From Cryobacterium breve (GTDB lineage: Bacteria; Actinomycetota; Actinomycetes; Actinomycetales; Microbacteriaceae): a DNA stretch of 64,000 nt. Location: contig NZ_CP075584.1 in the NCBI RefSeq assembly GCF_027594785.1, positions 682,001 to 746,000 of the forward strand, written 5' to 3'. The notes under the pieces are model-generated. The model ran no database searches and was not told where the DNA came from. It was given only the letters and a program-made list of their open reading frames with translations. The translations under genes and the position numbers were made by a program. This document shows, one piece after another, positions 1-64,000 of the stretch; the first letter of the stretch is position 1; each line of letters begins with the position of its first letter.

Positions 1-54
1 AATCGACTCAGAGTCGTCTTCGGACTTTCGGGGTGCGTCGTAATCGGTTGCCAT
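1..54 (-). CDS. DUF4193 family protein, N-terminal 18 residues only
   Basis: The reverse strand from 54 down to the window edge encodes MATDYDAPRKSEDDSESI. This is the characteristic opening of the small actinobacterial DUF4193 proteins (about 100 aa, with a cysteine pair near the C-terminus and no assigned function). The rest lies outside the window. An in-frame ATG two codons upstream (58-60) is possible, but family members usually begin at MATDYDAPRK. The gene is divergent from sepH, an arrangement common in Microbacteriaceae. The family call rests on the N-terminus alone. Confidence 0.7.
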   Translation of the reverse strand, partial: MATDYDAPRKSEDDSESI

Positions 55-85
55 GCCCATCCATTCATTTAATGCCGATTAACAA

Positions 86-143
86 AATCAGCGGGCACAG
101 TTTGCAACAATCCCGAAGGAATAGCAAACTCTCGCCGCTGATT
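86..143. promoter_or_regulatory. Two-part inverted repeat between DUF4193 and sepH
   Basis: AATCAGCGG (86-94) is matched by CCGCTGATT (135-143), and inside it GTTTGC (100-105) is matched by GCAAAC (124-129). Together they can form a 9+6 bp interrupted hairpin with an 18-nt loop. The heptamer GATTAAC also occurs as a direct repeat just outside each arm. It sits in the divergent promoter region, so it may be an operator or a transcript leader structure. The role is not known. Confidence 0.35.
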
Positions 144-249
144 AACTTCGGCTGAGTGGTCAACTTACGGCACGCCCGGCGTATTCCCCGGAATGAGGGG
201 CGTTTCATGACAGTGTTGGCGAATCAGTGATCGCGAGAGGGCTTTCGCC

Positions 250-1365
250 ATGCAGGATTTGAAGGTAATCGGAGTAGAGAACGGCGCGCTGCTGGCAGCG
301 AGCGAGGATGGTGACCGTTTTCGGATCCCCATCGACGAGGTTCTCCAGTCCCGGCTTCGCCAAACCCAGATAGAACACACCCCGAAAACGAAGCTGTCCC
401 CGCGGGACGTGCAGGCGCACATCCGTGCGGGCATGTCTGCGGAAGATGTCGCAGCGGTGACGGGTGCCCCGATCGACTTCGTGCGCCGTTTCGAGGGGCC
501 CGTCGTGGCCGAACGCGAGTACATCGTTTCGTGCGCCCTCGGCGTGCCCGTGCACACCGCGATCGAACCCGATCCAGGTGAGGGTTCCGCGACCTTCGGC
601 GGCGTGATCCGCGAGCGTCTCGCGTCCCTCGGCGCGACGGATGAGCGTTGGGCCAGCTGGAAGGAACCCGGCGCCGGCTGGATCGTCAAGCTCGCGTTCA
701 CGGCCGACGACATCGACCACGACGCGCGTTGGTCCTTCGAACCGAAGAAGAACGCTCTCTCCCCGCTCGGCAACGAGGCCATCGCCCTGTCCCAGCAAGG
801 CGAGCTCAAGGGCGCCCTCATCCCCCGTCTCCGGGCGGTCGGCGCGGAGACGAGCCCCGCCGACGTGTCCCGCTTCGACAGCGGCGCGTTCACGTTCAAG
901 GAATCGCTTCCGGACGAGCTCATGAACGACACCGCGCCGCAGCTGGATCCGATTCCCTATTCCCGGTCCGCCGGGACCACGGAGGCGGTCTCCAAGGCCG
1001 CGATCAAGCGGGCCGCAGAACCGCCCAAGAGCCTCAGCGAGACCGCCGACCTGCTCGAGTCCCTGCGTCGCCGTCGCGGCGAACGTGAAGCCGCGATCCT
1101 CGGCTCGAGTGCGCAGACCCCGGATCCCCGAACCGAAACGCCGGCACCCGGCGGCCCGCGGCTCATCGACGACCCTGCCCAGGCATCCGTCGCCGACACC
1201 CCGGTCGAGGCCCCGCGTACGGACCCGACCCGCAACGCCTGGGCCTCCCAGGCGGCCACCGGGCAGCCGCGCAACACCGGCAACCTGGGCAAGCGCGGGC
1301 GCGCCTCGATGCCGAGCTGGGACGAGATCGTCTTCGGCGCCCGCACCGACGACGACCTCGCCTGA
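250..1365 (+). CDS. sepH: SepH-type cell division regulator (DUF3071)
   Basis: The 371-aa protein opens with MQDLKVIGVENGALLAASED and continues through about residue 165 with the conserved DUF3071 block, including SPRDVQAHIRAGMSAEDVA, a helix-turn-helix-like segment. The rest is disordered and rich in Pro, Ala and Arg. SepH proteins of Streptomyces and Mycobacterium bind FtsZ and promote Z-ring assembly, so the expected site of action is the division septum. The ATG at 250 follows a GAGAGG sequence about 9 nt upstream. It is divergent from the DUF4193 gene. The family assignment is firm; the FtsZ role is inferred from characterised homologues. Confidence 0.88.
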   Translation: MQDLKVIGVENGALLAASEDGDRFRIPIDEVLQSRLRQTQIEHTPKTKLSPRDVQAHIRAGMSAEDVAAVTGAPIDFVRRFEGPVVAEREYIVSCALGVPVHTAIEPDPGEGSATFGGVIRERLASLGATDERWASWKEPGAGWIVKLAFTADDIDHDARWSFEPKKNALSPLGNEAIALSQQGELKGALIPRLRAVGAETSPADVSRFDSGAFTFKESLPDELMNDTAPQLDPIPYSRSAGTTEAVSKAAIKRAAEPPKSLSETADLLESLRRRRGEREAAILGSSAQTPDPRTETPAPGGPRLIDDPAQASVADTPVEAPRTDPTRNAWASQAATGQPRNTGNLGKRGRASMPSWDEIVFGARTDDDLA

Positions 1366-1379
1366 GCGGAACGCGCCCG

Positions 1380-1423
1380 TTTCGCCGTTTCGCGCCAGGC
1401 ATGCCTGGCGCGAAACGGCGAAA
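1380..1423. repeat. Perfect 44-bp palindrome after sepH
   Basis: Bases 1380-1401 are exactly complementary to 1402-1423, centred on GCATGC. The outer part reads TTTCGCCGTTTCGCG, and a related core is found in the hairpin at 32596-32648. It lies 15 nt after the sepH stop codon. It could act as a terminator, although no T-run follows, or be a dispersed extragenic palindrome. Confidence 0.8.
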
Positions 1424-1488
1424 ATGGTGCGCGCGGTCTGTGGGGAGCCCGCCGTGGAGCCCGTCTAGTATTCTGCCGACCCGCTTGT

Positions 1489-1514
1489 TATAGTTTTCTC
1501 GAACATACGTTCGA
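1489..1514 (+). promoter_or_regulatory. LexA (SOS) box over a -10 element
   Basis: TCGAACATACGTTCGA at 1499-1514 fits the actinobacterial/Gram-positive LexA consensus (CGAAC-N4-GTTCG). The symmetry extends outward to 1493-1520 (GTTTTC and GAAAAC flanks). A TATAGT hexamer at 1489-1494, a plausible -10, lies directly beside it, so bound LexA would block the promoter. The start codon at 1536 follows 21 nt later. The gene downstream should therefore be induced by DNA damage. Confidence 0.88.
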
Positions 1515-1535
1515 GAAAACGAGGCGAGGTGAGGT

Positions 1536-1838
1536 ATGGTGCCGATCGACGGGCAACGCCCTGAGCCCGTCACGGTCCTGACGGACAGCACGGGAGAGCC
1601 CAGCCGGATCGTGTGGCGCTCGCGACGGTTCCGGGTGACGGACACGCCGACCGCCCTCGTCGGCACGGCGGACTGGTGGCGCCCCTTCGCTCCGCACACC
1701 TTCGGTGTCGGGCATCCGCCACTCTGCATCGCCGGCTGGCGGTTCCAGGCGACATCGGAGGACGGCGAGACGCACGTCTTCGACGTGCAGCACGCGGCTG
1801 AGGACGACGACTGGGTGTTGCTCCGCACCTTCGACTGA
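1536..1838 (+). CDS. Small SOS-controlled protein, DUF6504-like
   Basis: A 100-aa protein with a VWRSRRFRVTD segment followed by a Trp-rich stretch (TADWWRPF) and IAGWRFQATSEDGETHVFDV. This pattern resembles DUF6504, small proteins often found beside the mutasome genes imuA-imuB-dnaE2 in actinobacteria; recognition is from memory of the pattern only. The LexA box immediately upstream supports a DNA-damage role. Here it stands alone: neither neighbour is an imuA, imuB or dnaE2 homologue. The ATG at 1536 lies behind a purine-rich GAGGCGAGGTGAGG sequence. The molecular function is unknown. Confidence 0.65.
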   Translation: MVPIDGQRPEPVTVLTDSTGEPSRIVWRSRRFRVTDTPTALVGTADWWRPFAPHTFGVGHPPLCIAGWRFQATSEDGETHVFDVQHAAEDDDWVLLRTFD

Positions 1839-1870
1839 CCAGCGGCTTCGAGAGTGTCCCCGCTCCGCGT

Positions 1871-1876
1871 CATACT
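1871..1876 (+). promoter_or_regulatory. -10 element for a leaderless transcript
   Basis: CATACT ends 7 nt before the ATG at 1883, and there is no Shine-Dalgarno sequence in the gap. The expected transcription start therefore coincides with the start codon. Confidence 0.5.
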
Positions 1877-1882
1877 GGCCGC

Positions 1883-3056
1883 ATGCCCCCGCACGCCTCC
1901 CGTTCCGACGTCCTCCGCCTCCGCCTGGTGAGCCACGGACTCTCCGCGCCCGCCCCAGAAAGCACTGCGCTCACCGGCCCACTCGCCGTGGTCGAGCGGA
2001 TGCTCGCGGTCCAGGCCCAGGATCTCCCCGCGGCCACCTGGGCGCTCGGGGTGCGCTCCCCCGGCACCGTCGCCGCAGACGTCACAGCCGCCCTTGACGC
2101 CGGGTCGATCGTGCGCTCGTATCCGATGCGTGGCACCCTGCACCTGGTCCCCGCGACCGACGTCCGGTGGATGCTGGACCTCACCGCCACGAGGGTGGTC
2201 GCCTCGATGGCCACGCGGCAGCGACAGCTCGGGCTCGACGACACCATCATCGCCGCCGCCGCGGAGGTGGCCGCCGGCCTCCTCTCCGGCGGCAGACACC
2301 TCAGCCGTAACCCGTTCCTCGCCGGGCTGCGGTCGGCCGGAATCGACCCGGACGGACAGCGCGGCTATCACCTGATCGTGTCCCTCGCGCTCGCGGGGCT
2401 CGTGGTGTGGGGTCCCCACCAGGACGGCCAGCCTGCCCTTGCCCTGCTCGACGAGTGGGCACCCGAGCAGCGCCGCCTGGACCGTGCAGAGGGCCTCGCG
2501 GAATTCCTGGTGCGCTACCTCGACGGCCACGGGCCCGCCTCCCTGCGTGACTTCGCCTCGTGGTCGCAGGCTCCCGGTCACGGACGCCCGCGTTGCCCTC
2601 GCGGAGGCCGGCGACCGGCTGGAGGAACTCGAGGTGGACGGCGAGACCCTGCTCCTGCCCGCGGCGCTGGAACGCGGCACCCTCGGCTCACGGCCGGCAC
2701 AGCGCACCCCCGTGCTGGCGCTGCCCGGCTTCGACGAGTACCTGCTCGGCTACCGCGACAGGTCGTACGTCGTGGACGACGCCGATTTCCCGCGGGTCGT
2801 CCCCGGTCTCAACGGGATCTTCCTGCCGCTCATCGTCGCGGACGGGCGCGTGATCGGCACCTGGCGGAAGGAAACGACGCACACGAGGGCGAACGGAACG
2901 ACCGTCGCGGTCGAAGCAGCGCCGTTCGGGACCCTCACCGCACGGCGATCGACCGGCTTCGGCCGGGCGATCCGGGACTATTCACGCTTCACCGGGATTC
3001 CCGCGACGATAAGACCCTCCCTTGCTCCGTCCGTCGAAGCGGGCACGATATCCTGA
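1883..3056 (+). CDS. Winged-helix DNA-binding domain protein (frameshift near 2570)
   Basis: The first part (VQAQDLPAATWALGVRS, then MRGTLHLVPATDVRWML) and the last part (LALPGFDEYLLGYRDRSYVV, VVPGLNGIFLPLIVADGRVI) are typical of the actinobacterial winged-helix DNA-binding domain family of about 370-390 aa, related to the E. coli YcaQ group. Their function in actinobacteria is mostly unassigned; YcaQ relatives are DNA interstrand crosslink glycosylases. The two parts are in different frames. Removing one base from CAGGCTC at 2567-2573 restores WSQLPVTDARVALAEAG and gives one 390-aa product. The sequence CAGCTC/GAGCTG is the recurrent error site of this window, so the gene is probably intact in the organism. 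The start appears leaderless. Confidence 0.75.
3049..3054 (+). promoter_or_regulatory. -10 element for a leaderless transcript
   Basis: TATCCT ends 7 nt before the GTG at 3061, with no ribosome-binding site between. It overlaps the end of the preceding gene. Confidence 0.45.
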
Positions 3057-3060
3057 ACGG

Positions 3061-4100
3061 GTGAGAATATCGGCCCGCGTTCGATCCTCGAGCCGGATTC
3101 CGTTGCTCCAGGCTGTGAAGACCTCACTCGCCGTCATGCTCGGCTGGGTGCTGTCCCAGGGCCTCCTGCACACGGGAGCCTCCCGATCTTCGCGGCGATC
3201 GCAGCGCTTCTCGTTGTGCAGCCGAACATCAACCAGACCCTCGGCCGGGCGATCGAGCGTAGCCTCGGCGTCGTCGGCGGGGTGCTCGTCGCCTACGGAG
3301 TCGGCGTCGCGTTCGGCAAGTCGAGTTGGATCGTGCTGCTCGCGATCGTGTTCTGCATCCTGCTCGCCTGGGCGCTCCGCCTGGCCCCGAGCTCGGCGAG
3401 CCAGATTCCGATCAGCGCCATGATGGTGCTCTCCATTGGGGCGACGACACCGGAATACGCCAGGGACCGCATCATCGAGACGATGATCGGCGCTGCGGCA
3501 GCACTTTTCGTCAACGCGCTCATCGTGCCGCCGGTGTTGCTCGCGCCCGCGCACGACACGGTCATCCGCCTCGCCCGGGAGGTCGCAGACACCCTGGACC
3601 GCATCGTCGACGCGCTGCGCTTCCCGCAGACGCAGACCCAGATCGAGGAAATGATGATCAAGGCACGGCTGCTGCGGCCGATGCTGAACAAGGCGGAGAA
3701 GGCGCTCAAGTCCGCGGAGGAGAGCCTGACTCTGAATCCGCGCCATACGACGAATCGACGCCTGCTCGACGTCGATGAGGAGTTCTACAACCGGCTGACC
3801 TCTCTCGTGACCCGTACGATCGGCATGACCAGGTCGCTCAGGGACCACTACGACCATTCCCTGCACCTCGAGCCGACCGTGCTGGCGATCACCGTCGAGC
3901 TCAGCCGATCAGCGCACGACCTCCGGCTCCTCGCCGCAGAGGCCGACTATCCCGACCGGGATCATCTGCCCGTCGCGGTGGAACCGCCGGCCCTCACCGA
4001 ACCGCTCCTGATCATGACGCCGCATCCGCAGCACTGGATCCTGATCGGTTCGCTCATGGAGGACCTACGCAGGGTTCGCGAAGAGATCAAGGGCGAGTAG
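3061..4100 (+). CDS. FUSC-family membrane protein (frameshift near 3182)
   Basis: An integral membrane protein of the FUSC (fusaric acid resistance-like/aromatic acid exporter) type. Hydrophobic segments include SLAVMLGWVLSQGLL, PIFAAIAALLVVQP, VVGGVLVAYGVGVAFG and IVLLAIVFCILLAWAL, followed by a cytoplasmic helical half with charged heptads (residues about 160-346). The phrase IFAAIAALLVVQPNINQTLGRA is the family hallmark. The start and the rest are in different frames: adding one C to the CCC at 3182-3184 gives GASPIFAAIAALL and a 346-aa product. This is the opposite type of error from the GAGCTG insertions. The GTG at 3061 has a -10 hexamer exactly 7 nt away. The substrate is unknown. Confidence 0.75.
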
Positions 4101-4108
4101 CGGCTCAA

Positions 4109-4140
4109 AAAAGGGGCCCCACCGAAGTGGGACCCCTTTT
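4109..4140. terminator. Bidirectional intrinsic terminator
   Basis: A 14-bp stem (one mismatch) with a CGAA loop, flanked by A-runs on the left and T-runs on the right. It separates the convergent FUSC and YceI genes and should stop transcription from both sides. Confidence 0.9.
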
Positions 4141-4155
4141 CACGAACCGGGAAGA

Positions 4156-4719
4156 CTACGCCTGGTTGAGGACGGCCTGCAGTTCGATCGTGATGGTGAC
4201 CTTGTCACCGAGGAGGAAGCCGCCGGTCTCAAGTGCCGCGTTGTAGTTGAGGCCGAAGTCGGCGCGGGTGATCTCGGCCTTGGCCGTTGCACCGGCCTTG
4301 TAGTTGCCGTACGGGTCGGTGCCGAAGCCGCCGAACTCGAAGTCGAAGGTGACGGGCTTGGTGACGCCCTTGATCGTGAGGTTGCCGTCGACGAGGAACT
4401 CGCCCTTGACTTCACGAACACCGGTGGAGACGAAGTCGATCGTCGGGTAGGTCTCGGCCTCGAAGAAATCGCCGGTACGGAGGTGGCCGTCGCGGTTGGC
4501 TTCGTTGGTGTTGATCGAAGCGACGTCTGCCGAGGCGGTGACGACGGAGTCGAGGGGGTTCTCGCCGGTGACGAAGGTCGCTGCGAAGCTGTCGAACGTG
4601 CCCTTGACCTTGCTGATCATGATGTGGCGGATGCTGAAGCCGACCTCGGAGTGGGTCGGGTCGATGGTCCAGGTTCCGGCCTTGTAGCCCGGGATGGTCG
4701 TCGCGGTGGTTTCGGTCAT
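4156..4719 (-). CDS. YceI-family lipid-binding-type protein
   Basis: A 187-aa YceI-domain protein: GTWTIDPTHSEVGFSIRHIM at the start, then VKGTFDSF, DGHLRTGDFFEAETYPTIDF, GNLTIKGVTKPVTFDFEF and RADFGLNYN, all family signatures. YceI proteins form a lipocalin-like barrel that binds isoprenoid chains. This one has no signal peptide, as is usual in actinobacteria, so it is probably cytoplasmic. The ATG at 4719 follows GAGGAG with 6-nt spacing. The physiological role in actinobacteria is uncertain; stress induction is often reported for the family. Confidence 0.9.
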   Translation of the reverse strand: MTETTATTIPGYKAGTWTIDPTHSEVGFSIRHIMISKVKGTFDSFAATFVTGENPLDSVVTASADVASINTNEANRDGHLRTGDFFEAETYPTIDFVSTGVREVKGEFLVDGNLTIKGVTKPVTFDFEFGGFGTDPYGNYKAGATAKAEITRADFGLNYNAALETGGFLLGDKVTITIELQAVLNQA

Positions 4720-4833
4720 GATGCTCCTCAAGTCTGCGTGACGGATGGATCGCCGCCCTCGGATACATGCAAGCGCATAGAGAGCGGGTTTATTCCGGAT
4801 CGGGGAGAAACTTCCGAAATACTTTCGCCGGAC

Positions 4834-4839
4834 TACACT
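4834..4839 (+). promoter_or_regulatory. Putative -10 element for the MpaB-type gene
   Basis: TACACT at 4834-4839 would start transcription near 4846. It leaves a short leader with AGGGGAAG about 7 nt before the ATG at 4864, which supports that start codon. Confidence 0.4.
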
Positions 4840-4863
4840 CGGCCTTCACAGGGGAAGCCGGTC

Positions 4864-5655
4864 ATGCTGCAGCTTCGGGACATCGCGGGCGAGGCCGTCA
4901 TGCTGCTCGCGGGCGGCCGCTCCATCCTGCTCCAGCTCGCGGATCCGGCGATCGGGCACGGCGTCGCCCACCACAGCGATTTCGAGAACCGGCCCCTCGA
5001 CCGGCTGGCCGGCACCCTGAGCTACGCCTATGCCGTGACCTGCGGCACTCCCGATCAGGCAAGGACCGCGGTCCGGAGGGTGAACCGAGCCCACGTTCCC
5101 GTCGTCGGCGCGGCGGCGGGCGGAGCGCCCGCATACAACGCCTTCACGCCCGAGCTGCAGCTCTGGGTCGCTGCGACGCTCTACGACTCGGCGATCGGCA
5201 TGTACGAGCAGGTGTTCGGTGCCTTCGACGAGACCACCGCCGAGTCCCTGTACCGGGAGTACGCGGTGCTCGGCACGGCGCTCCAGGTCCCGGAAGCGCT
5301 GTGGCCGCGCGATCGGGCGGCCTTCGCGGTGTACTGGCAGCGGAGGATCGAGGGACTCCGGACGGACGAGACCACGCGGGAGGTCGCGAGGCGGCTCCTG
5401 TACCCCAACGGTGGGCCGTTCCTGCTGCGCCTGGTGATGCCCCTGGCCCGGCTGGTCACCGTTGGCCTGCTTCCTCCCGCCGTGCGCGACCTGTTCGGGC
5501 TGTCCTGGTCCCCCCGCCGGCAGCGTCGCTTCGACCGGATGCTGCGCCTCACGACCCGGCTCTACCCGCTGCTCCCCCGGCGCGTCCGGCACTGGCCGCG
5601 CGACCACTACCTCGGCTCCCCCGGCGGGTCGTCTGTCCCGGTTCGCGTTCGCTGA
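4864..5655 (+). CDS. Oxygenase MpaB family protein (DUF2236)
   Basis: A 263-aa protein with the DUF2236 N-terminal pattern EAVMLLAGGRSILLQLADPAIGHGVAHHSDF, then NRAHVPVVG, YNAFTPELQLWVAATLYDSA (the His/heme-region helices of the family) and YREYAVLGTALQVPEALWPRD. Members include latex-clearing-type and MpaB heme oxygenases that act on unsaturated lipids or polyisoprenoids. The substrate cannot be told here. The ATG at 4864 lies behind AGGGGAAG. The next gene, DUF2252, is only 42 nt downstream but has its own leaderless-type promoter. Confidence 0.8.
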   Translation: MLQLRDIAGEAVMLLAGGRSILLQLADPAIGHGVAHHSDFENRPLDRLAGTLSYAYAVTCGTPDQARTAVRRVNRAHVPVVGAAAGGAPAYNAFTPELQLWVAATLYDSAIGMYEQVFGAFDETTAESLYREYAVLGTALQVPEALWPRDRAAFAVYWQRRIEGLRTDETTREVARRLLYPNGGPFLLRLVMPLARLVTVGLLPPAVRDLFGLSWSPRRQRRFDRMLRLTTRLYPLLPRRVRHWPRDHYLGSPGGSSVPVRVR

Positions 5656-5685
5656 ACCGGACCCCGCGTCCCCCGTGCCGAGCGA

Positions 5686-5691
5686 TACACT
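5686..5691 (+). promoter_or_regulatory. -10 element for a leaderless transcript
   Basis: TACACT ends 7 nt before the ATG at 5698. The intervening CTCGCC carries no ribosome-binding site. Confidence 0.55.
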
Positions 5692-5697
5692 CTCGCC

Positions 5698-7080
5698 ATG
5701 GACAGCATGACGGACACCGTTCGCCCCACCACAGTGCAGCACGAAGAGCTCGGCCGTGCCGCGCGGCGGCGGCTGCCGCGCTCGTCGCTCGCCGCCTGGG
5801 AGGCCCCGGCCGATCGCGCGGATCCGGTCGGCCTGCTGCTGGGCCAGGCTGAGACGAGGGACCCGTCCCTGATCCCGCTGCGCCACGCGCGGATGGGCGT
5901 TTCGCCGTTCACGTTCTTTCGGGGAACCGCCCTCGTGATGGCGCGGGACCTCGCCGCACTGCCAGACACCGGCCTCGAAACCCAGCTGTGCGGCGACGCG
6001 CACCTGTCCAACTTCGGTCTGTTCGCGAGCGAGGACCGCCGTGTCGTCTTCGACGTCAACGATTTCGACGAGACCTGGCGCGGACCCTTCGAGTGGGACG
6101 TGAAGCGCCTGGCAACCTCGTTCGTCCTCGCGGCGGCGGATGCCGGACTGCCGGCCGACGTCGGCAGGGCGGCTGCCCTCGAGGCCGCGCGCAGCTATCG
6201 CAGCACGATCGAGGACTATGCGAGCATGCCCATCATGCGGGTCTGGTACGACCGGATGGAGTCGAGCCACGTGGAGGCCATCATCTCCGCGTCGACGGGC
6301 AAGACCGGTCGCCGGGCGGTCAGGGACAGCGTCGCCAAGGCGGAGACCCGCGACACGTGGTCCGTCGTCCGCAAGCTCACCCGCGTGGTGGACGGGCACC
6401 GGCAGTTCCTCGACCAGCCACCCCTGCTGACGAGGATCCCGCTCGCCGGCTCGACGGCCGAGATCGTCGAGACGACCTTCGCCGCCTATCGCGAGTCGCT
6501 CAACGACAGTCGCAGGCGCCTGCTCGACCGATTCCACATCATCGACTTCGCCCACAAGGTCGTCGGGGTCGGCAGCGTCGGCCTGTATTCCTGGGTCGCC
6601 CTCCTCGAAGGGATCGGACCTGACGATGTGCTCGTGCTCCAGCTCAAGGAGGCCCAGCGGTCCGTGATCGATCGGAGCGACTCCGAGCCTGGGTCGCCCG
6701 GTGGGCCCTCCCACGCCGGCCAGCGCGTCGTCGAGGGCCAGCGGCTGATGCAGGCCTCCGGAGACGTGTTCCTCGGCTGGGCGACGACCCCGCTCGGCGG
6801 GCAGTACTACGGGCGTCAGCTGCGGGACATGAAGTGGTCGCCGGACCCTGCGACGTTCACCGCGGCCGGGCTCCTCGCCTATGCCCGGCTGACCGGAACG
6901 ACGCTCGCCCGGGCCCACGCACGCTCGGGCGACCCGGTGCCCATCGCCGCATACCTGGGCCTGAGCGGCAAGGCCGACCGGGCGTTGGCCGACTTCGCGG
7001 TCGCATACGCCGAGCAGGCGACGAGGGACTATTCCGGTTTCGTCGCAGCGATCAGGTCGGGGCGCCTCCTCAGCGCCTAG
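5698..7080 (+). CDS. DUF2252 domain-containing protein
   Basis: A 460-aa protein spanning the whole DUF2252 family. Diagnostic segments are MGVSPFTFFRGTA, then LCGDAHLSNFGLFASEDRRV followed by FDVNDFDET, RGPFEWDVKRLATSF, KVVGVGSVG and the late GDVFLGW and YYGRQLRDMK. The GDxHLxNFG and DxNDFDE motifs are reminiscent of aminoglycoside-kinase-like catalytic loops, so a kinase-like fold is plausible, but no reaction is established. The product is soluble. The start is supported by the -10 at exactly leaderless spacing. Confidence 0.88.
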   Translation: MDSMTDTVRPTTVQHEELGRAARRRLPRSSLAAWEAPADRADPVGLLLGQAETRDPSLIPLRHARMGVSPFTFFRGTALVMARDLAALPDTGLETQLCGDAHLSNFGLFASEDRRVVFDVNDFDETWRGPFEWDVKRLATSFVLAAADAGLPADVGRAAALEAARSYRSTIEDYASMPIMRVWYDRMESSHVEAIISASTGKTGRRAVRDSVAKAETRDTWSVVRKLTRVVDGHRQFLDQPPLLTRIPLAGSTAEIVETTFAAYRESLNDSRRRLLDRFHIIDFAHKVVGVGSVGLYSWVALLEGIGPDDVLVLQLKEAQRSVIDRSDSEPGSPGGPSHAGQRVVEGQRLMQASGDVFLGWATTPLGGQYYGRQLRDMKWSPDPATFTAAGLLAYARLTGTTLARAHARSGDPVPIAAYLGLSGKADRALADFAVAYAEQATRDYSGFVAAIRSGRLLSA

Positions 7081-7107
7081 AAGACCGGGCCTGGAAGACA
7101 GTGCAGC

Positions 7108-7644
7108 CTAGAAGAAGCCGTCCGGCGTGCCCGCTGCCTTGGTGACCTCGTCGGTGCCGATGTGTGCGGCGGTGAGCTTGGCCATCGCCACGCGGAGTCC
7201 CGATTCCATCTGGGCCGCCCAGACCTCGGTCTCCCGGCTTGAAGCATCCGCGACGTCGGCCCGCTTGATCGCGGTTTCCTTCTCGGCGCGCTCGTTCTTG
7301 ACCTGCTGGATGCTCAGGGTGATTCCGTAGTACGCCGCGACCATCGACGCGATCGGGGTCGCGAAGACGGCGAGGGCGTTGATGCTCTCGCTCGAGACGC
7401 CGACGAGGATCATCACGACGAACGCGAGTCCGAGCATCCCGATGGCGGTCAGCACGACGAGCGCCGTGCGGGACGCGCCGCTGCCGCTTGCCGAAACGGC
7501 GGGGGCGGGCCGCGGCTGCTTCTCCGGCGGGGCCGAGATGGCCCGGGACCCGGTCTCCGTCCCGACGACCGGGGTCACGGCCGTGTTGTCCCCCGTGTTG
7601 TACGGTGTGGTGCGGTTGAAGTTCTCTGTCGGAAAGTCAGTCAT
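7108..7644 (-). CDS. Membrane protein of unknown function
   Basis: A 178-aa protein not matching any family I recognise. Residues 1-55 are polar and Pro/Thr-rich. Two membrane spans follow at about 60-82 (ALVVLTAIGMLGLAFVVMIL) and 90-112 (ALAVFATPIASMVAAYYGIT). The last 65 residues are charged and helical (QQVKNERAEKETAIKRADVA), possibly a short coiled coil. The ATG at 7644 has GGAG upstream. It lies downstream of the trehalose operon, separated by 110 nt, in the same direction. No function can be assigned. Confidence 0.6.
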   Translation of the reverse strand: MTDFPTENFNRTTPYNTGDNTAVTPVVGTETGSRAISAPPEKQPRPAPAVSASGSGASRTALVVLTAIGMLGLAFVVMILVGVSSESINALAVFATPIASMVAAYYGITLSIQQVKNERAEKETAIKRADVADASSRETEVWAAQMESGLRVAMAKLTAAHIGTDEVTKAAGTPDGFF

Positions 7645-7754
7645 GGTGGTACTCCGTCATCCCTGTGGTTTCGGCACGTGTGTGGTTTCGGCGCGTCTGT
7701 GTTTTTCTGAAGCGCCGTGTGGGTCTGAAGCTGCGGGCAGCCGCCCGATCCGGC

Positions 7755-8270
7755 TCAGTCGGCCTGGCCGGACGCGTCCTGCGGGCCAGGCACCTCGTCC
7801 GCTGCATCGAGGAAGACCCTTTTGTACGAGCGGCCGTCCGGCAGCTCGATGGTCTGGCTGGCCAGTTTACCCCGGCTCACCCGGAGGTAGACGGCCTGGA
7901 CGGTGAGACCGAGTCTCGTCGCCGCCTCGGCGACCGAGTATCCGGGCAGTTCGGTCGGCACGGAACTCGGACGGGCCGATCGCTTCCGGCCGGCCTCGAG
8001 GCGGGCTGCGATCTCGGAGTCCGACCCGCTCCAGCGCCATCTGGCCGCCGGTGGCTTCAGCCCGGCAGCCTCCGCGATGGCCTCCCAGCCCGTACCGGCG
8101 GCGAGGGCGTCCCGCACCGCTGCGAGGGTCGCCGGGTCGGCATCGAGAGCGAGCAGCAGCCGCCGGATGCCGCGCACGCGGTCGAGCGGGTCCGCTGCGA
8201 CGTCAAGGGCCGCGAGTGCGGCCAGGGCCGTTCCGGTCTCCTCGGACAGGAAGCGGCCAGCACTGCTCAC
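7755..8270 (-). CDS. Helix-turn-helix protein coupled to the trehalose operon
   Basis: A 171-aa soluble protein beginning at a GTG (8270) that overlaps the treZ stop codon as GTGA, so it is translationally coupled to treZ. The N-terminal half is helical ([40 protein letters not shown], itself HTH-like). The second half carries a MerR/excisionase-like [23 protein letters not shown], then a wing-like [20 protein letters not shown]. It looks like a DNA-binding protein and, by position, may regulate trehalose synthesis. No named family was recognised. The coupling is seen directly; the regulatory role is inference. Confidence 0.6.
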
Positions 8271-10079
8271 GAGGACGCCTCGGCGAGGACGAGGACGGAG
8301 TGCGGCGCCAGCAGGACGGACCCGTCGTCCTCGCGGGAGAGGAGCGCAGGCCCGTCGGTCCCGAAGTCGAGCAGCACGGCGCCGGTCCCGACCGGCATGC
8401 GCCGGGCATCCGCTGCAAGGTTCACCACGATCTCCGTGGAACCACGGACGAGGCGCAGCCAGGACCCTGCTGCGTCGAAGTCGACGCCGACCCGGTCGAG
8501 GCGCGGTTCGGTGAAGGACGGCACGTCGCGGCGCAGTTCTGCGAGCCGTCGATAGAGGCCGAGCATTCGCGCGGGCCCAGGCCGCTCCGCCTCGTCCCAG
8601 TCCAGCCGGGACCTCGTGAACGTCTCCGGGTCCTGCGGGTCGGGCACGAGTGCGGGATCCCAGCCCATCCGGGCGAACTCGCTGATCCGCCCGGTCGCGG
8701 TCGCCGCTCCGAGTTCCGGTTCCGGGTGCGAGGTGAAGAACTGCCAGGGCGTGGTCGCGCCCCATTCCTCTCCCATGAACAACATCGGGGTGAAGGGCCC
8801 GAGGAGGGTCAGGGTCGCGGCGATGGCGAGCTGGCCCGCGTCGAGCGTGCCGGTCAGGCGGTCGCCGATGGCGCGGTTTCCGATCTGATCGTGATTCTGG
8901 CTGCCGACGACGAGACGCCAGGCCGGCATCCGCTGCCTGTCGATCGGACGGCCGTGGCTGCGGCCGCGGAAGCTCGAGAACGTGCCGTCGTGGAAGTAGC
9001 CGTGCGTGAGCACCTTGGCGAGGGCCCCGAGCGGGGCGAAGTCGGCGTAGTAGCCGGTCGTCTCCCCGGTCAGGGCGACGTGCACGGCATGGTGGAAGTC
9101 GTCGCTCCACTGCGCGTCGAGGCCGTAGCCGCCCGCCTCCGCCGGCGTGATCAGGCGAGGATCGTTGAGGTCGGACTCGGCGATCAGGGTCAGCGGACGA
9201 CCGGAGAATGCGCTGAGCGCGGCGACCTCCCCGGCCATTTCCTCGAGCAGGTGGGTGGCCCGGTCGTCGCGGAGGGCGTGCACGGCGTCGAGGCGCAGCC
9301 CGTCGACGTGGTACTCGTCGAGCCACATCAGGGCGTTGTCGATGATGTGTCGCCTGACCGGATCGGAGTCCGGTCCGTCGAGGTTCAGCGAGGAACCCCA
9401 GGTGTTCCCGGCCGCCTCACTGAGATACGGTCCGAACTCGGGCAGGTAGTTTCCGCTCGGTCCGAGATGGTTGTAGACGACGTCCTGGATCACTCCGATG
9501 CCGGCCTGGTGGCAGGCATCGACGAAGCGCTGGTAGGCGGCGGGCCCGCCATAGCCCTCGTGCACGGCGTACCAGAGCACGCCGTCGTAACCCCAGTTGT
9601 GGGTTCCGTTGAAGGCGTTGACCGGCAGGAGCTCGACGAAGTCGACCCCGAGGGACACCAGATGGCCGAGGCGGGCCGCCGCGGCGTCGAGGGTGCCCTC
9701 CGGGGTGAAGGTTCCGAGATGCAGGCTCGTAGATCGTGCCGCCCGCGAGCTGGCGACCGGTCCACCGCGAGTCCTGCCAGGCGTGCGCGCCAGGGTCGAA
9801 GCTGCGGGACAGGGCGTGCACGCCGTCGGGCTGGCGGCGGGAGCGCGGATCGGGGAACGGGCCGGCGCCGTCGATCACGAATCCGTAGTCGCGAGGCTCC
9901 GCCCCGGCGTCGGGCGCGCGCAGGCGCCACCAGCCGCCGTCCGCCCGGTCCATGGGCCGGATGACCGGTTCCCCGGTGGAGCCGGCGACGGTGGAGCGCA
10001 GGAACAGGTCGACCGCCTGGGCGTTCGGCGCCCAGACCTCGACGTCCCCGGCGTCGTGAGTGGGCTCTGCTGAGCTCAT
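8267..10079 (-). CDS. treZ: Malto-oligosyltrehalose trehalohydrolase (frameshift near 9727)
   Basis: TreZ (GH13) releases trehalose from maltooligosyl-trehalose made by TreY. The N-terminal CBM48-like part ([35 protein letters not shown]) and the catalytic part ([34 protein letters not shown] with the nucleophile Asp; [11 protein letters not shown] with the acid Glu; [10 protein letters not shown]) are in different frames. Deleting one base in CAGGCTC (9724-9730) restores [16 protein letters not shown] and gives 603 aa, a normal TreZ length. The ATG at 10079 overlaps the treY stop as ATGA. The frameshift is one of the window's GAGCTG-site insertions. Confidence 0.9.
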
Positions 10080-12470
10080 CGGTCGGCCTTCCCCGTGACG
10101 ATCGGACCCGTGACGATCGGTGATTCGATTCCCTGGCCCTGATCCGGGACGAGGAGGGCCACCGGGTAGCGGCGCAGCAGGTCACTCACGAGGAGGGTGC
10201 CGCCGGAGAACCGCTGCCCGGTGAGGACATCGGTCACCGGGATGGCGGCGAGAACGATCGTGGTGTCCCGCCAGCCTCCCGCCGCTGCGAGGCCGAGCGG
10301 AAGCCGGGTGGCGACCGTGACGGCGTCGCCGCGGTCGAAGGCGAGCAGGTGTTCTGCGGCGGCGCCGAATGCCGGAACGGGCGCATGGCGGAAGAACCGT
10401 TCGGGGGCGTCCCGGCGCTGGCGCAGGGCCCGACTCGTGACGAGCAACTTCGCGGCGCCGCTCTCGTCGACGGGCGGCAGCCATCCGTCGTCGATGCGGG
10501 CGAGGATGCCGCGACGCACGGCATAGTCGACGGGGCGCCGGTTGTCCGGGTCGACCAGGGACGTCTCCCAGAGTTCGCTGCCCTGGTAGACGTCCGGTGC
10601 GCCCGGCATGGTGAGCTGCACGAGTTTGGCCGAGAGGGAGTTGCTCCAGCCGGCCTTCCGCACCCGTTCGACGAAGTCCGTGAGGGCGGCCGTGACAGCG
10701 GGGTCGTCGAAGGCCGCGTCGATGAGGTGGTCGAGCTTCGCCTCGAAGACGGCGTCGGGCGCGTTCCAGGTCGTCGACGTTCCGGACTCGCGGGCGGCCT
10801 TGAGCGCGTATGCGCCGAGGCGTTCGCGGCTGGCGGGCCAGGACCCCACGACCGCCTGCCAGAGCAGGTTCTCGAGCGGGCCGTCGCCGAGTGGCACGTT
10901 CGTGCGCAGTGTGTCCAGGGTCGCCTCCCACTCCGCGGGGATCTCGGCGATGACGGTGATGCGGGCGCGGACGTCCTCTCCCCGTTTCGTGTCGTGGGTG
11001 GAGAGCGTCGTCATCGAGTCCGGATAGGTCGCCGCCCTGGCCTGCTGGCGCGCGTGGAAGGTCTCAGCATCGATCGAGAACTCCGAAGGGTCTGCTCCGA
11101 CCTCGTTGAGCGAGGTGAGCCGGCTGTAACGGTAGTACGCGGTGTCCTCGACGCCCTTGGCCATCACCATGCCGGAGGTCTGCTGGAAGCGGACGGCGGC
11201 GGAATTCCGCGGGTCGGCCAGTACGGTCAGGAGCCTGCCGATCGTTCCGGCGAGGTCGGGCCTGCGGGCGGATGCGCGCCGTGCGGCCTTGTCGAGCAGG
11301 CTCGAAGCCGAGCGGAAGGTACGAGCGATACACCGGCATGGCGGTCAGCAGTTCTGCAAGGCCGTCGATGGCCTCCGGCCCGGGAATCTCGGGGACGAGG
11401 CGGGCGATCCGGCGCACCTCCGAGTTCAAGATGCCGTCGGCGATGCCGCGCTTCCGCTCGGAGACGAGCTCGGCCCAGGTCTGCGGGCGTCCGCCCTGTC
11501 CCGGAGCCGGGGAGTCGTCCTGCAAGCGTTTCTCGAGCGCGTCGAGGGCCGGCCGGCCCGCCGGGTCGACGAAGATCCGGTCGACGTCTGCGAGGGCGTC
11601 GTAGCCCGTCGTGCCCCTCGTCGACCAGCTCGTGGGAAGGGTCTCGTCGCCCTCGAGGATCTTCTCGACGAGCACGTACGTTCCGTCGGTCGCCAGGCGC
11701 AGCCGGTCGAGGTAGCCGCCCGGGTCGGCCAGGCCGTCGGGGTGGTCGACGCGGATGCCCTGGACGAGGTCGTCCCTGACCCAGCGAACGATCTCGCGGT
11801 GCGACTCCTCGAAGACCCAGGGGACCTCGACGCGGATGCCGGCGAGGCTGTTCACGGCGAAGAAGCGACGGTAGTTGAGCTCGTGGTCTGCGCGGCGCCA
11901 GTTGACCAGCGTGTAGTGCTGCCGCGAGTGCACCGTACGGCCATCGGCCCCGTCGTCTGCCGTGCCGGGGAGGATCGGGAACCGGTGGTCGTAGTAGTGC
12001 AGCTCGTCGCCGACGATCTCGAGCCGGTCGAGTTCGCTGCCCTCTCCCGGCGTGTCGTCGCCGAGGGCCGGCAGCAGGATCTTCCCGTCGCCCGCTGCCC
12101 AGTCGACGTCGAACGCGTCCGCGTAGCGGGAGTCCTGACCGAAGCGGAGCAGGTCCCACCACCACGCGTTGCGGTGCGGGTCGTCGACGCCCATGTGGTT
12201 GGGCACGATGTCGACGAGGATGCCGCGCCCGGCATCCGCCACCGCTGCCGCGAGCCGGCGGAGCCCTTCGGGCCCGCCCCTGGCGGGGTCGATGGCCGCG
12301 TGGTCGACGACGTCGTAGCCGTGGTCTGAGCCGTCGGCGGAGGTGAGGAGCGGCGAGAGGTAGATCCAGTCCGCGCCGAGGCCGACGACGTAGTCGAGGA
12401 CCCCTTCCGCGGCGGCAAGGTCGAAAGCGGCCGTGATCTGCAGGCGGTAGGTCGAATGCGGGATCCTCAT
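10076..12470 (-). CDS. treY: Malto-oligosyltrehalose synthase (frameshift near 11300)
   Basis: TreY (GH13) rearranges the reducing-end alpha-1,4 bond of maltodextrin into the alpha,alpha-1,1 bond of trehalose. Visible signatures are IPHSTYRLQITAAFD, GLGADWIYLSPLL, VDIVPNHMGV, QGIRVDHPDGLADP (nucleophile Asp), YVLVEKILEGDE and, late, THDTKRGEDVRARI. The two halves are in different frames: removing a base from CAGGCTC (11297-11303) restores YLPLGFELLDKAARRASARR and gives 797 aa, the usual length. The ATG at 12470 overlaps the glgX stop (ATGA), and its own stop overlaps treZ, so glgX-treY-treZ is one coupled operon. Confidence 0.91.
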
Positions 12471-14677
12471 GGTTCGACCGGGTGGTCCGGGTTGAGCGCG
12501 AGCGCCGTAGGCGTTCCGGCGAGGCCGGCGAGGGACGCGGCGACGGAATGGTCTGGGATGACCTCCGGCGCCTCGTATGCGCGCAGCACGACGACGGACC
12601 GGGACTTGACGGTCTGGATCGCGCCGGCCGGGCGCGGGATCGCGTCGGCGCCTTCTCCGGCGGTGTCGACCACGATTTCCCACTGCGGCGCGTAGATCGC
12701 CGGGGGCAGCCTGAATTCGACGTCCTCGGCATCCGTGTTGAAGCACACAAGGAAGTTGACGTCGACGACGGGCTGGCCCCGGGAATCGCGTTCGCGGATG
12801 CCGTCTCCGTTGAGGTACATGGCGACCGTGCCTGCCCGGCCCTCGTCCCAGTCCTCCGTGCGCATTTCCTGGCCGTCACTGTTCAGCCAGACGATGTCGC
12901 TCAGGGTATCGCCGTCGGCGGCGAGGGCATTGGGGTGCCCGTCGAAGAATCGGCTGCGGCGGAAGGTCGGGTGGTCCTTGCGCAGCCGGGAGATCGCCGC
13001 GGTGAATTCGATGAGCGGCTGGTCTGCCGTGTCCCAGTGGATCCAGCTGAGTTCAGAGTCCTGGGCGTAGGTGTTGTTGTTGCCCTGCTGGGTGCGGCCG
13101 AGTTCGTCGCCGTGCAGGAGCATCGGCACGCCCTGGGACAGGAGCAGGGTGGTCAGGAAGTTGCGGTGCTGCCTGGCGCGCAGGGCGAGGACGGCAGCGT
13201 CGTCCGTCGGACCCTCCGCACCGGAGTTCCAGGACCGGTTGTGGGACTCGCCGTCGTTGTTGCCCTCGCCGTTCGCGTCGTTGTGTTTCTCGTTGTAGGA
13301 GACGAGGTCGGAGAGCGTGAAGCCGTCGTGGGCCGTGACGAAGTTGATCGAGGCCACCGGGCGTCGGCCGGAGTGCTCGTAGAGATCGGCGGAGCCGGTG
13401 ATCCGCGAGGCGAACTCGCCGAGCGTCGATGGCTCGCCGCGCCAGAAGTCGCGGACGGTGTCCCGGTACTTCCCGTTCCACTCCGTCCATTGGGCGGGGA
13501 AGTTCCCGACCTGGTAGCCGCCAGGGCCGACGTCCCACGGCTCGGCGATGAGCTTCACCTGGGACACGATCGGATCCTGCTGGACGAGTTCGAAGAAGGT
13601 CGAGAGCTTGTCGACGTCGTAGAGGTCCCGGGCGAGGGCCGAGGCGAGGTCGAACCGGAAGCCGTCAACGTGCATCTCGATGGCCCAGTACCGCAGCGAG
13701 TCCATGATCAGCTGGAGGACGTGGGGGTGGCGCACGTTGAGGGTGTTCCCTGTCCCCGTGTAATCCATGTAGTACCGCTTGTCGTCGTCCATCAACCGGT
13801 AATAGGCCTCGTTGTCGATGCCCTTGAACGAGATGGTCGGGCCGAGGTGGTTGCCCTCTGCGGTGTGGTTGTAGACGACGTCGAGGATGACCTCGATGCC
13901 GGCGTCGTGCAGGCTGCGCACCATGCCTTTGAACTCCTGCACCTGCTGGCCGCGATCGCCCGTCGAGGAGTACGCGTTGTGCGGGGCGAAGAAGCCGATG
14001 GTGTTGTAACCCCAGTAGTTGCGGAGGCCCTTCTCCTCGAGCGTGCCGTCGTTGACGAACTGGTGAACCGGCATCAGCTCGATGGCGGTGACTCCGAGTT
14101 TCTGCAGGTGGTCGATGACCGCGGGGTGCGCAACCCCGGCGTACGTGCCGCGCTGGGACTCGGGGACGAGCTCCATGAGCTCGGTCAGGCCCTTCACGTG
14201 GGCCTCGTAGATGAAGGATTCGCTGTACGGAGTGCGGGGCGGTCGGTCGCCGAGCCAGTCGAAGAACGGGTTGACCACGACGCCGAGCATCATGTGCGGT
14301 GCCGAGTCGTCGTCGTTCCGGGAATCGGGATCGCCGAAGTTGTAGGAGAACAGGGACGGGTCCCAGTCGATCGTCCCGGAGGTGGCCTTCGCGTACGGAT
14401 CGAGCAGGAGCTTGTTCTCGTTCAGCCGGTGACCCGCTGCGGGGTTGGAGTCCCCGTGCACCCGGTAGCCGTAGCGTTGCCCCGGCTGGACGAGCGGCAG
14501 GTAGCAGTGCCAGATGAACGCACTCGACTCGATGACCTCCACCCGGGTCTCGGTGCCGTCATCGTCGAAGAGACACAGTTCGACGCGTTCAGCCGCTTCG
14601 CTGTAGATCGCGAAATTCGTTCCGGTTCCGTCGAACGTCGCTCCGAGGGGGTACGCGGTGCCTGGCCAGGTTTCCAA
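12467..14677 (-). CDS. glgX: Glycogen debranching enzyme GlgX/TreX
   Basis: A 736-aa isoamylase-type GH13 enzyme that cuts alpha-1,6 branches of glycogen. Signatures are YPLGATFDGTGTNFAIYSEA (CBM48), VTAIELMPVHQFVNDG, EVILDVVYNHTAEGNHLGPT, HVDGFRFDLASAL (nucleophile), KLIAEPWDVGPGGYQVGNFP (acid Glu) and FVTAHDGFTLSDLVSYNEKH. It supplies linear maltodextrin to TreY. The start is a TTG at 14677 preceded by AAGGAG with 5-nt spacing; TTG starts are uncommon and may lower expression. It is the first gene of the trehalose operon. The 98 nt to the upstream monooxygenase probably carry the operon promoter. Confidence 0.93.
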   Translation of the reverse strand: METWPGTAYPLGATFDGTGTNFAIYSEAAERVELCLFDDDGTETRVEVIESSAFIWHCYLPLVQPGQRYGYRVHGDSNPAAGHRLNENKLLLDPYAKATSGTIDWDPSLFSYNFGDPDSRNDDDSAPHMMLGVVVNPFFDWLGDRPPRTPYSESFIYEAHVKGLTELMELVPESQRGTYAGVAHPAVIDHLQKLGVTAIELMPVHQFVNDGTLEEKGLRNYWGYNTIGFFAPHNAYSSTGDRGQQVQEFKGMVRSLHDAGIEVILDVVYNHTAEGNHLGPTISFKGIDNEAYYRLMDDDKRYYMDYTGTGNTLNVRHPHVLQLIMDSLRYWAIEMHVDGFRFDLASALARDLYDVDKLSTFFELVQQDPIVSQVKLIAEPWDVGPGGYQVGNFPAQWTEWNGKYRDTVRDFWRGEPSTLGEFASRITGSADLYEHSGRRPVASINFVTAHDGFTLSDLVSYNEKHNDANGEGNNDGESHNRSWNSGAEGPTDDAAVLALRARQHRNFLTTLLLSQGVPMLLHGDELGRTQQGNNNTYAQDSELSWIHWDTADQPLIEFTAAISRLRKDHPTFRRSRFFDGHPNALAADGDTLSDIVWLNSDGQEMRTEDWDEGRAGTVAMYLNGDGIRERDSRGQPVVDVNFLVCFNTDAEDVEFRLPPAIYAPQWEIVVDTAGEGADAIPRPAGAIQTVKSRSVVVLRAYEAPEVIPDHSVAASLAGLAGTPTALALNPDHPVEP

Positions 14678-14775
14678 GGGACTCCTTATGCTGTATTTCG
14701 GTGGATGCGCTCACCCCATCGGGCGGGCGACACCCCTTGTACGCTACCGCGTCACGAACCTCCCTGGCTGGAAGA

Positions 14776-15810
14776 TCAGCGCAGCGCGTCCCGAACCAGC
14801 GGTGCGACCCGGGTGCCGTACAGCTCGATGCTCGTCATGAGTTTCTCGTGGCTGAGGGTGCCGAGGCTGTACTTCAGGTCGAAACGGGAGAGGCCGAGTC
14901 CCTGTGCGATGACGACGATCTTCGCCGCGACGGTTTCCGGTGAGCCGACGAACAGGGCGCCGTCCGGTCCGGCGTCGTGTTCGAACTGCTCGCGGCTCAC
15001 GGGACCCCAGCCCCGTTCGCGCCCGATACGTTCCTGCATCGCGGCATAGTGCGGCCACATCTCTTCGCGCGCCTGGGCATCCGTTGCGGCGATGTACCCC
15101 GGGGAGTGCTCGCCGATGGGCTGGGTCGGGCGCTTGAATTCACCGAGCGCGCGATGGTAGAGCTCGACGAGGGGCGCGAAGGCGAGCGGCGAGCCGCCGA
15201 TGATCGCGAGCATGAGCGGGAGGCCGTAGTGGGCGGCCCGGACAACGGACTGCGGGCTGCCGCCGACGCCGATCCAGGTGCGGATGGACCCGGACTCGGT
15301 CGGCGGGTACACAGTCTGGTCGGTGAGCGGCGCGCGGGTCTCCCCCGCCCAGGTCACCGGTTCTTCCTTGAGGAGCTCGGCGAAAAGGTGGAGTTTCTCC
15401 TCGAAGAGCCGTTCGTAGTCGCCGAGGTCGAGGCCGAAGAGCGGGAAGGATTCGGTGAAGGAGCCGCGGCCGAGAATGACCTCAGCGCGGCCGTTCGACA
15501 CGCCGTCGAGGGTCGCGAACCGCTGGTACACCCGGACCGGGTCGTCGGAGCTCAGCACGGTCACGGCCGAACCGAGGCGGATGCGACTGGTCTGGCCCGC
15601 GATCGCCGCAAGCACGACCTCGGGCGCCGACACCGCGAAGTCCGTGCGGTGATGCTCTCCCACGCCGAAGAAGTCGAGGCCGACCTGCTCGGCGAGGACG
15701 CCTTCCGCCACGACGTTCCGGAGCACCTCTGCATGGTGCAGGGGTGCGCCGTCGGCGTCCCAGGTCACGTCTCCGAAGGTGTCGAGTCCGAGTTGAATCT
15801 CCTGTGCCAT
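14776..15810 (-). CDS. LLM-class flavin-dependent oxidoreductase
   Basis: A 344-aa luciferase-like monooxygenase. It has LDFFGVGEHHRTDFAVSAPE near residues 45-65, TSRIRLGSAVTVLSSDDPVR, GRAEVILGRGSFTESFPLFG and IGVGGSPQSVVRAAHYGLPL, all typical of the F420/FMN-dependent bacterial luciferase-fold group with the conserved GxGEHH. The substrate is unknown. The ATG at 15810 has AGAGGAG with 6-nt spacing, which decides it over an in-frame start 23 codons upstream. The 268 nt upstream hold no other gene. Confidence 0.85.
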   Translation of the reverse strand: MAQEIQLGLDTFGDVTWDADGAPLHHAEVLRNVVAEGVLAEQVGLDFFGVGEHHRTDFAVSAPEVVLAAIAGQTSRIRLGSAVTVLSSDDPVRVYQRFATLDGVSNGRAEVILGRGSFTESFPLFGLDLGDYERLFEEKLHLFAELLKEEPVTWAGETRAPLTDQTVYPPTESGSIRTWIGVGGSPQSVVRAAHYGLPLMLAIIGGSPLAFAPLVELYHRALGEFKRPTQPIGEHSPGYIAATDAQAREEMWPHYAAMQERIGRERGWGPVSREQFEHDAGPDGALFVGSPETVAAKIVVIAQGLGLSRFDLKYSLGTLSHEKLMTSIELYGTRVAPLVRDALR

Positions 15811-16078
15811 GCCATGCTCCTCTGTTGCCGGTCCTGGGGTGCCGGGTCTGGTCCTGCCGCGCATTCCTGCACGCGCCAACCGGGTACGTATCTATCCTGC
15901 ACGTGTCTATGCAAATGCATTCACTACCGGAACCCGGCGCACCACGCTGGTATTCCGCCCGGATCGCATTATCGTGTCAGCATCCGTCGTTCACCGCCAC
16001 GTCGCGACTGAACGCTCCAGGAGCTTCCGCCGCGCGACTCCTGACGAAACGCCCCCGCCGGGCAGCGACCGGGATGGG

Positions 16079-16498
16079 TCACCCGTCGGCGTCGAGGTAG
16101 TACCACCGCCGGGCGACGCGGGTGAAGCGGCTCGCCTCGTGTTGGGTGCTCCGCACCCCGCCCTGGCGGCAGTGTGCGGTGAATTCGACCACTCCGGCCG
16201 AATCGAATGGTCCGCCCTTGTCGGTGCGTTCGATGTCGAGGCGCGTCCAGCGCAGGGTCTCGTCGAGTTCGAAGTGCGCAGGCCGGGTACTCGGATGCCA
16301 GGTGTCGAGCAGGTAGTCTGCGTCGCCGATCGCGAAGGCGGAGTAGCGCGAGCGCATCAGGCGTTCGGCCGTCGGTGCTGAGGTGACGCCGGCGTGCAGC
16401 GGACCGCAGCAGGAGGAATAGCGTTCGCCGCTCAGGCAGGGGCAGTGTTCCGGACGGTGCGCTGCCGGATCGGAGCGGGGGTCGCGGGGATTCGGCAC
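16079..16498 (-). CDS. YchJ/UPF0225 family SEC-C motif protein
   Basis: A 139-aa protein with the SEC-C zinc-binding motif near the N-terminus (CPCLSGERYSSCCGP), followed by the YchJ middle domain: AERLMRSRYSAFAIGDADYL, TWHPSTRP, DKGGPFDSAGVVEFTAHCRQ and a final RRWYYLDADG. The fold is NTF2-like. The biochemical function is unknown across the family. The start is a GTG at 16498, supported by a GATAAT -10 ending exactly 7 nt upstream and the absence of a ribosome-binding site. Confidence 0.87.
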   Translation of the reverse strand: MPNPRDPRSDPAAHRPEHCPCLSGERYSSCCGPLHAGVTSAPTAERLMRSRYSAFAIGDADYLLDTWHPSTRPAHFELDETLRWTRLDIERTDKGGPFDSAGVVEFTAHCRQGGVRSTQHEASRFTRVARRWYYLDADG

Positions 16499-16504
16499 AG
16501 CACC

Positions 16505-16510
16505 ATTATC
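16505..16510 (-). promoter_or_regulatory. -10 element for a leaderless transcript
   Basis: On the reverse strand this reads GATAAT and ends 7 nt before the GTG at 16498. Transcription and translation of the YchJ gene should start at the same base. Confidence 0.5.
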
Positions 16511-16550
16511 GCCGTTCCCGGAAAACAGCGGGAGAATTCCGGCAATGGGA

Positions 16551-17972
16551 TCAGGGGCGGCCGTTCAGTGCTGGACGTCCGACTCCGGTTGGGCGCGCAG
16601 GCTCGGTGGCATCGTCTCCCCCGGCGACGCCGAGCAGTCCGGCGGGCTCTCCGGCTTCACCGGACTCCGGCGTGGCAAGCAGGTAGGACACGAACCAGTC
16701 GCTCGCGAGGTTCGCCGCCGTGGCCAGGGCCCCCGGTTCCTCGAAGAGATGGGTCGCCCCCTCCACGACCGCAAGCCGGTTGCGGCACCGCATCCGGGCC
16801 CTGGCCCGGCGATTGAGGTCGAGCACTCCCGGGTCGGCGCCGCCCACGATCAGGAGCGTCGGGGCCGTGACCTCCGGGAGCCGGTCTCCGGCGAGGTCAG
16901 GGCGCCCGCCGCGACTCACGATGGCCGCGAGGCGTTCGTCGGCGTCGGCCGCGGCCCAGAGGGCCGCACCGGCGCCGGTGCTCGCCCCGAAATAGCCGAT
17001 CCGGCATGACCGGGTGTCCGGCCGGCCGAGGAGCCACTCGGTTGCCGCCGCCAGCCTCCCGGCGAGGAGCCCGACGTCGAAGACGTTGGCCCGGTCCGAT
17101 TCCTCCCCGGGCGTGAGCAGGTCCAGGAGCAGGGTGCCGAGGCCGGCGCGATGCAGCACGTCGGCGACGAACTGGTTCCGGGGGCTGTGACGGCTGCTTC
17201 CGCTTCCGTGGGCGAACACGACGACAGCCGGGGCATTCTCCGGGAGGTACAGGTGCCCCTCGAGGACGACAGTGCCGACCGGGATCTCCACGTCCCGGTC
17301 CAGGCCCGACCCCCGGCGTGGCGACCGGTGCGGATCCGCCGGGCCGCGGCGTCCAGCAGGGCGGTGACTTCGTCGTCGGTCGTGGCCGCGAAGTCGATGT
17401 AGTGGTTGCCGACGGCCACGAGCCGCCGCGGGACATTGACGCAGACGAGTTCGTCGAAGCCGCTGAGGTCGAACAGCGATTCCGCCGAGGCCACGGGGAC
17501 GGCGAGGATCACCCGCTCGGCGCCGTGCAGCCGGGCGACGTCTCCGGCCGCCCGGGCCGTCGCTCCGGTCGCGATGCCGTCGTCGACGATGACAACGGTG
17601 CGACCGCGCACGTCGATCCGTTCCCTGCCCTTGCGCAGGCTCGGCAACGCGGGAGTCGAGAATGCCCCGTTCGCGGCGTTCGACGGTCGCGAGTTCATCG
17701 TCGCTGATGCTGGCCATCGTGAGGATGTCCGGGTTGAGTTCCCGGACGCCGCCCTCGCCGATCGCCCCCATCGCGAGCTCCGGCTGGAACGGGACCCCGA
17801 GCTTGCGGACCACGATCACGTCGAGCGGCGCGCCCAGCACCCGCGCGACCTCTGCGGCGACGGGCACCCCGCCCCTCGGCAGTCCGAGAACGATCGTGTC
17901 GGTACCCCGAAGATACTCGAGCCGCTCGGCCAGCTGCCGGCCGGCATCCACCCGATCACTGAACAGGACCAT
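16551..17972 (-). CDS. Phosphoribosyltransferase-alpha/beta hydrolase fusion (two frameshifts)
   Basis: A two-domain protein of 473 aa. Residues 1-215 form a type I phosphoribosyltransferase fold (VLGLPRGGVPVAAEVARVLG, RGTVVIVDDG-type PRPP loop seen as VVIVDDGIATGATARAA). Residues 230-440 form a dienelactone-hydrolase-like domain with HGSGSSRHS, nucleophile elbow GASTGAG, IVGGADPGVLD and a late catalytic His in EGATHLFEEPG. Two errors split it: a GAGCTG-site insertion at 17636-17642 (restoring SRVAELRKGRERIDV) and a missing base in a five-base run at 17310-17314 (restoring HAGGSGLDRDVEIPVG). They cancel in length. The ATG at 17972 follows GAGGAGG. Such fusions are known in actinobacteria; substrates are unproven. 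Confidence 0.8.
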   Translation of the reverse strand: MVLFSDRVDAGRQLAERLEYLRGTDTIVLGLPRGGVPVAAEVARVLGAPLDVIVVRKLGVPFQPELAMGAIGEGGVRELNPDILTMASISDDELATVERRERGILDSRVAEPAQGQGTDRRARSHRCHRRRRHRDRSDGPGGRRRRPAARRRAGDPRRPRGLGGIAVRPQRLRRTRLRQCPAAARGRRQPLHRLRGHDRRRSHRPAGRRGPADPHRSPRRGSGLDRDVEIPVGTVVLEGHLYLPENAPAVVVFAHGSGSSRHSPRNQFVADVLHRAGLGTLLLDLLTPGEESDRANVFDVGLLAGRLAAATEWLLGRPDTRSCRIGYFGASTGAGAALWAAADADERLAAIVSRGGRPDLAGDRLPEVTAPTLLIVGGADPGVLDLNRRARARMRCRNRLAVVEGATHLFEEPGALATAANLASDWFVSYLLATPESGEAGEPAGLLGVAGGDDATEPARPTGVGRPALNGRP

Positions 17973-18148
17973 CGCCCCCACCTCCTCTGGACTGCAGAAT
18001 CGTTCACCATCATGGTCCGGTGAGGCGGATCGCAACAGGGCCGATCCGGGCCGGGCCCGGCCGGACGCCGACTCATACCGCAGCGGGAATGGACCGGGCG
18101 CACGGGCAGCCCCGGAGGAACAAGGGTGCGACGGCGGAGAATGCCTGT

Positions 18149-18677
18149 TCAGACCGCGACGAGTGCGCGCAAACCCGGGTGCAGGTCACGCAGGGCGCGC
18201 TCGACGCGAGCGTGCAGGGTGAACCCGACGGCGGGGCATCCGCTGCAGGAACCGGTGAGACGCACCGTGACGACATCGTCATGCGCCGAGACGAGCTCGA
18301 CGACGCCGCCGTGGGAGCGGATGAAGTCGCCGACCCGCCCGGTGAGCACGGTCAGGGTGGCGGCGGCGAGGTCGGCATCACGCGTGCCGGGCGTGGCGGG
18401 GAGGACGGGAACCCACTCCGCGGGATTCTCGAGGGCGTTGTGCAAGGCGCTCCTCACGAAAGCTCCCTGGGACGCCCAGCTGCAGGCTCGCGGAGAGGCA
18501 GGTCGTGACGGCCCCTGCCTCGACCGTCAGTCCGGTGAGCACACCGGTGTCGACCAGGCGACCGAGCTCCCCCGGGGCCGACCGGACCTCGCCGGTGAAT
18601 GCGAGCGTGCCGGGCGGCATCACCCAGCGGAGCGCCTCGGGGCGGGAATGAACGGCTTCCGGGTGCAGCGGGATCAT
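18149..18677 (-). CDS. NifU-like Fe-S scaffold domain protein in the feo operon (frameshift near 18486)
   Basis: The C-terminal part (residues about 95-175) is a NifU_C/Nfu-type domain with the cluster-binding CxxC in LTGSCSGCPAVGFTLHARVE. The N-terminal part (LHPEAVHSRPEALRWVMPPG, SAPGELGRLVDTGVLTGL) resembles the Nfu N-terminal domain. The parts are in different frames; removing one base of CAGGCTC at 18483-18489 gives CLSASCSWASQGAFVRSALH and a 175-aa product. Its start codon follows the feoB stop directly, so it is co-transcribed with feoA-feoB and occupies the place of feoC in enterobacteria. It may hand imported iron to Fe-S assembly or regulate FeoB; that is inference. Confidence 0.75.
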
Positions 18678-18678
18678 C

Positions 18679-20649
18679 TCAGGCCGTCCCGGTCGCGAGT
18701 GCGACGATGCCGTGGACGACCCACGCCGAGCCCCAGGCCAGCACGAACATGTATCCGAAGGCGATGGCCGGCCACTTCCAGGTGCCCGTTTCCCGCTTCA
18801 TCACGCTCACCGTGGACATGCACTGCAGCGCATAGACGAAGAACACCAGGAGAGCGGCGATCGTCGGGGCGGTGAAGACTCGTTCTCCCGCGTGGCCACC
18901 GTCCGTGTATGTCATGGCGGCGAGGGCAGCTGAGGGGTTGTCCGGGTCGTCGGCGGCCGCGATCTGGCCGAGCGTGGCCACGAAGGTCTCCCGCGCCGAG
19001 AGGGAGGCGACGACGCCGATGTTGACGCGCCAGTCGAAGCCGAGCGGCGCGAAGACCGGTTCGACGGCCCGGCCGATCGACGCCGCGGCGCTGTGGTCCA
19101 TCACGAAGGACGTCACCGCGCCCTCGTCCGTGACGTCGACGCCGGAGGCCGTCAGTTCGGCGGTCGAGTGCAGCGGGAAGTTCAGGAGGAGCCAGAGCAC
19201 GATCGTCGTCAGCATCACGATCGTTCCGCACTTGCGGAGGAACGCCCGGGAAGAGTCCCACATGGTGAGGCAGATGGACCGCAGCGTCGGGACCCGGTAC
19301 GGCGGCATCTCCATGTAGAACGGCATCAGGAGGCCGTTCCGTTCTTGCACGGTCTTCACGATCCACGCGGCGAGCATGGCTGAGACGGCCCCGAGGAAGT
19401 AGAGGCAGAACATGATGACGCCCTGGGTCTGCAGCGGGCCGATGCGGGACTCGGGGCTGACGAGCATCCCGATCAGGAGGATGTAGACCGGCAGCCGTGC
19501 CGAGCAGGTCATCAGGGGCGCGCCCATCATCGTTGCGATGCGGTCCTTGGCGGAGGGCAGCGTGCGGGTCGCCATGATGCCGGGGACCGCGCACGCGAAG
19601 GAACTCATCAGCGCGACGAACGCCCGGCCCTCGAGCCCGGCCTTCGACATGATCCGGTCCATCAAGAACGCGGCCCTGCACATGTAGCCGACGCCCTCGA
19701 GCAGGGAGATCAGCAGGAACATCAGCATGATCTGAGGGATGAAGACGACGACGGCGCCGACCCCGCCGATGATTGCGTCGCCGAGCAGGCCCGCGAGCCA
19801 GGGCACCGGCACGAAGACGTCGACCAGGTCGGCGAGCCAGCCGAAGAAGGTCTCCACGAGTCCCTGCAGGGGCGCCGCGAAGGAGAAGATGATCTGGAAG
19901 AAGGCGACCATGACCGCGACGAAGATCGCGGTGCCCCACACGGGGTGCAGCAGCACCGCGTCGATCCGCTGGGTGGTCTTGTCCGGCTGCGCCGGGCGGT
20001 ACTCACTCGCCAGGAGGATGGATTCGGTCCAGGCTTCGAGCTCGGCAGGGTCCGTCGGTGGATCGAGCACGGGCCGGGACCAGCTCCGCCAGCCCGCGAT
20101 CTTCGTGCGGAGTTCGGGGATGCCCACGCGCCGGTTGCCGATCACCCGGACGACCGGCACACCGAGAGCGCGTTCGAGACCGGGAATGTCGAGGCGCCCG
20201 CCGCGGGTGACGAGTTCGTCGGTGAGGGTCACGGCGATGCACACCGGCCGGTGCAGGCGCAGCACCTGCGACACGAGCCGCAGCGATCGCCAGAGGGTCG
20301 TCGCGTCGATCACGACGACCAGGGCGTCGGGTGATTCGACGCCGGTGAGCCTGCCCTGGAGCAGGTCGGTGACGATCTGCTCGTCCGGGCTCACCGGTTC
20401 GAGGCCATAGGTACCCGGGAGGTCCTCGACGATGAAGTCCTGGCCGGCAGCGCGGAAGACGCCGACGGACCGGCCCACGGTCACGCCGGGATAGTTGCCG
20501 GTCTTCGCCCGGAGGCCCGTCAGTGCGTTGAAGATGCTCGTCTTGCCTGCGTTCGGGCTGCCGACGAGTGCCGTGCGGGGAGCACCGGTGACGACGGTGC
20601 CCCCGGTCGGACCGCCGTGGCAGTCCGCCCCACTCGATGTGTCTGTCAC
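18679..20649 (-). CDS. feoB: Ferrous iron transport protein B
   Basis: A 656-aa FeoB: N-terminal G domain with G1 GSPNAGKTSIFNALTG, the switch/G3 EDLPGTYGLEPVSPDEQ and a guanine nucleotide dissociation inhibitor-like helical region, then a membrane half with several spans (TAIFVAVMVAFFQIIF, AVVVFIPQIMLMFLLISLLE, CAVPGIMATRTLPSAKDR with the conserved Cys, and so on). It imports Fe(II) across the cytoplasmic membrane. The start overlaps the feoA stop (ATGA). Control by the DtxR/IdeR box at 21013 is expected. Confidence 0.95.
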   Translation of the reverse strand: MTDTSSGADCHGGPTGGTVVTGAPRTALVGSPNAGKTSIFNALTGLRAKTGNYPGVTVGRSVGVFRAAGQDFIVEDLPGTYGLEPVSPDEQIVTDLLQGRLTGVESPDALVVVIDATTLWRSLRLVSQVLRLHRPVCIAVTLTDELVTRGGRLDIPGLERALGVPVVRVIGNRRVGIPELRTKIAGWRSWSRPVLDPPTDPAELEAWTESILLASEYRPAQPDKTTQRIDAVLLHPVWGTAIFVAVMVAFFQIIFSFAAPLQGLVETFFGWLADLVDVFVPVPWLAGLLGDAIIGGVGAVVVFIPQIMLMFLLISLLEGVGYMCRAAFLMDRIMSKAGLEGRAFVALMSSFACAVPGIMATRTLPSAKDRIATMMGAPLMTCSARLPVYILLIGMLVSPESRIGPLQTQGVIMFCLYFLGAVSAMLAAWIVKTVQERNGLLMPFYMEMPPYRVPTLRSICLTMWDSSRAFLRKCGTIVMLTTIVLWLLLNFPLHSTAELTASGVDVTDEGAVTSFVMDHSAAASIGRAVEPVFAPLGFDWRVNIGVVASLSARETFVATLGQIAAADDPDNPSAALAAMTYTDGGHAGERVFTAPTIAALLVFFVYALQCMSTVSVMKRETGTWKWPAIAFGYMFVLAWGSAWVVHGIVALATGTA

Positions 20650-20942
20650 AGTGTCGTGGTCACACGGATACCGCGAGCCTGGGCCAGGCGGAGGCAGATG
20701 TCGTAGCCACGCACCCGGTACACGGCCGGGTCGCCGAGCGGCGCCCGACGGAGGAGTTCGATCCTGGCGCCGGTGACGAAGCCGAGGTCGCCGAGGCGGC
20801 CGGAATACGGGGCTGTCCCCCTGTGCCCTACGTCGACGATGCGGGCGGGCACTCCGATCGGGAGTGCCTCCAGCCCGCAGGGATCCGGCAACGGGAGTGT
20901 CACAGCCGCACGCGGTCCATCAGCCCGGCTGGTCATTCTCAC
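20646..20942 (-). CDS. feoA: Ferrous iron transport protein A
   Basis: A 98-aa SH3-like FeoA: LPIGVPARIVDVGHRG, RLGDLGFVTGARIELLRRAP and a final DICLRLAQARGIRV. FeoA is a small cytoplasmic partner needed for FeoB activity. It is the first gene of the feoA-feoB-NifU operon, coupled to feoB by an ATGA overlap. The upstream 160 nt contain the iron box. Confidence 0.9.
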   Translation of the reverse strand: MRMTSRADGPRAAVTLPLPDPCGLEALPIGVPARIVDVGHRGTAPYSGRLGDLGFVTGARIELLRRAPLGDPAVYRVRGYDICLRLAQARGIRVTTTL

Positions 20943-21012
20943 CGCAGGTACTCCTCAGCATCGTCCGGCTTCCCCGCAGGGTGCGGAGCGCTCACCCTCA
21001 GCCTAGCCGAAG

Positions 21013-21031
21013 TTAGGGAAGCCTTACCTAT
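21013..21031. promoter_or_regulatory. DtxR/IdeR iron box
   Basis: TTAGGGAAGCCTTACCTAT matches 15 of 19 positions of the DtxR/IdeR operator consensus (TTAGGTTAGCCTAACCTAA). It lies 70 nt upstream of feoA in the divergent region with the DUF1653 gene. Iron-loaded DtxR/IdeR would repress the feo operon. Confidence 0.85.
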
Positions 21032-21104
21032 GGCTGTCGTGCGGCCGGGTGAGGTCGCCTGCGCCCGGTATGCCGGATACTGGGTGCGGAAAGCAGGAGC
21101 GAAA

Positions 21105-21335
21105 ATGACAGGGATCACACCCGGGCAGTACCGGCACTACAAGGGCAATCTGTACGACGTGATCGGCGTCGCCCGCCACTCGGAGACGGAGGAGGAGCTT
21201 GTCGTCTACACGACCCTCTACGGTGATCACGGACTGTGGGTGCGCCCCCTGGCGATGTTCCTGGAATCCGTCACCGTCGACGGCCAGACGGTACCCCGGT
21301 TCGCCCCGATCGACGCCGTCGACAGACCGGAGTGA
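21105..21335 (+). CDS. DUF1653 domain protein
   Basis: A 76-aa protein consisting of one DUF1653 domain: GQYRHYKGNLYDVIGVARHS, then EELVVYTTLYGDHGLWVRPL. The fold is a small beta-barrel; no biochemical role is established. The ATG at 21105 follows AGGAG with suitable spacing. It is divergent from feoA across the iron box, so iron control is possible but not shown. Confidence 0.85.
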   Translation: MTGITPGQYRHYKGNLYDVIGVARHSETEEELVVYTTLYGDHGLWVRPLAMFLESVTVDGQTVPRFAPIDAVDRPE

Positions 21336-21396
21336 TGTGCCGGGCAACGGCGGCCGAAAGTCGGCGACTCACGTCGCGCGATTAACGGCCCTGAGA

Positions 21397-21432
21397 CAGG
21401 AAAAGCCCCGACCGAAGTCGGGGCTTTTCCTG
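21397..21432. terminator. Bidirectional intrinsic terminator
   Basis: A perfect 16-bp stem with a CGAA loop, followed by TTTT. It lies between the DUF1653 gene and the convergent tRNA-Ala gene and can serve both. Confidence 0.93.
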
Positions 21433-21435
21433 TTT

Positions 21436-21511
21436 TGGTGGATCCGAGGGGATTCGAACCCCTGACCCCCTGCATGCCATGCAGGTGCGCTACCAGCTGC
21501 GCCACGGACCC
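21436..21511 (-). tRNA. tRNA-Ala(GGC)
   Basis: A 76-nt cloverleaf on the reverse strand: acceptor GGGTCCG paired with CGGATCC (one G-U), D arm GCGCAGCTGGTAGCGC, anticodon stem CCTGC/GCAGG around ATGGCAT giving anticodon GGC, T arm with GGTTCGAATCC. The 3' CCA is encoded. Confidence 0.96.
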
Positions 21512-21584
21512 AGATTGTGTTTCAGGTTTTCCCCCGAAACAACTTCTCTAGGCTACTACACGCGGAAGCCTGTTGTGACCACTG

Positions 21585-21962
21585 TCAGTCCTGGACCTTG
21601 TGGACGGGCAGTTCGATCGGGATGACGGGGCAGTCTTTCCAGAGCCGCTCGAGGCAATAGTACACGCGCTCCTCTTCGTGGAAGACGTGCACGACGAGAT
21701 CGCCGAAGTCGACGAGAACCCAGCGGCCCTCGGCACGGCCTTCGCGGCGCAGCGGCTTGTGCCCTGCCGCGGTGAGCTGGTCCTCGATCTCGCCTGCGAT
21801 GGCGACGACGTTGCGTTCGGAGCGGCCGGTGACGATGAGGAAGATGTCGGTCAGTGGGAGAGGGCTGGAAACGTCGATCGCGACGAGGTCCTCCCCCGCT
21901 TTCGAGTCTGCGGCGGCGGCGGCCAGCTTGAGGAGCTCGAGAGCGTGGGCAGAAGCGGTCAT
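21585..21962 (-). CDS. rsfS: Ribosome silencing factor
   Basis: A 125-aa RsfS/Iojap protein. It has VAIDVSSPLPLTDIFLIVTG, then RSERNVVAIAGEIEDQL and GRWVLVDFGDLVVHVFHEEE with the YYCLERLW ending, covering the full family. RsfS binds ribosomal protein L14 and blocks joining of the 30S and 50S subunits when nutrients are short. It is the last protein gene of the leftward Obg-nadD operon, 40 nt after the membrane protein gene. Confidence 0.95.
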   Translation of the reverse strand: MTASAHALELLKLAAAAADSKAGEDLVAIDVSSPLPLTDIFLIVTGRSERNVVAIAGEIEDQLTAAGHKPLRREGRAEGRWVLVDFGDLVVHVFHEEERVYYCLERLWKDCPVIPIELPVHKVQD

Positions 21963-22002
21963 CGAATGAATCCCTGTGTTAGTGAAAGCGAGTGAAATGG
22001 CA

Positions 22003-23142
22003 TTAGAAGATGTGGAGGAAGTAGCCGACCGCGAACAGGGCCAGCACGCCGACGGCGAGCACGCCGACGGTCACGGTGAGAACGGTGGGCAGGGAGAGTC
22101 CGCGCTGTTTCGGCGGGGCCATGACGCCACGGGTCGAGGCGTGGGTGCTCACGGCGCGGCTCGCGCTGACCGGGGCGATCCCGCTGCGGTGACCGCCCTC
22201 GTCGAGCTGGTCGAGCATGCGGTCCATCTCCGACGAGTCGTAGACGTCGGGGTGCACCCCGGTTTCGCCGAGGCTGCGCGGCAGGTCGATCGAGCCCGTG
22301 ATCATGATTTCGCCGGTGCTCGTGAGCGGCCCTGAGGTGGTGCCCTGGTGCGGGATCGACGGGAGGATCAGCGCGTTCGTCGTGGTCGGGATGCCGCCGG
22401 CGCTCACGCCCTGGTTCATCAACTGGTCGAACGGGGCAAGCAGGTCGAACCCGGGCAGCAGGTCGTTCTCTTCGCCGCGGTCGAGCGACCAATGACCGAC
22501 GGGAGGGTGCAGGACGCCGGGACGGGTCTCGCCGAGAGGGCTCGGCACGGCGTCGACCATGAAGGCGATGGGCTTCGGCTCGACGGGGCGTGCCGGCTGG
22601 CGGATGCCGTCAGGAACCTCGGTGCGGACGGCCGGTGCAACGACGGGGCGGGAAGCGGTGAGCGTCGCGACGGCCGCAAGCAGGGAATCCTCTGCCGGAG
22701 GCGCACCGGCGGCCTGCAGGGCGCGGAGTTCGCGACGGGTCAGGGTGTGCTCGCGGACCGGAACGTCGACGGGAGTCTCGGTGCGGGTTTCTCCGGGAGT
22801 CTCGACGGCATCGGTCGCAGCGCCGGATTCCGGCGCGGCCGGGGATGCGGTCGCGTTTGCGGTCTCGGCTTCGGCTTCGGCTTCCGCTTCCGGGAGGAGC
22901 TCAGCGACAATGACGGGTCCGGATTCGGCCGCGGGTCCACCGGTTGACGGCAGGACCAGAAGGGACTCCGGCTCGACGGTGGAGGCATCCGCCGACGGGT
23001 CCGCCGGGGCGCCAGATTGCGCGGGCTGCGGGTGGTTCGGGGAGTGTTTCTGCGCAGCGGAGGGCGCGTCGGGCTGCTGCCCGTTTGCCAACTCGCGCGC
23101 TTGACGACGCGTCAGTGGCGGTGGGTTGGTACCCAACGTCAT
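22003..23142 (-). CDS. Disordered protein with a C-terminal membrane anchor
   Basis: A 379-aa protein. Residues 1-345 are low-complexity and rich in Pro, Ala, Glu and Thr. One membrane span lies at the extreme C-terminus ([20 protein letters not shown]), so most of the chain should be cytoplasmic and tail-anchored. Two short basic motifs recur, [14 protein letters not shown] at residue 10 and [13 protein letters not shown] at about 135. It is coupled to nadD by an ATGA overlap. Genes of this kind occupy this place in Microbacteriaceae, but I know of no function. It could link the ribosome/NAD operon to the membrane; that is speculation. Confidence 0.6.
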
Positions 23143-23732
23143 GCCACACTCCGATACAGATGATGCTTTGAGATGTACTGGACGACCCCGTCGGGAACCA
23201 GATACCAGACCGGGAAACCCCGGTTCACGCGTGCACGGCAGTCGGTGGACGATATCGACAATGCCGGAACTTCCAGCAAGCTTACGTCCTGGTTCGGCAA
23301 TCCCGAAATGGTGAGCTCATGTCCCGGTCGACTCACAGCGACGAAATGGGCGAGATCCCAGAGTTCCTGGACGTCTTTCCAGCTCAGAATCTGGCGGATG
23401 GCGTCGGCGCCGGTGATGAAGAACAGTTCGGCATCCGGACGCTGCGCGTGCAGGTCGCGCAGGGTGTCGATCGTGTACGTCGGACCCACCCTGTCGATGT
23501 CGACGCGGCTCACCGTGAAGCGGGGGTTCGACGCCGTCGCGATCACGGTCATCAGGTACCGGTGTTCGGTTTCCGTCACGTCGTTCTTCTGCCACGGCTG
23601 CCCGGTCGGCACGAAGACGACCTCGTCGAGGTGGAAGCTCTGAGCCACCTCACTCGCGGCGACGAGGTGGCCGTGGTGGATGGGATCGAAGGTGCCGCCC
23701 ATGACGCCGATGCGGGGGCGGCGCGCAGTCAC
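23139..23732 (-). CDS. nadD: Nicotinate-nucleotide adenylyltransferase
   Basis: NadD transfers AMP from ATP to nicotinate mononucleotide in NAD synthesis. Signatures: [20 protein letters not shown] (nucleotide-binding (T/H)xGH region), [30 protein letters not shown] and the late [10 protein letters not shown]. With the GTG at 23732 ([10 protein letters not shown] before the motif) it is 197 aa, a usual length; the ATG at 23702 would make it 187 aa and cut the first beta strand. It lies between a 48-aa protein and the tail-anchored protein, with which it overlaps. Confidence 0.93.
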
Positions 23733-23745
23733 GGAGACGGTGTCC

Positions 23746-23892
23746 CTAGTGCTGGTCGACGCGGCCGTGGGCTGCGGCGTACGCGCGCGCCTTTTCGGCG
23801 TGGCGGTTGGCGACATCGCGGTAGGACCAGACGACCCCGCCGAGGGCGCCGAAGGTGGCCAGGGCAATCAGGCCGTAGACGAACGTCGGCAT
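23746..23892 (-). CDS. 48-aa single-span membrane peptide
   Basis: [20 protein letters not shown] and the next few residues form one membrane span, followed by [20 protein letters not shown], a charged tail ending in His/Asp residues. The ATG at 23892 has GGAG 6 nt upstream. Similar tiny genes occur between proA and nadD in Microbacteriaceae (recalled, not searched). The function is unknown. Confidence 0.65.
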
Positions 23893-23962
23893 ATACACTC
23901 CATTTCTGCGGGACGGCACGCGTGACGTGCAGTACCGCACCATTCTAGTGGGGCCGTTCGGA

Positions 23963-25232
23963 CTAGGCCCGCACCTGCCCGCTGCCGCGCACGATCCACT
24001 TCGTGCTCGTGAGTTCCTGGAGACCCATCGGGCCCCGCGCGTGCAGCTTCTGGGTGGAGATGCCCACCTCGGCGCCGAAGCCGAATTCGCCGCCGTCGGT
24101 GAACCGGGTCGACGCGTTCACCATCACGGCCGCCGAATCCACCTCGTTCAGGAATCGTTCGGAGTTGACGATGTCGTTGGTGATGATCGACTCGGTGTGT
24201 CCGGTCGAATACCGGCGGATGTGCGCGAGCGCGTCGTCGAGCCCTCCAACGACGGCGACGGCGAGGTCGAGGCTCATATATTCCGTTTCCCAGTCGAATT
24301 CGGTCGCGGGGACGGCGTCGGGGAAGAGCGCCTGCACGCGCGCGTCTCCGTGGATGGTGACTCCTGAGGCGGCGAGGCGGCCGAGGACGGCAGGGAGGAG
24401 GCGATCGGCGGCGCCCTCGTGCACGAGCACGGTCTCGACGGCGTTGCAGACGCTCGGGCGTTGCACCTTGGAGTTGTGCACGATCTCGACGGCCCAGTCC
24501 CGGTCGGCGCTCTCGTCAAGGAAGATGTGCACGACACCGGCGCCGGTCTCGATGACGGGGACCGTGGATTGGGTGACGACGGCAGCGATCAGGCCGGCGC
24601 TTCCGCGCGGGATGAGCACGTCCACCTGGCCGCGGGCCTGCATGAGTTCGGTGGCTCCCCTCTCGCCCGAAGGGATCGATGGTCTGCACCAGTTCCCCCG
24701 GCAGGCCGACGGATTCGATGGCCGTCTGGAGGAGGGCGACGAGGACCCGGTTCGTGTTCTCGGCAGCGGATCCCCCGCGGAGGACGACGGCGTTGCCGCT
24801 CTTGAGCGCCAGGGCGGCGATGTCGACGGTCACGTTGGGCCTCGCCTCATAGATGACACCGACGACGCCGAAAGGCACCCGAATCTGGCTGATCTTCACG
24901 CCGTTGGGCAGGCTGCTGCCGCGGACGACCTCGCCGACGGGGTCGGTCAGGAGAGCGATCTGGAGCACGGCGTCCGCGAGGGCGGCCACGCGGTCCTCGT
25001 CGAGGGTAAGCCGGTCGAGGAGGCCCGCGCTGAGCCCGTTGGCGGCGCCGGCCGTGAGATCGTCGCGGTTCGCCGCCAGAATGTCGGCCGTGTTGCGGCG
25101 CAGGGAGTCCGCGATCGCGGTGAGCGCCCTGTTCTTCTGCAGCGTCGGAGTGGACGCGAGGACGATCGATGCGCGCCGTGCCGAATCGAGGGTCAGGGTG
25201 AGCCGGAGGGAGTCGACGGGTGACTGCAACAT
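23963..25232 (-). CDS. proA: Gamma-glutamyl phosphate reductase (frameshift near 24658)
   Basis: ProA reduces gamma-glutamyl phosphate to glutamate semialdehyde in proline synthesis. The N-terminal part has [37 protein letters not shown] and [20 protein letters not shown]. The C-terminal part has [14 protein letters not shown], the catalytic Cys in [16 protein letters not shown] and [20 protein letters not shown]. The parts are in different frames because of one extra base in the CCCC run at 24657-24660; correction restores [19 protein letters not shown] and a 422-aa product. It follows proB by 52 nt. Confidence 0.93.
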
Positions 25233-25284
25233 GCCGGTAGTTTACGGCACCGTGCGGGTCCCCGCAGGGCAGGGACCGGACGGA

Positions 25285-26070
25285 TTACGGCTGGGGCGTC
25301 GGTTCGAACCAGGTGCCGACGTGGTCGCCGCGCAGGGCTTGGGCGACGAGCCCGGTCGAGGTGACCAGCACGGCCGTTCCGGCCTCCGCGGCGATACGGG
25401 CCGCTGACACCTTGGTCCCCGCTCCACCGGTGCCGACGCCGGAGGCGCTCGCGCCGAATTCCACGCCGGGGAGCCTGTCCCCCGCCGCGATGTGCGGGAT
25501 GCGTTCCGCCCCCGGCAGGTGCGGCGGGCGGGTGTACAGCGCGTCCACGTCGCTCAGCAGGACGAGGAGGTCGGCTCCGATCAGGGTCGCGACGAGAGCG
25601 GCGAGCCGGTCGTTGTCGCCGAAGCGAATTTCGTGGGTCGCGACGGTGTCGTTCTCGTTCACGATCGGGAGGATCCGCAGCCCGAGCAGCCGGTTCATCG
25701 CGCGGCGCGCGTTGGACCGGTGTGACGGATTCTCAAGGTCGCCTGCGGTGAGCAGCACCTGTCCGGCGATGATCGAGTAGCGACGGAGGCTGTCCTGGTA
25801 GCGGAAGATGAGCAGGTTCTGCCCGACAGAGGCGGCGGCCTGCTGGGTCGCGAGGTCGGTGGGCCGTTCCTCGAGGTTGAGGTACGGCATCCCGGTTGCG
25901 ATCGCACCGGAGGACACCAGCACGATCTCCGCGCCGCGGGCGTGCGCCTCGGCGAGGGCATCGACGAGCGGGGTGATCTGCGACACGTTCGCACCGCTGA
26001 TCGAGGAGGACCCGACCTTCACGACGATGCGTGCGGCCGTCTTGATGTCATCCCGCTCGAGCACGCTCAC
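25285..26070 (-). CDS. proB: Glutamate 5-kinase
   Basis: ProB phosphorylates glutamate in the first step of proline synthesis. It has [72 protein letters not shown] and [20 protein letters not shown], i.e. the amino acid kinase core. At 261 aa it has no C-terminal PUA domain, as in other short actinobacterial forms. The GTG at 26070 overlaps the obgE stop (GTGA) and follows GAGGAAG, so it is coupled to obgE. Confidence 0.92.
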
Positions 26071-27633
26071 TCGGAGTCTTCCTCGCTGCCTTCGGAGCCG
26101 GCCGGTGCGCTCTCGCCGTTGTACTCGACCTCGCCGGACGTCCACATTCCGGCGTCGCGTTCGCGGATGAGCTCGGCGCGGGCGGCCGCCTTGGCGTCCA
26201 TCCGGCCGAAGTATTCTTCGCGGCGTTCGCTGCTGGTGCGGCGCTTCGAGTCGTCGAGGCGGGTGTCCGTGCCCCGGGGGGCTGTGATGAGTTCCGCCGT
26301 CGAGGTGAGCGTGGGCTCCCAGTCGAAGACGACACCGTTTCCGGCGCCGATGATGACGGTCGAGCCGGCGACGGCTCCGGCCTTGAACAGTTCGTTCTCG
26401 ATGCCCAGCTTGGCCAGGCGGTCCGCGAGGAAGCCGACGGCCTCGTCGTTGGTGAAGTCGGTCTGCTGCACCCAGCGCTCGGGCTTGGTGCCGATGATGC
26501 GGTAGATGTTGCCGAATGAGCCGCCCTCGACCTTGACGATGAAACCGCTGTCGTCGACGGCCTTCGGGCGGATGATGATGCGCGGCTTGGCGGCGAGGGC
26601 TGCGGCGGACTCGACGCGGCCGGCTTCGACGAGTTCGGCGAGGGCATAGTTCAGCTGGCGGAGGCCCTCGTGGCTGACGGTCGAGATCTCGAAAACGCGG
26701 TAGCCGCGGCCTTCGAGGTCCGCCTTGACGAAGTCTGCGAGTTCGCGGGCTTCCGGAACGTCGATCTTGTTGAGCGCGACGAGCTGGGGACGGTCGAGGA
26801 GAGGTTTCTGGCCTTCCGGAACCGGGTAGGCGCCGAGTTCTCCGAGGATCACGTCGAGGTCGCTGATCGGGTCGCGGTCGGGGTCGAGGGTCGCGCAGTC
26901 GAGGATGTGCAGCAGAGCGGTGCAGCGTTCGACGTGGCGCAGGAATTCGAGGCCGAGGCCCTTGCCCTCGCTCGCGCCCTCGATGAGGCCGGGAACGTCG
27001 GCGACGGTGTAGCGCACCTCGCCGGCGTCGACGACGCCGAGGTTCGGGAACAGGGTCGTGAAGGGGTAGTCGGCGATCTTGGGCCGGGCGGCGGACATGG
27101 CCGCGATCAGGCTGGACTTGCCTGCGGAGGGATAGCCGACGAAGGCGACATCGGCAACGGTCTTGAGTTCGAGCTGGACGTCGCCTTCCCAGCCGTAGGT
27201 GCCGAGGAGCGCGAAGCCGGGGGCCTTGCGCTTCGAGGAGGCGAGTGCGGCGTTGCCGAGACCGCCCTGGCCGCCGGGGGCGACGACGATCCGGAAGCCC
27301 GGTTCGGTCATGTCGGCGAGCTCGTTGCCGTCGACGTCCTTGACGACGGTGCCGAGGGGCACGGAGAGTTCCATGATTTCGCTGCTGAAGCCGGCACGGT
27401 GGTCGCCCATGCCGGGGCCGCCGTTGACGGAGCCTGCGGTGCGGGGACCGGTGGAAGCCGAGGAGCGTGGTCACCTGGGGATCGGCGACGAGGACGATGT
27501 CGCCGCCGTTTCCGCCGTTTCCGCCATCGGGGCCTGCGAGAGGCTTGAACTTCTCCCGCTTGACGGACACACAGCCGTTGCCGCCGTTGCCCGCGCGCAG
27601 GTGCAGCGTGACCTGGTCAACGAATGTGGCCAT
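26067..27633 (-). CDS. obgE: Obg GTPase (frameshift near 27433)
   Basis: Obg is a ribosome-associated GTPase involved in 50S maturation and stress control. The Obg fold is seen in [20 protein letters not shown] and [18 protein letters not shown], the G domain in [36 protein letters not shown] and [14 protein letters not shown], followed by the OCT domain ([20 protein letters not shown]) and an acidic tail. One extra base in GAGCCTG at 27430-27436 splits it; correction gives [19 protein letters not shown] and 521 aa. The ATG at 27633 has AAAGGGG upstream. It is coupled to proB. Confidence 0.94.
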
Positions 27634-27667
27634 GGGGGTGCCCCTTTCAGGTGGCGTAAAACAAGCA

Positions 27668-27691
27668 GAGGGCGAGCCGAAGCCCGCCCTC
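27668..27691 (-). terminator. Hairpin between rpmA and obgE
   Basis: On the reverse strand GAGGGCGGGC-TTCG-GCTCGCCCTC forms a 10-bp stem (one G-U) with a UUCG loop, followed by TGCTTGTTTT. It should end or attenuate the rplU-rpmA transcript before obgE, so that ribosomal proteins are made in excess of Obg. Confidence 0.7.
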
Positions 27692-27712
27692 ACGCTTAGA
27701 GATTGTGGATGC

Positions 27713-27970
27713 CTAGGCGGCAGCCACCACGATGTTGACGACCTTGCGGCCACCCTTCGCGCCGAACTCGACCGAGCCGGCCTCGAGGGCGAACAGCGTG
27801 TCGTCGCCACCGCGGCCGACGTTCACGCCGGGGTGGAAGTGGGTGCCGCGCTGGCGGACGATGATCTCGCCCGCTCCGACAACCTGACCACCGAAGCGCT
27901 TCACGCCGAGGCGCTGGGCGTTGGAGTCGCGACCGTTGCGAGTGGAACTCGCACCTTTTTTGTGTGCCAT
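27713..27970 (-). CDS. rpmA: 50S ribosomal protein L27
   Basis: An 85-aa L27: [20 protein letters not shown], then [20 protein letters not shown] and [20 protein letters not shown]. It starts directly with MAHKKG and has no cleaved N-terminal extension of the Firmicutes kind. It lies 18 nt downstream of rplU. Confidence 0.98.
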
Positions 27971-27988
27971 TTGTTCTGCTCCTCGGGC

Positions 27989-28297
27989 CTAGGCGATGCC
28001 GGTGACCTGAACGCGAGTGAGCTCCTGACGGTGCCCCTGACGCTTCTTGTAACCGGTCTTGTTCTTGAACTTCTGGATGACGATCTTCGGGCCGCGGAGG
28101 TCGTTGAGGACCTCGGCGGTCACGGTGACTTTGGCCAAAGACTGCGAGTCAGAGGTGATCTTGTCGCCATCGACGAGGAGCACTGCGGCCAGCTCGACGT
28201 TGCCGTCCTTGTCAGCCTTGATTCGGTCCATCGTTACGATGGTCCCGACCTCTACCTTCTCCTGCCGCCCACCGGCGCGCACAACTGCGTAAACCAC
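27989..28297 (-). CDS. rplU: 50S ribosomal protein L21
   Basis: A 102-aa L21: [40 protein letters not shown] and [20 protein letters not shown]. It is the first gene of the rplU-rpmA-(terminator)-obgE-proB-proA-nadD-rsfS string. On the reverse strand a TTGACG hexamer (28357-28362) is a good -35 candidate for it, although the matching -10 is not clear; a leader of roughly 30-50 nt would result. Confidence 0.97.
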
Positions 28298-28529
28298 GTT
28301 ACGTACCTATCTCTGGGGAGCCGCGAGGCCCCGATTCCTATGATGGAAAGTTACTGCGTCAACGGGCCAAGTCGGCCCGTCTCTGTCAGAAAACCTTAGG
28401 TGTCAGCGCGGACTCAGGCCCAACGCACACCAACAGTCGACTCTAGCTGATCGACCGGCCCCCGGTCAAACTGGGGCTGGGACCAACCGGGTGATCGTCT
28501 GCTCCCCCGGCACAAGGCCGCCGGGAACA

Positions 28530-28535
28530 TACAAT
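28530..28535 (+). promoter_or_regulatory. -10 element for a leaderless transcript
   Basis: TACAAT ends 7 nt before the ATG at 28542, with CATGGG in between. An out-of-frame ATG at 28537 precedes the start. Confidence 0.55.
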
Positions 28536-28541
28536 CATGGG

Positions 28542-28814
28542 ATGACCGTGTTGATAGATCAGCCTACATGGCCCGCGCACGATACGGTCTGGTCGCACCT
28601 CGTCAGCGACGTGTCGCTCGAAGAATTGCATGATTTCGCCGCCGCGAACGGCATTCCACGGCGCGGTTTCGACCTGGACCACTACGACGTGCCCGCGCAC
28701 CGCTACGAGGCCCTCGTGGCGGCTGGGGCACTTCCCGTGGGCAACAGGGAGCTCGTGCTGCGCTTGCGCGCGAGCGGGCTCCGCGTGTCCGGACGGGAAC
28801 GTTCGGGCCGCTGA
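28542..28814 (+). CDS. DUF4031 domain protein
   Basis: A 90-aa protein matching DUF4031 over its whole length: MTVLIDQPTWPAHDTVWSHL, EELHDFAAANGIPRRGFDLD, HYDVPAHRYEALVAAGA and NRELVLRLRASGLRV. Family members are small cytoplasmic proteins of unknown activity. The alternative upstream start (28491) is out of keeping with the family; the -10 at exactly leaderless spacing supports 28542. It is convergent with the RNase E/G gene. Confidence 0.87.
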   Translation: MTVLIDQPTWPAHDTVWSHLVSDVSLEELHDFAAANGIPRRGFDLDHYDVPAHRYEALVAAGALPVGNRELVLRLRASGLRVSGRERSGR

Positions 28815-28881
28815 GCAGCAGCGGTCCGGCTGCGTGTAAGCATCAGCAGTCCGGCGTGTCCCGGCGTGTCGCGGACCGGAA

Positions 28882-28911
28882 AACGGCGGCCGACCGAAGT
28901 CGACCGCCGTT
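28882..28911. terminator. Bidirectional intrinsic terminator
   Basis: A 13-bp stem (one mismatch) with a CGAA loop between the convergent DUF4031 and RNase E/G genes. Only a short T/A run is present on either side. Confidence 0.75.
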
Positions 28912-28933
28912 CGCCCGCATTTCCCGGGAGGGA

Positions 28934-31646
28934 CTAGTTCTGCGTCTCCCGTGCCGGAAGCACGATGGGCTGCGCGTTCGACGTCGAGCCGCCTGCCGTC
29001 GTGACCCGGCGGCTGCGCGAGCGGCCCTGACCGGGCTGCTTGGGCTCGGGGAGCGACTCGAGCACCGAGTCGAGCAGCTGGTCGGTGACCTGCTTGCTCA
29101 CGGTGCGGCGCGTGCGGGACGACTTCCGCACCGGGATGTCGAGGATCTCAACGGAACCGGTGTTCGCCTCGATCGGGTCGGGGTTGAAGCCCTGGGCGAC
29201 GGCCTCCGCGACGGCGTGCGCGATGTCCGCCGTCTCGACGGGGGCGACGGGCGCTGGGGCGGCCTCGGCCGTGGCCTCGTGTGCCTCGGGCTCTGCGGAG
29301 GCGGGGGGTCGACACGGGGGCATCCGGCACGTGGATGATCGGGATGGACCCGGTCAGGGCGCGTGGGATGGTCCTCGCCGCGATCAGGGCGAGGGCGTGC
29401 TTGGCATCCTCGGTGATCCCGTGGGTGCCCGACGTGGCCTTCGCCTGCTCGGTCGACGGCGCCTGGGAACCGTTGTTGCCGGAGCCGCCGCGGTGGCCGT
29501 TGTTGCCACCGTTGCCGTTGCTCCCGTTGTTGTCGTTGCCGTTGCCGGAGTTGCCCGCCTTGCTGCGCGGGCGTCGCTCCTGGGGCGGCTGGGCCGTCTG
29601 GCGGTGCTTGGTGACGGGGTCGTGGTGGATGACGACTCCGCGGCCCGCACAGGCCTCGCAGTTCTCGCTGAAGGACTCGAGAAGCCCGAGTCCGAGCTTC
29701 TTGCGGGTCATCTGCACCAGGCCGAGCGAGGTGACCTCGGCGACCTGGTGCTTGGTGCGGTCGCGGCTCAGGCATTCGAGCAGGCGGCGCAGCACGAGGT
29801 CACGGTTGGTCTCGAGGACCATGTCGATGAAGTCGACGACGATGATGCCGCCGATGTCGCGCAGCCGGAGCCTGGCGCACGATCTCCTCTGCGGCCTCGA
29901 GGTTGTTCTTCGTGACGGTTTCCTCGAGGTTTCCGCCTGACCCGACGAACTTGCCTGTGTTGACGTCGACGACGGTCATGGCCTCGGTGCGGTCGATCAC
30001 GAGGGAACCGCCGGAGGGCAGCCAGACCTTGCGGTCGAGCGCCTTCTCGATCTGCTCGGAGATGCGGTACTCGTCGAAGGCGTCGTTTTCGCCCTCGTAA
30101 CGCTCGACCCGGTCGACGAGGTCAGGGGCGACCTGGCCGAGGTACGTCTGGATCGTCTCGCGGGCTTCGTCCCCGGAGATGACCATCTTCTGGAAGTCCT
30201 CGTTGAAGACGTCGCGCACGATCTTGATCAGCAGGTCGGGCTCACCGTGCAGGAGTGCGGGGGCCTGGACGGTGTCGACGAGCTTCGAGATGGACGCCCA
30301 CTGCTCGGTGAGCCGGTTGACGTCGAGCGTCAGCTGCTCGTCGGTGGCGCCTTCCGCGGCGGTACGCACGATCACGCCGGTGTTGTCCGGAAGGACCTCC
30401 TTGAGGATCTTCTTCAGGCGGGCGCGCTCGGTGTCCGGAAGCTTGCGGCTGATGCCGTTCATCGACCCGTTCGGCACGTAGACGAGGTAGCGACCCGGAA
30501 GCGAGACCTGGCTGGTGAGCCGGGCGCCCTTGTGGCCGATCGGGTCCTTCGTGACCTGCACGAGCACCTTGTCGCCCGGCTTGAGCGCGAGCTCGATGCG
30601 ACGGGCCTGGTTGCTGTTGGCGGCGTGTTCCGCGGCAGCTTCCCAGTCGACCTCACCGGAGTACAGCACGGCGTTACGTCCGCGTCCGATGTCGACGAAG
30701 GCGGCTTCCATGCTCGGGAGCACGTTCTGCACGCGGCCGAGATACACATTCCCGATCAGGGATGCATCCTGGTTCTTGGCGACATAGTGCTCGACGAGCA
30801 CGCCGTCCTCGAGGACGCCGATCTGGATCTTGTTGTGCTTGGCGCGGACGACCATGACGCGGTCGACCGATTCGCGGCGGGCGAGGAACTCGGCCTCCGT
30901 GATGACGGGACGGCGGCGACCGGCGTCGCGGCCGTCGCGGCGGCGCTGCTTCTTGGCCTCGAGGCGGGTCGAGCCCTTGATGCGCTGCGGCTCCGTGATG
31001 AGTTCGGGTTCGCGCGGAACGCGGACCCGGACGACGGTGTTGGCGGGGTCGTCCGCACCGGAACGGTTCTCGTCTCCCGGCCGGCGGCGGGCGCGGCGGC
31101 GGACGGTCGACGTCTCGTCCGGGTACTCATCGCGGTCGGAGCGGCCGTCGGGACGGTTGTCCGAACGGTTGCGGTCGTGACGGTTGTCCGCGCCGTTGTC
31201 CTGGCGGTTGGAGTCCGATCGATTGCCGTCCTGGCGATTGCCCGAACGGTTGTCCTGACGGTCTCCGTCTGAGCGGTTGCCGTCCTGACGGTCATCGAAG
31301 GCACGCGAGTCGTCGCGTCGCCCCCGGAACGGGCCGGAAGCGGCACGATGTTCGGCGCCTGGAAGAGAAGAGAGGTCGATGGCCTGCGAACCGGCTGTGC
31401 GGGTTCGACGGGCGGAGTCGGCTGGTCCACGATGGTGTCCTGTTCGGCTGGGGTCGTCTCGGTGTTCGCCCAGGGTGCGGGCTCCCCCTCGAGGAATGGT
31501 GCTGTCGGCGGCTCCACGGTCTCGGTCGCGGCGCTGGGCGCCGGGGCCGGTGCTTCCGCGGGCGCGATCGCCGCGGCGGCTACCCGTCGACGGCGGGATC
31601 CGAACAGACCTTTGCGTTTTTTGGTGTTTTCGTTGTCTTCCACCAT
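28934..31646 (-). CDS. rne: Ribonuclease E/G (three frameshifts)
   Basis: The endoribonuclease of mRNA decay and rRNA processing. An N-terminal basic/disordered extension of about 240 residues contains many RQDGNRSD-like repeats. Then come the S1 domain (NVYLGRVQNVLPSMEAAFVD), the 5'-sensor and catalytic DNase I-like part (VIDRTEAMTVVDVNTGKFVG, LRDIGGIIVVDFIDM) and the Zn-link CEACAGRGV. The C-terminus is disordered. Errors: a missing base in the run 31321-31325, a GAGCTG-site insertion at 29868-29874 (restoring VRQLRLRDIGG) and an extra base in the run 29303-29308. Corrected length is 903 aa. The ATG at 31646 has AAGGAG. About 230 nt of leader separate it from a GATAAT -10 (31872-31877), possibly for autoregulation as in E. 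coli. Confidence 0.9.
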
Positions 31647-31871
31647 TACTGGTGCGCTCCTTGACCGTTTTGGGCGACCGCGCCACCCATCCGGCTACTC
31701 TCTCGTGCGAGAAAAACGCTTGCGCGCCCACCTCGGGAATCCTCTTCGTTCGCAACCGGCTCTTGGCTCTGGCTGCTAATACCTTTGGTCGTGGGACCAA
31801 TGAATCTGGGCTGTTACGGCCCATTAAGCCTTCTCTGGCTGTGCTCGAGCGCGGCTCAAGCATCCTCGATG

Positions 31872-31877
31872 ATTATC
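31872..31877 (-). promoter_or_regulatory. Candidate -10 of the RNase E gene
   Basis: GATAAT on the reverse strand, about 226 nt upstream of the start codon. No good -35 is seen. If correct, the gene has a long untranslated leader. Confidence 0.3.
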
Positions 31878-31913
31878 GCATGTATTGTTCAGGATCGAGT
31901 GCGAGGCGCATGA

Positions 31914-31919
31914 CATAAT
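31914..31919 (+). promoter_or_regulatory. -10 element for a leaderless transcript
   Basis: CATAAT ends 7 nt before the GTG at 31926, and no ribosome-binding site is present. Confidence 0.5.
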
Positions 31920-31925
31920 CCTGAG

Positions 31926-32526
31926 GTGCAACACACCGAGCAATCCAAGCGCCCCGTCGGGCTCGCCGTCTTCATGATCATCGGAGGTGCGATCGCCCTC
32001 GCCGCCGCCTTCGCACTGACCCTGGACAAGATCGCGATCCTCGAGGACCCGCAGGCGCAGCTCTCCTGCAACTTCAGCGTGCTCGTCGGCTGCAGTACCA
32101 ACCTCGGCTCCTGGCAGGGTGCGCTGTTCGGTTTCCCGAATCCGCTGATCGGGCTCATCGCCTGGACGGTCGTCATCACCATCGGATCCGCGATCCTCGC
32201 GGGCGCCCGGTTCGCCCGCTGGTTCTGGATCGGACTGAACGCCGGCGTGACGCTCGCGCTCGTCTTCGTGATCTGGCTGATGGGGCAGAGCTTCTTCGTG
32301 CTCGACGTGCTGTGCCCGTGGTGCATGGTGACCTGGGTCGTCACGATCCCGATGTTCCTGGCCGTGACCCTCTACAACCTCCGGACGGGCACCCTCCCGG
32401 TTCCGACGGGGGTTCGGCGCTTCGCCGCCGGCGCATCGTCGTGGATCGTCGTGATCACAATCGGGTGCTACCTCGTCGCCGCCACGGTCGCCCAGGCTCA
32501 AGATGGACTTCCTGCACCGTCTCTAG
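31926..32526 (+). CDS. Vitamin K epoxide reductase family protein (frameshift near 32496)
   Basis: A VKOR membrane protein of 199 aa after correction. It has the quinone-site CxxC in LDVLCPWCMVTWVV, a loop cysteine pair (SCNFSVLVGC) and NLGSWQGALFGFPNPLIGLI, with four to five membrane spans. Bacterial VKOR reoxidises a DsbA-like oxidase with menaquinone to drive disulfide formation outside the membrane. No DsbA partner is in the window. One extra base in CAGGCTC (32493-32499) shifts only the last few codons; removal gives VAQLKMDFLHRL and a stop at 32524. The GTG start at 31926 is at leaderless distance from a -10. Confidence 0.88.
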
Positions 32527-32595
32527 ACCTGACCCGGCACCCGCCCCACCCGCGGCATCCGCCCGGCCGAACGGATGCCGACTGTCGCCTTAACC

Positions 32596-32648
32596 GCCGA
32601 GTGTCGCCGTTCCGCCGGCTACTTTCGGCGAAAACGGCGACACTCGGC
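32596..32648. repeat. Long palindrome between convergent VKOR and ndk genes
   Basis: GCCGAGTGTCGCCGTT (32596-32611) is exactly complementary to 32633-32648, with further pairing in the loop (CCGCC/GGCG) and AACC/GGTT outside. It shares a TTTCGCCGTTT-type core with the palindrome at 1380. It can act as a terminator for both genes or be a dispersed extragenic repeat. Confidence 0.75.
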
Positions 32649-32662
32649 AGGTTTGGCGGGGG

Positions 32663-33085
32663 CTAGTCGAACCAGAGCGCGAGTTCGCGGGCCGCGGACT
32701 CCGGCGAGTCCGAGCCGTGCACGAGGTTCTGCTGGACCTTGGCGCCCCAGTCGCGGCCGAGGTCTCCCCGGATCGTGCCGGGCGCTGCGGTCGTGGGATC
32801 TGTCGTACCGGCGAGGGAACGGAAGCCCTCGATGACGCGTTCGCCGGCGATGCGGATCGCGAGGATCGGCCCGCTCTCCATGAACTCGACGAGCGGCTCG
32901 AAGAAGGGCTTGCCCGCGTGCTCCGCGTAGTGCTCCGCGAGAAGGGAACGGTCGGCCTGGACGAGTTTGATGTCGACGAGGGAATATCCCTTCTGCTCGA
33001 TGCGTCGCAGGATCTCTCCGGAGAGGTTGCGGGCGACGCCGTCAGGCTTCACCAGGACGAGGGTTTCTTGGACCGGGGTGCTCAT
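32663..33085 (-). CDS. ndk: Nucleoside diphosphate kinase
   Basis: Ndk equilibrates nucleoside di- and triphosphates by a phospho-His intermediate. The 140-aa chain has ETLVLVKPDGVARNLSGEIL, HAGKPFFEPLVEFMESGPIL and the catalytic His in NLVHGSDSPESAARELALWF. The start at 33085 overlaps the DUF4233 stop (ATGA); the longer upstream reading is not needed. It is the last gene of ileS-folC-DUF4233-ndk. Confidence 0.97.
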   Translation of the reverse strand: MSTPVQETLVLVKPDGVARNLSGEILRRIEQKGYSLVDIKLVQADRSLLAEHYAEHAGKPFFEPLVEFMESGPILAIRIAGERVIEGFRSLAGTTDPTTAAPGTIRGDLGRDWGAKVQQNLVHGSDSPESAARELALWFD

Positions 33086-33453
33086 GAGTTCTCCTTGTTG
33101 TTGTCTAGTCTCGAGCCGGTGATCATGCAGTATGCCCACATGCCGGTGAACAGTGCGCCGACGATGAACATGGCCGGGTTGACGAACCCGGTCAGGACGA
33201 TGACGGCCTGGACCATCCAGCCGATCGCGTATGACCAGGTGTAGCGGAGCAGGCCGATCGTCGCGACCATCACGAGGCAGAGCAGCGCTCCCCCGCCGAG
33301 TGCGAGCCAGGCCGGCAACGAGCCGAGCCCGAAGAGGAGCAACGCCGCGAGAAACACGATGATCGTCTCGAAGCCGAGGACGATCGACGCGAGCGACTCG
33401 CGCACCGACCGAGCACGCCGCGGGCGCGGGGCGTCGGTCACTTCTTGAGCCAT
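33082..33453 (-). CDS. DUF4233 membrane protein
   Basis: A 123-aa integral membrane protein with three to four spans (ETIIVFLAALLLFGLG, WLALGGGALLCLVMVATIGL, AIGWMVQAVIVLTGFVNPAM). It sits between folC and ndk, the conserved actinobacterial position of DUF4233. It overlaps folC by 16 nt and ndk by 4 nt. No function is known for the family. Confidence 0.87.
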   Translation of the reverse strand: MAQEVTDAPRPRRARSVRESLASIVLGFETIIVFLAALLLFGLGSLPAWLALGGGALLCLVMVATIGLLRYTWSYAIGWMVQAVIVLTGFVNPAMFIVGALFTGMWAYCMITGSRLDNNKENS

Positions 33454-34824
33454 TCCCTCGCGGCGGCCAGGGACAGGGCCTCGCCGACGAGGGTGATCGA
33501 ACCGGTCACGATCACGCCGCGGCGCGGAGCGTCCGCGGCCCAGGTCCTCGCGGCGTCGAGGGCGTCCGCAACGTCGTCGAAGCGACTGACGGCATCCTCG
33601 TTCGTTCCGGCGGCAACGATGTCGGCGAGGTCGTCGACGGGGATCGCCCGGTCGGACTGCGACTGGGTGACATGGAACCGGGTCACGACGGGGGCGAGCG
33701 CCGCGACGATGCCCGCGGCGTCCTTGTCGGCGAGGATCCCGATCACGGCGACGACCTCATCGAAGTGGAAGTAGGTGCCGACCGCCGCGGCCAGGGCGCC
33801 CGCCCCGTGCGGGTTGTGCGCGGCATCCACGAGCACGGTCGGTTCGATGCCGATGAGCTGCAGCCGGCCGGGTGAGGTGGCGGTCGCGAGCCCCTCCGTG
33901 AGGATGTCGTGGTCGAGCGGACGGGTCCCGGCACCGAGGAAGGACTCGACCGCCGCGATCGCGACGGCCGCGTTGTGGGCCTGGTGGGTGCCGTACATCG
34001 GCAGGAACAGGCTCCGAGTATGTCGCGGCCAGACCGCGCACCGTGATGAGCTGCCCGCCGACGCCGACCTGGCTGTCGAGCAGGGCGAATTCCTCGCCCT
34101 CGCTCGCGAGGGTCGATTCGGTCAGTTCCACGGCGCGTTCCAGTTCGGCCTGCACGGTTTCCACCTGCCGGGCGCTGACGACGGATGCCGCCGGCTTGAT
34201 GATCCCTGCCTTGGTGCGGGCGATCTCCGCGACGGTGTTGCCGAGCCGTTTGGTGTGGTCGAGGGCGACCGGTGTGACGACGGCGACGAGGCCGTCTGCG
34301 ACGTTCGTGGAGTCCCACTCTCCGCCCATGCCGACCTCGATCACGGCGACGTCGACGGGGGCGTCGGCGAAACAGGCGAAGGCGAGCACGGTGAGTGCCT
34401 CGAAGAAGGTGAGCGGTTCCTCGTTCGTCTCCGCGAGCTCGGCGTCCACCATCGCGAGGTACGGCTGGATGTCCTCCCAGTTCGCGGCGAGGTCGCGGTC
34501 GCTGATCGGTTCGCCGTCGATCACGATCCGTTCGTTGAGGCGGACGAGGTGCGGGCTCGTCATCATGCCCGTGCGCAGCCCGTACGCGCGCAGGATGCTC
34601 TCGGTGATCCGGCTCGTGCTGGTCTTGCCGTTCGTGCCGGTGATGTGGATCACCGGGTAGGTGGTCTGCGGGTCGCCGAGCAGTTCGACGACGCGCCGGG
34701 TCGGGCCGAGGCGCGGTCGCGGGGCGGCCTCGCCGACCCTGTCGAGCAGGGCTGTGAAGACGGCCTCGCCCGCGTCGCGGTACTCGTCGTCTTCCGGCAG
34801 GTTCTGGTCCATCGAATCAGACAT
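33438..34824 (-). CDS. folC: Folylpolyglutamate/dihydrofolate synthase (frameshift near 34011)
   Basis: FolC adds glutamate to folates. It has the Mur-ligase P-loop [15 protein letters not shown], the [17 protein letters not shown] loop, [32 protein letters not shown] and [19 protein letters not shown]. One extra base in CAGGCTC at 34008-34014 breaks the frame; correction restores [20 protein letters not shown] and a 461-aa product. The ATG at 34824 overlaps the ileS end by 8 nt, so the two are coupled. Probably co-controlled by the ileS T-box. Confidence 0.93.
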
Positions 34825-37800
34825 TCACGATTCCGTTCTCTCGGGCGACGGCGACGAGCACCGGCCCGCGGTTGGCGTAGTGGCCGGCCTCGAAGCGCAC
34901 GTAGTGCTCGACGGGGGCGCCGGCGAGGTGTTCGAGCCATTCGGAGGGCACGGCGCCCGCGAGGATGACCGGGTCGACCTCGGTCGGGGCGTGTGCGGCG
35001 AAGCGCACGGTGAGCGTTTCCGCGGCCACGTCGACGCCCGGCGCGAGGCGCAGGGTGTCGAGGTCGGCCTGGTCGAAGAAGACGAGGTCGAGGCGGATCC
35101 GGTCGGCCACGAAGAATCCGGCTGACTTGCGGGTGTCCTGAACGGCGCGGATCAGGTCGCGGGCGAAGCCCTCGGCCTCGAGCTCCGGCGTGGTGACGGT
35201 GTCGAGCAGCACGAAGCCGCCGCCCTGGAGCAGGGCGAGGGCGGGTCCCGCCGCGGCGCCTTCCGCGGATGCCGCGTCGGTGCTGCCCGCGCCGGTGTCC
35301 GCCTGCAACACGAGTTCGTACTCGCCGGCCTCGAGCGCAATGCCGCCCGCGGTCACGATTCCGTCGGTTTCGCTCCAGTCGCCGCTGCGCGCGGCCTTGA
35401 TCGCGGCCTGCACCTGCTTGCCGAGCCGGGGCCCGGCCGCGCGGGCGTTGACGGTGAGGCGGGAGGTGATGCCGTAGTTCGCCGCGCTGTCTTCGGCGAG
35501 CTCGACGAGGTTCACGCTCTTCACGTTGAACTCGTCGCGCAGGATGGCTTCGAAGGGGGCGAGCGCCGCGGTTCCGGTCGTGACGACGGTGAGCTGCGCG
35601 AGCGGCAGCCGCACGCGCAGGCCGGCCTGCTTCCGCAGCGACAGCACGGTGGAGCCTGATCGTGCGGATCTGGTCCATCGCCGTGACGAGGCCGTGGTCT
35701 GACGGGAAGAGGTCGGCGTCGGGCCAGTCCGTCAGGTGCACGCTGCGGCCGGCGGTCAGCCCCTGCCAGATTCTTTCGGTGACGAGCGGCAGCAGCGGGG
35801 CGGCGACCCGGCACACGGTCTCGAGCACGGTGTAGAGAGTGTCGAAGGCTTCTGTGGCGGTGCCGCCTGCGACGGCGCCGGTCCAGAACCGGTCCCGGGA
35901 GCGACGCACGTACCAGTTGGTCAGCACGTCGGCGAAGTCGCGGAGCCGGGCGGTGGCCTGGGTGGAGTCGAGGGCCTCGAGGTCGCTCGTGACGTCGACG
36001 ATGACGTCGCGGGTCTTCGCGAGCAGGTACCGGTCGAGGACGTCGGTCGAGTCGGTGCGCCAGACGGCGTCGTAGCCGTTCTCCCCCGAGGCGTTGGCGT
36101 AGAGCGAGAAGAAGTACCAGGTGCTCCAGAGCGGCAGCATGACCTGGCGGGTGGCCTCCCGGATGCCCTCCTCCGTGACGATGAGGTTGCCGCCGCGCAG
36201 CACGGAGGAGCTCATCAGGAACCAGCGCATCGCGTCGCTTCCGTCGCGGTCGAAGACCTCGAAGACGTCGGGGTAGTTGCGCAGCGACTTCGACATCTTC
36301 TGGCCGTCGTTGCCGAGCACGATGCCGTGGCTCACGACGTTGGTGAACGCCGGCCGGTCGAAGAGCGCGGTCGAGAGCACGTGCAGGAGGTAGAACCAGC
36401 CGCGGGTCTGGCCGATGTACTCGACGATGAAGTCCGCGGGGTTGTGGGTGTCGAACCAGTCCCGGTTCTCGAACGGGTAGTGCACGGCGGCGAAGGGCAT
36501 CGAACCGGAGTCGAACCAGACGTCGAGCACGTCCGTGATCCGGCGCATGGTGGACTTCCCGGTGGGGTCGTCGGGGTTCGGCCGGGTGAGCTCGTCGATG
36601 TACGGGCGGTGCAGGTCGGTCGGGCGCACCCCGAAGTCGGCCTCGAACTCGTCGAGCGAGCCGTAGACATCCGTGCGGGGGTAGTTCGGGTCGTCGCTCT
36701 TCCAGACCGGGATCGGCGATCCCCAGTACCGGTTGCGGCTGATCGACCAGTCGCGGGCGTTGCCGATCCACTTGCCGAACTGGCCGTCCTTGACGTTCTC
36801 CGGCACCCAGGTGACGTCCTGGTTGAGTTCGACCATGCGGTCGCGGAACTCCGTGACGCGCACGAACCAGCTCGACACCGCCTTGTAGATCAGCGGGTTG
36901 CGGCAGCGCCAGCAGTGCGGGTAGGAGTGCTCGTAGCTGGCCTGGCGCAGCAGCCGGCCCTCGGCCTTGAGCATCTGGGTGAGCGGCTTGTTCGCGTCTG
37001 ACCAGAGCAGGCCGGCGACCTCGGGCACGTCGGCGAGGAACTTGCCGCCCTCGTCGAGGGAGATGATCACGGGGATCCCGGCGGCCTCGCAGGCCTTCTG
37101 GTCTTCCTCGCCGTATGCGGGCGCCTGGTGCACGATGCCGGTGCCGTCTGCGGTCGTGACGTAGTCGGCGAGCAGGATCGTCCAGGCCTTCTGGGTGTTC
37201 CAGACGGAGGCGTCGGCGTAGTAGTCGAAGAGGCGGTCGTATGCGACACCCTCGAGCTCGCGTCCCGTGACCGTGCGGTCCACGGCAGCGGAGGCCTCCG
37301 CGGGCGTGTCGTAGCCGAGGTCCTTCGCGTAGTTGCCGACGAGGTCGATCGCGATCAGGTACTCGGCGCCGAGGACGGACACGTCCACGCGAGCGGCGTC
37401 ACTGCCGGAGGCGGCCTCCTCGCGGAGCACGGTCGCGTCCGGGGTGCCGTTCGGTCCGGCCGGGACGACGGCGTAGACGATGTCCGGACCGACGGCGAGG
37501 GCGAGGTTGGTCGGCAGGGTCCAGGGGGTCGTCGTCCAGGCGAGGGCGCGCACCGCGGTCAGGCCGAGGGCTTCCGCCTTCGTGCCGACGAGCGGGAACG
37601 TCACGGTGACGGTCTGGTCCTGGCGCATCTTGTAGACGTCGGCGTCCATGCCGAGCTCGTGGTTGGAGAGAGGAGTCTGGTCGCGCCAGCAGTACGGCAG
37701 CACCCGGTAGCCCTCGTAGGCGAGGCCCTTGTCGTGCAGGGTCTTGAAGGCCCAGATCACCGATTCCATGAAGGTGATGTCGAGGGTCTTGTAGTCGTTC

Positions 37801-38306
37801 TCGAAGTCGACCCAGCGGGCCTGGCGGTTGACGTAACGCTGCCAGTCGTCGGTGTACCTGAGCACGGAGTCGCGGGCGACCTTGTTGAAGGCGGCGATGC
37901 CGAGCTTCTCGATGTCGGCCTTGTCGGTGATGCCGAGCTGCCGTTCGGCCTCGAGCTCGGCGGGGAGGCCGTGGGTGTCCCAGCCGAAACGGCGGTGCAC
38001 GAGCTTGCCGCGCATGGTCTGGAAGCGCGGGAACAGGTCTTTCGCATACCCGGTGAGCAGGTGGCCGTAGTGCGGCACGCCGTTTGCGAAGGGCGGGCCG
38101 TCGTAGAAGACCCACTCCGGGGCATCCGTGCGGTTGTCGATCGACGCCTGGAAGGTGCCGTCGGCCTCCCAGTATGCGAGCACCTCGGTCTCGATGGCCG
38201 GGAAGTTCGGCGACGGCACGATGGGAGCGGATGCGGCGAGCGCGGCCTGGTCGTGCGCTGCGGGCTGGTCGTCTGCTGCCGGGACGGGCGGGGCTTTGGG
38301 GTACAC
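34817..38306 (-). CDS. ileS: Isoleucyl-tRNA synthetase (frameshift near 35655)
   Basis: IleS charges tRNA-Ile. The HIGH-type motif is in [20 protein letters not shown], the editing domain in [19 protein letters not shown], the KMSKS motif in [20 protein letters not shown], and the tRNA-binding C-terminal region follows. One extra base in GAGCCTG (35652-35658) separates the last 275 residues. Corrected length is 1162 aa. I chose GTG 38306 because AGGAG lies 6 nt upstream and the product then opens VYPKAPPV, like related enzymes beginning (M)TYPK; an ATG at 38312 would have no gap to the ribosome-binding site. Translation is expected to be governed by the T-box just upstream. Confidence 0.93.
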
Positions 38307-38530
38307 GTGCATCTCCTGGACAAAAGGGGCCGACAGGCCCTGTTCCACGAGGACGCCGGCTCCGGGAAGATTCGACGCGGTACCACCTCGCTTGCCGTCT
38401 TAACGCTGTGACGACCGCTTGTTCAGAGGCTGTGACGGGCCCGACCCGTTCGGTTCTACCAGGGGCCCGTCTTGCGACGATTCCCGTTCTTCCGAAGACT
38501 CACCGGTGATGGCCGGATCACTGTCATGCG
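38307..38530 (-). promoter_or_regulatory. T-box riboswitch leader of ileS
   Basis: The reverse strand carries AGGTGGTACCGCG (38376-38388), matching the T-box core AGGGTGGNACCGCG whose TGGN pairs with the NCCA end of uncharged tRNA. An ATC triplet (38508-38510) in the upstream stem region is a candidate Ile specifier. No terminator follows; the ribosome-binding site AGGAG is only about 60 nt away, so control is probably of translation, as in other actinobacterial ileS T-boxes. A TAGAAT -10 (38537-38542) sets the likely transcript start near 38530. Confidence 0.88.
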
Positions 38531-38641
38531 AGCGCAATTCTATCCCGTCGGAGCAGCGAGTGCGGGAATTTCGGGCCGGACCGTGATGTTTTACGATGGG
38601 ACCCGGCCCGGCCCCGCTACGCCGAGAGAGATTCCTTCCCC

Positions 38642-40295
38642 ATGACCCCTCTGGTTCACCACTCCCACGTGCCGCGTTCGCTCGCCGTGGTCTCCGCCAT
38701 CGCCCTGCTCCTGACCGGGTGCAGCGCATCCCCGCAACCCGCGGAGAACACCTCTCCCGTCTCCGGCGGCACGCTCAACTATGCCTCCGGCGACGCCGAA
38801 CCGACGTGCCTCGACCCGCACGTCGGCGGCAACTATCCGCAGGCCCTCGTCGGCACCCAGTTCCTCGAGTCCCTCGTCTCCCGCGACAGCGCGGGCACGA
38901 TCATCCCGTGGCTCGCGTCGAGCTGGTCGCAGAGCGCCGACGGCCTGGCCTGGGACTTCACCCTGCGCGGCAACGTGACCTTCACAGACGGGACCCCCTT
39001 CGACGCCGCGGCCGTGCAGGCGAATATCGCGCATGTGCAGGACCCGAAGACGGGGTCGTCGACCGGGTACCTCGCCGTGCGGAAGGTCGTGTCGACCTCC
39101 GTCGTTTCCCCCACCGTCGTGCGCCTGACCCTCAGCGAACCCGACAGTGCCCTGCTCGAGTCGCTCAGCCAGCCGTGGCTCGCGATGGAGTCGCCGAAGG
39201 CCCTCGCCCGCAGCCAGGACGAGAACTGCGCGGCCCCCATCGGTACCGGTCCGTTCGAGGTCGCCTCCTGGGCCAAGCAGAATGCGATCACCCTGGTCAG
39301 GAACGACGCGTACACCTCCCCGCCTGCCGACGCCGCCCACACCGGGCCCGCCTACCTCGACTCCATCGTGTGGCGGTACATCCCCGACTCGGCGTCCCGC
39401 TACGCCGCCCTGCAGTCCGGGGCCGTCGACGTGATCGACAATGCGCAGCCCGACACGATCGTGCAGGCCGGGAAGAGCAGCAGCATCCGCCACCTCGACG
39501 CGCCCCGGCCGGGCGCGTCCAACCGGATCGAACTCAACTCCGGTCGGGCCCCGTTCAACGACCCGCTCGTGCGCGAGGCCTTCGTCCGTGCCGCCGACGT
39601 CGACTCCGCCGTCTCGAGCCTCTTCCAGGGCACGGCGACCCGCTCGTTCTCTGCGCTCTCGAGCATCGAGCCGCTCGGGGTGTCCCGGCCGGACCTGTTC
39701 GGCTACGACCAGGCCGCAGCGGGCACCCTGCTCGACTCGGCGGGCTGGACCGGCCGCGACGCGGACGGCTACCGGACCAAGGACGGTGTGCGCCTCACCG
39801 TGGTCTTCCCGGTGAGCACCAACCAGTCGATCCCCGCGGAACAGTCCCTGTTCGAGCAGCTGCAGGCGACCGCGAAGACCGCCGGCTTCGACGTGGTGCT
39901 CTCGCCGCTCGACCTGTCGGCCTGGTACACCGCCCTCGGTTCGAACGCCTACGACGCCGTGAGCGCGCCGTACACGAAGGTCGGTCCCGACGTGCTCCGC
40001 ACCCTCTTCGACTCGGCCGGCATCGTGCCGGCACCGAGCGGGTACTTCGCCAACCACGCCCAGGTGAACGACGCAACGGTCGACGCCTGGCTCACCGAGG
40101 CCTCCCCAGACGGCTGACGCACCCAAGCGCGCCGCACTCTACGCGCAGGCGCAGAACCGGGTCCTCGAGGGCTTCTACATTCTGCCGCTGTACGACCAGC
40201 AGAACCACTACCTGGTCTCCTCTGTCGTTTCCGGCACCCGGGCGATGCCGACGGTCTCGACGCCCACGTTCTACGACGCGTGGCTGAACCGGTAA
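38642..40295 (+). CDS. ABC transporter substrate-binding lipoprotein, family 5 (frameshift near 40105)
   Basis: An extracytoplasmic solute-binding protein (SBP_bac_5, peptide/nickel type). The signal peptide ends in the lipobox LLTGC at residue 23, so it is lipid-anchored. Family segments are GGTLNYASGDAEPTCLDPHV, WSQSADGLAWDFTLRGNVTF, IGTGPFEVASW, RIELNSGRAPFNDPLVREAF and FYILPLYDQQNHYLV near the end. An extra C in the run at 40104-40107 gives a false stop at 40117; correction continues LTEASQTADAPKRAALYAQ and ends at 40295, giving 550 aa. It leads a four-gene importer operon and overlaps the permease start. The substrate is probably an oligopeptide, but this cannot be read from sequence. 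Confidence 0.9.
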
Positions 40296-41270
40296 CGAGG
40301 TCCAGGCCGGCCGACCGCTCCCGGCCGGCCGCGCTGCGGCGCGCCCTGTTGCGGGCGACCGCCCGGCTCGGAGGGGCCGTTCTCGTGCTCTGGCTCGTCG
40401 CGACCGTCACCTTCTTCGCGATGAGGCTCGTCCCCGGTGACCCGGCTGAGGCCGTGCTCGGCGGACCGGGCTCGCAGACCTCCCCGGAGGCACTCGCTGC
40501 GGTGCGCGCCCAGTACGGCCTCGACCAGCCGCTCCCCCTGCAGTACCTCGCCGAACTCGGCCGCCTCGTGACGGGTGACCTCGGCCGCTCATACGCACTC
40601 CGCGTCCCCGTCGCACCACTCCTGCTCGGGCAGCTCGGCGGCACGCTCCTTCTCGCCGTGCTCTCGCTGGTGCTCGCGTGGCTGATCGCGATCGGCCTCG
40701 CCCTGTTCGGGGCCGGTGCGGGGCGTTGGGGGGCGGATGCTGGGCTCGGGCCTCGAGATCGGTGCCGCCGCGCTGCCGCACTTCTGGCTCGCGAGCGCGC
40801 TCATCGTGGTGTTCAGCGGCTGGCTCGGCCTGCTGCCGCCGGTCAGCACGCCCGGCCCTGCCGGACTCGTTCTGCCCGTGCTGACCCTCGCTCTCCCGCT
40901 CGCCGGTTTCCTCGGCCAGGTGATGCGCGAGTCGATGCTCACGGCACTCGAGGCCCCGTTCGTCATCTCCGCGCGGGCACGCGGCGAAAGCGAGGCGGGC
41001 ATCCGCCGGGTGCACGTGCTCCGGCACGCGAGCCTGCCCGGGATCAGTCTCTCCGGGTGGGCGTTCGGGTCGCTGATCAGCGGGGCCGTCGTCGTCGAGA
41101 CGATCTTCGCGAGGCCGGGACTCGGCCGCACCCTGCTGAACGCCGTCACCGTGCAGGACGTGCCCGTCGTGATCGGAGTCGTGCTGTTCGTCGCCACCGC
41201 CTACATCCTGATGACCCTTCTGACCGACCTCGCCCAGCGGGTCGCCGACCCGAGGCTGCGACGCTCATGA
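40280..41270 (+). CDS. ABC transporter permease, DppB type (frameshift near 40730)
   Basis: The first inner-membrane subunit of the importer. It has FFAMRLVPGDPAEAVLGGPG and GDLGRSYALRVPVAPLLLGQ (DppB N-terminal pattern), the ATPase-contact loop FVISARARGESEAGIRRVHV and a C-terminal RPGLGRTLLNAVTVQDVPVV. Six spans are expected. One extra base in the GGGGGG run at 40728-40733 splits it; correction restores GRWGRMLGSGLEIGAAALPH and a 329-aa protein. The GTG at 40280 overlaps the binding-protein gene; the stop overlaps the next permease (ATGA). Confidence 0.9.
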
Positions 41271-42211
41271 GCGATCTCGAGATCCAGGCCGGCCTCGCCG
41301 GCGCTGCGGCACGGCGCCCCCGGGGCGCGGGTCGCCCGGGTCCTGCTGGCGGGAGGACGGGCGCCGCCGGCCGCGGATCCGACGGCCGGAGATTCGGCCA
41401 GTGGTTCGGCGGTCAGATCGGCCTCGCCGAGGTCCTCGCGGCCGCCTTCGTACTGTTCCTGCTCGTCGCCGCCTTCGCGCCCGGCCTCGTGGCGCCGGGA
41501 GACCCGCTCGCGATCGACCCGCGCTCGGCGTTCCAGGGCCCCTCGTGGGTGCACTGGTTCGGCACCGACGAATCCGGGCGCGACGTCTACACCCGGGTCA
41601 GCCACGGCACCGGGAGCTCGCTCCAGATCGGCGTGGCGGCGACCCTGATCGGCCTCGGCCTCGGGGCCGTGCTCGGCACCGTGGCCGGCATGCTCGGTGC
41701 GGTCGTCGACTTCACCGTGAACCGCCTGCTCGAGGTCATGTTCGCCTTCCCCGGCCTGTTACTCGCCCTGCTGTTCATCATGATCTTCGGGCCGGGACCT
41801 GCGACGGCGACCTTCGCGGTGGGGCTCGCGACCGCACCGGGCTACGCCAGGATCATCCGAGCCCAGCTCCTGTCGGTGCGGTCCTCCGCCTTCGTCGAGG
41901 CCGCGACCGTTCTCGGTCGCAGCCGCGCCCGCATCCTCGTGCGGCACATCCTGCCCAACACGCTCGCGCCGCTCCTCGTGCTCGGCACCCTCGGCATCGG
42001 CCAGGCCATCATCTGGGCGGCGGCGCTCAGTTACCTCGGCCTCGGGGCCCAACCGCCGGCCGCCGAATGGGGCGCGATGCTCTCGGCGGGCCGCACCTAC
42101 CTGAGCACAGCCGTCTGGATGAGTTTCTTCCCCGGGCTCTTTGTCGTGCTGACCTCGATCTCCGCGACCGTCCTCGGTCGTGCCGTCGAACGACGACTGA
42201 GGCACGCATGA
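41267..42211 (+). CDS. ABC transporter permease, DppC type
   Basis: A 314-aa second permease. A Gly/Arg-rich N-terminal stretch of about 40 residues precedes the first span (LAAAFVLFLLVAAFAPGLV). Family segments are HWFGTDESGRDVYTRVSHGT, RLLEVMFAFPGLLLALLFIM, YARIIRAQLLSVRSSAFVEA with the EAA-type loop, and LSYLGLGAQPPAAEWGAMLS. The frame is intact. It is coupled on both sides by ATGA overlaps. Confidence 0.93.
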   Translation: MSDLEIQAGLAGAAARRPRGAGRPGPAGGRTGAAGRGSDGRRFGQWFGGQIGLAEVLAAAFVLFLLVAAFAPGLVAPGDPLAIDPRSAFQGPSWVHWFGTDESGRDVYTRVSHGTGSSLQIGVAATLIGLGLGAVLGTVAGMLGAVVDFTVNRLLEVMFAFPGLLLALLFIMIFGPGPATATFAVGLATAPGYARIIRAQLLSVRSSAFVEAATVLGRSRARILVRHILPNTLAPLLVLGTLGIGQAIIWAAALSYLGLGAQPPAAEWGAMLSAGRTYLSTAVWMSFFPGLFVVLTSISATVLGRAVERRLRHA

Positions 42212-43919
42212 CCGGGGCACAGGTGACCGGGCCGGGCTCGCTGGGAACAGTCTCCGCGGTCAGTCGAGCGGATGCCGCGGCCCCGACGGGCGGACCGGCC
42301 CTGCTGGTCCGCGGGCTCAGCGTCGGCTTCGGCAGCGACGCCGGTCGGAATCCCCTCGTCGATGACGTCTCCTTCGAGGTCGCGCCCGGGGAATGCCTCG
42401 CCATCGTCGGCGAATCCGGCTCGGGGAAGAGCCTCACGGCGCGCAGCCTGCTCGGCCTGGCCGGGCCCGGCTCGTGGCTGCGCGCCGAGGAGCCTGAGCC
42501 TCGGCGGGGCATCCGTGCTCGGTCTCGGCGAGGCCGGCTGGCGGCGCAGGCGGGGTCGCGACGTCGGACTCGTGCTGCAGGACGCGCTCGTGTCGCTCGA
42601 CCCGCTGCGGCCGATCGGACACGAGATCGCAGACAGCCTGCGGCTGCACACGAACCTCTCGGCGGCCGCGCGGGCGCGCCGGGTCCTCGAGCTCCTGGCC
42701 GAGGTTGGGCTTCCCGACGGCGAGCTCAGGGTCGGTCAGCGTTCCGGCCAGCTCTCCGGCGGCCAGCGGCAGCGCGCGCTGATCGCCTCCGCGATCGCCC
42801 TGCGCCCGCCGCTGCTCATCGCGGACGAGCCGACGACTGCCCTCGACGTGACCGTGCAGGCGCGGATCCTCGACCTGTTCGAGGAGCCTGCTGCACGCGG
42901 GGACGGCCCTCGTGCTGATCAGCCACGATCTGGCCGTCGTGAGCCGGATCGCCGACCGGGTCGCGGTGATGAGCGGCGGCCGGATCGTCGAGACCGGCGC
43001 GACCCGTGCGCTCCTCGCCGACCCGCAGCATCCCGAGACGAGGAAGATGATCGCCGCGGTCCCGGCCGGGCGCCCCCGCGGCACCCGGCTGTCGGCGCAG
43101 GACCGCCCGCACCGGCCGGCAGCTGTGGTCGCTCCTGCAGCCGTTTCCACGCCCGTCCCTGCGGGCCTCAGCCCCTTCGTGCTCGAGGCTTCCGGGCTCG
43201 TCAAGAGTTTCCGGATGCCCGACCGGAGCCGGCTGCTCGCCGTCAACGACGTCTCGTTCACGCTCGACCGCGGCACGACGCTCGGCATCGTCGGTGAGTC
43301 CGGTTCGGGCAAGACCACGCTCGCCCGGCTGTTGCTCGCGCTCGAGTCCCCGGACGCAGGCGACGTGAGGATGCTCGGCGAACCTTGGAGCGGAGTCCCC
43401 GAGCGCGCCAGACGACCCCGACGTGCGGCAGTCGGCGCCGTCTACCAGGATGCGCTCGCCTCCTTCGACCCGCGGCTCACCGTCGGCGCCGTCCTCCGCG
43501 ATGCCGCCGGCTCCGCTGACCAGTCGCTCGAGCTCCTCGACCGAGTCGGGCTCAGCGCCGCCGTGCTCGGCCGCCGCCCGCTCGAACTCTCCGGAGGGCA
43601 ACGGCAACGGGTCGGCATCGCCCGTGCCCTCGCGAACCGCCCGCAGATCCTGATCTGCGATGAACCGGTGTCCGCGCTCGACATGACCGTGCAGGCCCAG
43701 GTGCTCGACCTCCTCGACGAACTCCAGCGCGACCTCGGCCTGAGTCTCGTCTTCATCTCGCACGACCTCGGCGTCGTGCAGCACGTCAGCGACCGGATCG
43801 TCGTCATCGAGAACGGAGCGGTCGTCGAGTCCGGCCCGACGGAACAGGTCTTCGCCGCGCCGGCGCATCCGTACACCCGGCGCCTGCTCGACGCCGTGCC
43901 GCGCCTGCCCGCCCCCTGA
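42208..43919 (+). CDS. Fused dual ABC transporter ATPase, DppD-DppF type (two frameshifts)
   Basis: One 569-aa polypeptide carries both ATPase domains. Domain 1: Walker [15 protein letters not shown], signature [16 protein letters not shown], Walker [14 protein letters not shown]. Domain 2: Walker [15 protein letters not shown], signature [16 protein letters not shown], Walker [14 protein letters not shown]. Two GAGCCTG sites (42490-42496 and 42884-42890) each carry one extra base; removing them restores [14 protein letters not shown] and [19 protein letters not shown]. Both lie in domain 1. Fused DppDF ATPases are common in actinobacteria. It completes the importer operon. Confidence 0.92.
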
Positions 43920-43939
43920 TCTGCCTCCGGAGACCCGGT

Positions 43940-44036
43940 GGGGCCAACTCAGGAAACCTGCCCCGCGCCCCTGAAGAAACCCCGGAATCCCGAGGGTCCA
44001 CTCATGTGCACCCATCGGATCTCCTGAGTTAGCCCC
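43940..44036. repeat. 97-bp element bounded by 15-bp inverted repeats
   Basis: GGGGCCAACTCAGGA (43940-43954) is the inverted copy (14 of 15 bases) of TCCTGAGTTAGCCCC (44022-44036). The 67-bp interior has no reading frame of note. It lies between the ABC operon and valS. The core AACTCAGGA resembles the arms of the 53.1-kb element (AATTCAGGAG). Confidence 0.6.
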
Positions 44037-44163
44037 GCAGGCAACGGTGGTAGGGCGGACGCCCCCGAATCGCCGGTGAACGGGGCATCGGGTAGGTTGG
44101 ATTAGGCCAATATTCAGGCACCTCACCGCAGACACGGTGCCGCAGACAGTGAATCGGAGAAAC

Positions 44164-46746
44164 ATGACGATCCCGAACGTTCCGGATAAGCCAGCCCTCG
44201 AGGGCCTCGAGAACAAGTGGGGCGGCACCTGGGACACCGAGGGCACCTACCGCTTCGACCGCGACTCCACGACCCGGGCGAACATCTTCTCCATCGACAC
44301 TCCCCCGCCGACCGCGTCCGGCTCGCTGCACATCGGCCACGTGTTCTCGTACACCCACACCGACGTCGTCGCGCGCTTCCAGCGGATGCGCGGCCGCGAC
44401 GTGTTCTACCCGATGGGCTGGGACGACAACGGCCTTCCGACCGAACGCCGGGTGCAGAACTATTACGGCGTGCGCTGCGACCCCTCGCTGCCGTACGCCC
44501 CCGACTTCACCGCGCCCTTCGAGGGCGGCGACGGCAAGAGCACCAAGGCCGCCGACCAGGTCCCGATCAGCCGCCGCAACTTCATCGAACTCTGCGAACG
44601 CCTCACCATCGAAGACGAGAAGCAGTTCGAAGCGCTCTGGCGCGACCTCGGCCTGAGCGTCGACTGGACCCAGACCTACCGCACGATCGGTTCACACTCG
44701 ATCGCATCCTCCCAGCTCGCCTTCCTCGGCAATGTCGCCCGCGGAGAGGCCTACCAGGCGATGGCGCCGACCCTCTGGGACGTCACCTTCCGCACGGCCG
44801 TCGCGCAGGCCGAGCTCGAGGACAAGGACATGCCCGCCGCGTACCACCGGGTCTCCTTCCGGAAGCCCGACGGTTCCACCATCGAGATCGAGACCACCCG
44901 GCCCGAGCTGCTGCCGGCCTGCGTTGCCCTCGTCGCGCACCCGGACGACGAGCGCTACAAGCACCTGTTCGGCACCACGGTGCGCACCCCGCTCTTCGAC
45001 GTCGAAGTTCCGATCCTCGCCCACCACCTCGCCCAGAAAGACAAGGGCAGCGGAATCGCGATGATCTGTACCTTCGGCGACGTGACCGACGTGGTCTGGT
45101 GGCGGGAACTCGACCTGCCGAACCGCGCGATCATGGGCTTCGACGGCCGCATCATCGCCGAGGCGCCTGAGGTCATCACGAGCGAAGCCGGAATCAATGC
45201 GTACGCCGAGCTCGCCGGAAAGACCGTGTTCTCGGCCAAGCAAGCCGTCGTCGCGCTCCTCAAGGCGAGCGGCGACATGATCGGTGAGCCGAAGCCGATC
45301 GTGCACCCGGTCAAATTCTTTGAAAAGGGCGACAAGCCCCTCGAGATCGTCTCGACCCGCCAGTGGTACATCCGCAATGGCGCACGCGACGAAGCACTGC
45401 GGTCCCGACTGCTCGCGCACGGCGCCGACCTGCAGTGGCACCCCGAATTCATGAAGGTCCGCTACGACAACTGGGTCAACGGCCTCACGGGCGACTGGCT
45501 CGTGTCCCGCCAGCGCTTCTTCGGTGTGCCGCTCCCGGTCTGGTACCCGCTCGACGCCGAGTCGAACCCGGTCTTCGACCAGCCGATCGTCGCCACCCGG
45601 GACCAGCTCCCGGTCGACCCCTCGTCCGACACCGCGCCAGGGTACGAAAGCATCCAGCGCGGCCAGGCCGGCGGTTTCGTCGGCGAGGTCGACGTGATGG
45701 ACACCTGGGCGACGTCCTCGCTCACCCCCCAGCTCGCCGGCGGCTGGGAGCGCGACCCCCAGCTCTTCGACCTGGTCTACCCGTACTCGCTGCGCCCTCA
45801 GGGCCAGGACATCATCCGCACCTGGTTGTTCTCCACCCTGCTCCGCGCCGAGCTCGAGGACGGCCGGTCACCGTGGAAGCACGCGGCCCTGTCCGGGTTC
45901 ATCGTCGACCCCGACCGCAAGAAGATGTCCAAGTCCAAGGGCAACGTCGTCACCCCCGCGGACATGCTCGTGCAGCACGGTTCGGATGCCGTGCGCTACT
46001 GGGCCGCCTCCTCCCGCCTCGGCACCGACGCGGCATTCGACCCCAAGAACCCGACCCAGATCAAGATCGGCCGTCGCCTCGCGATCAAGATTCTGAACGC
46101 GTCGAAGTTCATCCTGAGCTTCGACGGGGCGGCGGATGCCGCGATCACCGAGCCCCTCGACCGCAGCATGCTCGCGCGCCTCACGAGCGTCGTCGCCCAG
46201 GCGACGACCGCGTTCGAGGGCTACGATCACGCCCGCGCCCTCGAGGTCACCGAGAGCTTCTTCTGGACCTTCTGCGACGACTACCTCGAGCTCGTCAAGG
46301 AACGCGCGTACGGCGAAGCCGGCACCGGGCAGGCCTCAGCCGTCGCGGCGCTCCGCACCGCGCTGTCGACCCTGCTCCGTCTGTTCGCCCCGTTCGTGCC
46401 GTTCGCGACCGAAGAGGCGTGGTCCTGGTCGAACGAGGGGTCCGTTCACCGGGCGGCCTGGCCCGTCGCCGCAGACCTCGAGGCAGGCGCAGGAGGCAAC
46501 CCCGCGCTGCTCGAACTGTCCAGTCGGGCACTCACCGGCATCCGCCGCGGAAAGACGGATGCGAAAGCGTCCCAGAAAACCGACGTCGCATCTGCTGTAA
46601 TTAGCGGAACGGCCGCGGAGGTGGCCCTGCTCGCGCAGGCTGCCGCTGACCTGCAGGCGGTCGGCCGGATCTCGGAATTGGTTTTTGTCGAAGGCGGCGA
46701 GTTGGCAGTCACGGAAATCGTGCTCGCCACGGTGTCGGAGAGTTAA
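44164..46746 (+). CDS. valS: Valyl-tRNA synthetase
   Basis: ValS charges tRNA-Val. The 860-aa chain has the HIGH motif in [38 protein letters not shown], the editing-domain segment [20 protein letters not shown] and KMSKS in [18 protein letters not shown]. It is intact, with no frameshift, and of normal length for an actinobacterial ValS lacking a long coiled-coil tail. The ATG at 44164 follows GGAG with suitable spacing; an upstream in-frame start at 44137 is not supported. No T-box core is seen upstream, unlike ileS. Confidence 0.96.
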
Positions 46747-46756
46747 GGAGAACCAG

Positions 46757-47203
46757 ATGGCTATACACGTACGAACATTGGGCGACAAGGACTTTTTCGC
46801 CTGGCTGGGACTCTTCGAGGGCTACAGCGAGTTCTACAAGAGCGAACTGACCGATGAGAAGGCCCTCCGCGTCTGGAGCTGGATCATCGATCGGAACCAC
46901 GTGCTGAACGGCGCGGTCGCGGTCAGTGACGACGGCGACTTCGTGGGATTCGCGCACTACCGGGAGGTGCCGAATACGCTCAGCGCAACCCGCGGTCTCT
47001 TCATCGACGACCTGTTCGTCGCGCCGGAGCACCGCACGTCCGGGGTCGGCCGTTCGCTGATCGAGTTCGCGAAGGAATACGCGACCGGGCACAAGCTCGC
47101 GACCGTGCAGTGGATCACCGCCGCGGACAACGAGACCGCCCAGCGTCTCTACGACGACGTCGGCACCCGCACCGACTGGGTCACCTACGAGATCGAGCTC
47201 TGA
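46757..47203 (+). CDS. GNAT-family N-acetyltransferase
   Basis: A 148-aa acetyltransferase. The acetyl-CoA binding loop is in LFVAPEHRTSGVGRSLIEFA (R/QxxGxG/A), preceded by GDFVGFAHYREVP and followed by WITAADNETAQRLYDDVGTR. The acceptor is unknown. AAGGAG lies 6 nt before the ATG at 46757. It starts 10 nt after valS and is probably co-transcribed with it. Confidence 0.9.
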   Translation: MAIHVRTLGDKDFFAWLGLFEGYSEFYKSELTDEKALRVWSWIIDRNHVLNGAVAVSDDGDFVGFAHYREVPNTLSATRGLFIDDLFVAPEHRTSGVGRSLIEFAKEYATGHKLATVQWITAADNETAQRLYDDVGTRTDWVTYEIEL

Positions 47204-47208
47204 GCCCG

Positions 47209-47481
47209 ATGCAGGTGGGAACCCGCTGGCCGTTCGGCGGCACGGCGCCGTCCGGGCTGCCCGAGGTCGTCCTCCTCGCGGTCAGCACGGTCGAGGAGGA
47301 CCTCACGGTCGCCCCGAAGGACGGCACGGATGCCTGGCGCTGGACACTGACCTGGCTGGAAGCCAAGCCCGTGATCGACGAGCTCGACGACGGCACCGTC
47401 ATCCGCTATGACCCGGTCGACGACAGCGCCACGATCACGCAGCCGTCCATCGAGGTCGAGGACGACGAGGACTGGATCTAG
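47209..47481 (+). CDS. Small acidic protein of unknown function
   Basis: A 90-aa protein I do not recognise. It opens MQVGTRWPFGGTAPSGLPEV and ends in a strongly acidic tail (SIEVEDDEDWI). The middle (DAWRWTLTWLEAKPVIDELD followed by DGTVIRYDP) alternates hydrophobic and polar residues like a small beta fold. It begins 5 nt after the GNAT stop codon, so it is coupled to valS and the acetyltransferase. A partner role for either is only a guess. Confidence 0.6.
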   Translation: MQVGTRWPFGGTAPSGLPEVVLLAVSTVEEDLTVAPKDGTDAWRWTLTWLEAKPVIDELDDGTVIRYDPVDDSATITQPSIEVEDDEDWI

Positions 47482-47502
47482 GCCCCTGCGGTTCCGCGGG
47501 TT

Positions 47503-48729
47503 CTAATCCCGCGGGGCCGCTGGGTTCGTCGCACCCTGCCGGTCCGCTCTCGCCGAGCGGGCGAGTCGGATCATCGCTGCGGCGCCCAGGATGGGACCGG
47601 GCACCAGGACCAACAGGGCGAACTGCCAGCCGACGAGTCCCGCGAGCACCGGGACGATCTGGATCGTGATGACCGTGATCAGGAAGCCGATTGCGGTCTG
47701 AACGGTCAACGCGGTGCCCACGTAGCGCGGATCCGCGGACTCGCTGAGCGACGTGGAGAACACGCCGGAATCGGCGATAACGGATGCGCCCCACACCGTC
47801 AGCGCGATGACGAGTACCAGCGGCGCCGCCGCGAAGAACACCGGCGACGCGAGGGCACAACTGCCGCTCACGATCAGGGCTCCGGCACCCGCGGGGCCGC
47901 GCCCGTAGCGGTCGGCCGCCCACCCGCCCAGCAGGGCGCCGGCCGCGCCGGCCACTCCGATCACGAGGAAGATGACGAGCGTGTCCCACGCCGCAACGGG
48001 CTCTCCCGCCATCGACCGTCCGGCGCGGACGAACGCGGGCAGCCAGGTCCACAGGGCGAACAACTCCCACATGTGGCCGAAGTAGCCGAAATTGGCCAGG
48101 CGGGAACGTCGGTCCCTGAACATGTCCACGGCGTACCGGGGGTTGATCGGGCTGCTGCTGGATGCTCCGTGCGGGCCCAACCGGATCAGGAGCGCAGCGA
48201 CGACCGCGGCGACCGCCGAGAGCACCGCGGAGACGTTCATCACATCCCGCCAGGCGAGGTCGGGCAGGCCACGGATGAGGTGCGGCAGGGCGGAGCCGAG
48301 GGTCAGGGCCGCGATCATGAGGCCGAAGGCCCGTCCCCTGGCGCGGGGCGGCGCCCAGGATGCCGTGAGTTTCATCCCGACCGGGTACACGCCTGCCAGC
48401 AGCGCACCGGTCAGGAAGCGTGGGAGCAGGGCTGTCGCGAGGTCGGTCGCCGTCGCGGTGAAGGCGAGAATGCATCCGGACGTTCCCAGCGCGCACCCCG
48501 CCATCAACAGCTGGGGCGGGATCCGGTCCGCTGCGTTCAGGACCGCGGACACGACGGCGCCGACCACAAAGCCGAGTTGCACGGATGCCGTCAGCCAGAC
48601 CGCGTCGACCGCCGAGATGTTCCAGTCCAGGCTGAGCGCAGGGACGACGGCGGATGCTGAGAACCAGGCGGACATGGCGAGGACCTGGACAAGTGCGATC
48701 AGCAGCCGTTGGCGCCTCTGCCCGGTCAT
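47503..48729 (-). CDS. MFS transporter
   Basis: A 408-aa major facilitator protein with twelve likely spans, for example LLIALVQVLAMSAWFSASAV, SVQLGFVVGAVVSAVL, VAGAAGALLGGWAADRYGRG (the conserved GGxxADRxGR loop between spans) and GLVGWQFALLVLVPGPILGA. The substrate is not evident. It is convergent with the small acidic protein gene, 21 nt apart. Confidence 0.87.
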   Translation of the reverse strand: MTGQRRQRLLIALVQVLAMSAWFSASAVVPALSLDWNISAVDAVWLTASVQLGFVVGAVVSAVLNAADRIPPQLLMAGCALGTSGCILAFTATATDLATALLPRFLTGALLAGVYPVGMKLTASWAPPRARGRAFGLMIAALTLGSALPHLIRGLPDLAWRDVMNVSAVLSAVAAVVAALLIRLGPHGASSSSPINPRYAVDMFRDRRSRLANFGYFGHMWELFALWTWLPAFVRAGRSMAGEPVAAWDTLVIFLVIGVAGAAGALLGGWAADRYGRGPAGAGALIVSGSCALASPVFFAAAPLVLVIALTVWGASVIADSGVFSTSLSESADPRYVGTALTVQTAIGFLITVITIQIVPVLAGLVGWQFALLVLVPGPILGAAAMIRLARSARADRQGATNPAAPRD

Positions 48730-48765
48730 GGCCGGTCCCGGCTCGCCGGAGCCCGGCGGCGGGGA

Positions 48766-49350
48766 CTAGGCCGCCGGGCGAGCTGATCCGGCCTGCGGCA
48801 CAACATAGCGCAGGTACACCATTCCGTTTCGGAAGCGTCGTTCGCCGCGGAGCTCGAGCGGCATCCGCAGGTGCTCCGGCAGGAACCGGGTACCGCCGCC
48901 GACGATGATCGGCGTCACGAACCGGTGGATCTCGTCGACGATGCCGGCCTTGAGGGCGTGCGCGGCAAGCCCTGGACCCCCAACGGACACGCTCAGCCTG
49001 CTCTCGGTCACCAGGCGACGCACCTCGGCGGCGTCGAATGAGCGCTCGACCCGGGTCCGCGTCGTCGTGACCGCCTCGAGGTTGTGCGAGTAGACGACCT
49101 TTTCGGCGGCCTGCCAGATGTCGGTGTACTCCCGCACCACGTCGGGCGGATCGACGAGTTCCCGCGCGGTCTCCCAGAACGCCATCGTCTCGTACATCCT
49201 CCGGCCGTACAGGTAGGTGCCGATCTTGCGTTCGAGGGCGTTGATGAAGGCGTGCACCTCGTCGTCTGGCGTCGCCCAGTCGAAGTCACCTGCGGCATCC
49301 GCGGTGTACCCGTCGAGCGACGTGATGCCCGAGTAGATCAGCCTGGCCAT
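48766..49350 (-). CDS. RibD C-terminal/dihydrofolate reductase-like protein
   Basis: A 194-aa single-domain reductase of the RibD_C/DHFR-like family: MARLIYSGITSLDGYTADAA, TYLYGRRMYETMAFWETAR, SVSVGGPGLAAHALKAGIVD and IVGGGTRFLPEHLRMPLELR. The NADPH-binding and substrate regions are present, but these stand-alone members mostly have no known substrate. GGGAGC lies before the ATG at 49350. It is separate from any riboflavin genes. Confidence 0.9.
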   Translation of the reverse strand: MARLIYSGITSLDGYTADAAGDFDWATPDDEVHAFINALERKIGTYLYGRRMYETMAFWETARELVDPPDVVREYTDIWQAAEKVVYSHNLEAVTTTRTRVERSFDAAEVRRLVTESRLSVSVGGPGLAAHALKAGIVDEIHRFVTPIIVGGGTRFLPEHLRMPLELRGERRFRNGMVYLRYVVPQAGSARPAA

Positions 49351-49449
49351 GTGTGCTCCCGTCGCCCCGCGTCCGCAGCTTCATACTGGCCTGCCCTGTC
49401 GCCCAGCGGAAGAGCCCGCACGGGAGCGAGACCTCAACCGGTCGAGACC

Positions 49450-50736
49450 TCAGTCAGACGAGCCCTCCCAACGGAAGAGCGCGGCGAGCCCGAGACCGCC
49501 GGCGATGCTGACCATGGCGAGTGCGTGCGCCCCCTCCACCCCGTCTGTGCGGGCCTGCGCCAGAAGCCGCAGCACGAGCAGGGCGCCGGATGCCCCGAAC
49601 GGGTGCCCGAGGGCGAGTGCGCCGCCCTGCCGGTTGGCACGGTCCTCCGGCACGCCGATCAGGTCGAGGGAGGCGAGCACCTGGGCGGCGAAGGCCTCGA
49701 CGACCTCGACCCGGGCGAGGCCGTCGGCCGGGACGCCCGTGCGAGCGAGCAGGGAGCTGGCCGCCGCGCCGCCGCCGGCGCCGAGGAGGTTCGGATCGAT
49801 TCCGGCAGGGACGGCGTCGACGAACGCGAGGAAGCCGGGGCTGTCCGTTCCGGCCTGGAACGCGCCGCCGGCCTGGAGCTCCCGGGCGCGGGCACTGCTC
49901 GTGACGAGCACGACGACGGCCCCGTCGGCGTCGGCGCAGGAGTTGCCGGCCGTGACGGTGCCGCCCGGACGGAAGGCCGGTGGGAAGCGACGGAGCAGGG
50001 CGGCGTCGAGCTTCGGGCGGGGGCCGTCGTCGGTCGTGACGGGCGCGCCTGACGCATCGCTCCCGACGATCCCGACGATCTCGGCTTCGAACGCACCCGA
50101 TCCCTGCGCAGCGACTGCGAGCCGGTGGCTGCGGGCGGCGAAGGCGTCCTGGCGTTCCCTGCCGATGCCGAAGTGCGTGGCCACATTCTCGGCGGCGACG
50201 CCCATGTCGGGGTCGCCGACCGAATCCGGCGCGAACCGCACCCTGTCAAAGAAGTCGGGTGCCCCGGGCGCCGACGTCATCCGGTGCGCGCGCAGCGGCG
50301 CAGTGCTGCAGCTCTCGACCCCGCCGGCGAGGTAGAGGCCGCCGGCGCCCGCGGCGACGAGCCGGCAGGCGAGCAGGATCGCCTCCAGCCCGGACCCGCA
50401 CTGCCGGTCGACGGTCAGGCCGGGCACGGCCACCGGGAACCCGGCTTCGAGCAGCGCGAGGCGGGCGAGGTTTCCGCCGCCACCCGTTGCATTCCCGATG
50501 ATCACGTCGTCGAGGTCCGCGGGATCGAGACCGAGGTCGGTGACGACCGCGGAGAGCACGGGGGCGAGCAGCCGGTCTGCGGTGACCCGGGACAGGGCTC
50601 CGCCCCTCCTGCCGAAGGCCGTGCGGCGTCCCCAGACGATGACGGGCTCGCGGTCGGCTGCAGAAGTCGCGGCGCCGGCCTCAGACGAGGCGGTCGACTC
50701 AGACGAGGCGGTCGACTCAGTCGAGGCGGTCGACAC
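49450..50736 (-). CDS. Thiolase-family protein with atypical active site
   Basis: A 428-aa thiolase-fold protein. The nucleophile Cys is kept in VDRQCGSGLEAILLACRLVA and the catalytic His in ALALGHPFGASGALLVLRLL. The NEAFA motif reads VEAFA, and the second catalytic Cys (usually in a CIGGG context) is Ser in MVSIAGGLGLAALF. It may therefore not condense or cleave acyl-CoA in the usual way, or may act like SCP-x thiolases. The GTG at 50736 follows GAAGGAG with 7-nt spacing, so the Ser/Thr-rich N-terminus encoded by an 18-bp tandem repeat is really translated. It overlaps the acyl-CoA ligase gene. Confidence 0.85.
   Translation of the reverse strand: MSTASTESTASSESTASSEAGAATSAADREPVIVWGRRTAFGRRGGALSRVTADRLLAPVLSAVVTDLGLDPADLDDVIIGNATGGGGNLARLALLEAGFPVAVPGLTVDRQCGSGLEAILLACRLVAAGAGGLYLAGGVESCSTAPLRAHRMTSAPGAPDFFDRVRFAPDSVGDPDMGVAAENVATHFGIGRERQDAFAARSHRLAVAAQGSGAFEAEIVGIVGSDASGAPVTTDDGPRPKLDAALLRRFPPAFRPGGTVTAGNSCADADGAVVVLVTSSARARELQAGGAFQAGTDSPGFLAFVDAVPAGIDPNLLGAGGGAAASSLLARTGVPADGLARVEVVEAFAAQVLASLDLIGVPEDRANRQGGALALGHPFGASGALLVLRLLAQARTDGVEGAHALAMVSIAGGLGLAALFRWEGSSD
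50681..50734. repeat. Three 18-bp tandem repeats at the ligase/thiolase junction
   Basis: Units at 50681-50698 and 50699-50716 are identical (TCAGACGAGGCGGTCGAC), and 50717-50734 differs by one base. Read on the reverse strand they encode STASTE/STASSE repeats at the thiolase N-terminus. The third unit also holds the ligase stop codon. The unit is a multiple of 3, so copy changes would keep frame. Confidence 0.9.
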
Positions 50737-52189
50737 GGGGGTCTCCTTCGGTGATCCAGGCGGCGAGCAGGCGCCGGCTGATCTTTCCCGCCCCGGTGAG
50801 CGGCAGTTCGCTGAGGCGGTAGTAGCCGCGTGGGCGTTTCGGGGCGGCGAGGTCTGCGGCGGCCGTCCTCAGGTCGGAACGGGTGAGTGCCGGGGCGTCG
50901 GGGCTGCCTTCCTCGAGGACAGCAGCGACGAGCAGCGTGCCACGCCGGGCATCCGCGACACCCGTCACGACGACCTGTGCGACGGCACTGCCCGGGGAGA
51001 CGCCGAGGCCGGAGAGGAGGGTCGCCTCGACCTCCTGCGGGTAGACGTTGTGGCCGGAGGTGACGATCATGTCGGCCCGGCGACCGGCGAAGTGCAGTTC
51101 GCCGGCCTCGTCGAGGTGCCCCTGGTCGCCGACCGTGCACCACTCGCCCCCGTGGTCACCGGCGACGCGGGCGAACGCGGAACCGTCGTCGCCCCAGGCA
51201 TAGCCGGCGCTGACGAGGCGGCTCCTTACACAGATGGTCCCGGTGACTCCGGGGGCGGATGCCTGGCCCGCGTCGTCGAGGACCCGGACCTCGACGCCGG
51301 GGAACGGCCGGCCGACGGCCGTCGGCGACGCGGTCCGGTGCTCGCCGGGGTCGAGTCGCCGGGCGGTCACGAAGCTCAGTTCCGCGGCGCCGTAGTAGTC
51401 GTAGACGGTGGCCCGGGGCGCCCAGGTGCGGACACGGGCGAGAGTGGCTCCGTCCAGCCGGGCGCCCGCGCTGACGATGCCGGTCAGTGCGCTTCCGTCC
51501 ACCGCGTTACTCAGTCCCCGTTCACCGAGCAGGCGGAGAGCGGTCGGGACGGCGACGATGCGGGTCACGGCGGCGTGTGCGACGGAGTCGAGGGCATCGC
51601 CGACGTCGAAGTGCGGCAGGGTGTGGAACGCGGCCCCCGCGGAGAGGGTTTCGGCGAGGGCGTAGAGAGTCAGGCTCGCCGAGAGCGGTCCGGGGGCAAG
51701 GACCCGGTCGTCAGCGCCGATGTCGAACCAGGCGCTACTCGCGGAGAAGGCGCGCTGCCAGGAGTCCCTGCTGCGGGTGAAGGCCTTGGGCAGCGCGGTG
51801 GTGCCCGAGGTGAAGCCGTAGAGGAAGAGCGAGTCCGGTGGGCCGTCGCGGAGATCTGCGGGCGCAGGCGGGGTGTCCGGCGGGCTCGAGGCGGCGGCGT
51901 CACGCAGCATCCGCTCGACGGCGGAACGCTGCAGGGCCGGCCAACCCGGGTCGAGCACGGCGACGCTGCCGGTGCCCGCGACCGCGGCGACGAAGTCCAC
52001 GACGAAGTCCAGACCATTCGGCCGGCAGAGCACGGTCGGACCGCCGGACGACTGGGCGACCAGTTCGCGGGCGCGCATGCTCGCCCGGTCGCGGAGTTCG
52101 GCGTAGCTGAGCCGCTCCGCACCGATCGTGACGGCGTTCGCATCCGGCTGCAGGGCGGCCCAGTGCTGGAGGCGGTCGAGGAAGGGCAC
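50717..52189 (-). CDS. AMP-dependent acyl-CoA ligase
   Basis: A 490-aa ANL-superfamily ligase. Motifs in order: YGFTSGTTALPKAFTRS (ATP-binding P-loop), YDYYGAAELSFVTARRLDPG (A5-type), DQGHLDEAGELHFAGRRADM followed by IVTSGHNVYPQEVEA (hinge), and the catalytic Lys in LPLTGAGKISRRLLAAW. It probably activates a carboxylic acid as an AMP ester and passes it to CoA. I chose GTG 52189 (VPFLDRLQHWAALQPDANAV) because homologues begin shortly before this segment and the upstream reading overlaps the methyltransferase. The ribosome-binding site is weak. It overlaps the thiolase gene by 20 nt. Confidence 0.85.
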   Translation of the reverse strand: MPFLDRLQHWAALQPDANAVTIGAERLSYAELRDRASMRARELVAQSSGGPTVLCRPNGLDFVVDFVAAVAGTGSVAVLDPGWPALQRSAVERMLRDAAASSPPDTPPAPADLRDGPPDSLFLYGFTSGTTALPKAFTRSRDSWQRAFSASSAWFDIGADDRVLAPGPLSASLTLYALAETLSAGAAFHTLPHFDVGDALDSVAHAAVTRIVAVPTALRLLGERGLSNAVDGSALTGIVSAGARLDGATLARVRTWAPRATVYDYYGAAELSFVTARRLDPGEHRTASPTAVGRPFPGVEVRVLDDAGQASAPGVTGTICVRSRLVSAGYAWGDDGSAFARVAGDHGGEWCTVGDQGHLDEAGELHFAGRRADMIVTSGHNVYPQEVEATLLSGLGVSPGSAVAQVVVTGVADARRGTLLVAAVLEEGSPDAPALTRSDLRTAAADLAAPKRPRGYYRLSELPLTGAGKISRRLLAAWITEGDPRVDRLD

Positions 52190-52232
52190 GCTCGAGTCTA
52201 CTTTTTCCGGGGTCCCCCTGACCGAGACGGTG

Positions 52233-53112
52233 CTACTTGACCGCGATGATCTCGCCGTGCGGCATGCCGAACCAGCCATCGGGGTCGCCCGCCCACTGGT
52301 GCCACGCTGCGGCGATGGTGCGCAGGTCGGAAAGCTCGGCGGCCCCGGATTCGATCGCGTGGGCGGCGAAATCGGACTCGGTCGCGCGCAGGGCCCAGGA
52401 TTCCCCCCACCAGTCGCGCTCGGCATCCGTGGCGAAGCACCAGATGGACGCGCTGCTCGTCACGGCGTCGAAGCCGGCGAGCCTGGCCCAGGCCTTGAGC
52501 GCGCGGCCGGCGTCGGGGTCGCCGCCGTTCCAGTAGTGCACCGCGCGGTAGGCGGTCATCCAGGACTGGAGGCCGGGGAGCTTGGGGTACCAGGCCACGC
52601 CGCCGTAGTCGACATCGCGGGCGGCGAGGATTCCGCCGGGCTTCAGCACGCGGCGGAGTTCCTTCAGGGCGGCGACCGGGTTGGCCAGGTGCTGGAGCAC
52701 CTGGTGCGCGTGCACGAGGTCGAAGCTGTCGTCTGCGAAGTCGAGGGCATAGACGTCGCCGACCTGGAAGGCGACGTTGGGCACGCCCTCGTCGACGGCG
52801 AGCCCGGCCGCCCTGGCGACGATCTCGGCGGAGGCGTCGACGCCGGTGACAGTGCCCGGAGACACGCGGCGGGCGAGGTCGACCGTGATCGTTCCCGGCC
52901 CGCAGCCGACGTCGAGGACCCGCAGCCCCGGCGTGAGGTGCGGGATCAGGTACGCGGCCGAGTTCAGGACGGTACGCCAGGTGTGCGAGCGGAGCACGCT
53001 CTCGTGGTGTCCGTGCGTGTAGGTGTCGCGGATCGCCTCGCCGGGCGGGGGCGATCTCGACCCGGTCGGCGTCCGTGTCGTCCGGCTGGGAGTGTGTTGG
53101 CTCGTCGGTCAT
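52233..53112 (-). CDS. Class I SAM-dependent methyltransferase (frameshift near 53047)
   Basis: SAM-binding motif I is LRVLDVGCGPGTITVDLARR, followed by GTVTGVDASAEIV, DSFDLVHAHQVLQHLANPVA and LRRVLKPGGILAARDVDYGG, the UbiE/Methyltransf_11 pattern. The acceptor is unknown. An extra base in the G-runs at 53043-53051 separates the first 25 residues; correction restores EIAPAGEAIRDTYTHGHHES and a 292-aa protein. The ATG at 53112 has a TAGGCT -10 at exactly leaderless distance. It leads a methyltransferase-ligase-thiolase operon. Confidence 0.88.
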
Positions 53113-53118
53113 GCTGAC

Positions 53119-53124
53119 AGCCTA
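53119..53124 (-). promoter_or_regulatory. -10 element for a leaderless transcript
   Basis: TAGGCT on the reverse strand ends 7 nt before the ATG at 53112. It lies just outside the left arm of the inverted repeat at 53134. Confidence 0.5.
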
Positions 53125-53133
53125 GGACCTGGA

Positions 53134-53235
53134 CCGAATTCAGGAGTCGGGATCCGGGAGGTCAGCGCCGGCCGGCATCCGCCGCACTGATCCGGGCTCC
53201 GGCACCCCACCGGCGGGTCGTACTCCTGAATTCGG
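53134..53235. repeat. 102-bp element with perfect 14-bp inverted arms between divergent promoters
   Basis: CCGAATTCAGGAGT (53134-53147) is exactly inverted at 53222-53235, and CCTAG/CTAGG adds a further outer match. Each arm lies next to the -10 hexamer of one of the two divergent genes (53119-53124 and 53239-53244), in the -10/-35 spacer region. It may be a pair of operators for one regulator, or a small mobile palindrome related to the element at 43940. Confidence 0.65.
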
Positions 53236-53238
53236 AAC

Positions 53239-53244
53239 TAGGTT
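53239..53244 (+). promoter_or_regulatory. -10 element for a leaderless transcript
   Basis: TAGGTT ends 7 nt before the ATG at 53251. The gap TAAGGC has no full ribosome-binding site. Confidence 0.5.
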
Positions 53245-53250
53245 TAAGGC

Positions 53251-55317
53251 ATGGACCAGCACAACCCCTTCGCCCGGCCGAGCACGCTCCCGTTCCAGCT
53301 CCCGCCGTATGCCGTCCTCCGTGACGAGCACTATCGCCCGGCGTTCCTCGAGGGCATGGTCGAGCAGCTCGCCGAAGTGGAGGCGATCTGCTCCGACGCC
53401 GCCGAACCCTCCGTCGAGAACACCCTGCTGCCGCTCGAACGGAGCGGCCGGCTGCTTGACCGGGTCGCCGCGGTGTTCTTCAACCGGAGTTCCTCCGATT
53501 CGAGCCCGTTCACCATCGCCCTCGAGGAGGAGCTCGCTCCCCTGCTCGCGACGCATTCCGACGCGATCCGGCTCCGCCCCGAGCTCTTCTCGCGCATCGC
53601 GGCGCTGCACGCGCGCGCAGACGAGCTCGGGCTCGACCGGGAGACCCGGTACCTCCTCGAGCGGTACTTCACCCAGTTCACGCTCGCCGGGGCCGGACTG
53701 TCCGAGGCCGACAAGGCACGGCTGCGCGAGTTCAACACCCGCCTCTCGGTCGCCACCACCCGCTTCGAGAAGAACCTCCTCGCCGACACCAACGACCTCG
53801 CGCTCGTGGTCGACGACGCTGCGGAGCTCGACGGCCTCTCCGCCGGCCAGCTCTCGGCGGCGGCCCAGGCCGCGACCGACCGGGGCATGCCCGGCCGTTT
53901 CGTGATCACCCTGGTGCTCTTCACCGGGCACCCCTACCTGGCACTGCTGACCAACCGGGGCGTGCGGGAACGGTTGCTCGCCGCCTCCCGCGCCCGGGGC
54001 ATCCGTGGCGGAGAGCACGACAACCGCGCCCTCGTGCTGTCGATCACCCGGCTCCGCGCCGAGCGTGCCCGGCTGCTCGGCTTCGCGACCCACGCGGCCG
54101 CGGTCACGGCGGACGAGACCGCCAGAACCCCCGCCGCCGCCGGGGACCTGCTGCACCGGCTCGCCATTCCGGCCGCCCGCAATGCGCGCGCCGAGCAGGC
54201 CGAACTGCAGGCCCTCGTCGACGCCGACGTCGCGGCGGGGGTTCTCGCCGAGGGCTTCTCCATTGCAGCCTGGGACTGGGCGTTCTACTCCGAGCGGATG
54301 CGCCGGGCCAGGTACGACGTCGACACGGCCGCCCTGCGGCCCTGGTTCGAGCTCGAGAGCGTGCTGCGTGACGGCGTCTTCTACGCCGCCCAGCGGCTCT
54401 ACGGGGTGACCTTCACCGAACGCCCCTCGCTCGCAGCCTGGCACCCCGATGCGCGGGTGTTCGAGGTGTGCGAGGAGGACGGCTCCCCCGTCGGCCTGTA
54501 CATCCTCGACGTGTACACCCGGGATTCCAAGCGCGGCGGCGCGTGGATGAACTCCCTCGTCTCGCAATCGGAGTTGCTCGGCACGCCCGTGATCGTCTGC
54601 AACAACCTCAACGTGCCGCGGCCGTCCGCCGGGGAGGCCACGCTGCTGAGCCTCGACGAGGTGACCACGCTCTTCCACGAGTTCGGGCATGCCCTGCACG
54701 GGCTGTTCGCGCGGGTCACCTACCCGAAATTCGCCGGAACGAACGTGTACCGGGACTTCGTCGAGTTCCCGAGCCAGGTCAACGAGATGTGGCGCTTCGA
54801 CCCGGAGGTGCTCGCGAACTACGCCCGCAACCGGGAGACCGGCGAACCGCTGCCCCCGGAGGTCGTCGCGGGCATCCACGCGTCTGAGACCTTCAACGAA
54901 GGCTTCCCGACGAGCGAATACCTTGCCGCCGCGCTGCTCGACCAGGCCTGGCACGGCATCGAAGCGGATGCCGGCACCGACGTCACCGATGTCGCCGCCT
55001 TCGAGGCCGCGTGCCTTGCCGCAGCCGGACTCGACAACCCGGCCGTGCCGACCCGGTACGCGAGCACCTATTTCGCGCACACCTTCTCCGGCGGGTACGA
55101 CGCGGGCTACTACGCGTACATCTGGAGCGAGGTGCAGGACGCGGACACGGGCGCCTGGTTCGCGGAGCACGGCGGGCTGACCCGGGAGAACGGCGAACGG
55201 TTCCGGGAACGCCTGCTCGCCCGAGGCGGCAGCATCGACCCTCTCGAGGCGTACCGGGACTTTCGGGGACGCGATGCACTCATCCAGCCGCTGCTCGACC
55301 GGCGCGGCCTGAACTAA
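53251..55317 (+). CDS. M3-family zinc metallopeptidase (dipeptidyl carboxypeptidase type)
   Basis: A 688-aa cytoplasmic peptidase of family M3A. The zinc motif HEFGH is in VTTLFHEFGHALHGLFARVT, with the third ligand Glu about 25 residues on in DFVEFPSQVNEMW. Other signatures are GVTFTERPSLAAWHPDARVF, YILDVYTRDSKRGGAWMNSL and FSGGYDAGYYAYIWSEVQDA. Such enzymes (Dcp, oligopeptidase A) remove dipeptides from or split short peptides; Dcp is the closer match by general look. It is intact. The start is at leaderless spacing from TAGGTT. Confidence 0.92.
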   Translation: MDQHNPFARPSTLPFQLPPYAVLRDEHYRPAFLEGMVEQLAEVEAICSDAAEPSVENTLLPLERSGRLLDRVAAVFFNRSSSDSSPFTIALEEELAPLLATHSDAIRLRPELFSRIAALHARADELGLDRETRYLLERYFTQFTLAGAGLSEADKARLREFNTRLSVATTRFEKNLLADTNDLALVVDDAAELDGLSAGQLSAAAQAATDRGMPGRFVITLVLFTGHPYLALLTNRGVRERLLAASRARGIRGGEHDNRALVLSITRLRAERARLLGFATHAAAVTADETARTPAAAGDLLHRLAIPAARNARAEQAELQALVDADVAAGVLAEGFSIAAWDWAFYSERMRRARYDVDTAALRPWFELESVLRDGVFYAAQRLYGVTFTERPSLAAWHPDARVFEVCEEDGSPVGLYILDVYTRDSKRGGAWMNSLVSQSELLGTPVIVCNNLNVPRPSAGEATLLSLDEVTTLFHEFGHALHGLFARVTYPKFAGTNVYRDFVEFPSQVNEMWRFDPEVLANYARNRETGEPLPPEVVAGIHASETFNEGFPTSEYLAAALLDQAWHGIEADAGTDVTDVAAFEAACLAAAGLDNPAVPTRYASTYFAHTFSGGYDAGYYAYIWSEVQDADTGAWFAEHGGLTRENGERFRERLLARGGSIDPLEAYRDFRGRDALIQPLLDRRGLN

Positions 55318-55356
55318 CCCACCCCTCACCCCTCGCCCGGCAAATGCGGTCGCTGC

Positions 55357-55392
55357 GGACAACTGTGGCCGGCGTACGGGCCACCGTTGTCC
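55357..55392. terminator. Hairpin between convergent peptidase and ACC deaminase genes
   Basis: GGACAACTGTGGCC (55357-55370) pairs with GGCCACCGTTGTCC (55379-55392), one mismatch, with an 8-nt loop. No T-run follows, so termination strength is uncertain. Confidence 0.55.
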
Positions 55393-55419
55393 GTTACGGC
55401 AACAGCTGGCCCTAGAGAC

Positions 55420-56442
55420 TCAGTGATACAGCGCGCTGTATGCGTTGATCGCCGGCTGGCCGCCGAGGTGGGCGTAGAGGACGTTTCCGTCCCGGGCAAT
55501 GTCGCCGGCCGTGACGAGGTCGATCAGTCCGGCCATTGACTTTCCCTCGTAGACGGGGTCGATGATGACGCCCTCGAGGCTCGCCGTGAGCCGGATGGCG
55601 GCGTTCGTCGACTCCACCGGTATCCCGTAGAAGTTCCCCGCCCAGCCTTCGAGCACGGTGATCTCCTCGTCAGTGATGGGACGCCCCACGCCGATCAGTT
55701 CCGCCGTGTTGCGCGCGATGCGGGCGACCTGGTCGCGAGTGGCCTCGATCGTGGCGGATGCGTCGATCCCGAGCACGCGCCGCTTGCGACCCCCGAAGTT
55801 CGCCTCGAGGTCGGCGAATCCGGCGATCATGCCCGCGTGGGTCGACCCGGTGACGCTGCAGACCACGATCGTGTCGAAGAACACACCGAGGTCTTTCTCC
55901 TGGGCGGCAACTTCGTGGGCCCAGTTCGCGAAGCCGAGTCCGCCCAACCGGTGGTCGGAGGCACCGGCCGGGATCGGATACGGGATTCCTCCCGCGGCCT
56001 CGACGTCGGCGATGGCCTGCGTCCACGAGTCCTTGAAGCCGATTCCGAAGCCCTCTGATGAGATGCGCACGTCGGCGCCGGTGAGCCGGGAGAGCAGGAT
56101 GTTGCCCACCCGGTCGTTGACGCTGTCCGGCCAGTCCACCCACTGTTCCTGCACCAGAACGGCCTTCAGGCCGAGGTGGGCGGCGACCGCGGCGACCTGC
56201 CGGGTGTGGTTGGACTGGATGCCGCCGATGGAGACGAGGGTGTCCGCACCCTGGGCAAGGGCCTCCGGAATCAGGTACTCCAGCTTCCGGGTCTTGTTGC
56301 CGCCGAAAGCGAGGCCGCTGTTCACGTCCTCACGCTTGGCCCAGACACGGGCGCCACCGAGGTGGGCGCTGAGCCGGTCGAGCGGGTGAATGGGGCTCGG
56401 GCCGAAGGTGAGCGGGTGACGGGGAAAATCGCGCAGTGCCAT
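55420..56442 (-). CDS. acdS: 1-aminocyclopropane-1-carboxylate deaminase
   Basis: A 340-aa PLP enzyme that splits ACC, the ethylene precursor of plants, into 2-oxobutyrate and ammonia. It has [20 protein letters not shown], the PLP Lys in [60 protein letters not shown], the DPVYEGKSM segment with the diagnostic Tyr-Glu pair and YAHLGGQPA with the diagnostic Leu. These residues separate true ACC deaminases from D-cysteine desulfhydrases. AAAGGA lies before the ATG at 56442. It is downstream of a GntR gene, from which it is separated only by an 8-bp tandem repeat. This suggests plant or rhizosphere association. Confidence 0.92.
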
Positions 56443-56464
56443 GGGGTCCTTTGGATCGGGGTGA

Positions 56465-56520
56465 GGGGTTCAGGGGTTCAGGGGTTCAGGGGTTCAGGGG
56501 TTCAGGGGTTCAGGGGTTCA
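56465..56520. repeat. Seven tandem copies of an 8-bp unit before acdS
   Basis: GGGGTTCA is repeated seven times without mismatch from 56465 to 56520, followed by a partial copy. The GntR stop codon falls in copy six and the acdS start is 22 nt beyond copy one. Copy number changes by slipped replication would alter the intergenic distance in 8-nt steps without changing either protein. Confidence 0.97.
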
Positions 56521-57187
56521 GGGTCACGTTGGCAGTCGCGGCCAGCATCCGCCCGAGGGTGAGCCAGTTCTCGCGTACGGCCGTGCCGGCCTGGTCGGCT
56601 TGCCCGGCCGCGCAGAATCCGATGATGCGCTCGTGGTCGGCAACGGATGCCCGCCCCGCGAGCGAGGAGAACCGGGCGCGTTCCAGCCGCCTCAGGGTGG
56701 GCGTGACCTGCTCGAGCAGCGCCGGAAGCAGCTGGTTCGCGCTCGCGCGCACCGCGACGTCGTGGAAATCGTCATCCGCCGCGATGGCGGCATCGACGTC
56801 GTTCGTCGTCAAGGCGAGCCGGAACCGGTCGTTGGCCGCCTTCATCGCGGCGATGTCCCCGGCGGTGAGCTGGGTGACCGCCTCGCGCGCGGCGAGCTCG
56901 TGGAGCGCTGCGGCGATCGCCTGTGCGTTCATTGCAGTTCGTTCGTCCAGCGGCGCGACGACGGTCTGCCTGGCGCGCTCGGTTCGAACGAGACCTGCGG
57001 TTTCGAGCCGGGCGATGGCCTCGCGGATCGGCGTGCGACTGACCCCGAGCCAGGACTCGAGCTCGGCGTCACGAAGCTTCTCGCCAGGGGCGAGCGTTCC
57101 GTCGACGATCGCGGTGCGGAGTGCCTCGTAGGCATAGTCGCGCAGGGAGGCTGGGCGATGCAGCGCATCGGGAACGGGAACCGGCAT
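56510..57187 (-). CDS. GntR-family (FCD) transcription regulator
   Basis: A 225-aa regulator with an N-terminal winged helix (SLRDYAYEALRTAIVDGTLA, then WLGVSRTPIREAIARLETAG) and an all-helical FCD effector domain with metal-ligand-type residues (ADDDFHDVAVRASANQLL, ASVADHERIIGFCAAG). By position it should control acdS and itself; in several bacteria acdS has a linked regulator, though usually AcdR (Lrp type), so this is a different arrangement. The ATG at 57187 lacks a ribosome-binding site and appears leaderless. The last codons lie in the 8-bp repeat. Confidence 0.87.
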   Translation of the reverse strand: MPVPVPDALHRPASLRDYAYEALRTAIVDGTLAPGEKLRDAELESWLGVSRTPIREAIARLETAGLVRTERARQTVVAPLDERTAMNAQAIAAALHELAAREAVTQLTAGDIAAMKAANDRFRLALTTNDVDAAIAADDDFHDVAVRASANQLLPALLEQVTPTLRRLERARFSSLAGRASVADHERIIGFCAAGQADQAGTAVRENWLTLGRMLAATANVTLNP

Positions 57188-57188
57188 G

Positions 57189-57205
57189 CAATATATTAGA
57201 TATTG
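57189..57205. promoter_or_regulatory. Palindromic operator over the GntR promoter
   Basis: CAATATATTAGATATTG is a CAATAT/ATATTG inverted repeat with a 5-bp centre, an A+T island in GC-rich DNA, ending 1 nt before the start codon. On the reverse strand it contains TAATAT (57193-57198), a -10 whose last base is 6 nt before the ATG. A regulator bound here would block a leaderless promoter. Autoregulation by the GntR protein is the simplest reading. Confidence 0.65.
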
Positions 57206-57249
57206 GCCGTGGCGCCCTGTCAAGTCGCCGCGGACCCGCCTGCACCAAA

Positions 57250-57279
57250 AACCGCCCCCGACTGTGGTCGGAGGCGGTT
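57250..57279 (-). terminator. Intrinsic terminator of clpX
   Basis: A 13-bp stem (one mismatch) with a 4-nt loop; on the reverse strand it is followed by TTTTGG. It lies 23 nt after the clpX stop codon. Confidence 0.88.
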
Positions 57280-57301
57280 CAGGTCGTGATGGGTTTCGGG
57301 G

Positions 57302-58585
<1,284 letters not shown>

Positions 58586-58745
58586 CCGTCAGCCTCCTCC
58601 ATCGGTCGTGCAGGTCATGCTTGTCTCGCTGAACCGAGCCTAGCCTCTGGGTGTGACACTGGGGTGCAAGCGACGCGGATCGGTGGAAACCCGTAACAAT
58701 CCTCGCGCGGGCCCGGCCGCGGTGCCCGACCGGCGGAAACCGGAA

Positions 58746-58788
58746 CGCGGCGGCCGGCCGGTGCGTGAGCATCCGGCCGGCCGCCGCG
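58746..58788 (-). terminator. GC-rich hairpin after clpP2
   Basis: CGCGGCGGCCGGCCGG (58746-58761) pairs perfectly with 58773-58788 around an 11-nt loop. It lies 47 nt past the clpP2 stop and before the clpX promoter region. There is no T-run, but the stem is very stable. Confidence 0.65.
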
Positions 58789-58834
58789 CGGGCGACAGGA
58801 GAACGGGGACCTGCCCCGTCGCGAGAGGGAACTG

Positions 58835-59506
58835 CTACTTGACGAGGACCGGAACGTTCTTGCGGCTCGTCAGGATCTGGTCGATCAGGCCGTATTCGAG
58901 AGCCTCGGGGGCGCCGAGAATCTTGTCGCGGTCGATGTCCTTGTGGACCTGCTCCGAGGTGCGGTTGGAGTGGTGCGCGATGGTCTCTTCGAGCCAGTCT
59001 CGCATCCGCTGGATTTCCGCAGCCTGGATCTCGATGTCGGACGCCTGTCCGCCGCCCTGTCCGCCGGCGGAGGGCTGGTGGATGAGGATGCGCGCGTTCG
59101 GCAGTGCGAGGCGCTTGCCAGGGGTTCCTCCGGCCAGCAGCACGGCGGCGGCGGAAGCCGCCTGGCCGAGGCAGACCGTCTGGATGTGCGGACGGATGTA
59201 CTGCATCGTGTCGTAGATCGCCGTCATCGCTGTGAAAGAGCCACCCGGTGAGTTGATGTACATCACGATGTCGCGGTCAGGGTCCTGGCTCTCGAGCACG
59301 AGGAGCTGGGCCATGACGTCGTCAGCGGATGCGTCGTCGACCTGAACGCCGAGGAAGATGATGCGGTCCTCGAAGAGCTTCGCGTACGGGTCCTGGCGCT
59401 TGTAGCCGTAGGCCGTGCGTTCTTCGAAGGTGGGGAGGATGTACCGAGACTCGGGAGCCTGCGGTGCGCGGCCACCGGCCTGGTGACCAAAATTCGTGAA
59501 TTCCAT
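58835..59506 (-). CDS. clpP2: ATP-dependent Clp protease proteolytic subunit 2
   Basis: A 223-aa ClpP. Catalytic Ser is in [14 protein letters not shown], His in [20 protein letters not shown] and Asp in [20 protein letters not shown]. The N-terminus (residues 1-35) is longer than in clpP1 and probably processed. Actinobacterial ClpP1 and ClpP2 form a mixed tetradecamer. It is 16 nt downstream of clpP1. Confidence 0.96.
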
Positions 59507-59522
59507 GTCGTGTACGCCCGTC

Positions 59523-60122
59523 CTAGATCTTGTTCACTGAGTCGTCGGTGCCGCCGCCGCCGATTACTTCCGACGCGGAGCCGCGCAGGTGGTCGACGAA
59601 GCCGTAGGTCACGGCCTCCTGGGCGGTGAACCAGTTGTCGCGGTCGTTGTCGATCAGGATCTGCTCGACCGACTTGCCGGTCTGCTCGGCCGTGAGTTCC
59701 GCCATCCGCTTCTTCATGTCGAGGATGACCTTGGCCTGCGTCTGGATGTCCGCCGCCGTGCCGCCGAAGCCGCCGGACGGCTGGTGCAGGAGGACCCGGG
59801 CGTTCGGCGTGATGTACCGCTTGCCCTTGGTGCCGGAGGACAACAGGAACTGGCCCATGGAGGCGGCCAGCCCGATGCCGACGGTGACGATGTCGTTCGG
59901 TACGAACTTCATCGTGTCGTAGATGGCCATGCCGGCCGTGATCGAGCCACCGGGAGAGTTGATGTACAGGAAGATGTCGCGCTCAGAGTCCTCTGCTGCG
60001 AGCAGCAGGATCTTGGCGCAGATCTCGTTGGCGTTCTCGTCCCGGACCTCCGAACCGAGCCAGATGATGCGGTCTTTCAGCAGTCGGTCAAAAACGCCGG
60101 GTGTTGGGGTCATATCGGCCAT
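59523..60122 (-). CDS. clpP1: ATP-dependent Clp protease proteolytic subunit 1
   Basis: A 199-aa Clp[41 protein letters not shown], catalytic Ser in [20 protein letters not shown], His in [20 protein letters not shown] and Asp in [20 protein letters not shown]. It leads the clpP1-clpP2 operon behind a ClgR-type box. The C-terminal tail ([12 protein letters not shown]) is flexible. Confidence 0.96.
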
Positions 60123-60155
60123 GTCGCGCTCCGTTTCACTTGTCGCTTGAGATTG

Positions 60156-60161
60156 AATCTA
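60156..60161 (-). promoter_or_regulatory. -10 element of the clpP1P2 operon
   Basis: TAGATT on the reverse strand, 34 nt before the clpP1 ATG. The -35 position (60179-60184) reads CCGTTC, a poor match, as expected for an activator-dependent promoter. Confidence 0.5.
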
Positions 60162-60188
60162 TAGGAGCCTGAGAGCCAGAACGGCCGT

Positions 60189-60202
60189 GTTCGCCCTCGG
60201 CA
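60189..60202 (-). promoter_or_regulatory. Candidate ClgR activator site upstream of clpP1P2
   Basis: TGCCGAGGGCGAAC on the reverse strand matches 10 of 11 core positions of the ClgR motif reported for Corynebacterium (CGCYNANRGCG followed by two A/T and G/C). It lies about 27 bp upstream of the -10, partly covering the expected activator zone. ClgR is the known activator of clp genes in actinobacteria. Confidence 0.6.
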
Positions 60203-60234
60203 GATTGCGCGGCTCCCCGAGCCCGGGAACGCCG

Positions 60235-60266
60235 AAGGGCCGGGCGTCCTGAGACGCCCGGCCCTT
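60235..60266 (-). terminator. Intrinsic terminator of tig
   Basis: A perfect 14-bp stem with a 4-nt loop (CTGA on the + strand), 48 nt past the tig stop. It separates tig from the clpP1P2 promoter. Confidence 0.85.
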
Positions 60267-60314
60267 GTTCGCTGGAGTCAGCGGGTGCTGGCAGCGGATG
60301 CCGCGCAGCGGGTG

Positions 60315-61755
60315 TTACTTCTTGGCTGCGGCCTTCTTCTTCGGCTTCGCGGGGACCTCTGCGGCCTCGTCCTCGTCGTCAGAGTCGGCGGCTGCCGCTT
60401 CCGCGGCGGGGTCGACCGTGACGGAGTCGATGTCGACGTCGACGGAGGTGGTGCCGTCCGTGGCCTCGGGCTCGTCGCCCGCGATCGCGGTGAACTCGGC
60501 GAGGTCGACGACGGCGCCGTTGCCATCAACGACCTCCGCCTTGCCGAGGGCGATCGCGAGGGCCTTGTTGCGGGCGACCTCTGCGACCATCGACGGGATC
60601 TGGCCGTTTCCGCTGAGCGCCTGGACGAACTCGCTCGGGTCCATGCCGTACTGGGCTGCGCCCTGGATCAGGTACTGGGTGAGCTCGTCCTGGCTGACCT
60701 GGACCTTCTCGGCCTCGGCGATCGTGTCGAGCAGGATCTGCTGGCGGAAGGTCTTCTCGCTCGACTCGGTGACCTCGGCGCGGTGCACGTCGTCTTCGAG
60801 GCGGTTCTCGCCTTCGAGGTGACGACGCACCTCGTCCTCGATGATCGCGGTCGGGATCGGGACCTCGACGGAGGCGAGGAGGCTGCTCGATGAGGAGTTC
60901 GCGGGCCTGGGTGCCCTGGCCGAAGATCTTGGAGCGCAGCGCCTGCGCCTTGAGGTCTTCGGTGAGCTCTGCGACGGTGTCGAATTCGCTGGCGATCTGC
61001 GCGAAGTCGTCGTCGACGGGGGAAGCTCGCGCTCCTTGACGGCGAGGACCGTCACGGTGATCTCCGCGGTTTCGCCTTCGTGGTCGCCGCCCATGAGGGT
61101 GGAGTTGAAGGTTGTGGTCTCGGTCGCGCTGAGCGAGTCGAGTGCCTCGTCGATGCCGTCGATCAAGTCGCCGGTGCCGACCTCGTAGGAGATGCCGGTC
61201 GCGTTGTCGACCTCGACGTCGCCGATGGATGCGACGAGGTCGATCTGCACGAAGTCGCCGGTCTTGGCGGGGCGGTCGACCGTGATGAGCGTGCCGAAGC
61301 GGCTGCGCAGCTTGTCGAGCTCCTCGGTGACGTCCTCATCGGTGACCTCGGCCGTGTCGACGACGAGCTTGAGGCCCGTGTATGCGGGAAGGTCGATCTC
61401 GGGGCGGACGTCAACCTCGATCGAGAGCTTGAGGTCGCCGGAGAAGTCCTTGTCGGACGGCCATTCGACGATGTCGGCCTCGGGGCGGCCGAGCGGGCGG
61501 AGCTTGTGCTCGTCGACGGCGGCACGGTAGAAACCGTCGAGGCCTTCGTTGACGGCGTGCTCGAGGACGGCCGACTTACCGACGCGCTGGTCGATGATGG
61601 GCGGCGGAACCTTGCCCTTGCGGAAGCCGGGGATGTTGATGTCTTCGGCAATGTGACCATATGCGTGGGTGATGCTGGGCTTCAGGCTCCTCCGGGGTCA
61701 CCGAAATGGTGACCTTGGCGCGCGTGGGGCTCAGCTTTTCGACCGTGGACTTCAC
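60315..61755 (-). CDS. tig: Trigger factor (three frameshifts)
   Basis: The ribosome-bound chaperone and peptidyl-prolyl isomerase. N-terminal ribosome-binding part: [39 protein letters not shown] (with the GFRKGK signature). FKBP-like domain: [38 protein letters not shown]-terminal helical arms: [20 protein letters not shown] and a Lys/Glu-rich tail. Errors: an extra base at CAGGCTC 61683-61689 (restoring [14 protein letters not shown]), a missing base in the run at 61018-61022 and an extra base at 60879-60885 (restoring [14 protein letters not shown]). Corrected length is 479 aa. The GTG at 61755 has AGGAG 9 nt upstream. Confidence 0.93.
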
Positions 61756-61797
61756 GTGGGTTATCTCCTGTGTTCGATCTGGTTCAGAGGGGGGTGA

Positions 61798-61874
61798 TGG
61801 TCGGGGCGACAGGATTCGAACCTGCGACCTCTCGGCCCCAAACCGAGCGCTCTACCAAGCTGAGCTACGCCCCG
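61798..61874 (-). tRNA. tRNA-Pro(TGG)
   Basis: A 77-nt cloverleaf on the reverse strand: acceptor CGGGGCG/CGCCCCG, anticodon stem CTCGG/CCGAG around TTTGGGG giving anticodon TGG, T arm with GGTTCGAATCC, encoded CCA. It lies 42 nt upstream of tig. Confidence 0.96.
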
Positions 61875-62040
61875 GATATTGTCTCAACCCGTTGGAGTCA
61901 GCCTGACGCCACGCAGGTACACGCGACAGCGGATTGACCTCGGTAAGTCTACTGCACCGACCGGATGCCCATGGTCGGTTCGCGTACGCGAGGTCCCCGC
62001 GGCTGTACTAAGGTATTGGAGTGCGCAGTTCGGCACGCAT

Positions 62041-62114
62041 GGGGATGTAGCTCAATGGTAGAGCCTCAGTTTTCCAAACTGATGGCGCGGGTTCGATTCC
62101 CGTCATCCCCTCCA
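62041..62114 (+). tRNA. tRNA-Gly(TCC)
   Basis: A 74-nt cloverleaf: acceptor GGGGATG/CATCCCC, D arm GCTCAATGGTAGAGC, anticodon stem TCAGT/ACTGA around TTTCCAA giving anticodon TCC, T arm GGTTCGATTCC, encoded CCA. It is transcribed away from tRNA-Pro. Confidence 0.95.
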
Positions 62115-62148
62115 GATTCCCCGGCCTCGTCAGCCTCTTCCACCTTCG

Positions 62149-63303
62149 CTATCGCTTCGCGAGGTAGTTGGCCAGAGCGGTGACCGCGAGCTTCTTCGCA
62201 CCGTCCAGGTTGCCGGTCGGCTGCGCGTACTGCTGGACGAGCACCCAGACGTCACCGGAGAGCACGTCGACCTCGCAGGTGTCCCCGCCGCAGCCGGCGA
62301 ATGCCTCGTCGCCCAGTCCGGTCGCTTCCTCGAAGCGGATGCTGGATTTCGCCTGGTTCGGAGGTGTCGCCTGCCAGGTCGCCCGGGCGCCGGGCAGGAC
62401 GTCCACCAGGACGCCGCCGGACGAGGCCCCCGCTGCGGAGCTTGTGTCGGAGCTCGTCCAGCCACAGGTGACCAGGCCGGCCAGGCGCTCGGCTGCGCCC
62501 CGGGTGCCCATCCGGCCGGACTCCGACGTGCCGTAGTCTGTCGATGTCGCCTGCGTCATGTCGACTGCATTCGCGAGGTCCGTCGAGTCGAGCAGGGCGT
62601 CACAACCGACACGACGACGGACCGCCGCGGCCGGAACGGCGTCTGCGGTCCGGACAGCCGCGACGACGGTGCGGGCGAAGGTCACGAAACTCTCCTCGGT
62701 GGGTTGCGGGCTGACCGTCGCGTTGACCCAGGTGGTTCCGACCAGGATTTCTGCCCGGCACGAGTCGTGCTCCGGCGGATGGCAGGCCACGTACGCCGTG
62801 TCGCCGAGGTCGACCGGGTGCAGTCCCCGCAGGCCGTCATCGGAGTCCGGTTCGCCGGCGGTGAACTCGTCGGCGGCGTTCCGGAGGACACGGACGCTCA
62901 CTCGCGGGAGCATCCGACTGCCGTCGTCGGTCAGCGCTCCGGTGCCGTTGTCAGGGGCAGACCAGCTGCAGTCGACCAGGCCGCCGAGGACTGCCGCCGC
63001 GTCCTGCAGGACGATCCGGGTGGCGCCGCTACTCGGCTGCTGTTCGGCTGCTGCCTGGGTTGCCGGATCGAAGAGGCTCTTCGCCGGGAGCCCGAGCGCG
63101 GTCGCGGCCCGGTCGACCGGCAGGACCAGGCCACAGTCGAGCGCAACGGGCAGGGACGTCGGCGTCGCGGATGCCGTGGGTTCCGGCGAGGCGCCCGGAG
63201 AGGAACCGCCGGAACCCTGCGTGCACCCAGCGAGCGCCAATGCCGCGGTCAGGGCGCAGATCAGACTCATGGAGCGGACCAGTGCTGAAGCGGCTGACGT
63301 CAT
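62149..63303 (-). CDS. Lipoprotein with two DUF3558-like repeats
   Basis: A 384-aa secreted protein. The signal peptide ends in LALAGC (lipobox, Cys at about residue 27), then a Ser/Pro/Thr-rich linker. Two similar domains follow, each opening with a Cys (VALDCGLVLPVDRAATALGL; RRVGCDALLDSTDLANAVDM) and closing a first half with LVDCSW or LVTCGW, suggesting a disulfide in each. This resembles the DUF3558 lipoprotein arrangement of actinobacteria. The function is unknown. It is intact and stands alone between tRNA-Gly and the permease. Confidence 0.75.
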   Translation of the reverse strand: MTSAASALVRSMSLICALTAALALAGCTQGSGGSSPGASPEPTASATPTSLPVALDCGLVLPVDRAATALGLPAKSLFDPATQAAAEQQPSSGATRIVLQDAAAVLGGLVDCSWSAPDNGTGALTDDGSRMLPRVSVRVLRNAADEFTAGEPDSDDGLRGLHPVDLGDTAYVACHPPEHDSCRAEILVGTTWVNATVSPQPTEESFVTFARTVVAAVRTADAVPAAAVRRRVGCDALLDSTDLANAVDMTQATSTDYGTSESGRMGTRGAAERLAGLVTCGWTSSDTSSAAGASSGGVLVDVLPGARATWQATPPNQAKSSIRFEEATGLGDEAFAGCGGDTCEVDVLSGDVWVLVQQYAQPTGNLDGAKKLAVTALANYLAKR

Positions 63304-63357
63304 GTGAATTCCCCCGCGATCAACCTACTCCGGACAGCTCCTCCACGGGTAGAACAG

Positions 63358-64000
63358 TCAGGAGCGGAGCAGCAGGTTGACCAGTGCGACGATCCCGACG
63401 GTGATGATGATCACACGCAGGAGCGTGGGCGGCAGGCGGCGTCCGATGCGCGCACCGAGGATCCCGCCGAGGCCGGCCCCGACGGTGATGAAGGCGACGA
63501 CGAGCCAGTCGATGGAGTCGCGTGCGAACAGGATGAAGACGATCGAGGCCATCACGTTCACGGCGGTGACGAGGAGGTTCTTGACGGCGTTGAGCGAGCC
63601 GAGCGAGACGGATGTCAGGGCGCCGAGGACACCCATCATCAGGATTCCCTGGGCCGCGCCGAAGTAGCCGCCGTACAGACCGAGTACGAAGACGCAGACG
63701 ACGATCGCGGTTCGTTTGCCCGCACCGCCCAGGGCGCCCCAACCGCCACTGGAGGCGGGACGGTTGCCGGCCGGGTCGCCAGGGGTTGCCGGCGCAGTCG
63801 TACCGGTTGTGACGGTTGGGGCAGGACCTCTGCCGGAGCGTGCCGCCCCGGCGGCGACGCGGCGCTGGATCCACGGTCCGATGGCGACCAGGACGATCCC
63901 CATGAGGATGAGGACGGGCACGATCGCCTTGAACGCGCTGCTCGGCAGGACCAGCAGCAGCCCGGCCCCGGCCAGGCCGCCGGTCAGGGAGACCGGCAGC
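63358..64000 (-). CDS. TauE/SafE (TSUP) family permease, C-terminal part
   Basis: The gene runs off the right edge; about 214 residues are visible. Membrane spans include VLILMGIVLVAIGPWI, IVVCVFVLGLYGGYFGAAQG and LLRVIIITVGIVALVNLLLR. The phrase GLYGGYFGAAQGILMMGVL is the TSUP second-repeat signature, and LNAVKNLLVTAVNVMASIVF follows it. A polar, Thr/Pro-rich loop of about 45 residues lies between the two halves. TSUP proteins export or import organosulfur or sulfite-type anions; the substrate here is unknown. Confidence 0.87.
   Translation of the reverse strand, partial: LPVSLTGGLAGAGLLLVLPSSAFKAIVPVLILMGIVLVAIGPWIQRRVAAGAARSGRGPAPTVTTGTTAPATPGDPAGNRPASSGGWGALGGAGKRTAIVVCVFVLGLYGGYFGAAQGILMMGVLGALTSVSLGSLNAVKNLLVTAVNVMASIVFILFARDSIDWLVVAFITVGAGLGGILGARIGRRLPPTLLRVIIITVGIVALVNLLLRS

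Follow-up and report, generated by a model that had tools for sequence, protein, structure and literature searches.

An extra base at AGCT in the Cryobacterium breve assembly: probable sequencing errors that suggest a modified palindrome

Consensus errors mediated by base modification have been described in nanopore genomes of mza-bearing Listeria, where mismatches occur at GCAGC; the available part of the report attributes them to base modification and includes an amplification control (PMC10687267). Nanopore consensus errors have also been located at Dcm sites, in the 5-methylcytosine motif CCAGG/CCTGG, which according to the available text was missing from the training data of the basecaller (PMC6591954). 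A third point of reference is an enzyme: M.AluI is a C5 methyltransferase of AGCT that, in the available portion of its description, prefers GG just upstream of the palindrome and CC downstream (PMC11879396). Literature searches on nanopore basecalling at AGCT in connection with a methyltransferase, on GAGCTG methylation, on mza and on complete nanopore genomes of Cryobacterium brought up nothing relevant among the papers listed.

The assembly of Cryobacterium breve studied here (G000) carries one-base insertions at AGCT. As in the available account of Listeria, the errors are centred on one short motif, and the Listeria strains harbor a system, mza, that encodes a methyltransferase; the Listeria errors are, however, mismatches at GCAGC and those of G000 are insertions at AGCT (PMC10687267). 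The likeness to Dcm sites is again one of consensus errors at a short motif, but the Dcm motif is CCAGG/CCTGG and its methylation is known, while that of G000 is inferred (PMC6591954). M.AluI shares the palindrome, and GG lies upstream in the most error-prone context of G000. In a comparison made by site preference alone, the two differ downstream: CC is preferred by M.AluI, whereas the errors of G000 are commonest before GC or GA (PMC11879396). We regard the errors of G000 as an instance of a familiar type of artefact that differs in its motif and consists of insertions instead of mismatches.

G000 consists of one contig (3,959,299 bases) and is listed as 83% complete. The window, that is, the whole stretch of 64,000 nucleotides analyzed, corresponds to G000:C1:682001-746000. 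A piece of ileS placed the nearest relatives in Cryobacterium (Microbacteriaceae), with identities of at most 88% among named genomes. A congener whose IleS piece is 98% identical (G005; 4.3 Mb in 2 contigs, listed completeness 100%) was used as yardstick. Comparison of 1.24 Mb of G000 with 1.2 Mb of G005 yielded 790 kb of alignment with a mean identity of 90.9%. A search of viral contigs with a frame of the window confirmed no relative.

The original prediction was that 14 frameshifts in the window share an extra base inside GAGCTG. All 14 words read as it had described (GAGCCTG or CAGGCTC, with GAGGCTG at 60882), and each is one base longer than its counterpart in the alignment with G005. 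The window contains 38 GAGCCTG or GAGGCTG words on both strands; 15 are one base longer than in G005, another 21 have seven bases in G005 as well, and 2 are unaligned. The 15 lengthened words are the 14 predicted ones plus one at 16598 that had been overlooked, and beyond them an additional site with GAGCTC context was found at 3177. The exact hexamer GAGCTG is present in G005 at 11 of the 14 predicted sites. At 17639, 18486 and 34011 it can only be deduced because G005, one base shorter, also carries a substitution there. Intact GAGCTG is common in the window (21 + 27 copies), again as predicted.

Sites were assigned to genes through the genes of G005, and the names previously given to ileS, obgE and folC stand. 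In order along the window, with an extra base relative to G005 in every case, the lengthened words lie in an AlkZ-like gene (site 2570, 2567..2573, − strand), a FUSC/ArAE-like gene (the GAGCTC-context site, 3176..3182), a gene without assigned identity (9727, 9722..9728, −) and treY (11300, 11297..11303, −). A gene with a phosphoribosyltransferase domain contains two, the overlooked one at its end (16598..16604, −) and 17639 (17636..17642, −); both coincide with a substitution in G005, as does the site in a NifU-domain gene (18486, 18483..18489, −). They are followed by sites in obgE (27433, 27430..27436, +), a ribonuclease E/G gene (29871, 29868..29874, +), a VKOR family gene (32496, 32493..32499, −), folC (34011, 34008..34014, −, also with a substitution in G005) and ileS (35655, 35652..35658, +). 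Two sites fall in the same ABC transporter ATP-binding gene (42493, 42490..42496, and 42887, 42884..42890, both +), and two in the trigger factor gene tig (60882, 60879..60885, +, and 61686, 61683..61689, −). As a separate observation, the ValS encoded at 44137-46746 (+) best matches the exception model 'alt_ValS' (1460.7 bits, cut-off 900) and not the usual bacterial ValS model.

The same signature is present elsewhere in the assembly. Across the 790 kb aligned, G005 has 2498 AGCT sites: 1768 are intact in G000 and 147 read AGCCT or AGGCT, while the remaining 583 differ otherwise and were excluded from the rates. In the reverse comparison, only 1 of 2276 AGCT sites of G000 was lengthened in G005. 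For 186 of the 338 one-base insertions that have good flanks, AGCCT or AGGCT lies no more than a few bases away. Isolated one-base insertions in the first 348 kb of alignment numbered 147; 68 of them span AGCT (1.9 expected) and 53 span GAGCTG (0.9 expected). The 51 one-base deletions in the same 348 kb favor G/C runs. One-base deletions make up a second class of long-read error in G000, with 68 of 125 at homopolymers over the 790 kb; deletions of this type are typical of nanopore data.

The motif first proposed, GAGCTG, has to be revised. This hexamer is indeed the most error-prone context, with 118 of 608 sites lengthened; however, what the affected contexts have in common is a G/C-flanked AGCT palindrome, as lengthening is also found in GAGCTC (16/386) and CAGCTG (9/203). 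AGCT with an A/T flank was lengthened at 4 of 718 sites. When flanks were taken from G000, the added base was C in 123 of 124 lengthened GAGCTG sites. The rate at GAGCTG is decided by wider flanks: lengthening affects 28 of 35 sites in GGAGCTGC, 12 of 16 in GGAGCTGA, 41 of 119 in CGAGCTGC and 2 of 162 in CGAGCTGG. In the pieces compared, GGAGCTGC occurs 19 times in G000 and 68 times in G005, and GGAGCCTGC occurs 88 and 21 times, respectively.

The proposal that these are context-specific sequencing errors is strongly supported. Within genes called in G005, 107 of 522 GAGCTG sites are lengthened in G000, and the proportion rises to 37 of 45 for GGAGCTGM. The genes affected include ileS, obgE, folC, treY, tig and those for ribonuclease E/G, the ABC transporter ATPase and the AlkZ-like, VKOR and NifU-domain proteins. 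With one in five GAGCTG sites of called genes affected, including some in core genes, the insertions are almost certainly errors of the assembly. When G000 was read against G005 proteins, two 100-kb pieces gave 20 and 25 frame switches, whereas six loci from four other genera gave none. G005 checked against itself was clean, trivially so. Another one-contig genome (G038, 86% complete), considered as a second error-prone assembly, had 1 switch in the 2.6 kb covered, and its open-frame statistics over 100 kb pointed neither way. The alternative that the insertions are real mutations of the cell, caused for instance by a mutagenic mark at AGCT, would by itself suit the motif specificity, which resembles that of a mutational hot spot. 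Yet such mutations would have struck ileS, obgE, folC and tig and 107 of the 522 GAGCTG sites within called genes, and G005, 91% identical, shows a single event of the kind in reverse; we regard this alternative as extremely improbable, and hold it highly probable that the extra bases are consensus errors.

A comparison of coding and non-coding rates (107/522 against 17/75) was dropped, as most of the 75 sites probably lie in missed frames; the gene caller covers just 62% of the G005 piece. Outside any composition-biased frame, 3 of 7 GAGCTG sites were lengthened, a number of strictly non-coding sites too small for a coding/non-coding test. The rate within called genes was retained, and our confidence that the insertions are artefacts dropped slightly. 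Substitutions were also considered. An apparent C>T excess at AGCT, such as miscalls or deamination would give, turned out to be almost symmetric across G000 and G005 (325 against 280), a weak signal that was left unused; counts were 10207 and 11727 in all other contexts, and 227 and 171 in TGCT alone. The lack of a marked C>T excess at AGCT in this comparison counts against the explanation favored below.

Samples of 299 genomes from the family and 396 from the order, which overlap, contain none besides G000 that matches its excess. The word GGAGCCTGM occurs 370 times in G000. Five other Cryobacterium in the family sample have 56-83 copies each, and the maximum for any genome of that sample except G000 is 147. 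The highest other count in the order sample is 260, in a genome of 9.4 Mb. In terms of density, G000 has 93 per Mb and the others no more than about 52 per Mb, a value read by eye from the order sample. This distribution bears on another explanation, namely that the basecaller or polisher misreads G/C-flanked AGCT in unmodified DNA too. The strong dependence on wider flanks does resemble a basecaller effect, but neither sample contains another genome with the excess, although some of these genomes were presumably sequenced by nanopore, and we consider a pure context bias improbable. Our preferred reading, that modified AGCT causes the extra bases through nanopore miscalling, appears distinctly probable. 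The original suggestion of a modified base fits the data, with a candidate enzyme gene and published precedent in its favor; the methylation itself and the nanopore platform we infer. DNA of G000 would be methylated at AGCT, probably on cytosine, and a nanopore basecaller untrained on the mark would read an extra base, nearly always giving GAGCCTG. The miscall would prevail in the consensus for some flanks alone, above all in GGAGCTGC and GGAGCTGA.

The enzyme most likely to deposit such a mark would be a C5 cytosine methyltransferase encoded outside the window at G000:C1:1356630-1357985 (− strand). The gene is uninterrupted, a single open frame with a PF00145 match of 211.6 bits (cut-off 22), and its product contains PCQPFS, ENV, RERLYIVG and GNAVN, which we take to be the catalytic motifs of C5 methyltransferases. 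It is the only C5 methyltransferase gene of G000, and G005 has no PF00145 match. The gene lies in a cluster (L180) that resembles the MZA defence system. The components of MZA include MutL-like and AIPR proteins, and neither was detected among the 14 open frames of the cluster (Pfam; 8 also by PADLOC), which has GmrSD_N and HNH_2 proteins instead. We therefore describe the cluster as MZA-like and not as a member of MZA. Homologues of the methyltransferase were matched in 13 of 398 genomes, G000 and three partial matches included. Nine genomes of the family carry full-length homologues, 54-59% identical, and none of the nine has an excess of GGAGCCTGM; this counts against the favored explanation but says little, as their sequencing platforms are not given. 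From its co-occurrence with the signature, we lean moderately toward this C5 methyltransferase as the maker of the mark. The complete proposal, in which AGCT is marked genome-wide by an enzyme whose gene belongs to an actinobacterial defence cluster resembling MZA and the mark causes flank-dependent insertion of C by nanopore basecallers, has in our view an even chance of being right.

Another enzyme might mark AGCT instead, for example through N4-methylcytosine or N6-methyladenine made by the PF01555 DNA methyltransferase of G000:C1:2199115-2199924, or through a family outside the search. N4-methylcytosine at AGCT is indeed known in a Thaumarchaeon, as the available part of one report describes (PMC6329791). 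A PF01555 match (locus L149 in G000) was obtained in 13 of 13 Cryobacterium searched, G000 included, and this methyltransferase is perhaps genus-wide, judging from those matches. G005, however, shares the gene without the signature, although its platform is not given. The three PF02384 genes are HsdM-like, and type I (HsdM) enzymes recognize bipartite sites, unlike AGCT; a methyltransferase of the D12 type was searched for and not found. A mark left by another enzyme seems rather unlikely to us, if less so than a context bias.

Two further points stand against the favored explanation of methylation at AGCT. One is that insertions are seen here and mismatches in the Listeria precedent. The other comes from 23S rRNA, in which one GGAGCTGA site and three more AGCT sites with G/C on either side are intact in each of the three copies (G000:C1:2496568-2499697, 3119876-3123005, 3645700-3648828). 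These intact sites count against the favored reading. The 23S rRNA alignment of G000 and G005 does contain single-base indel differences. Separately, a segment of some 30 bases (alignment columns 1576-1606) is common to the G000 copies and differs from the three G005 copies, which looks like the replacement of a single helix.

Extrapolation from 147 lengthened sites in 790 kb gives about 700 false insertions of the AGCT type in the whole assembly; consequently, gene calls and pseudogene counts of G000 mislead. Many of the genes that appear broken are probably intact in life, and the low listed completeness (83%) may be due in part to false insertions. The AGCCT signature is easily screened for and suggests a system of AGCT methylation that is open to testing. 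If the C5/AGCT reading is true, a public assembly would be a sort of fossil methylome, in which error rates by context reveal the specificity of a methyltransferase without the raw signal, and enzymes linked to mza would repeatedly give rise to nanopore genomes with errors.
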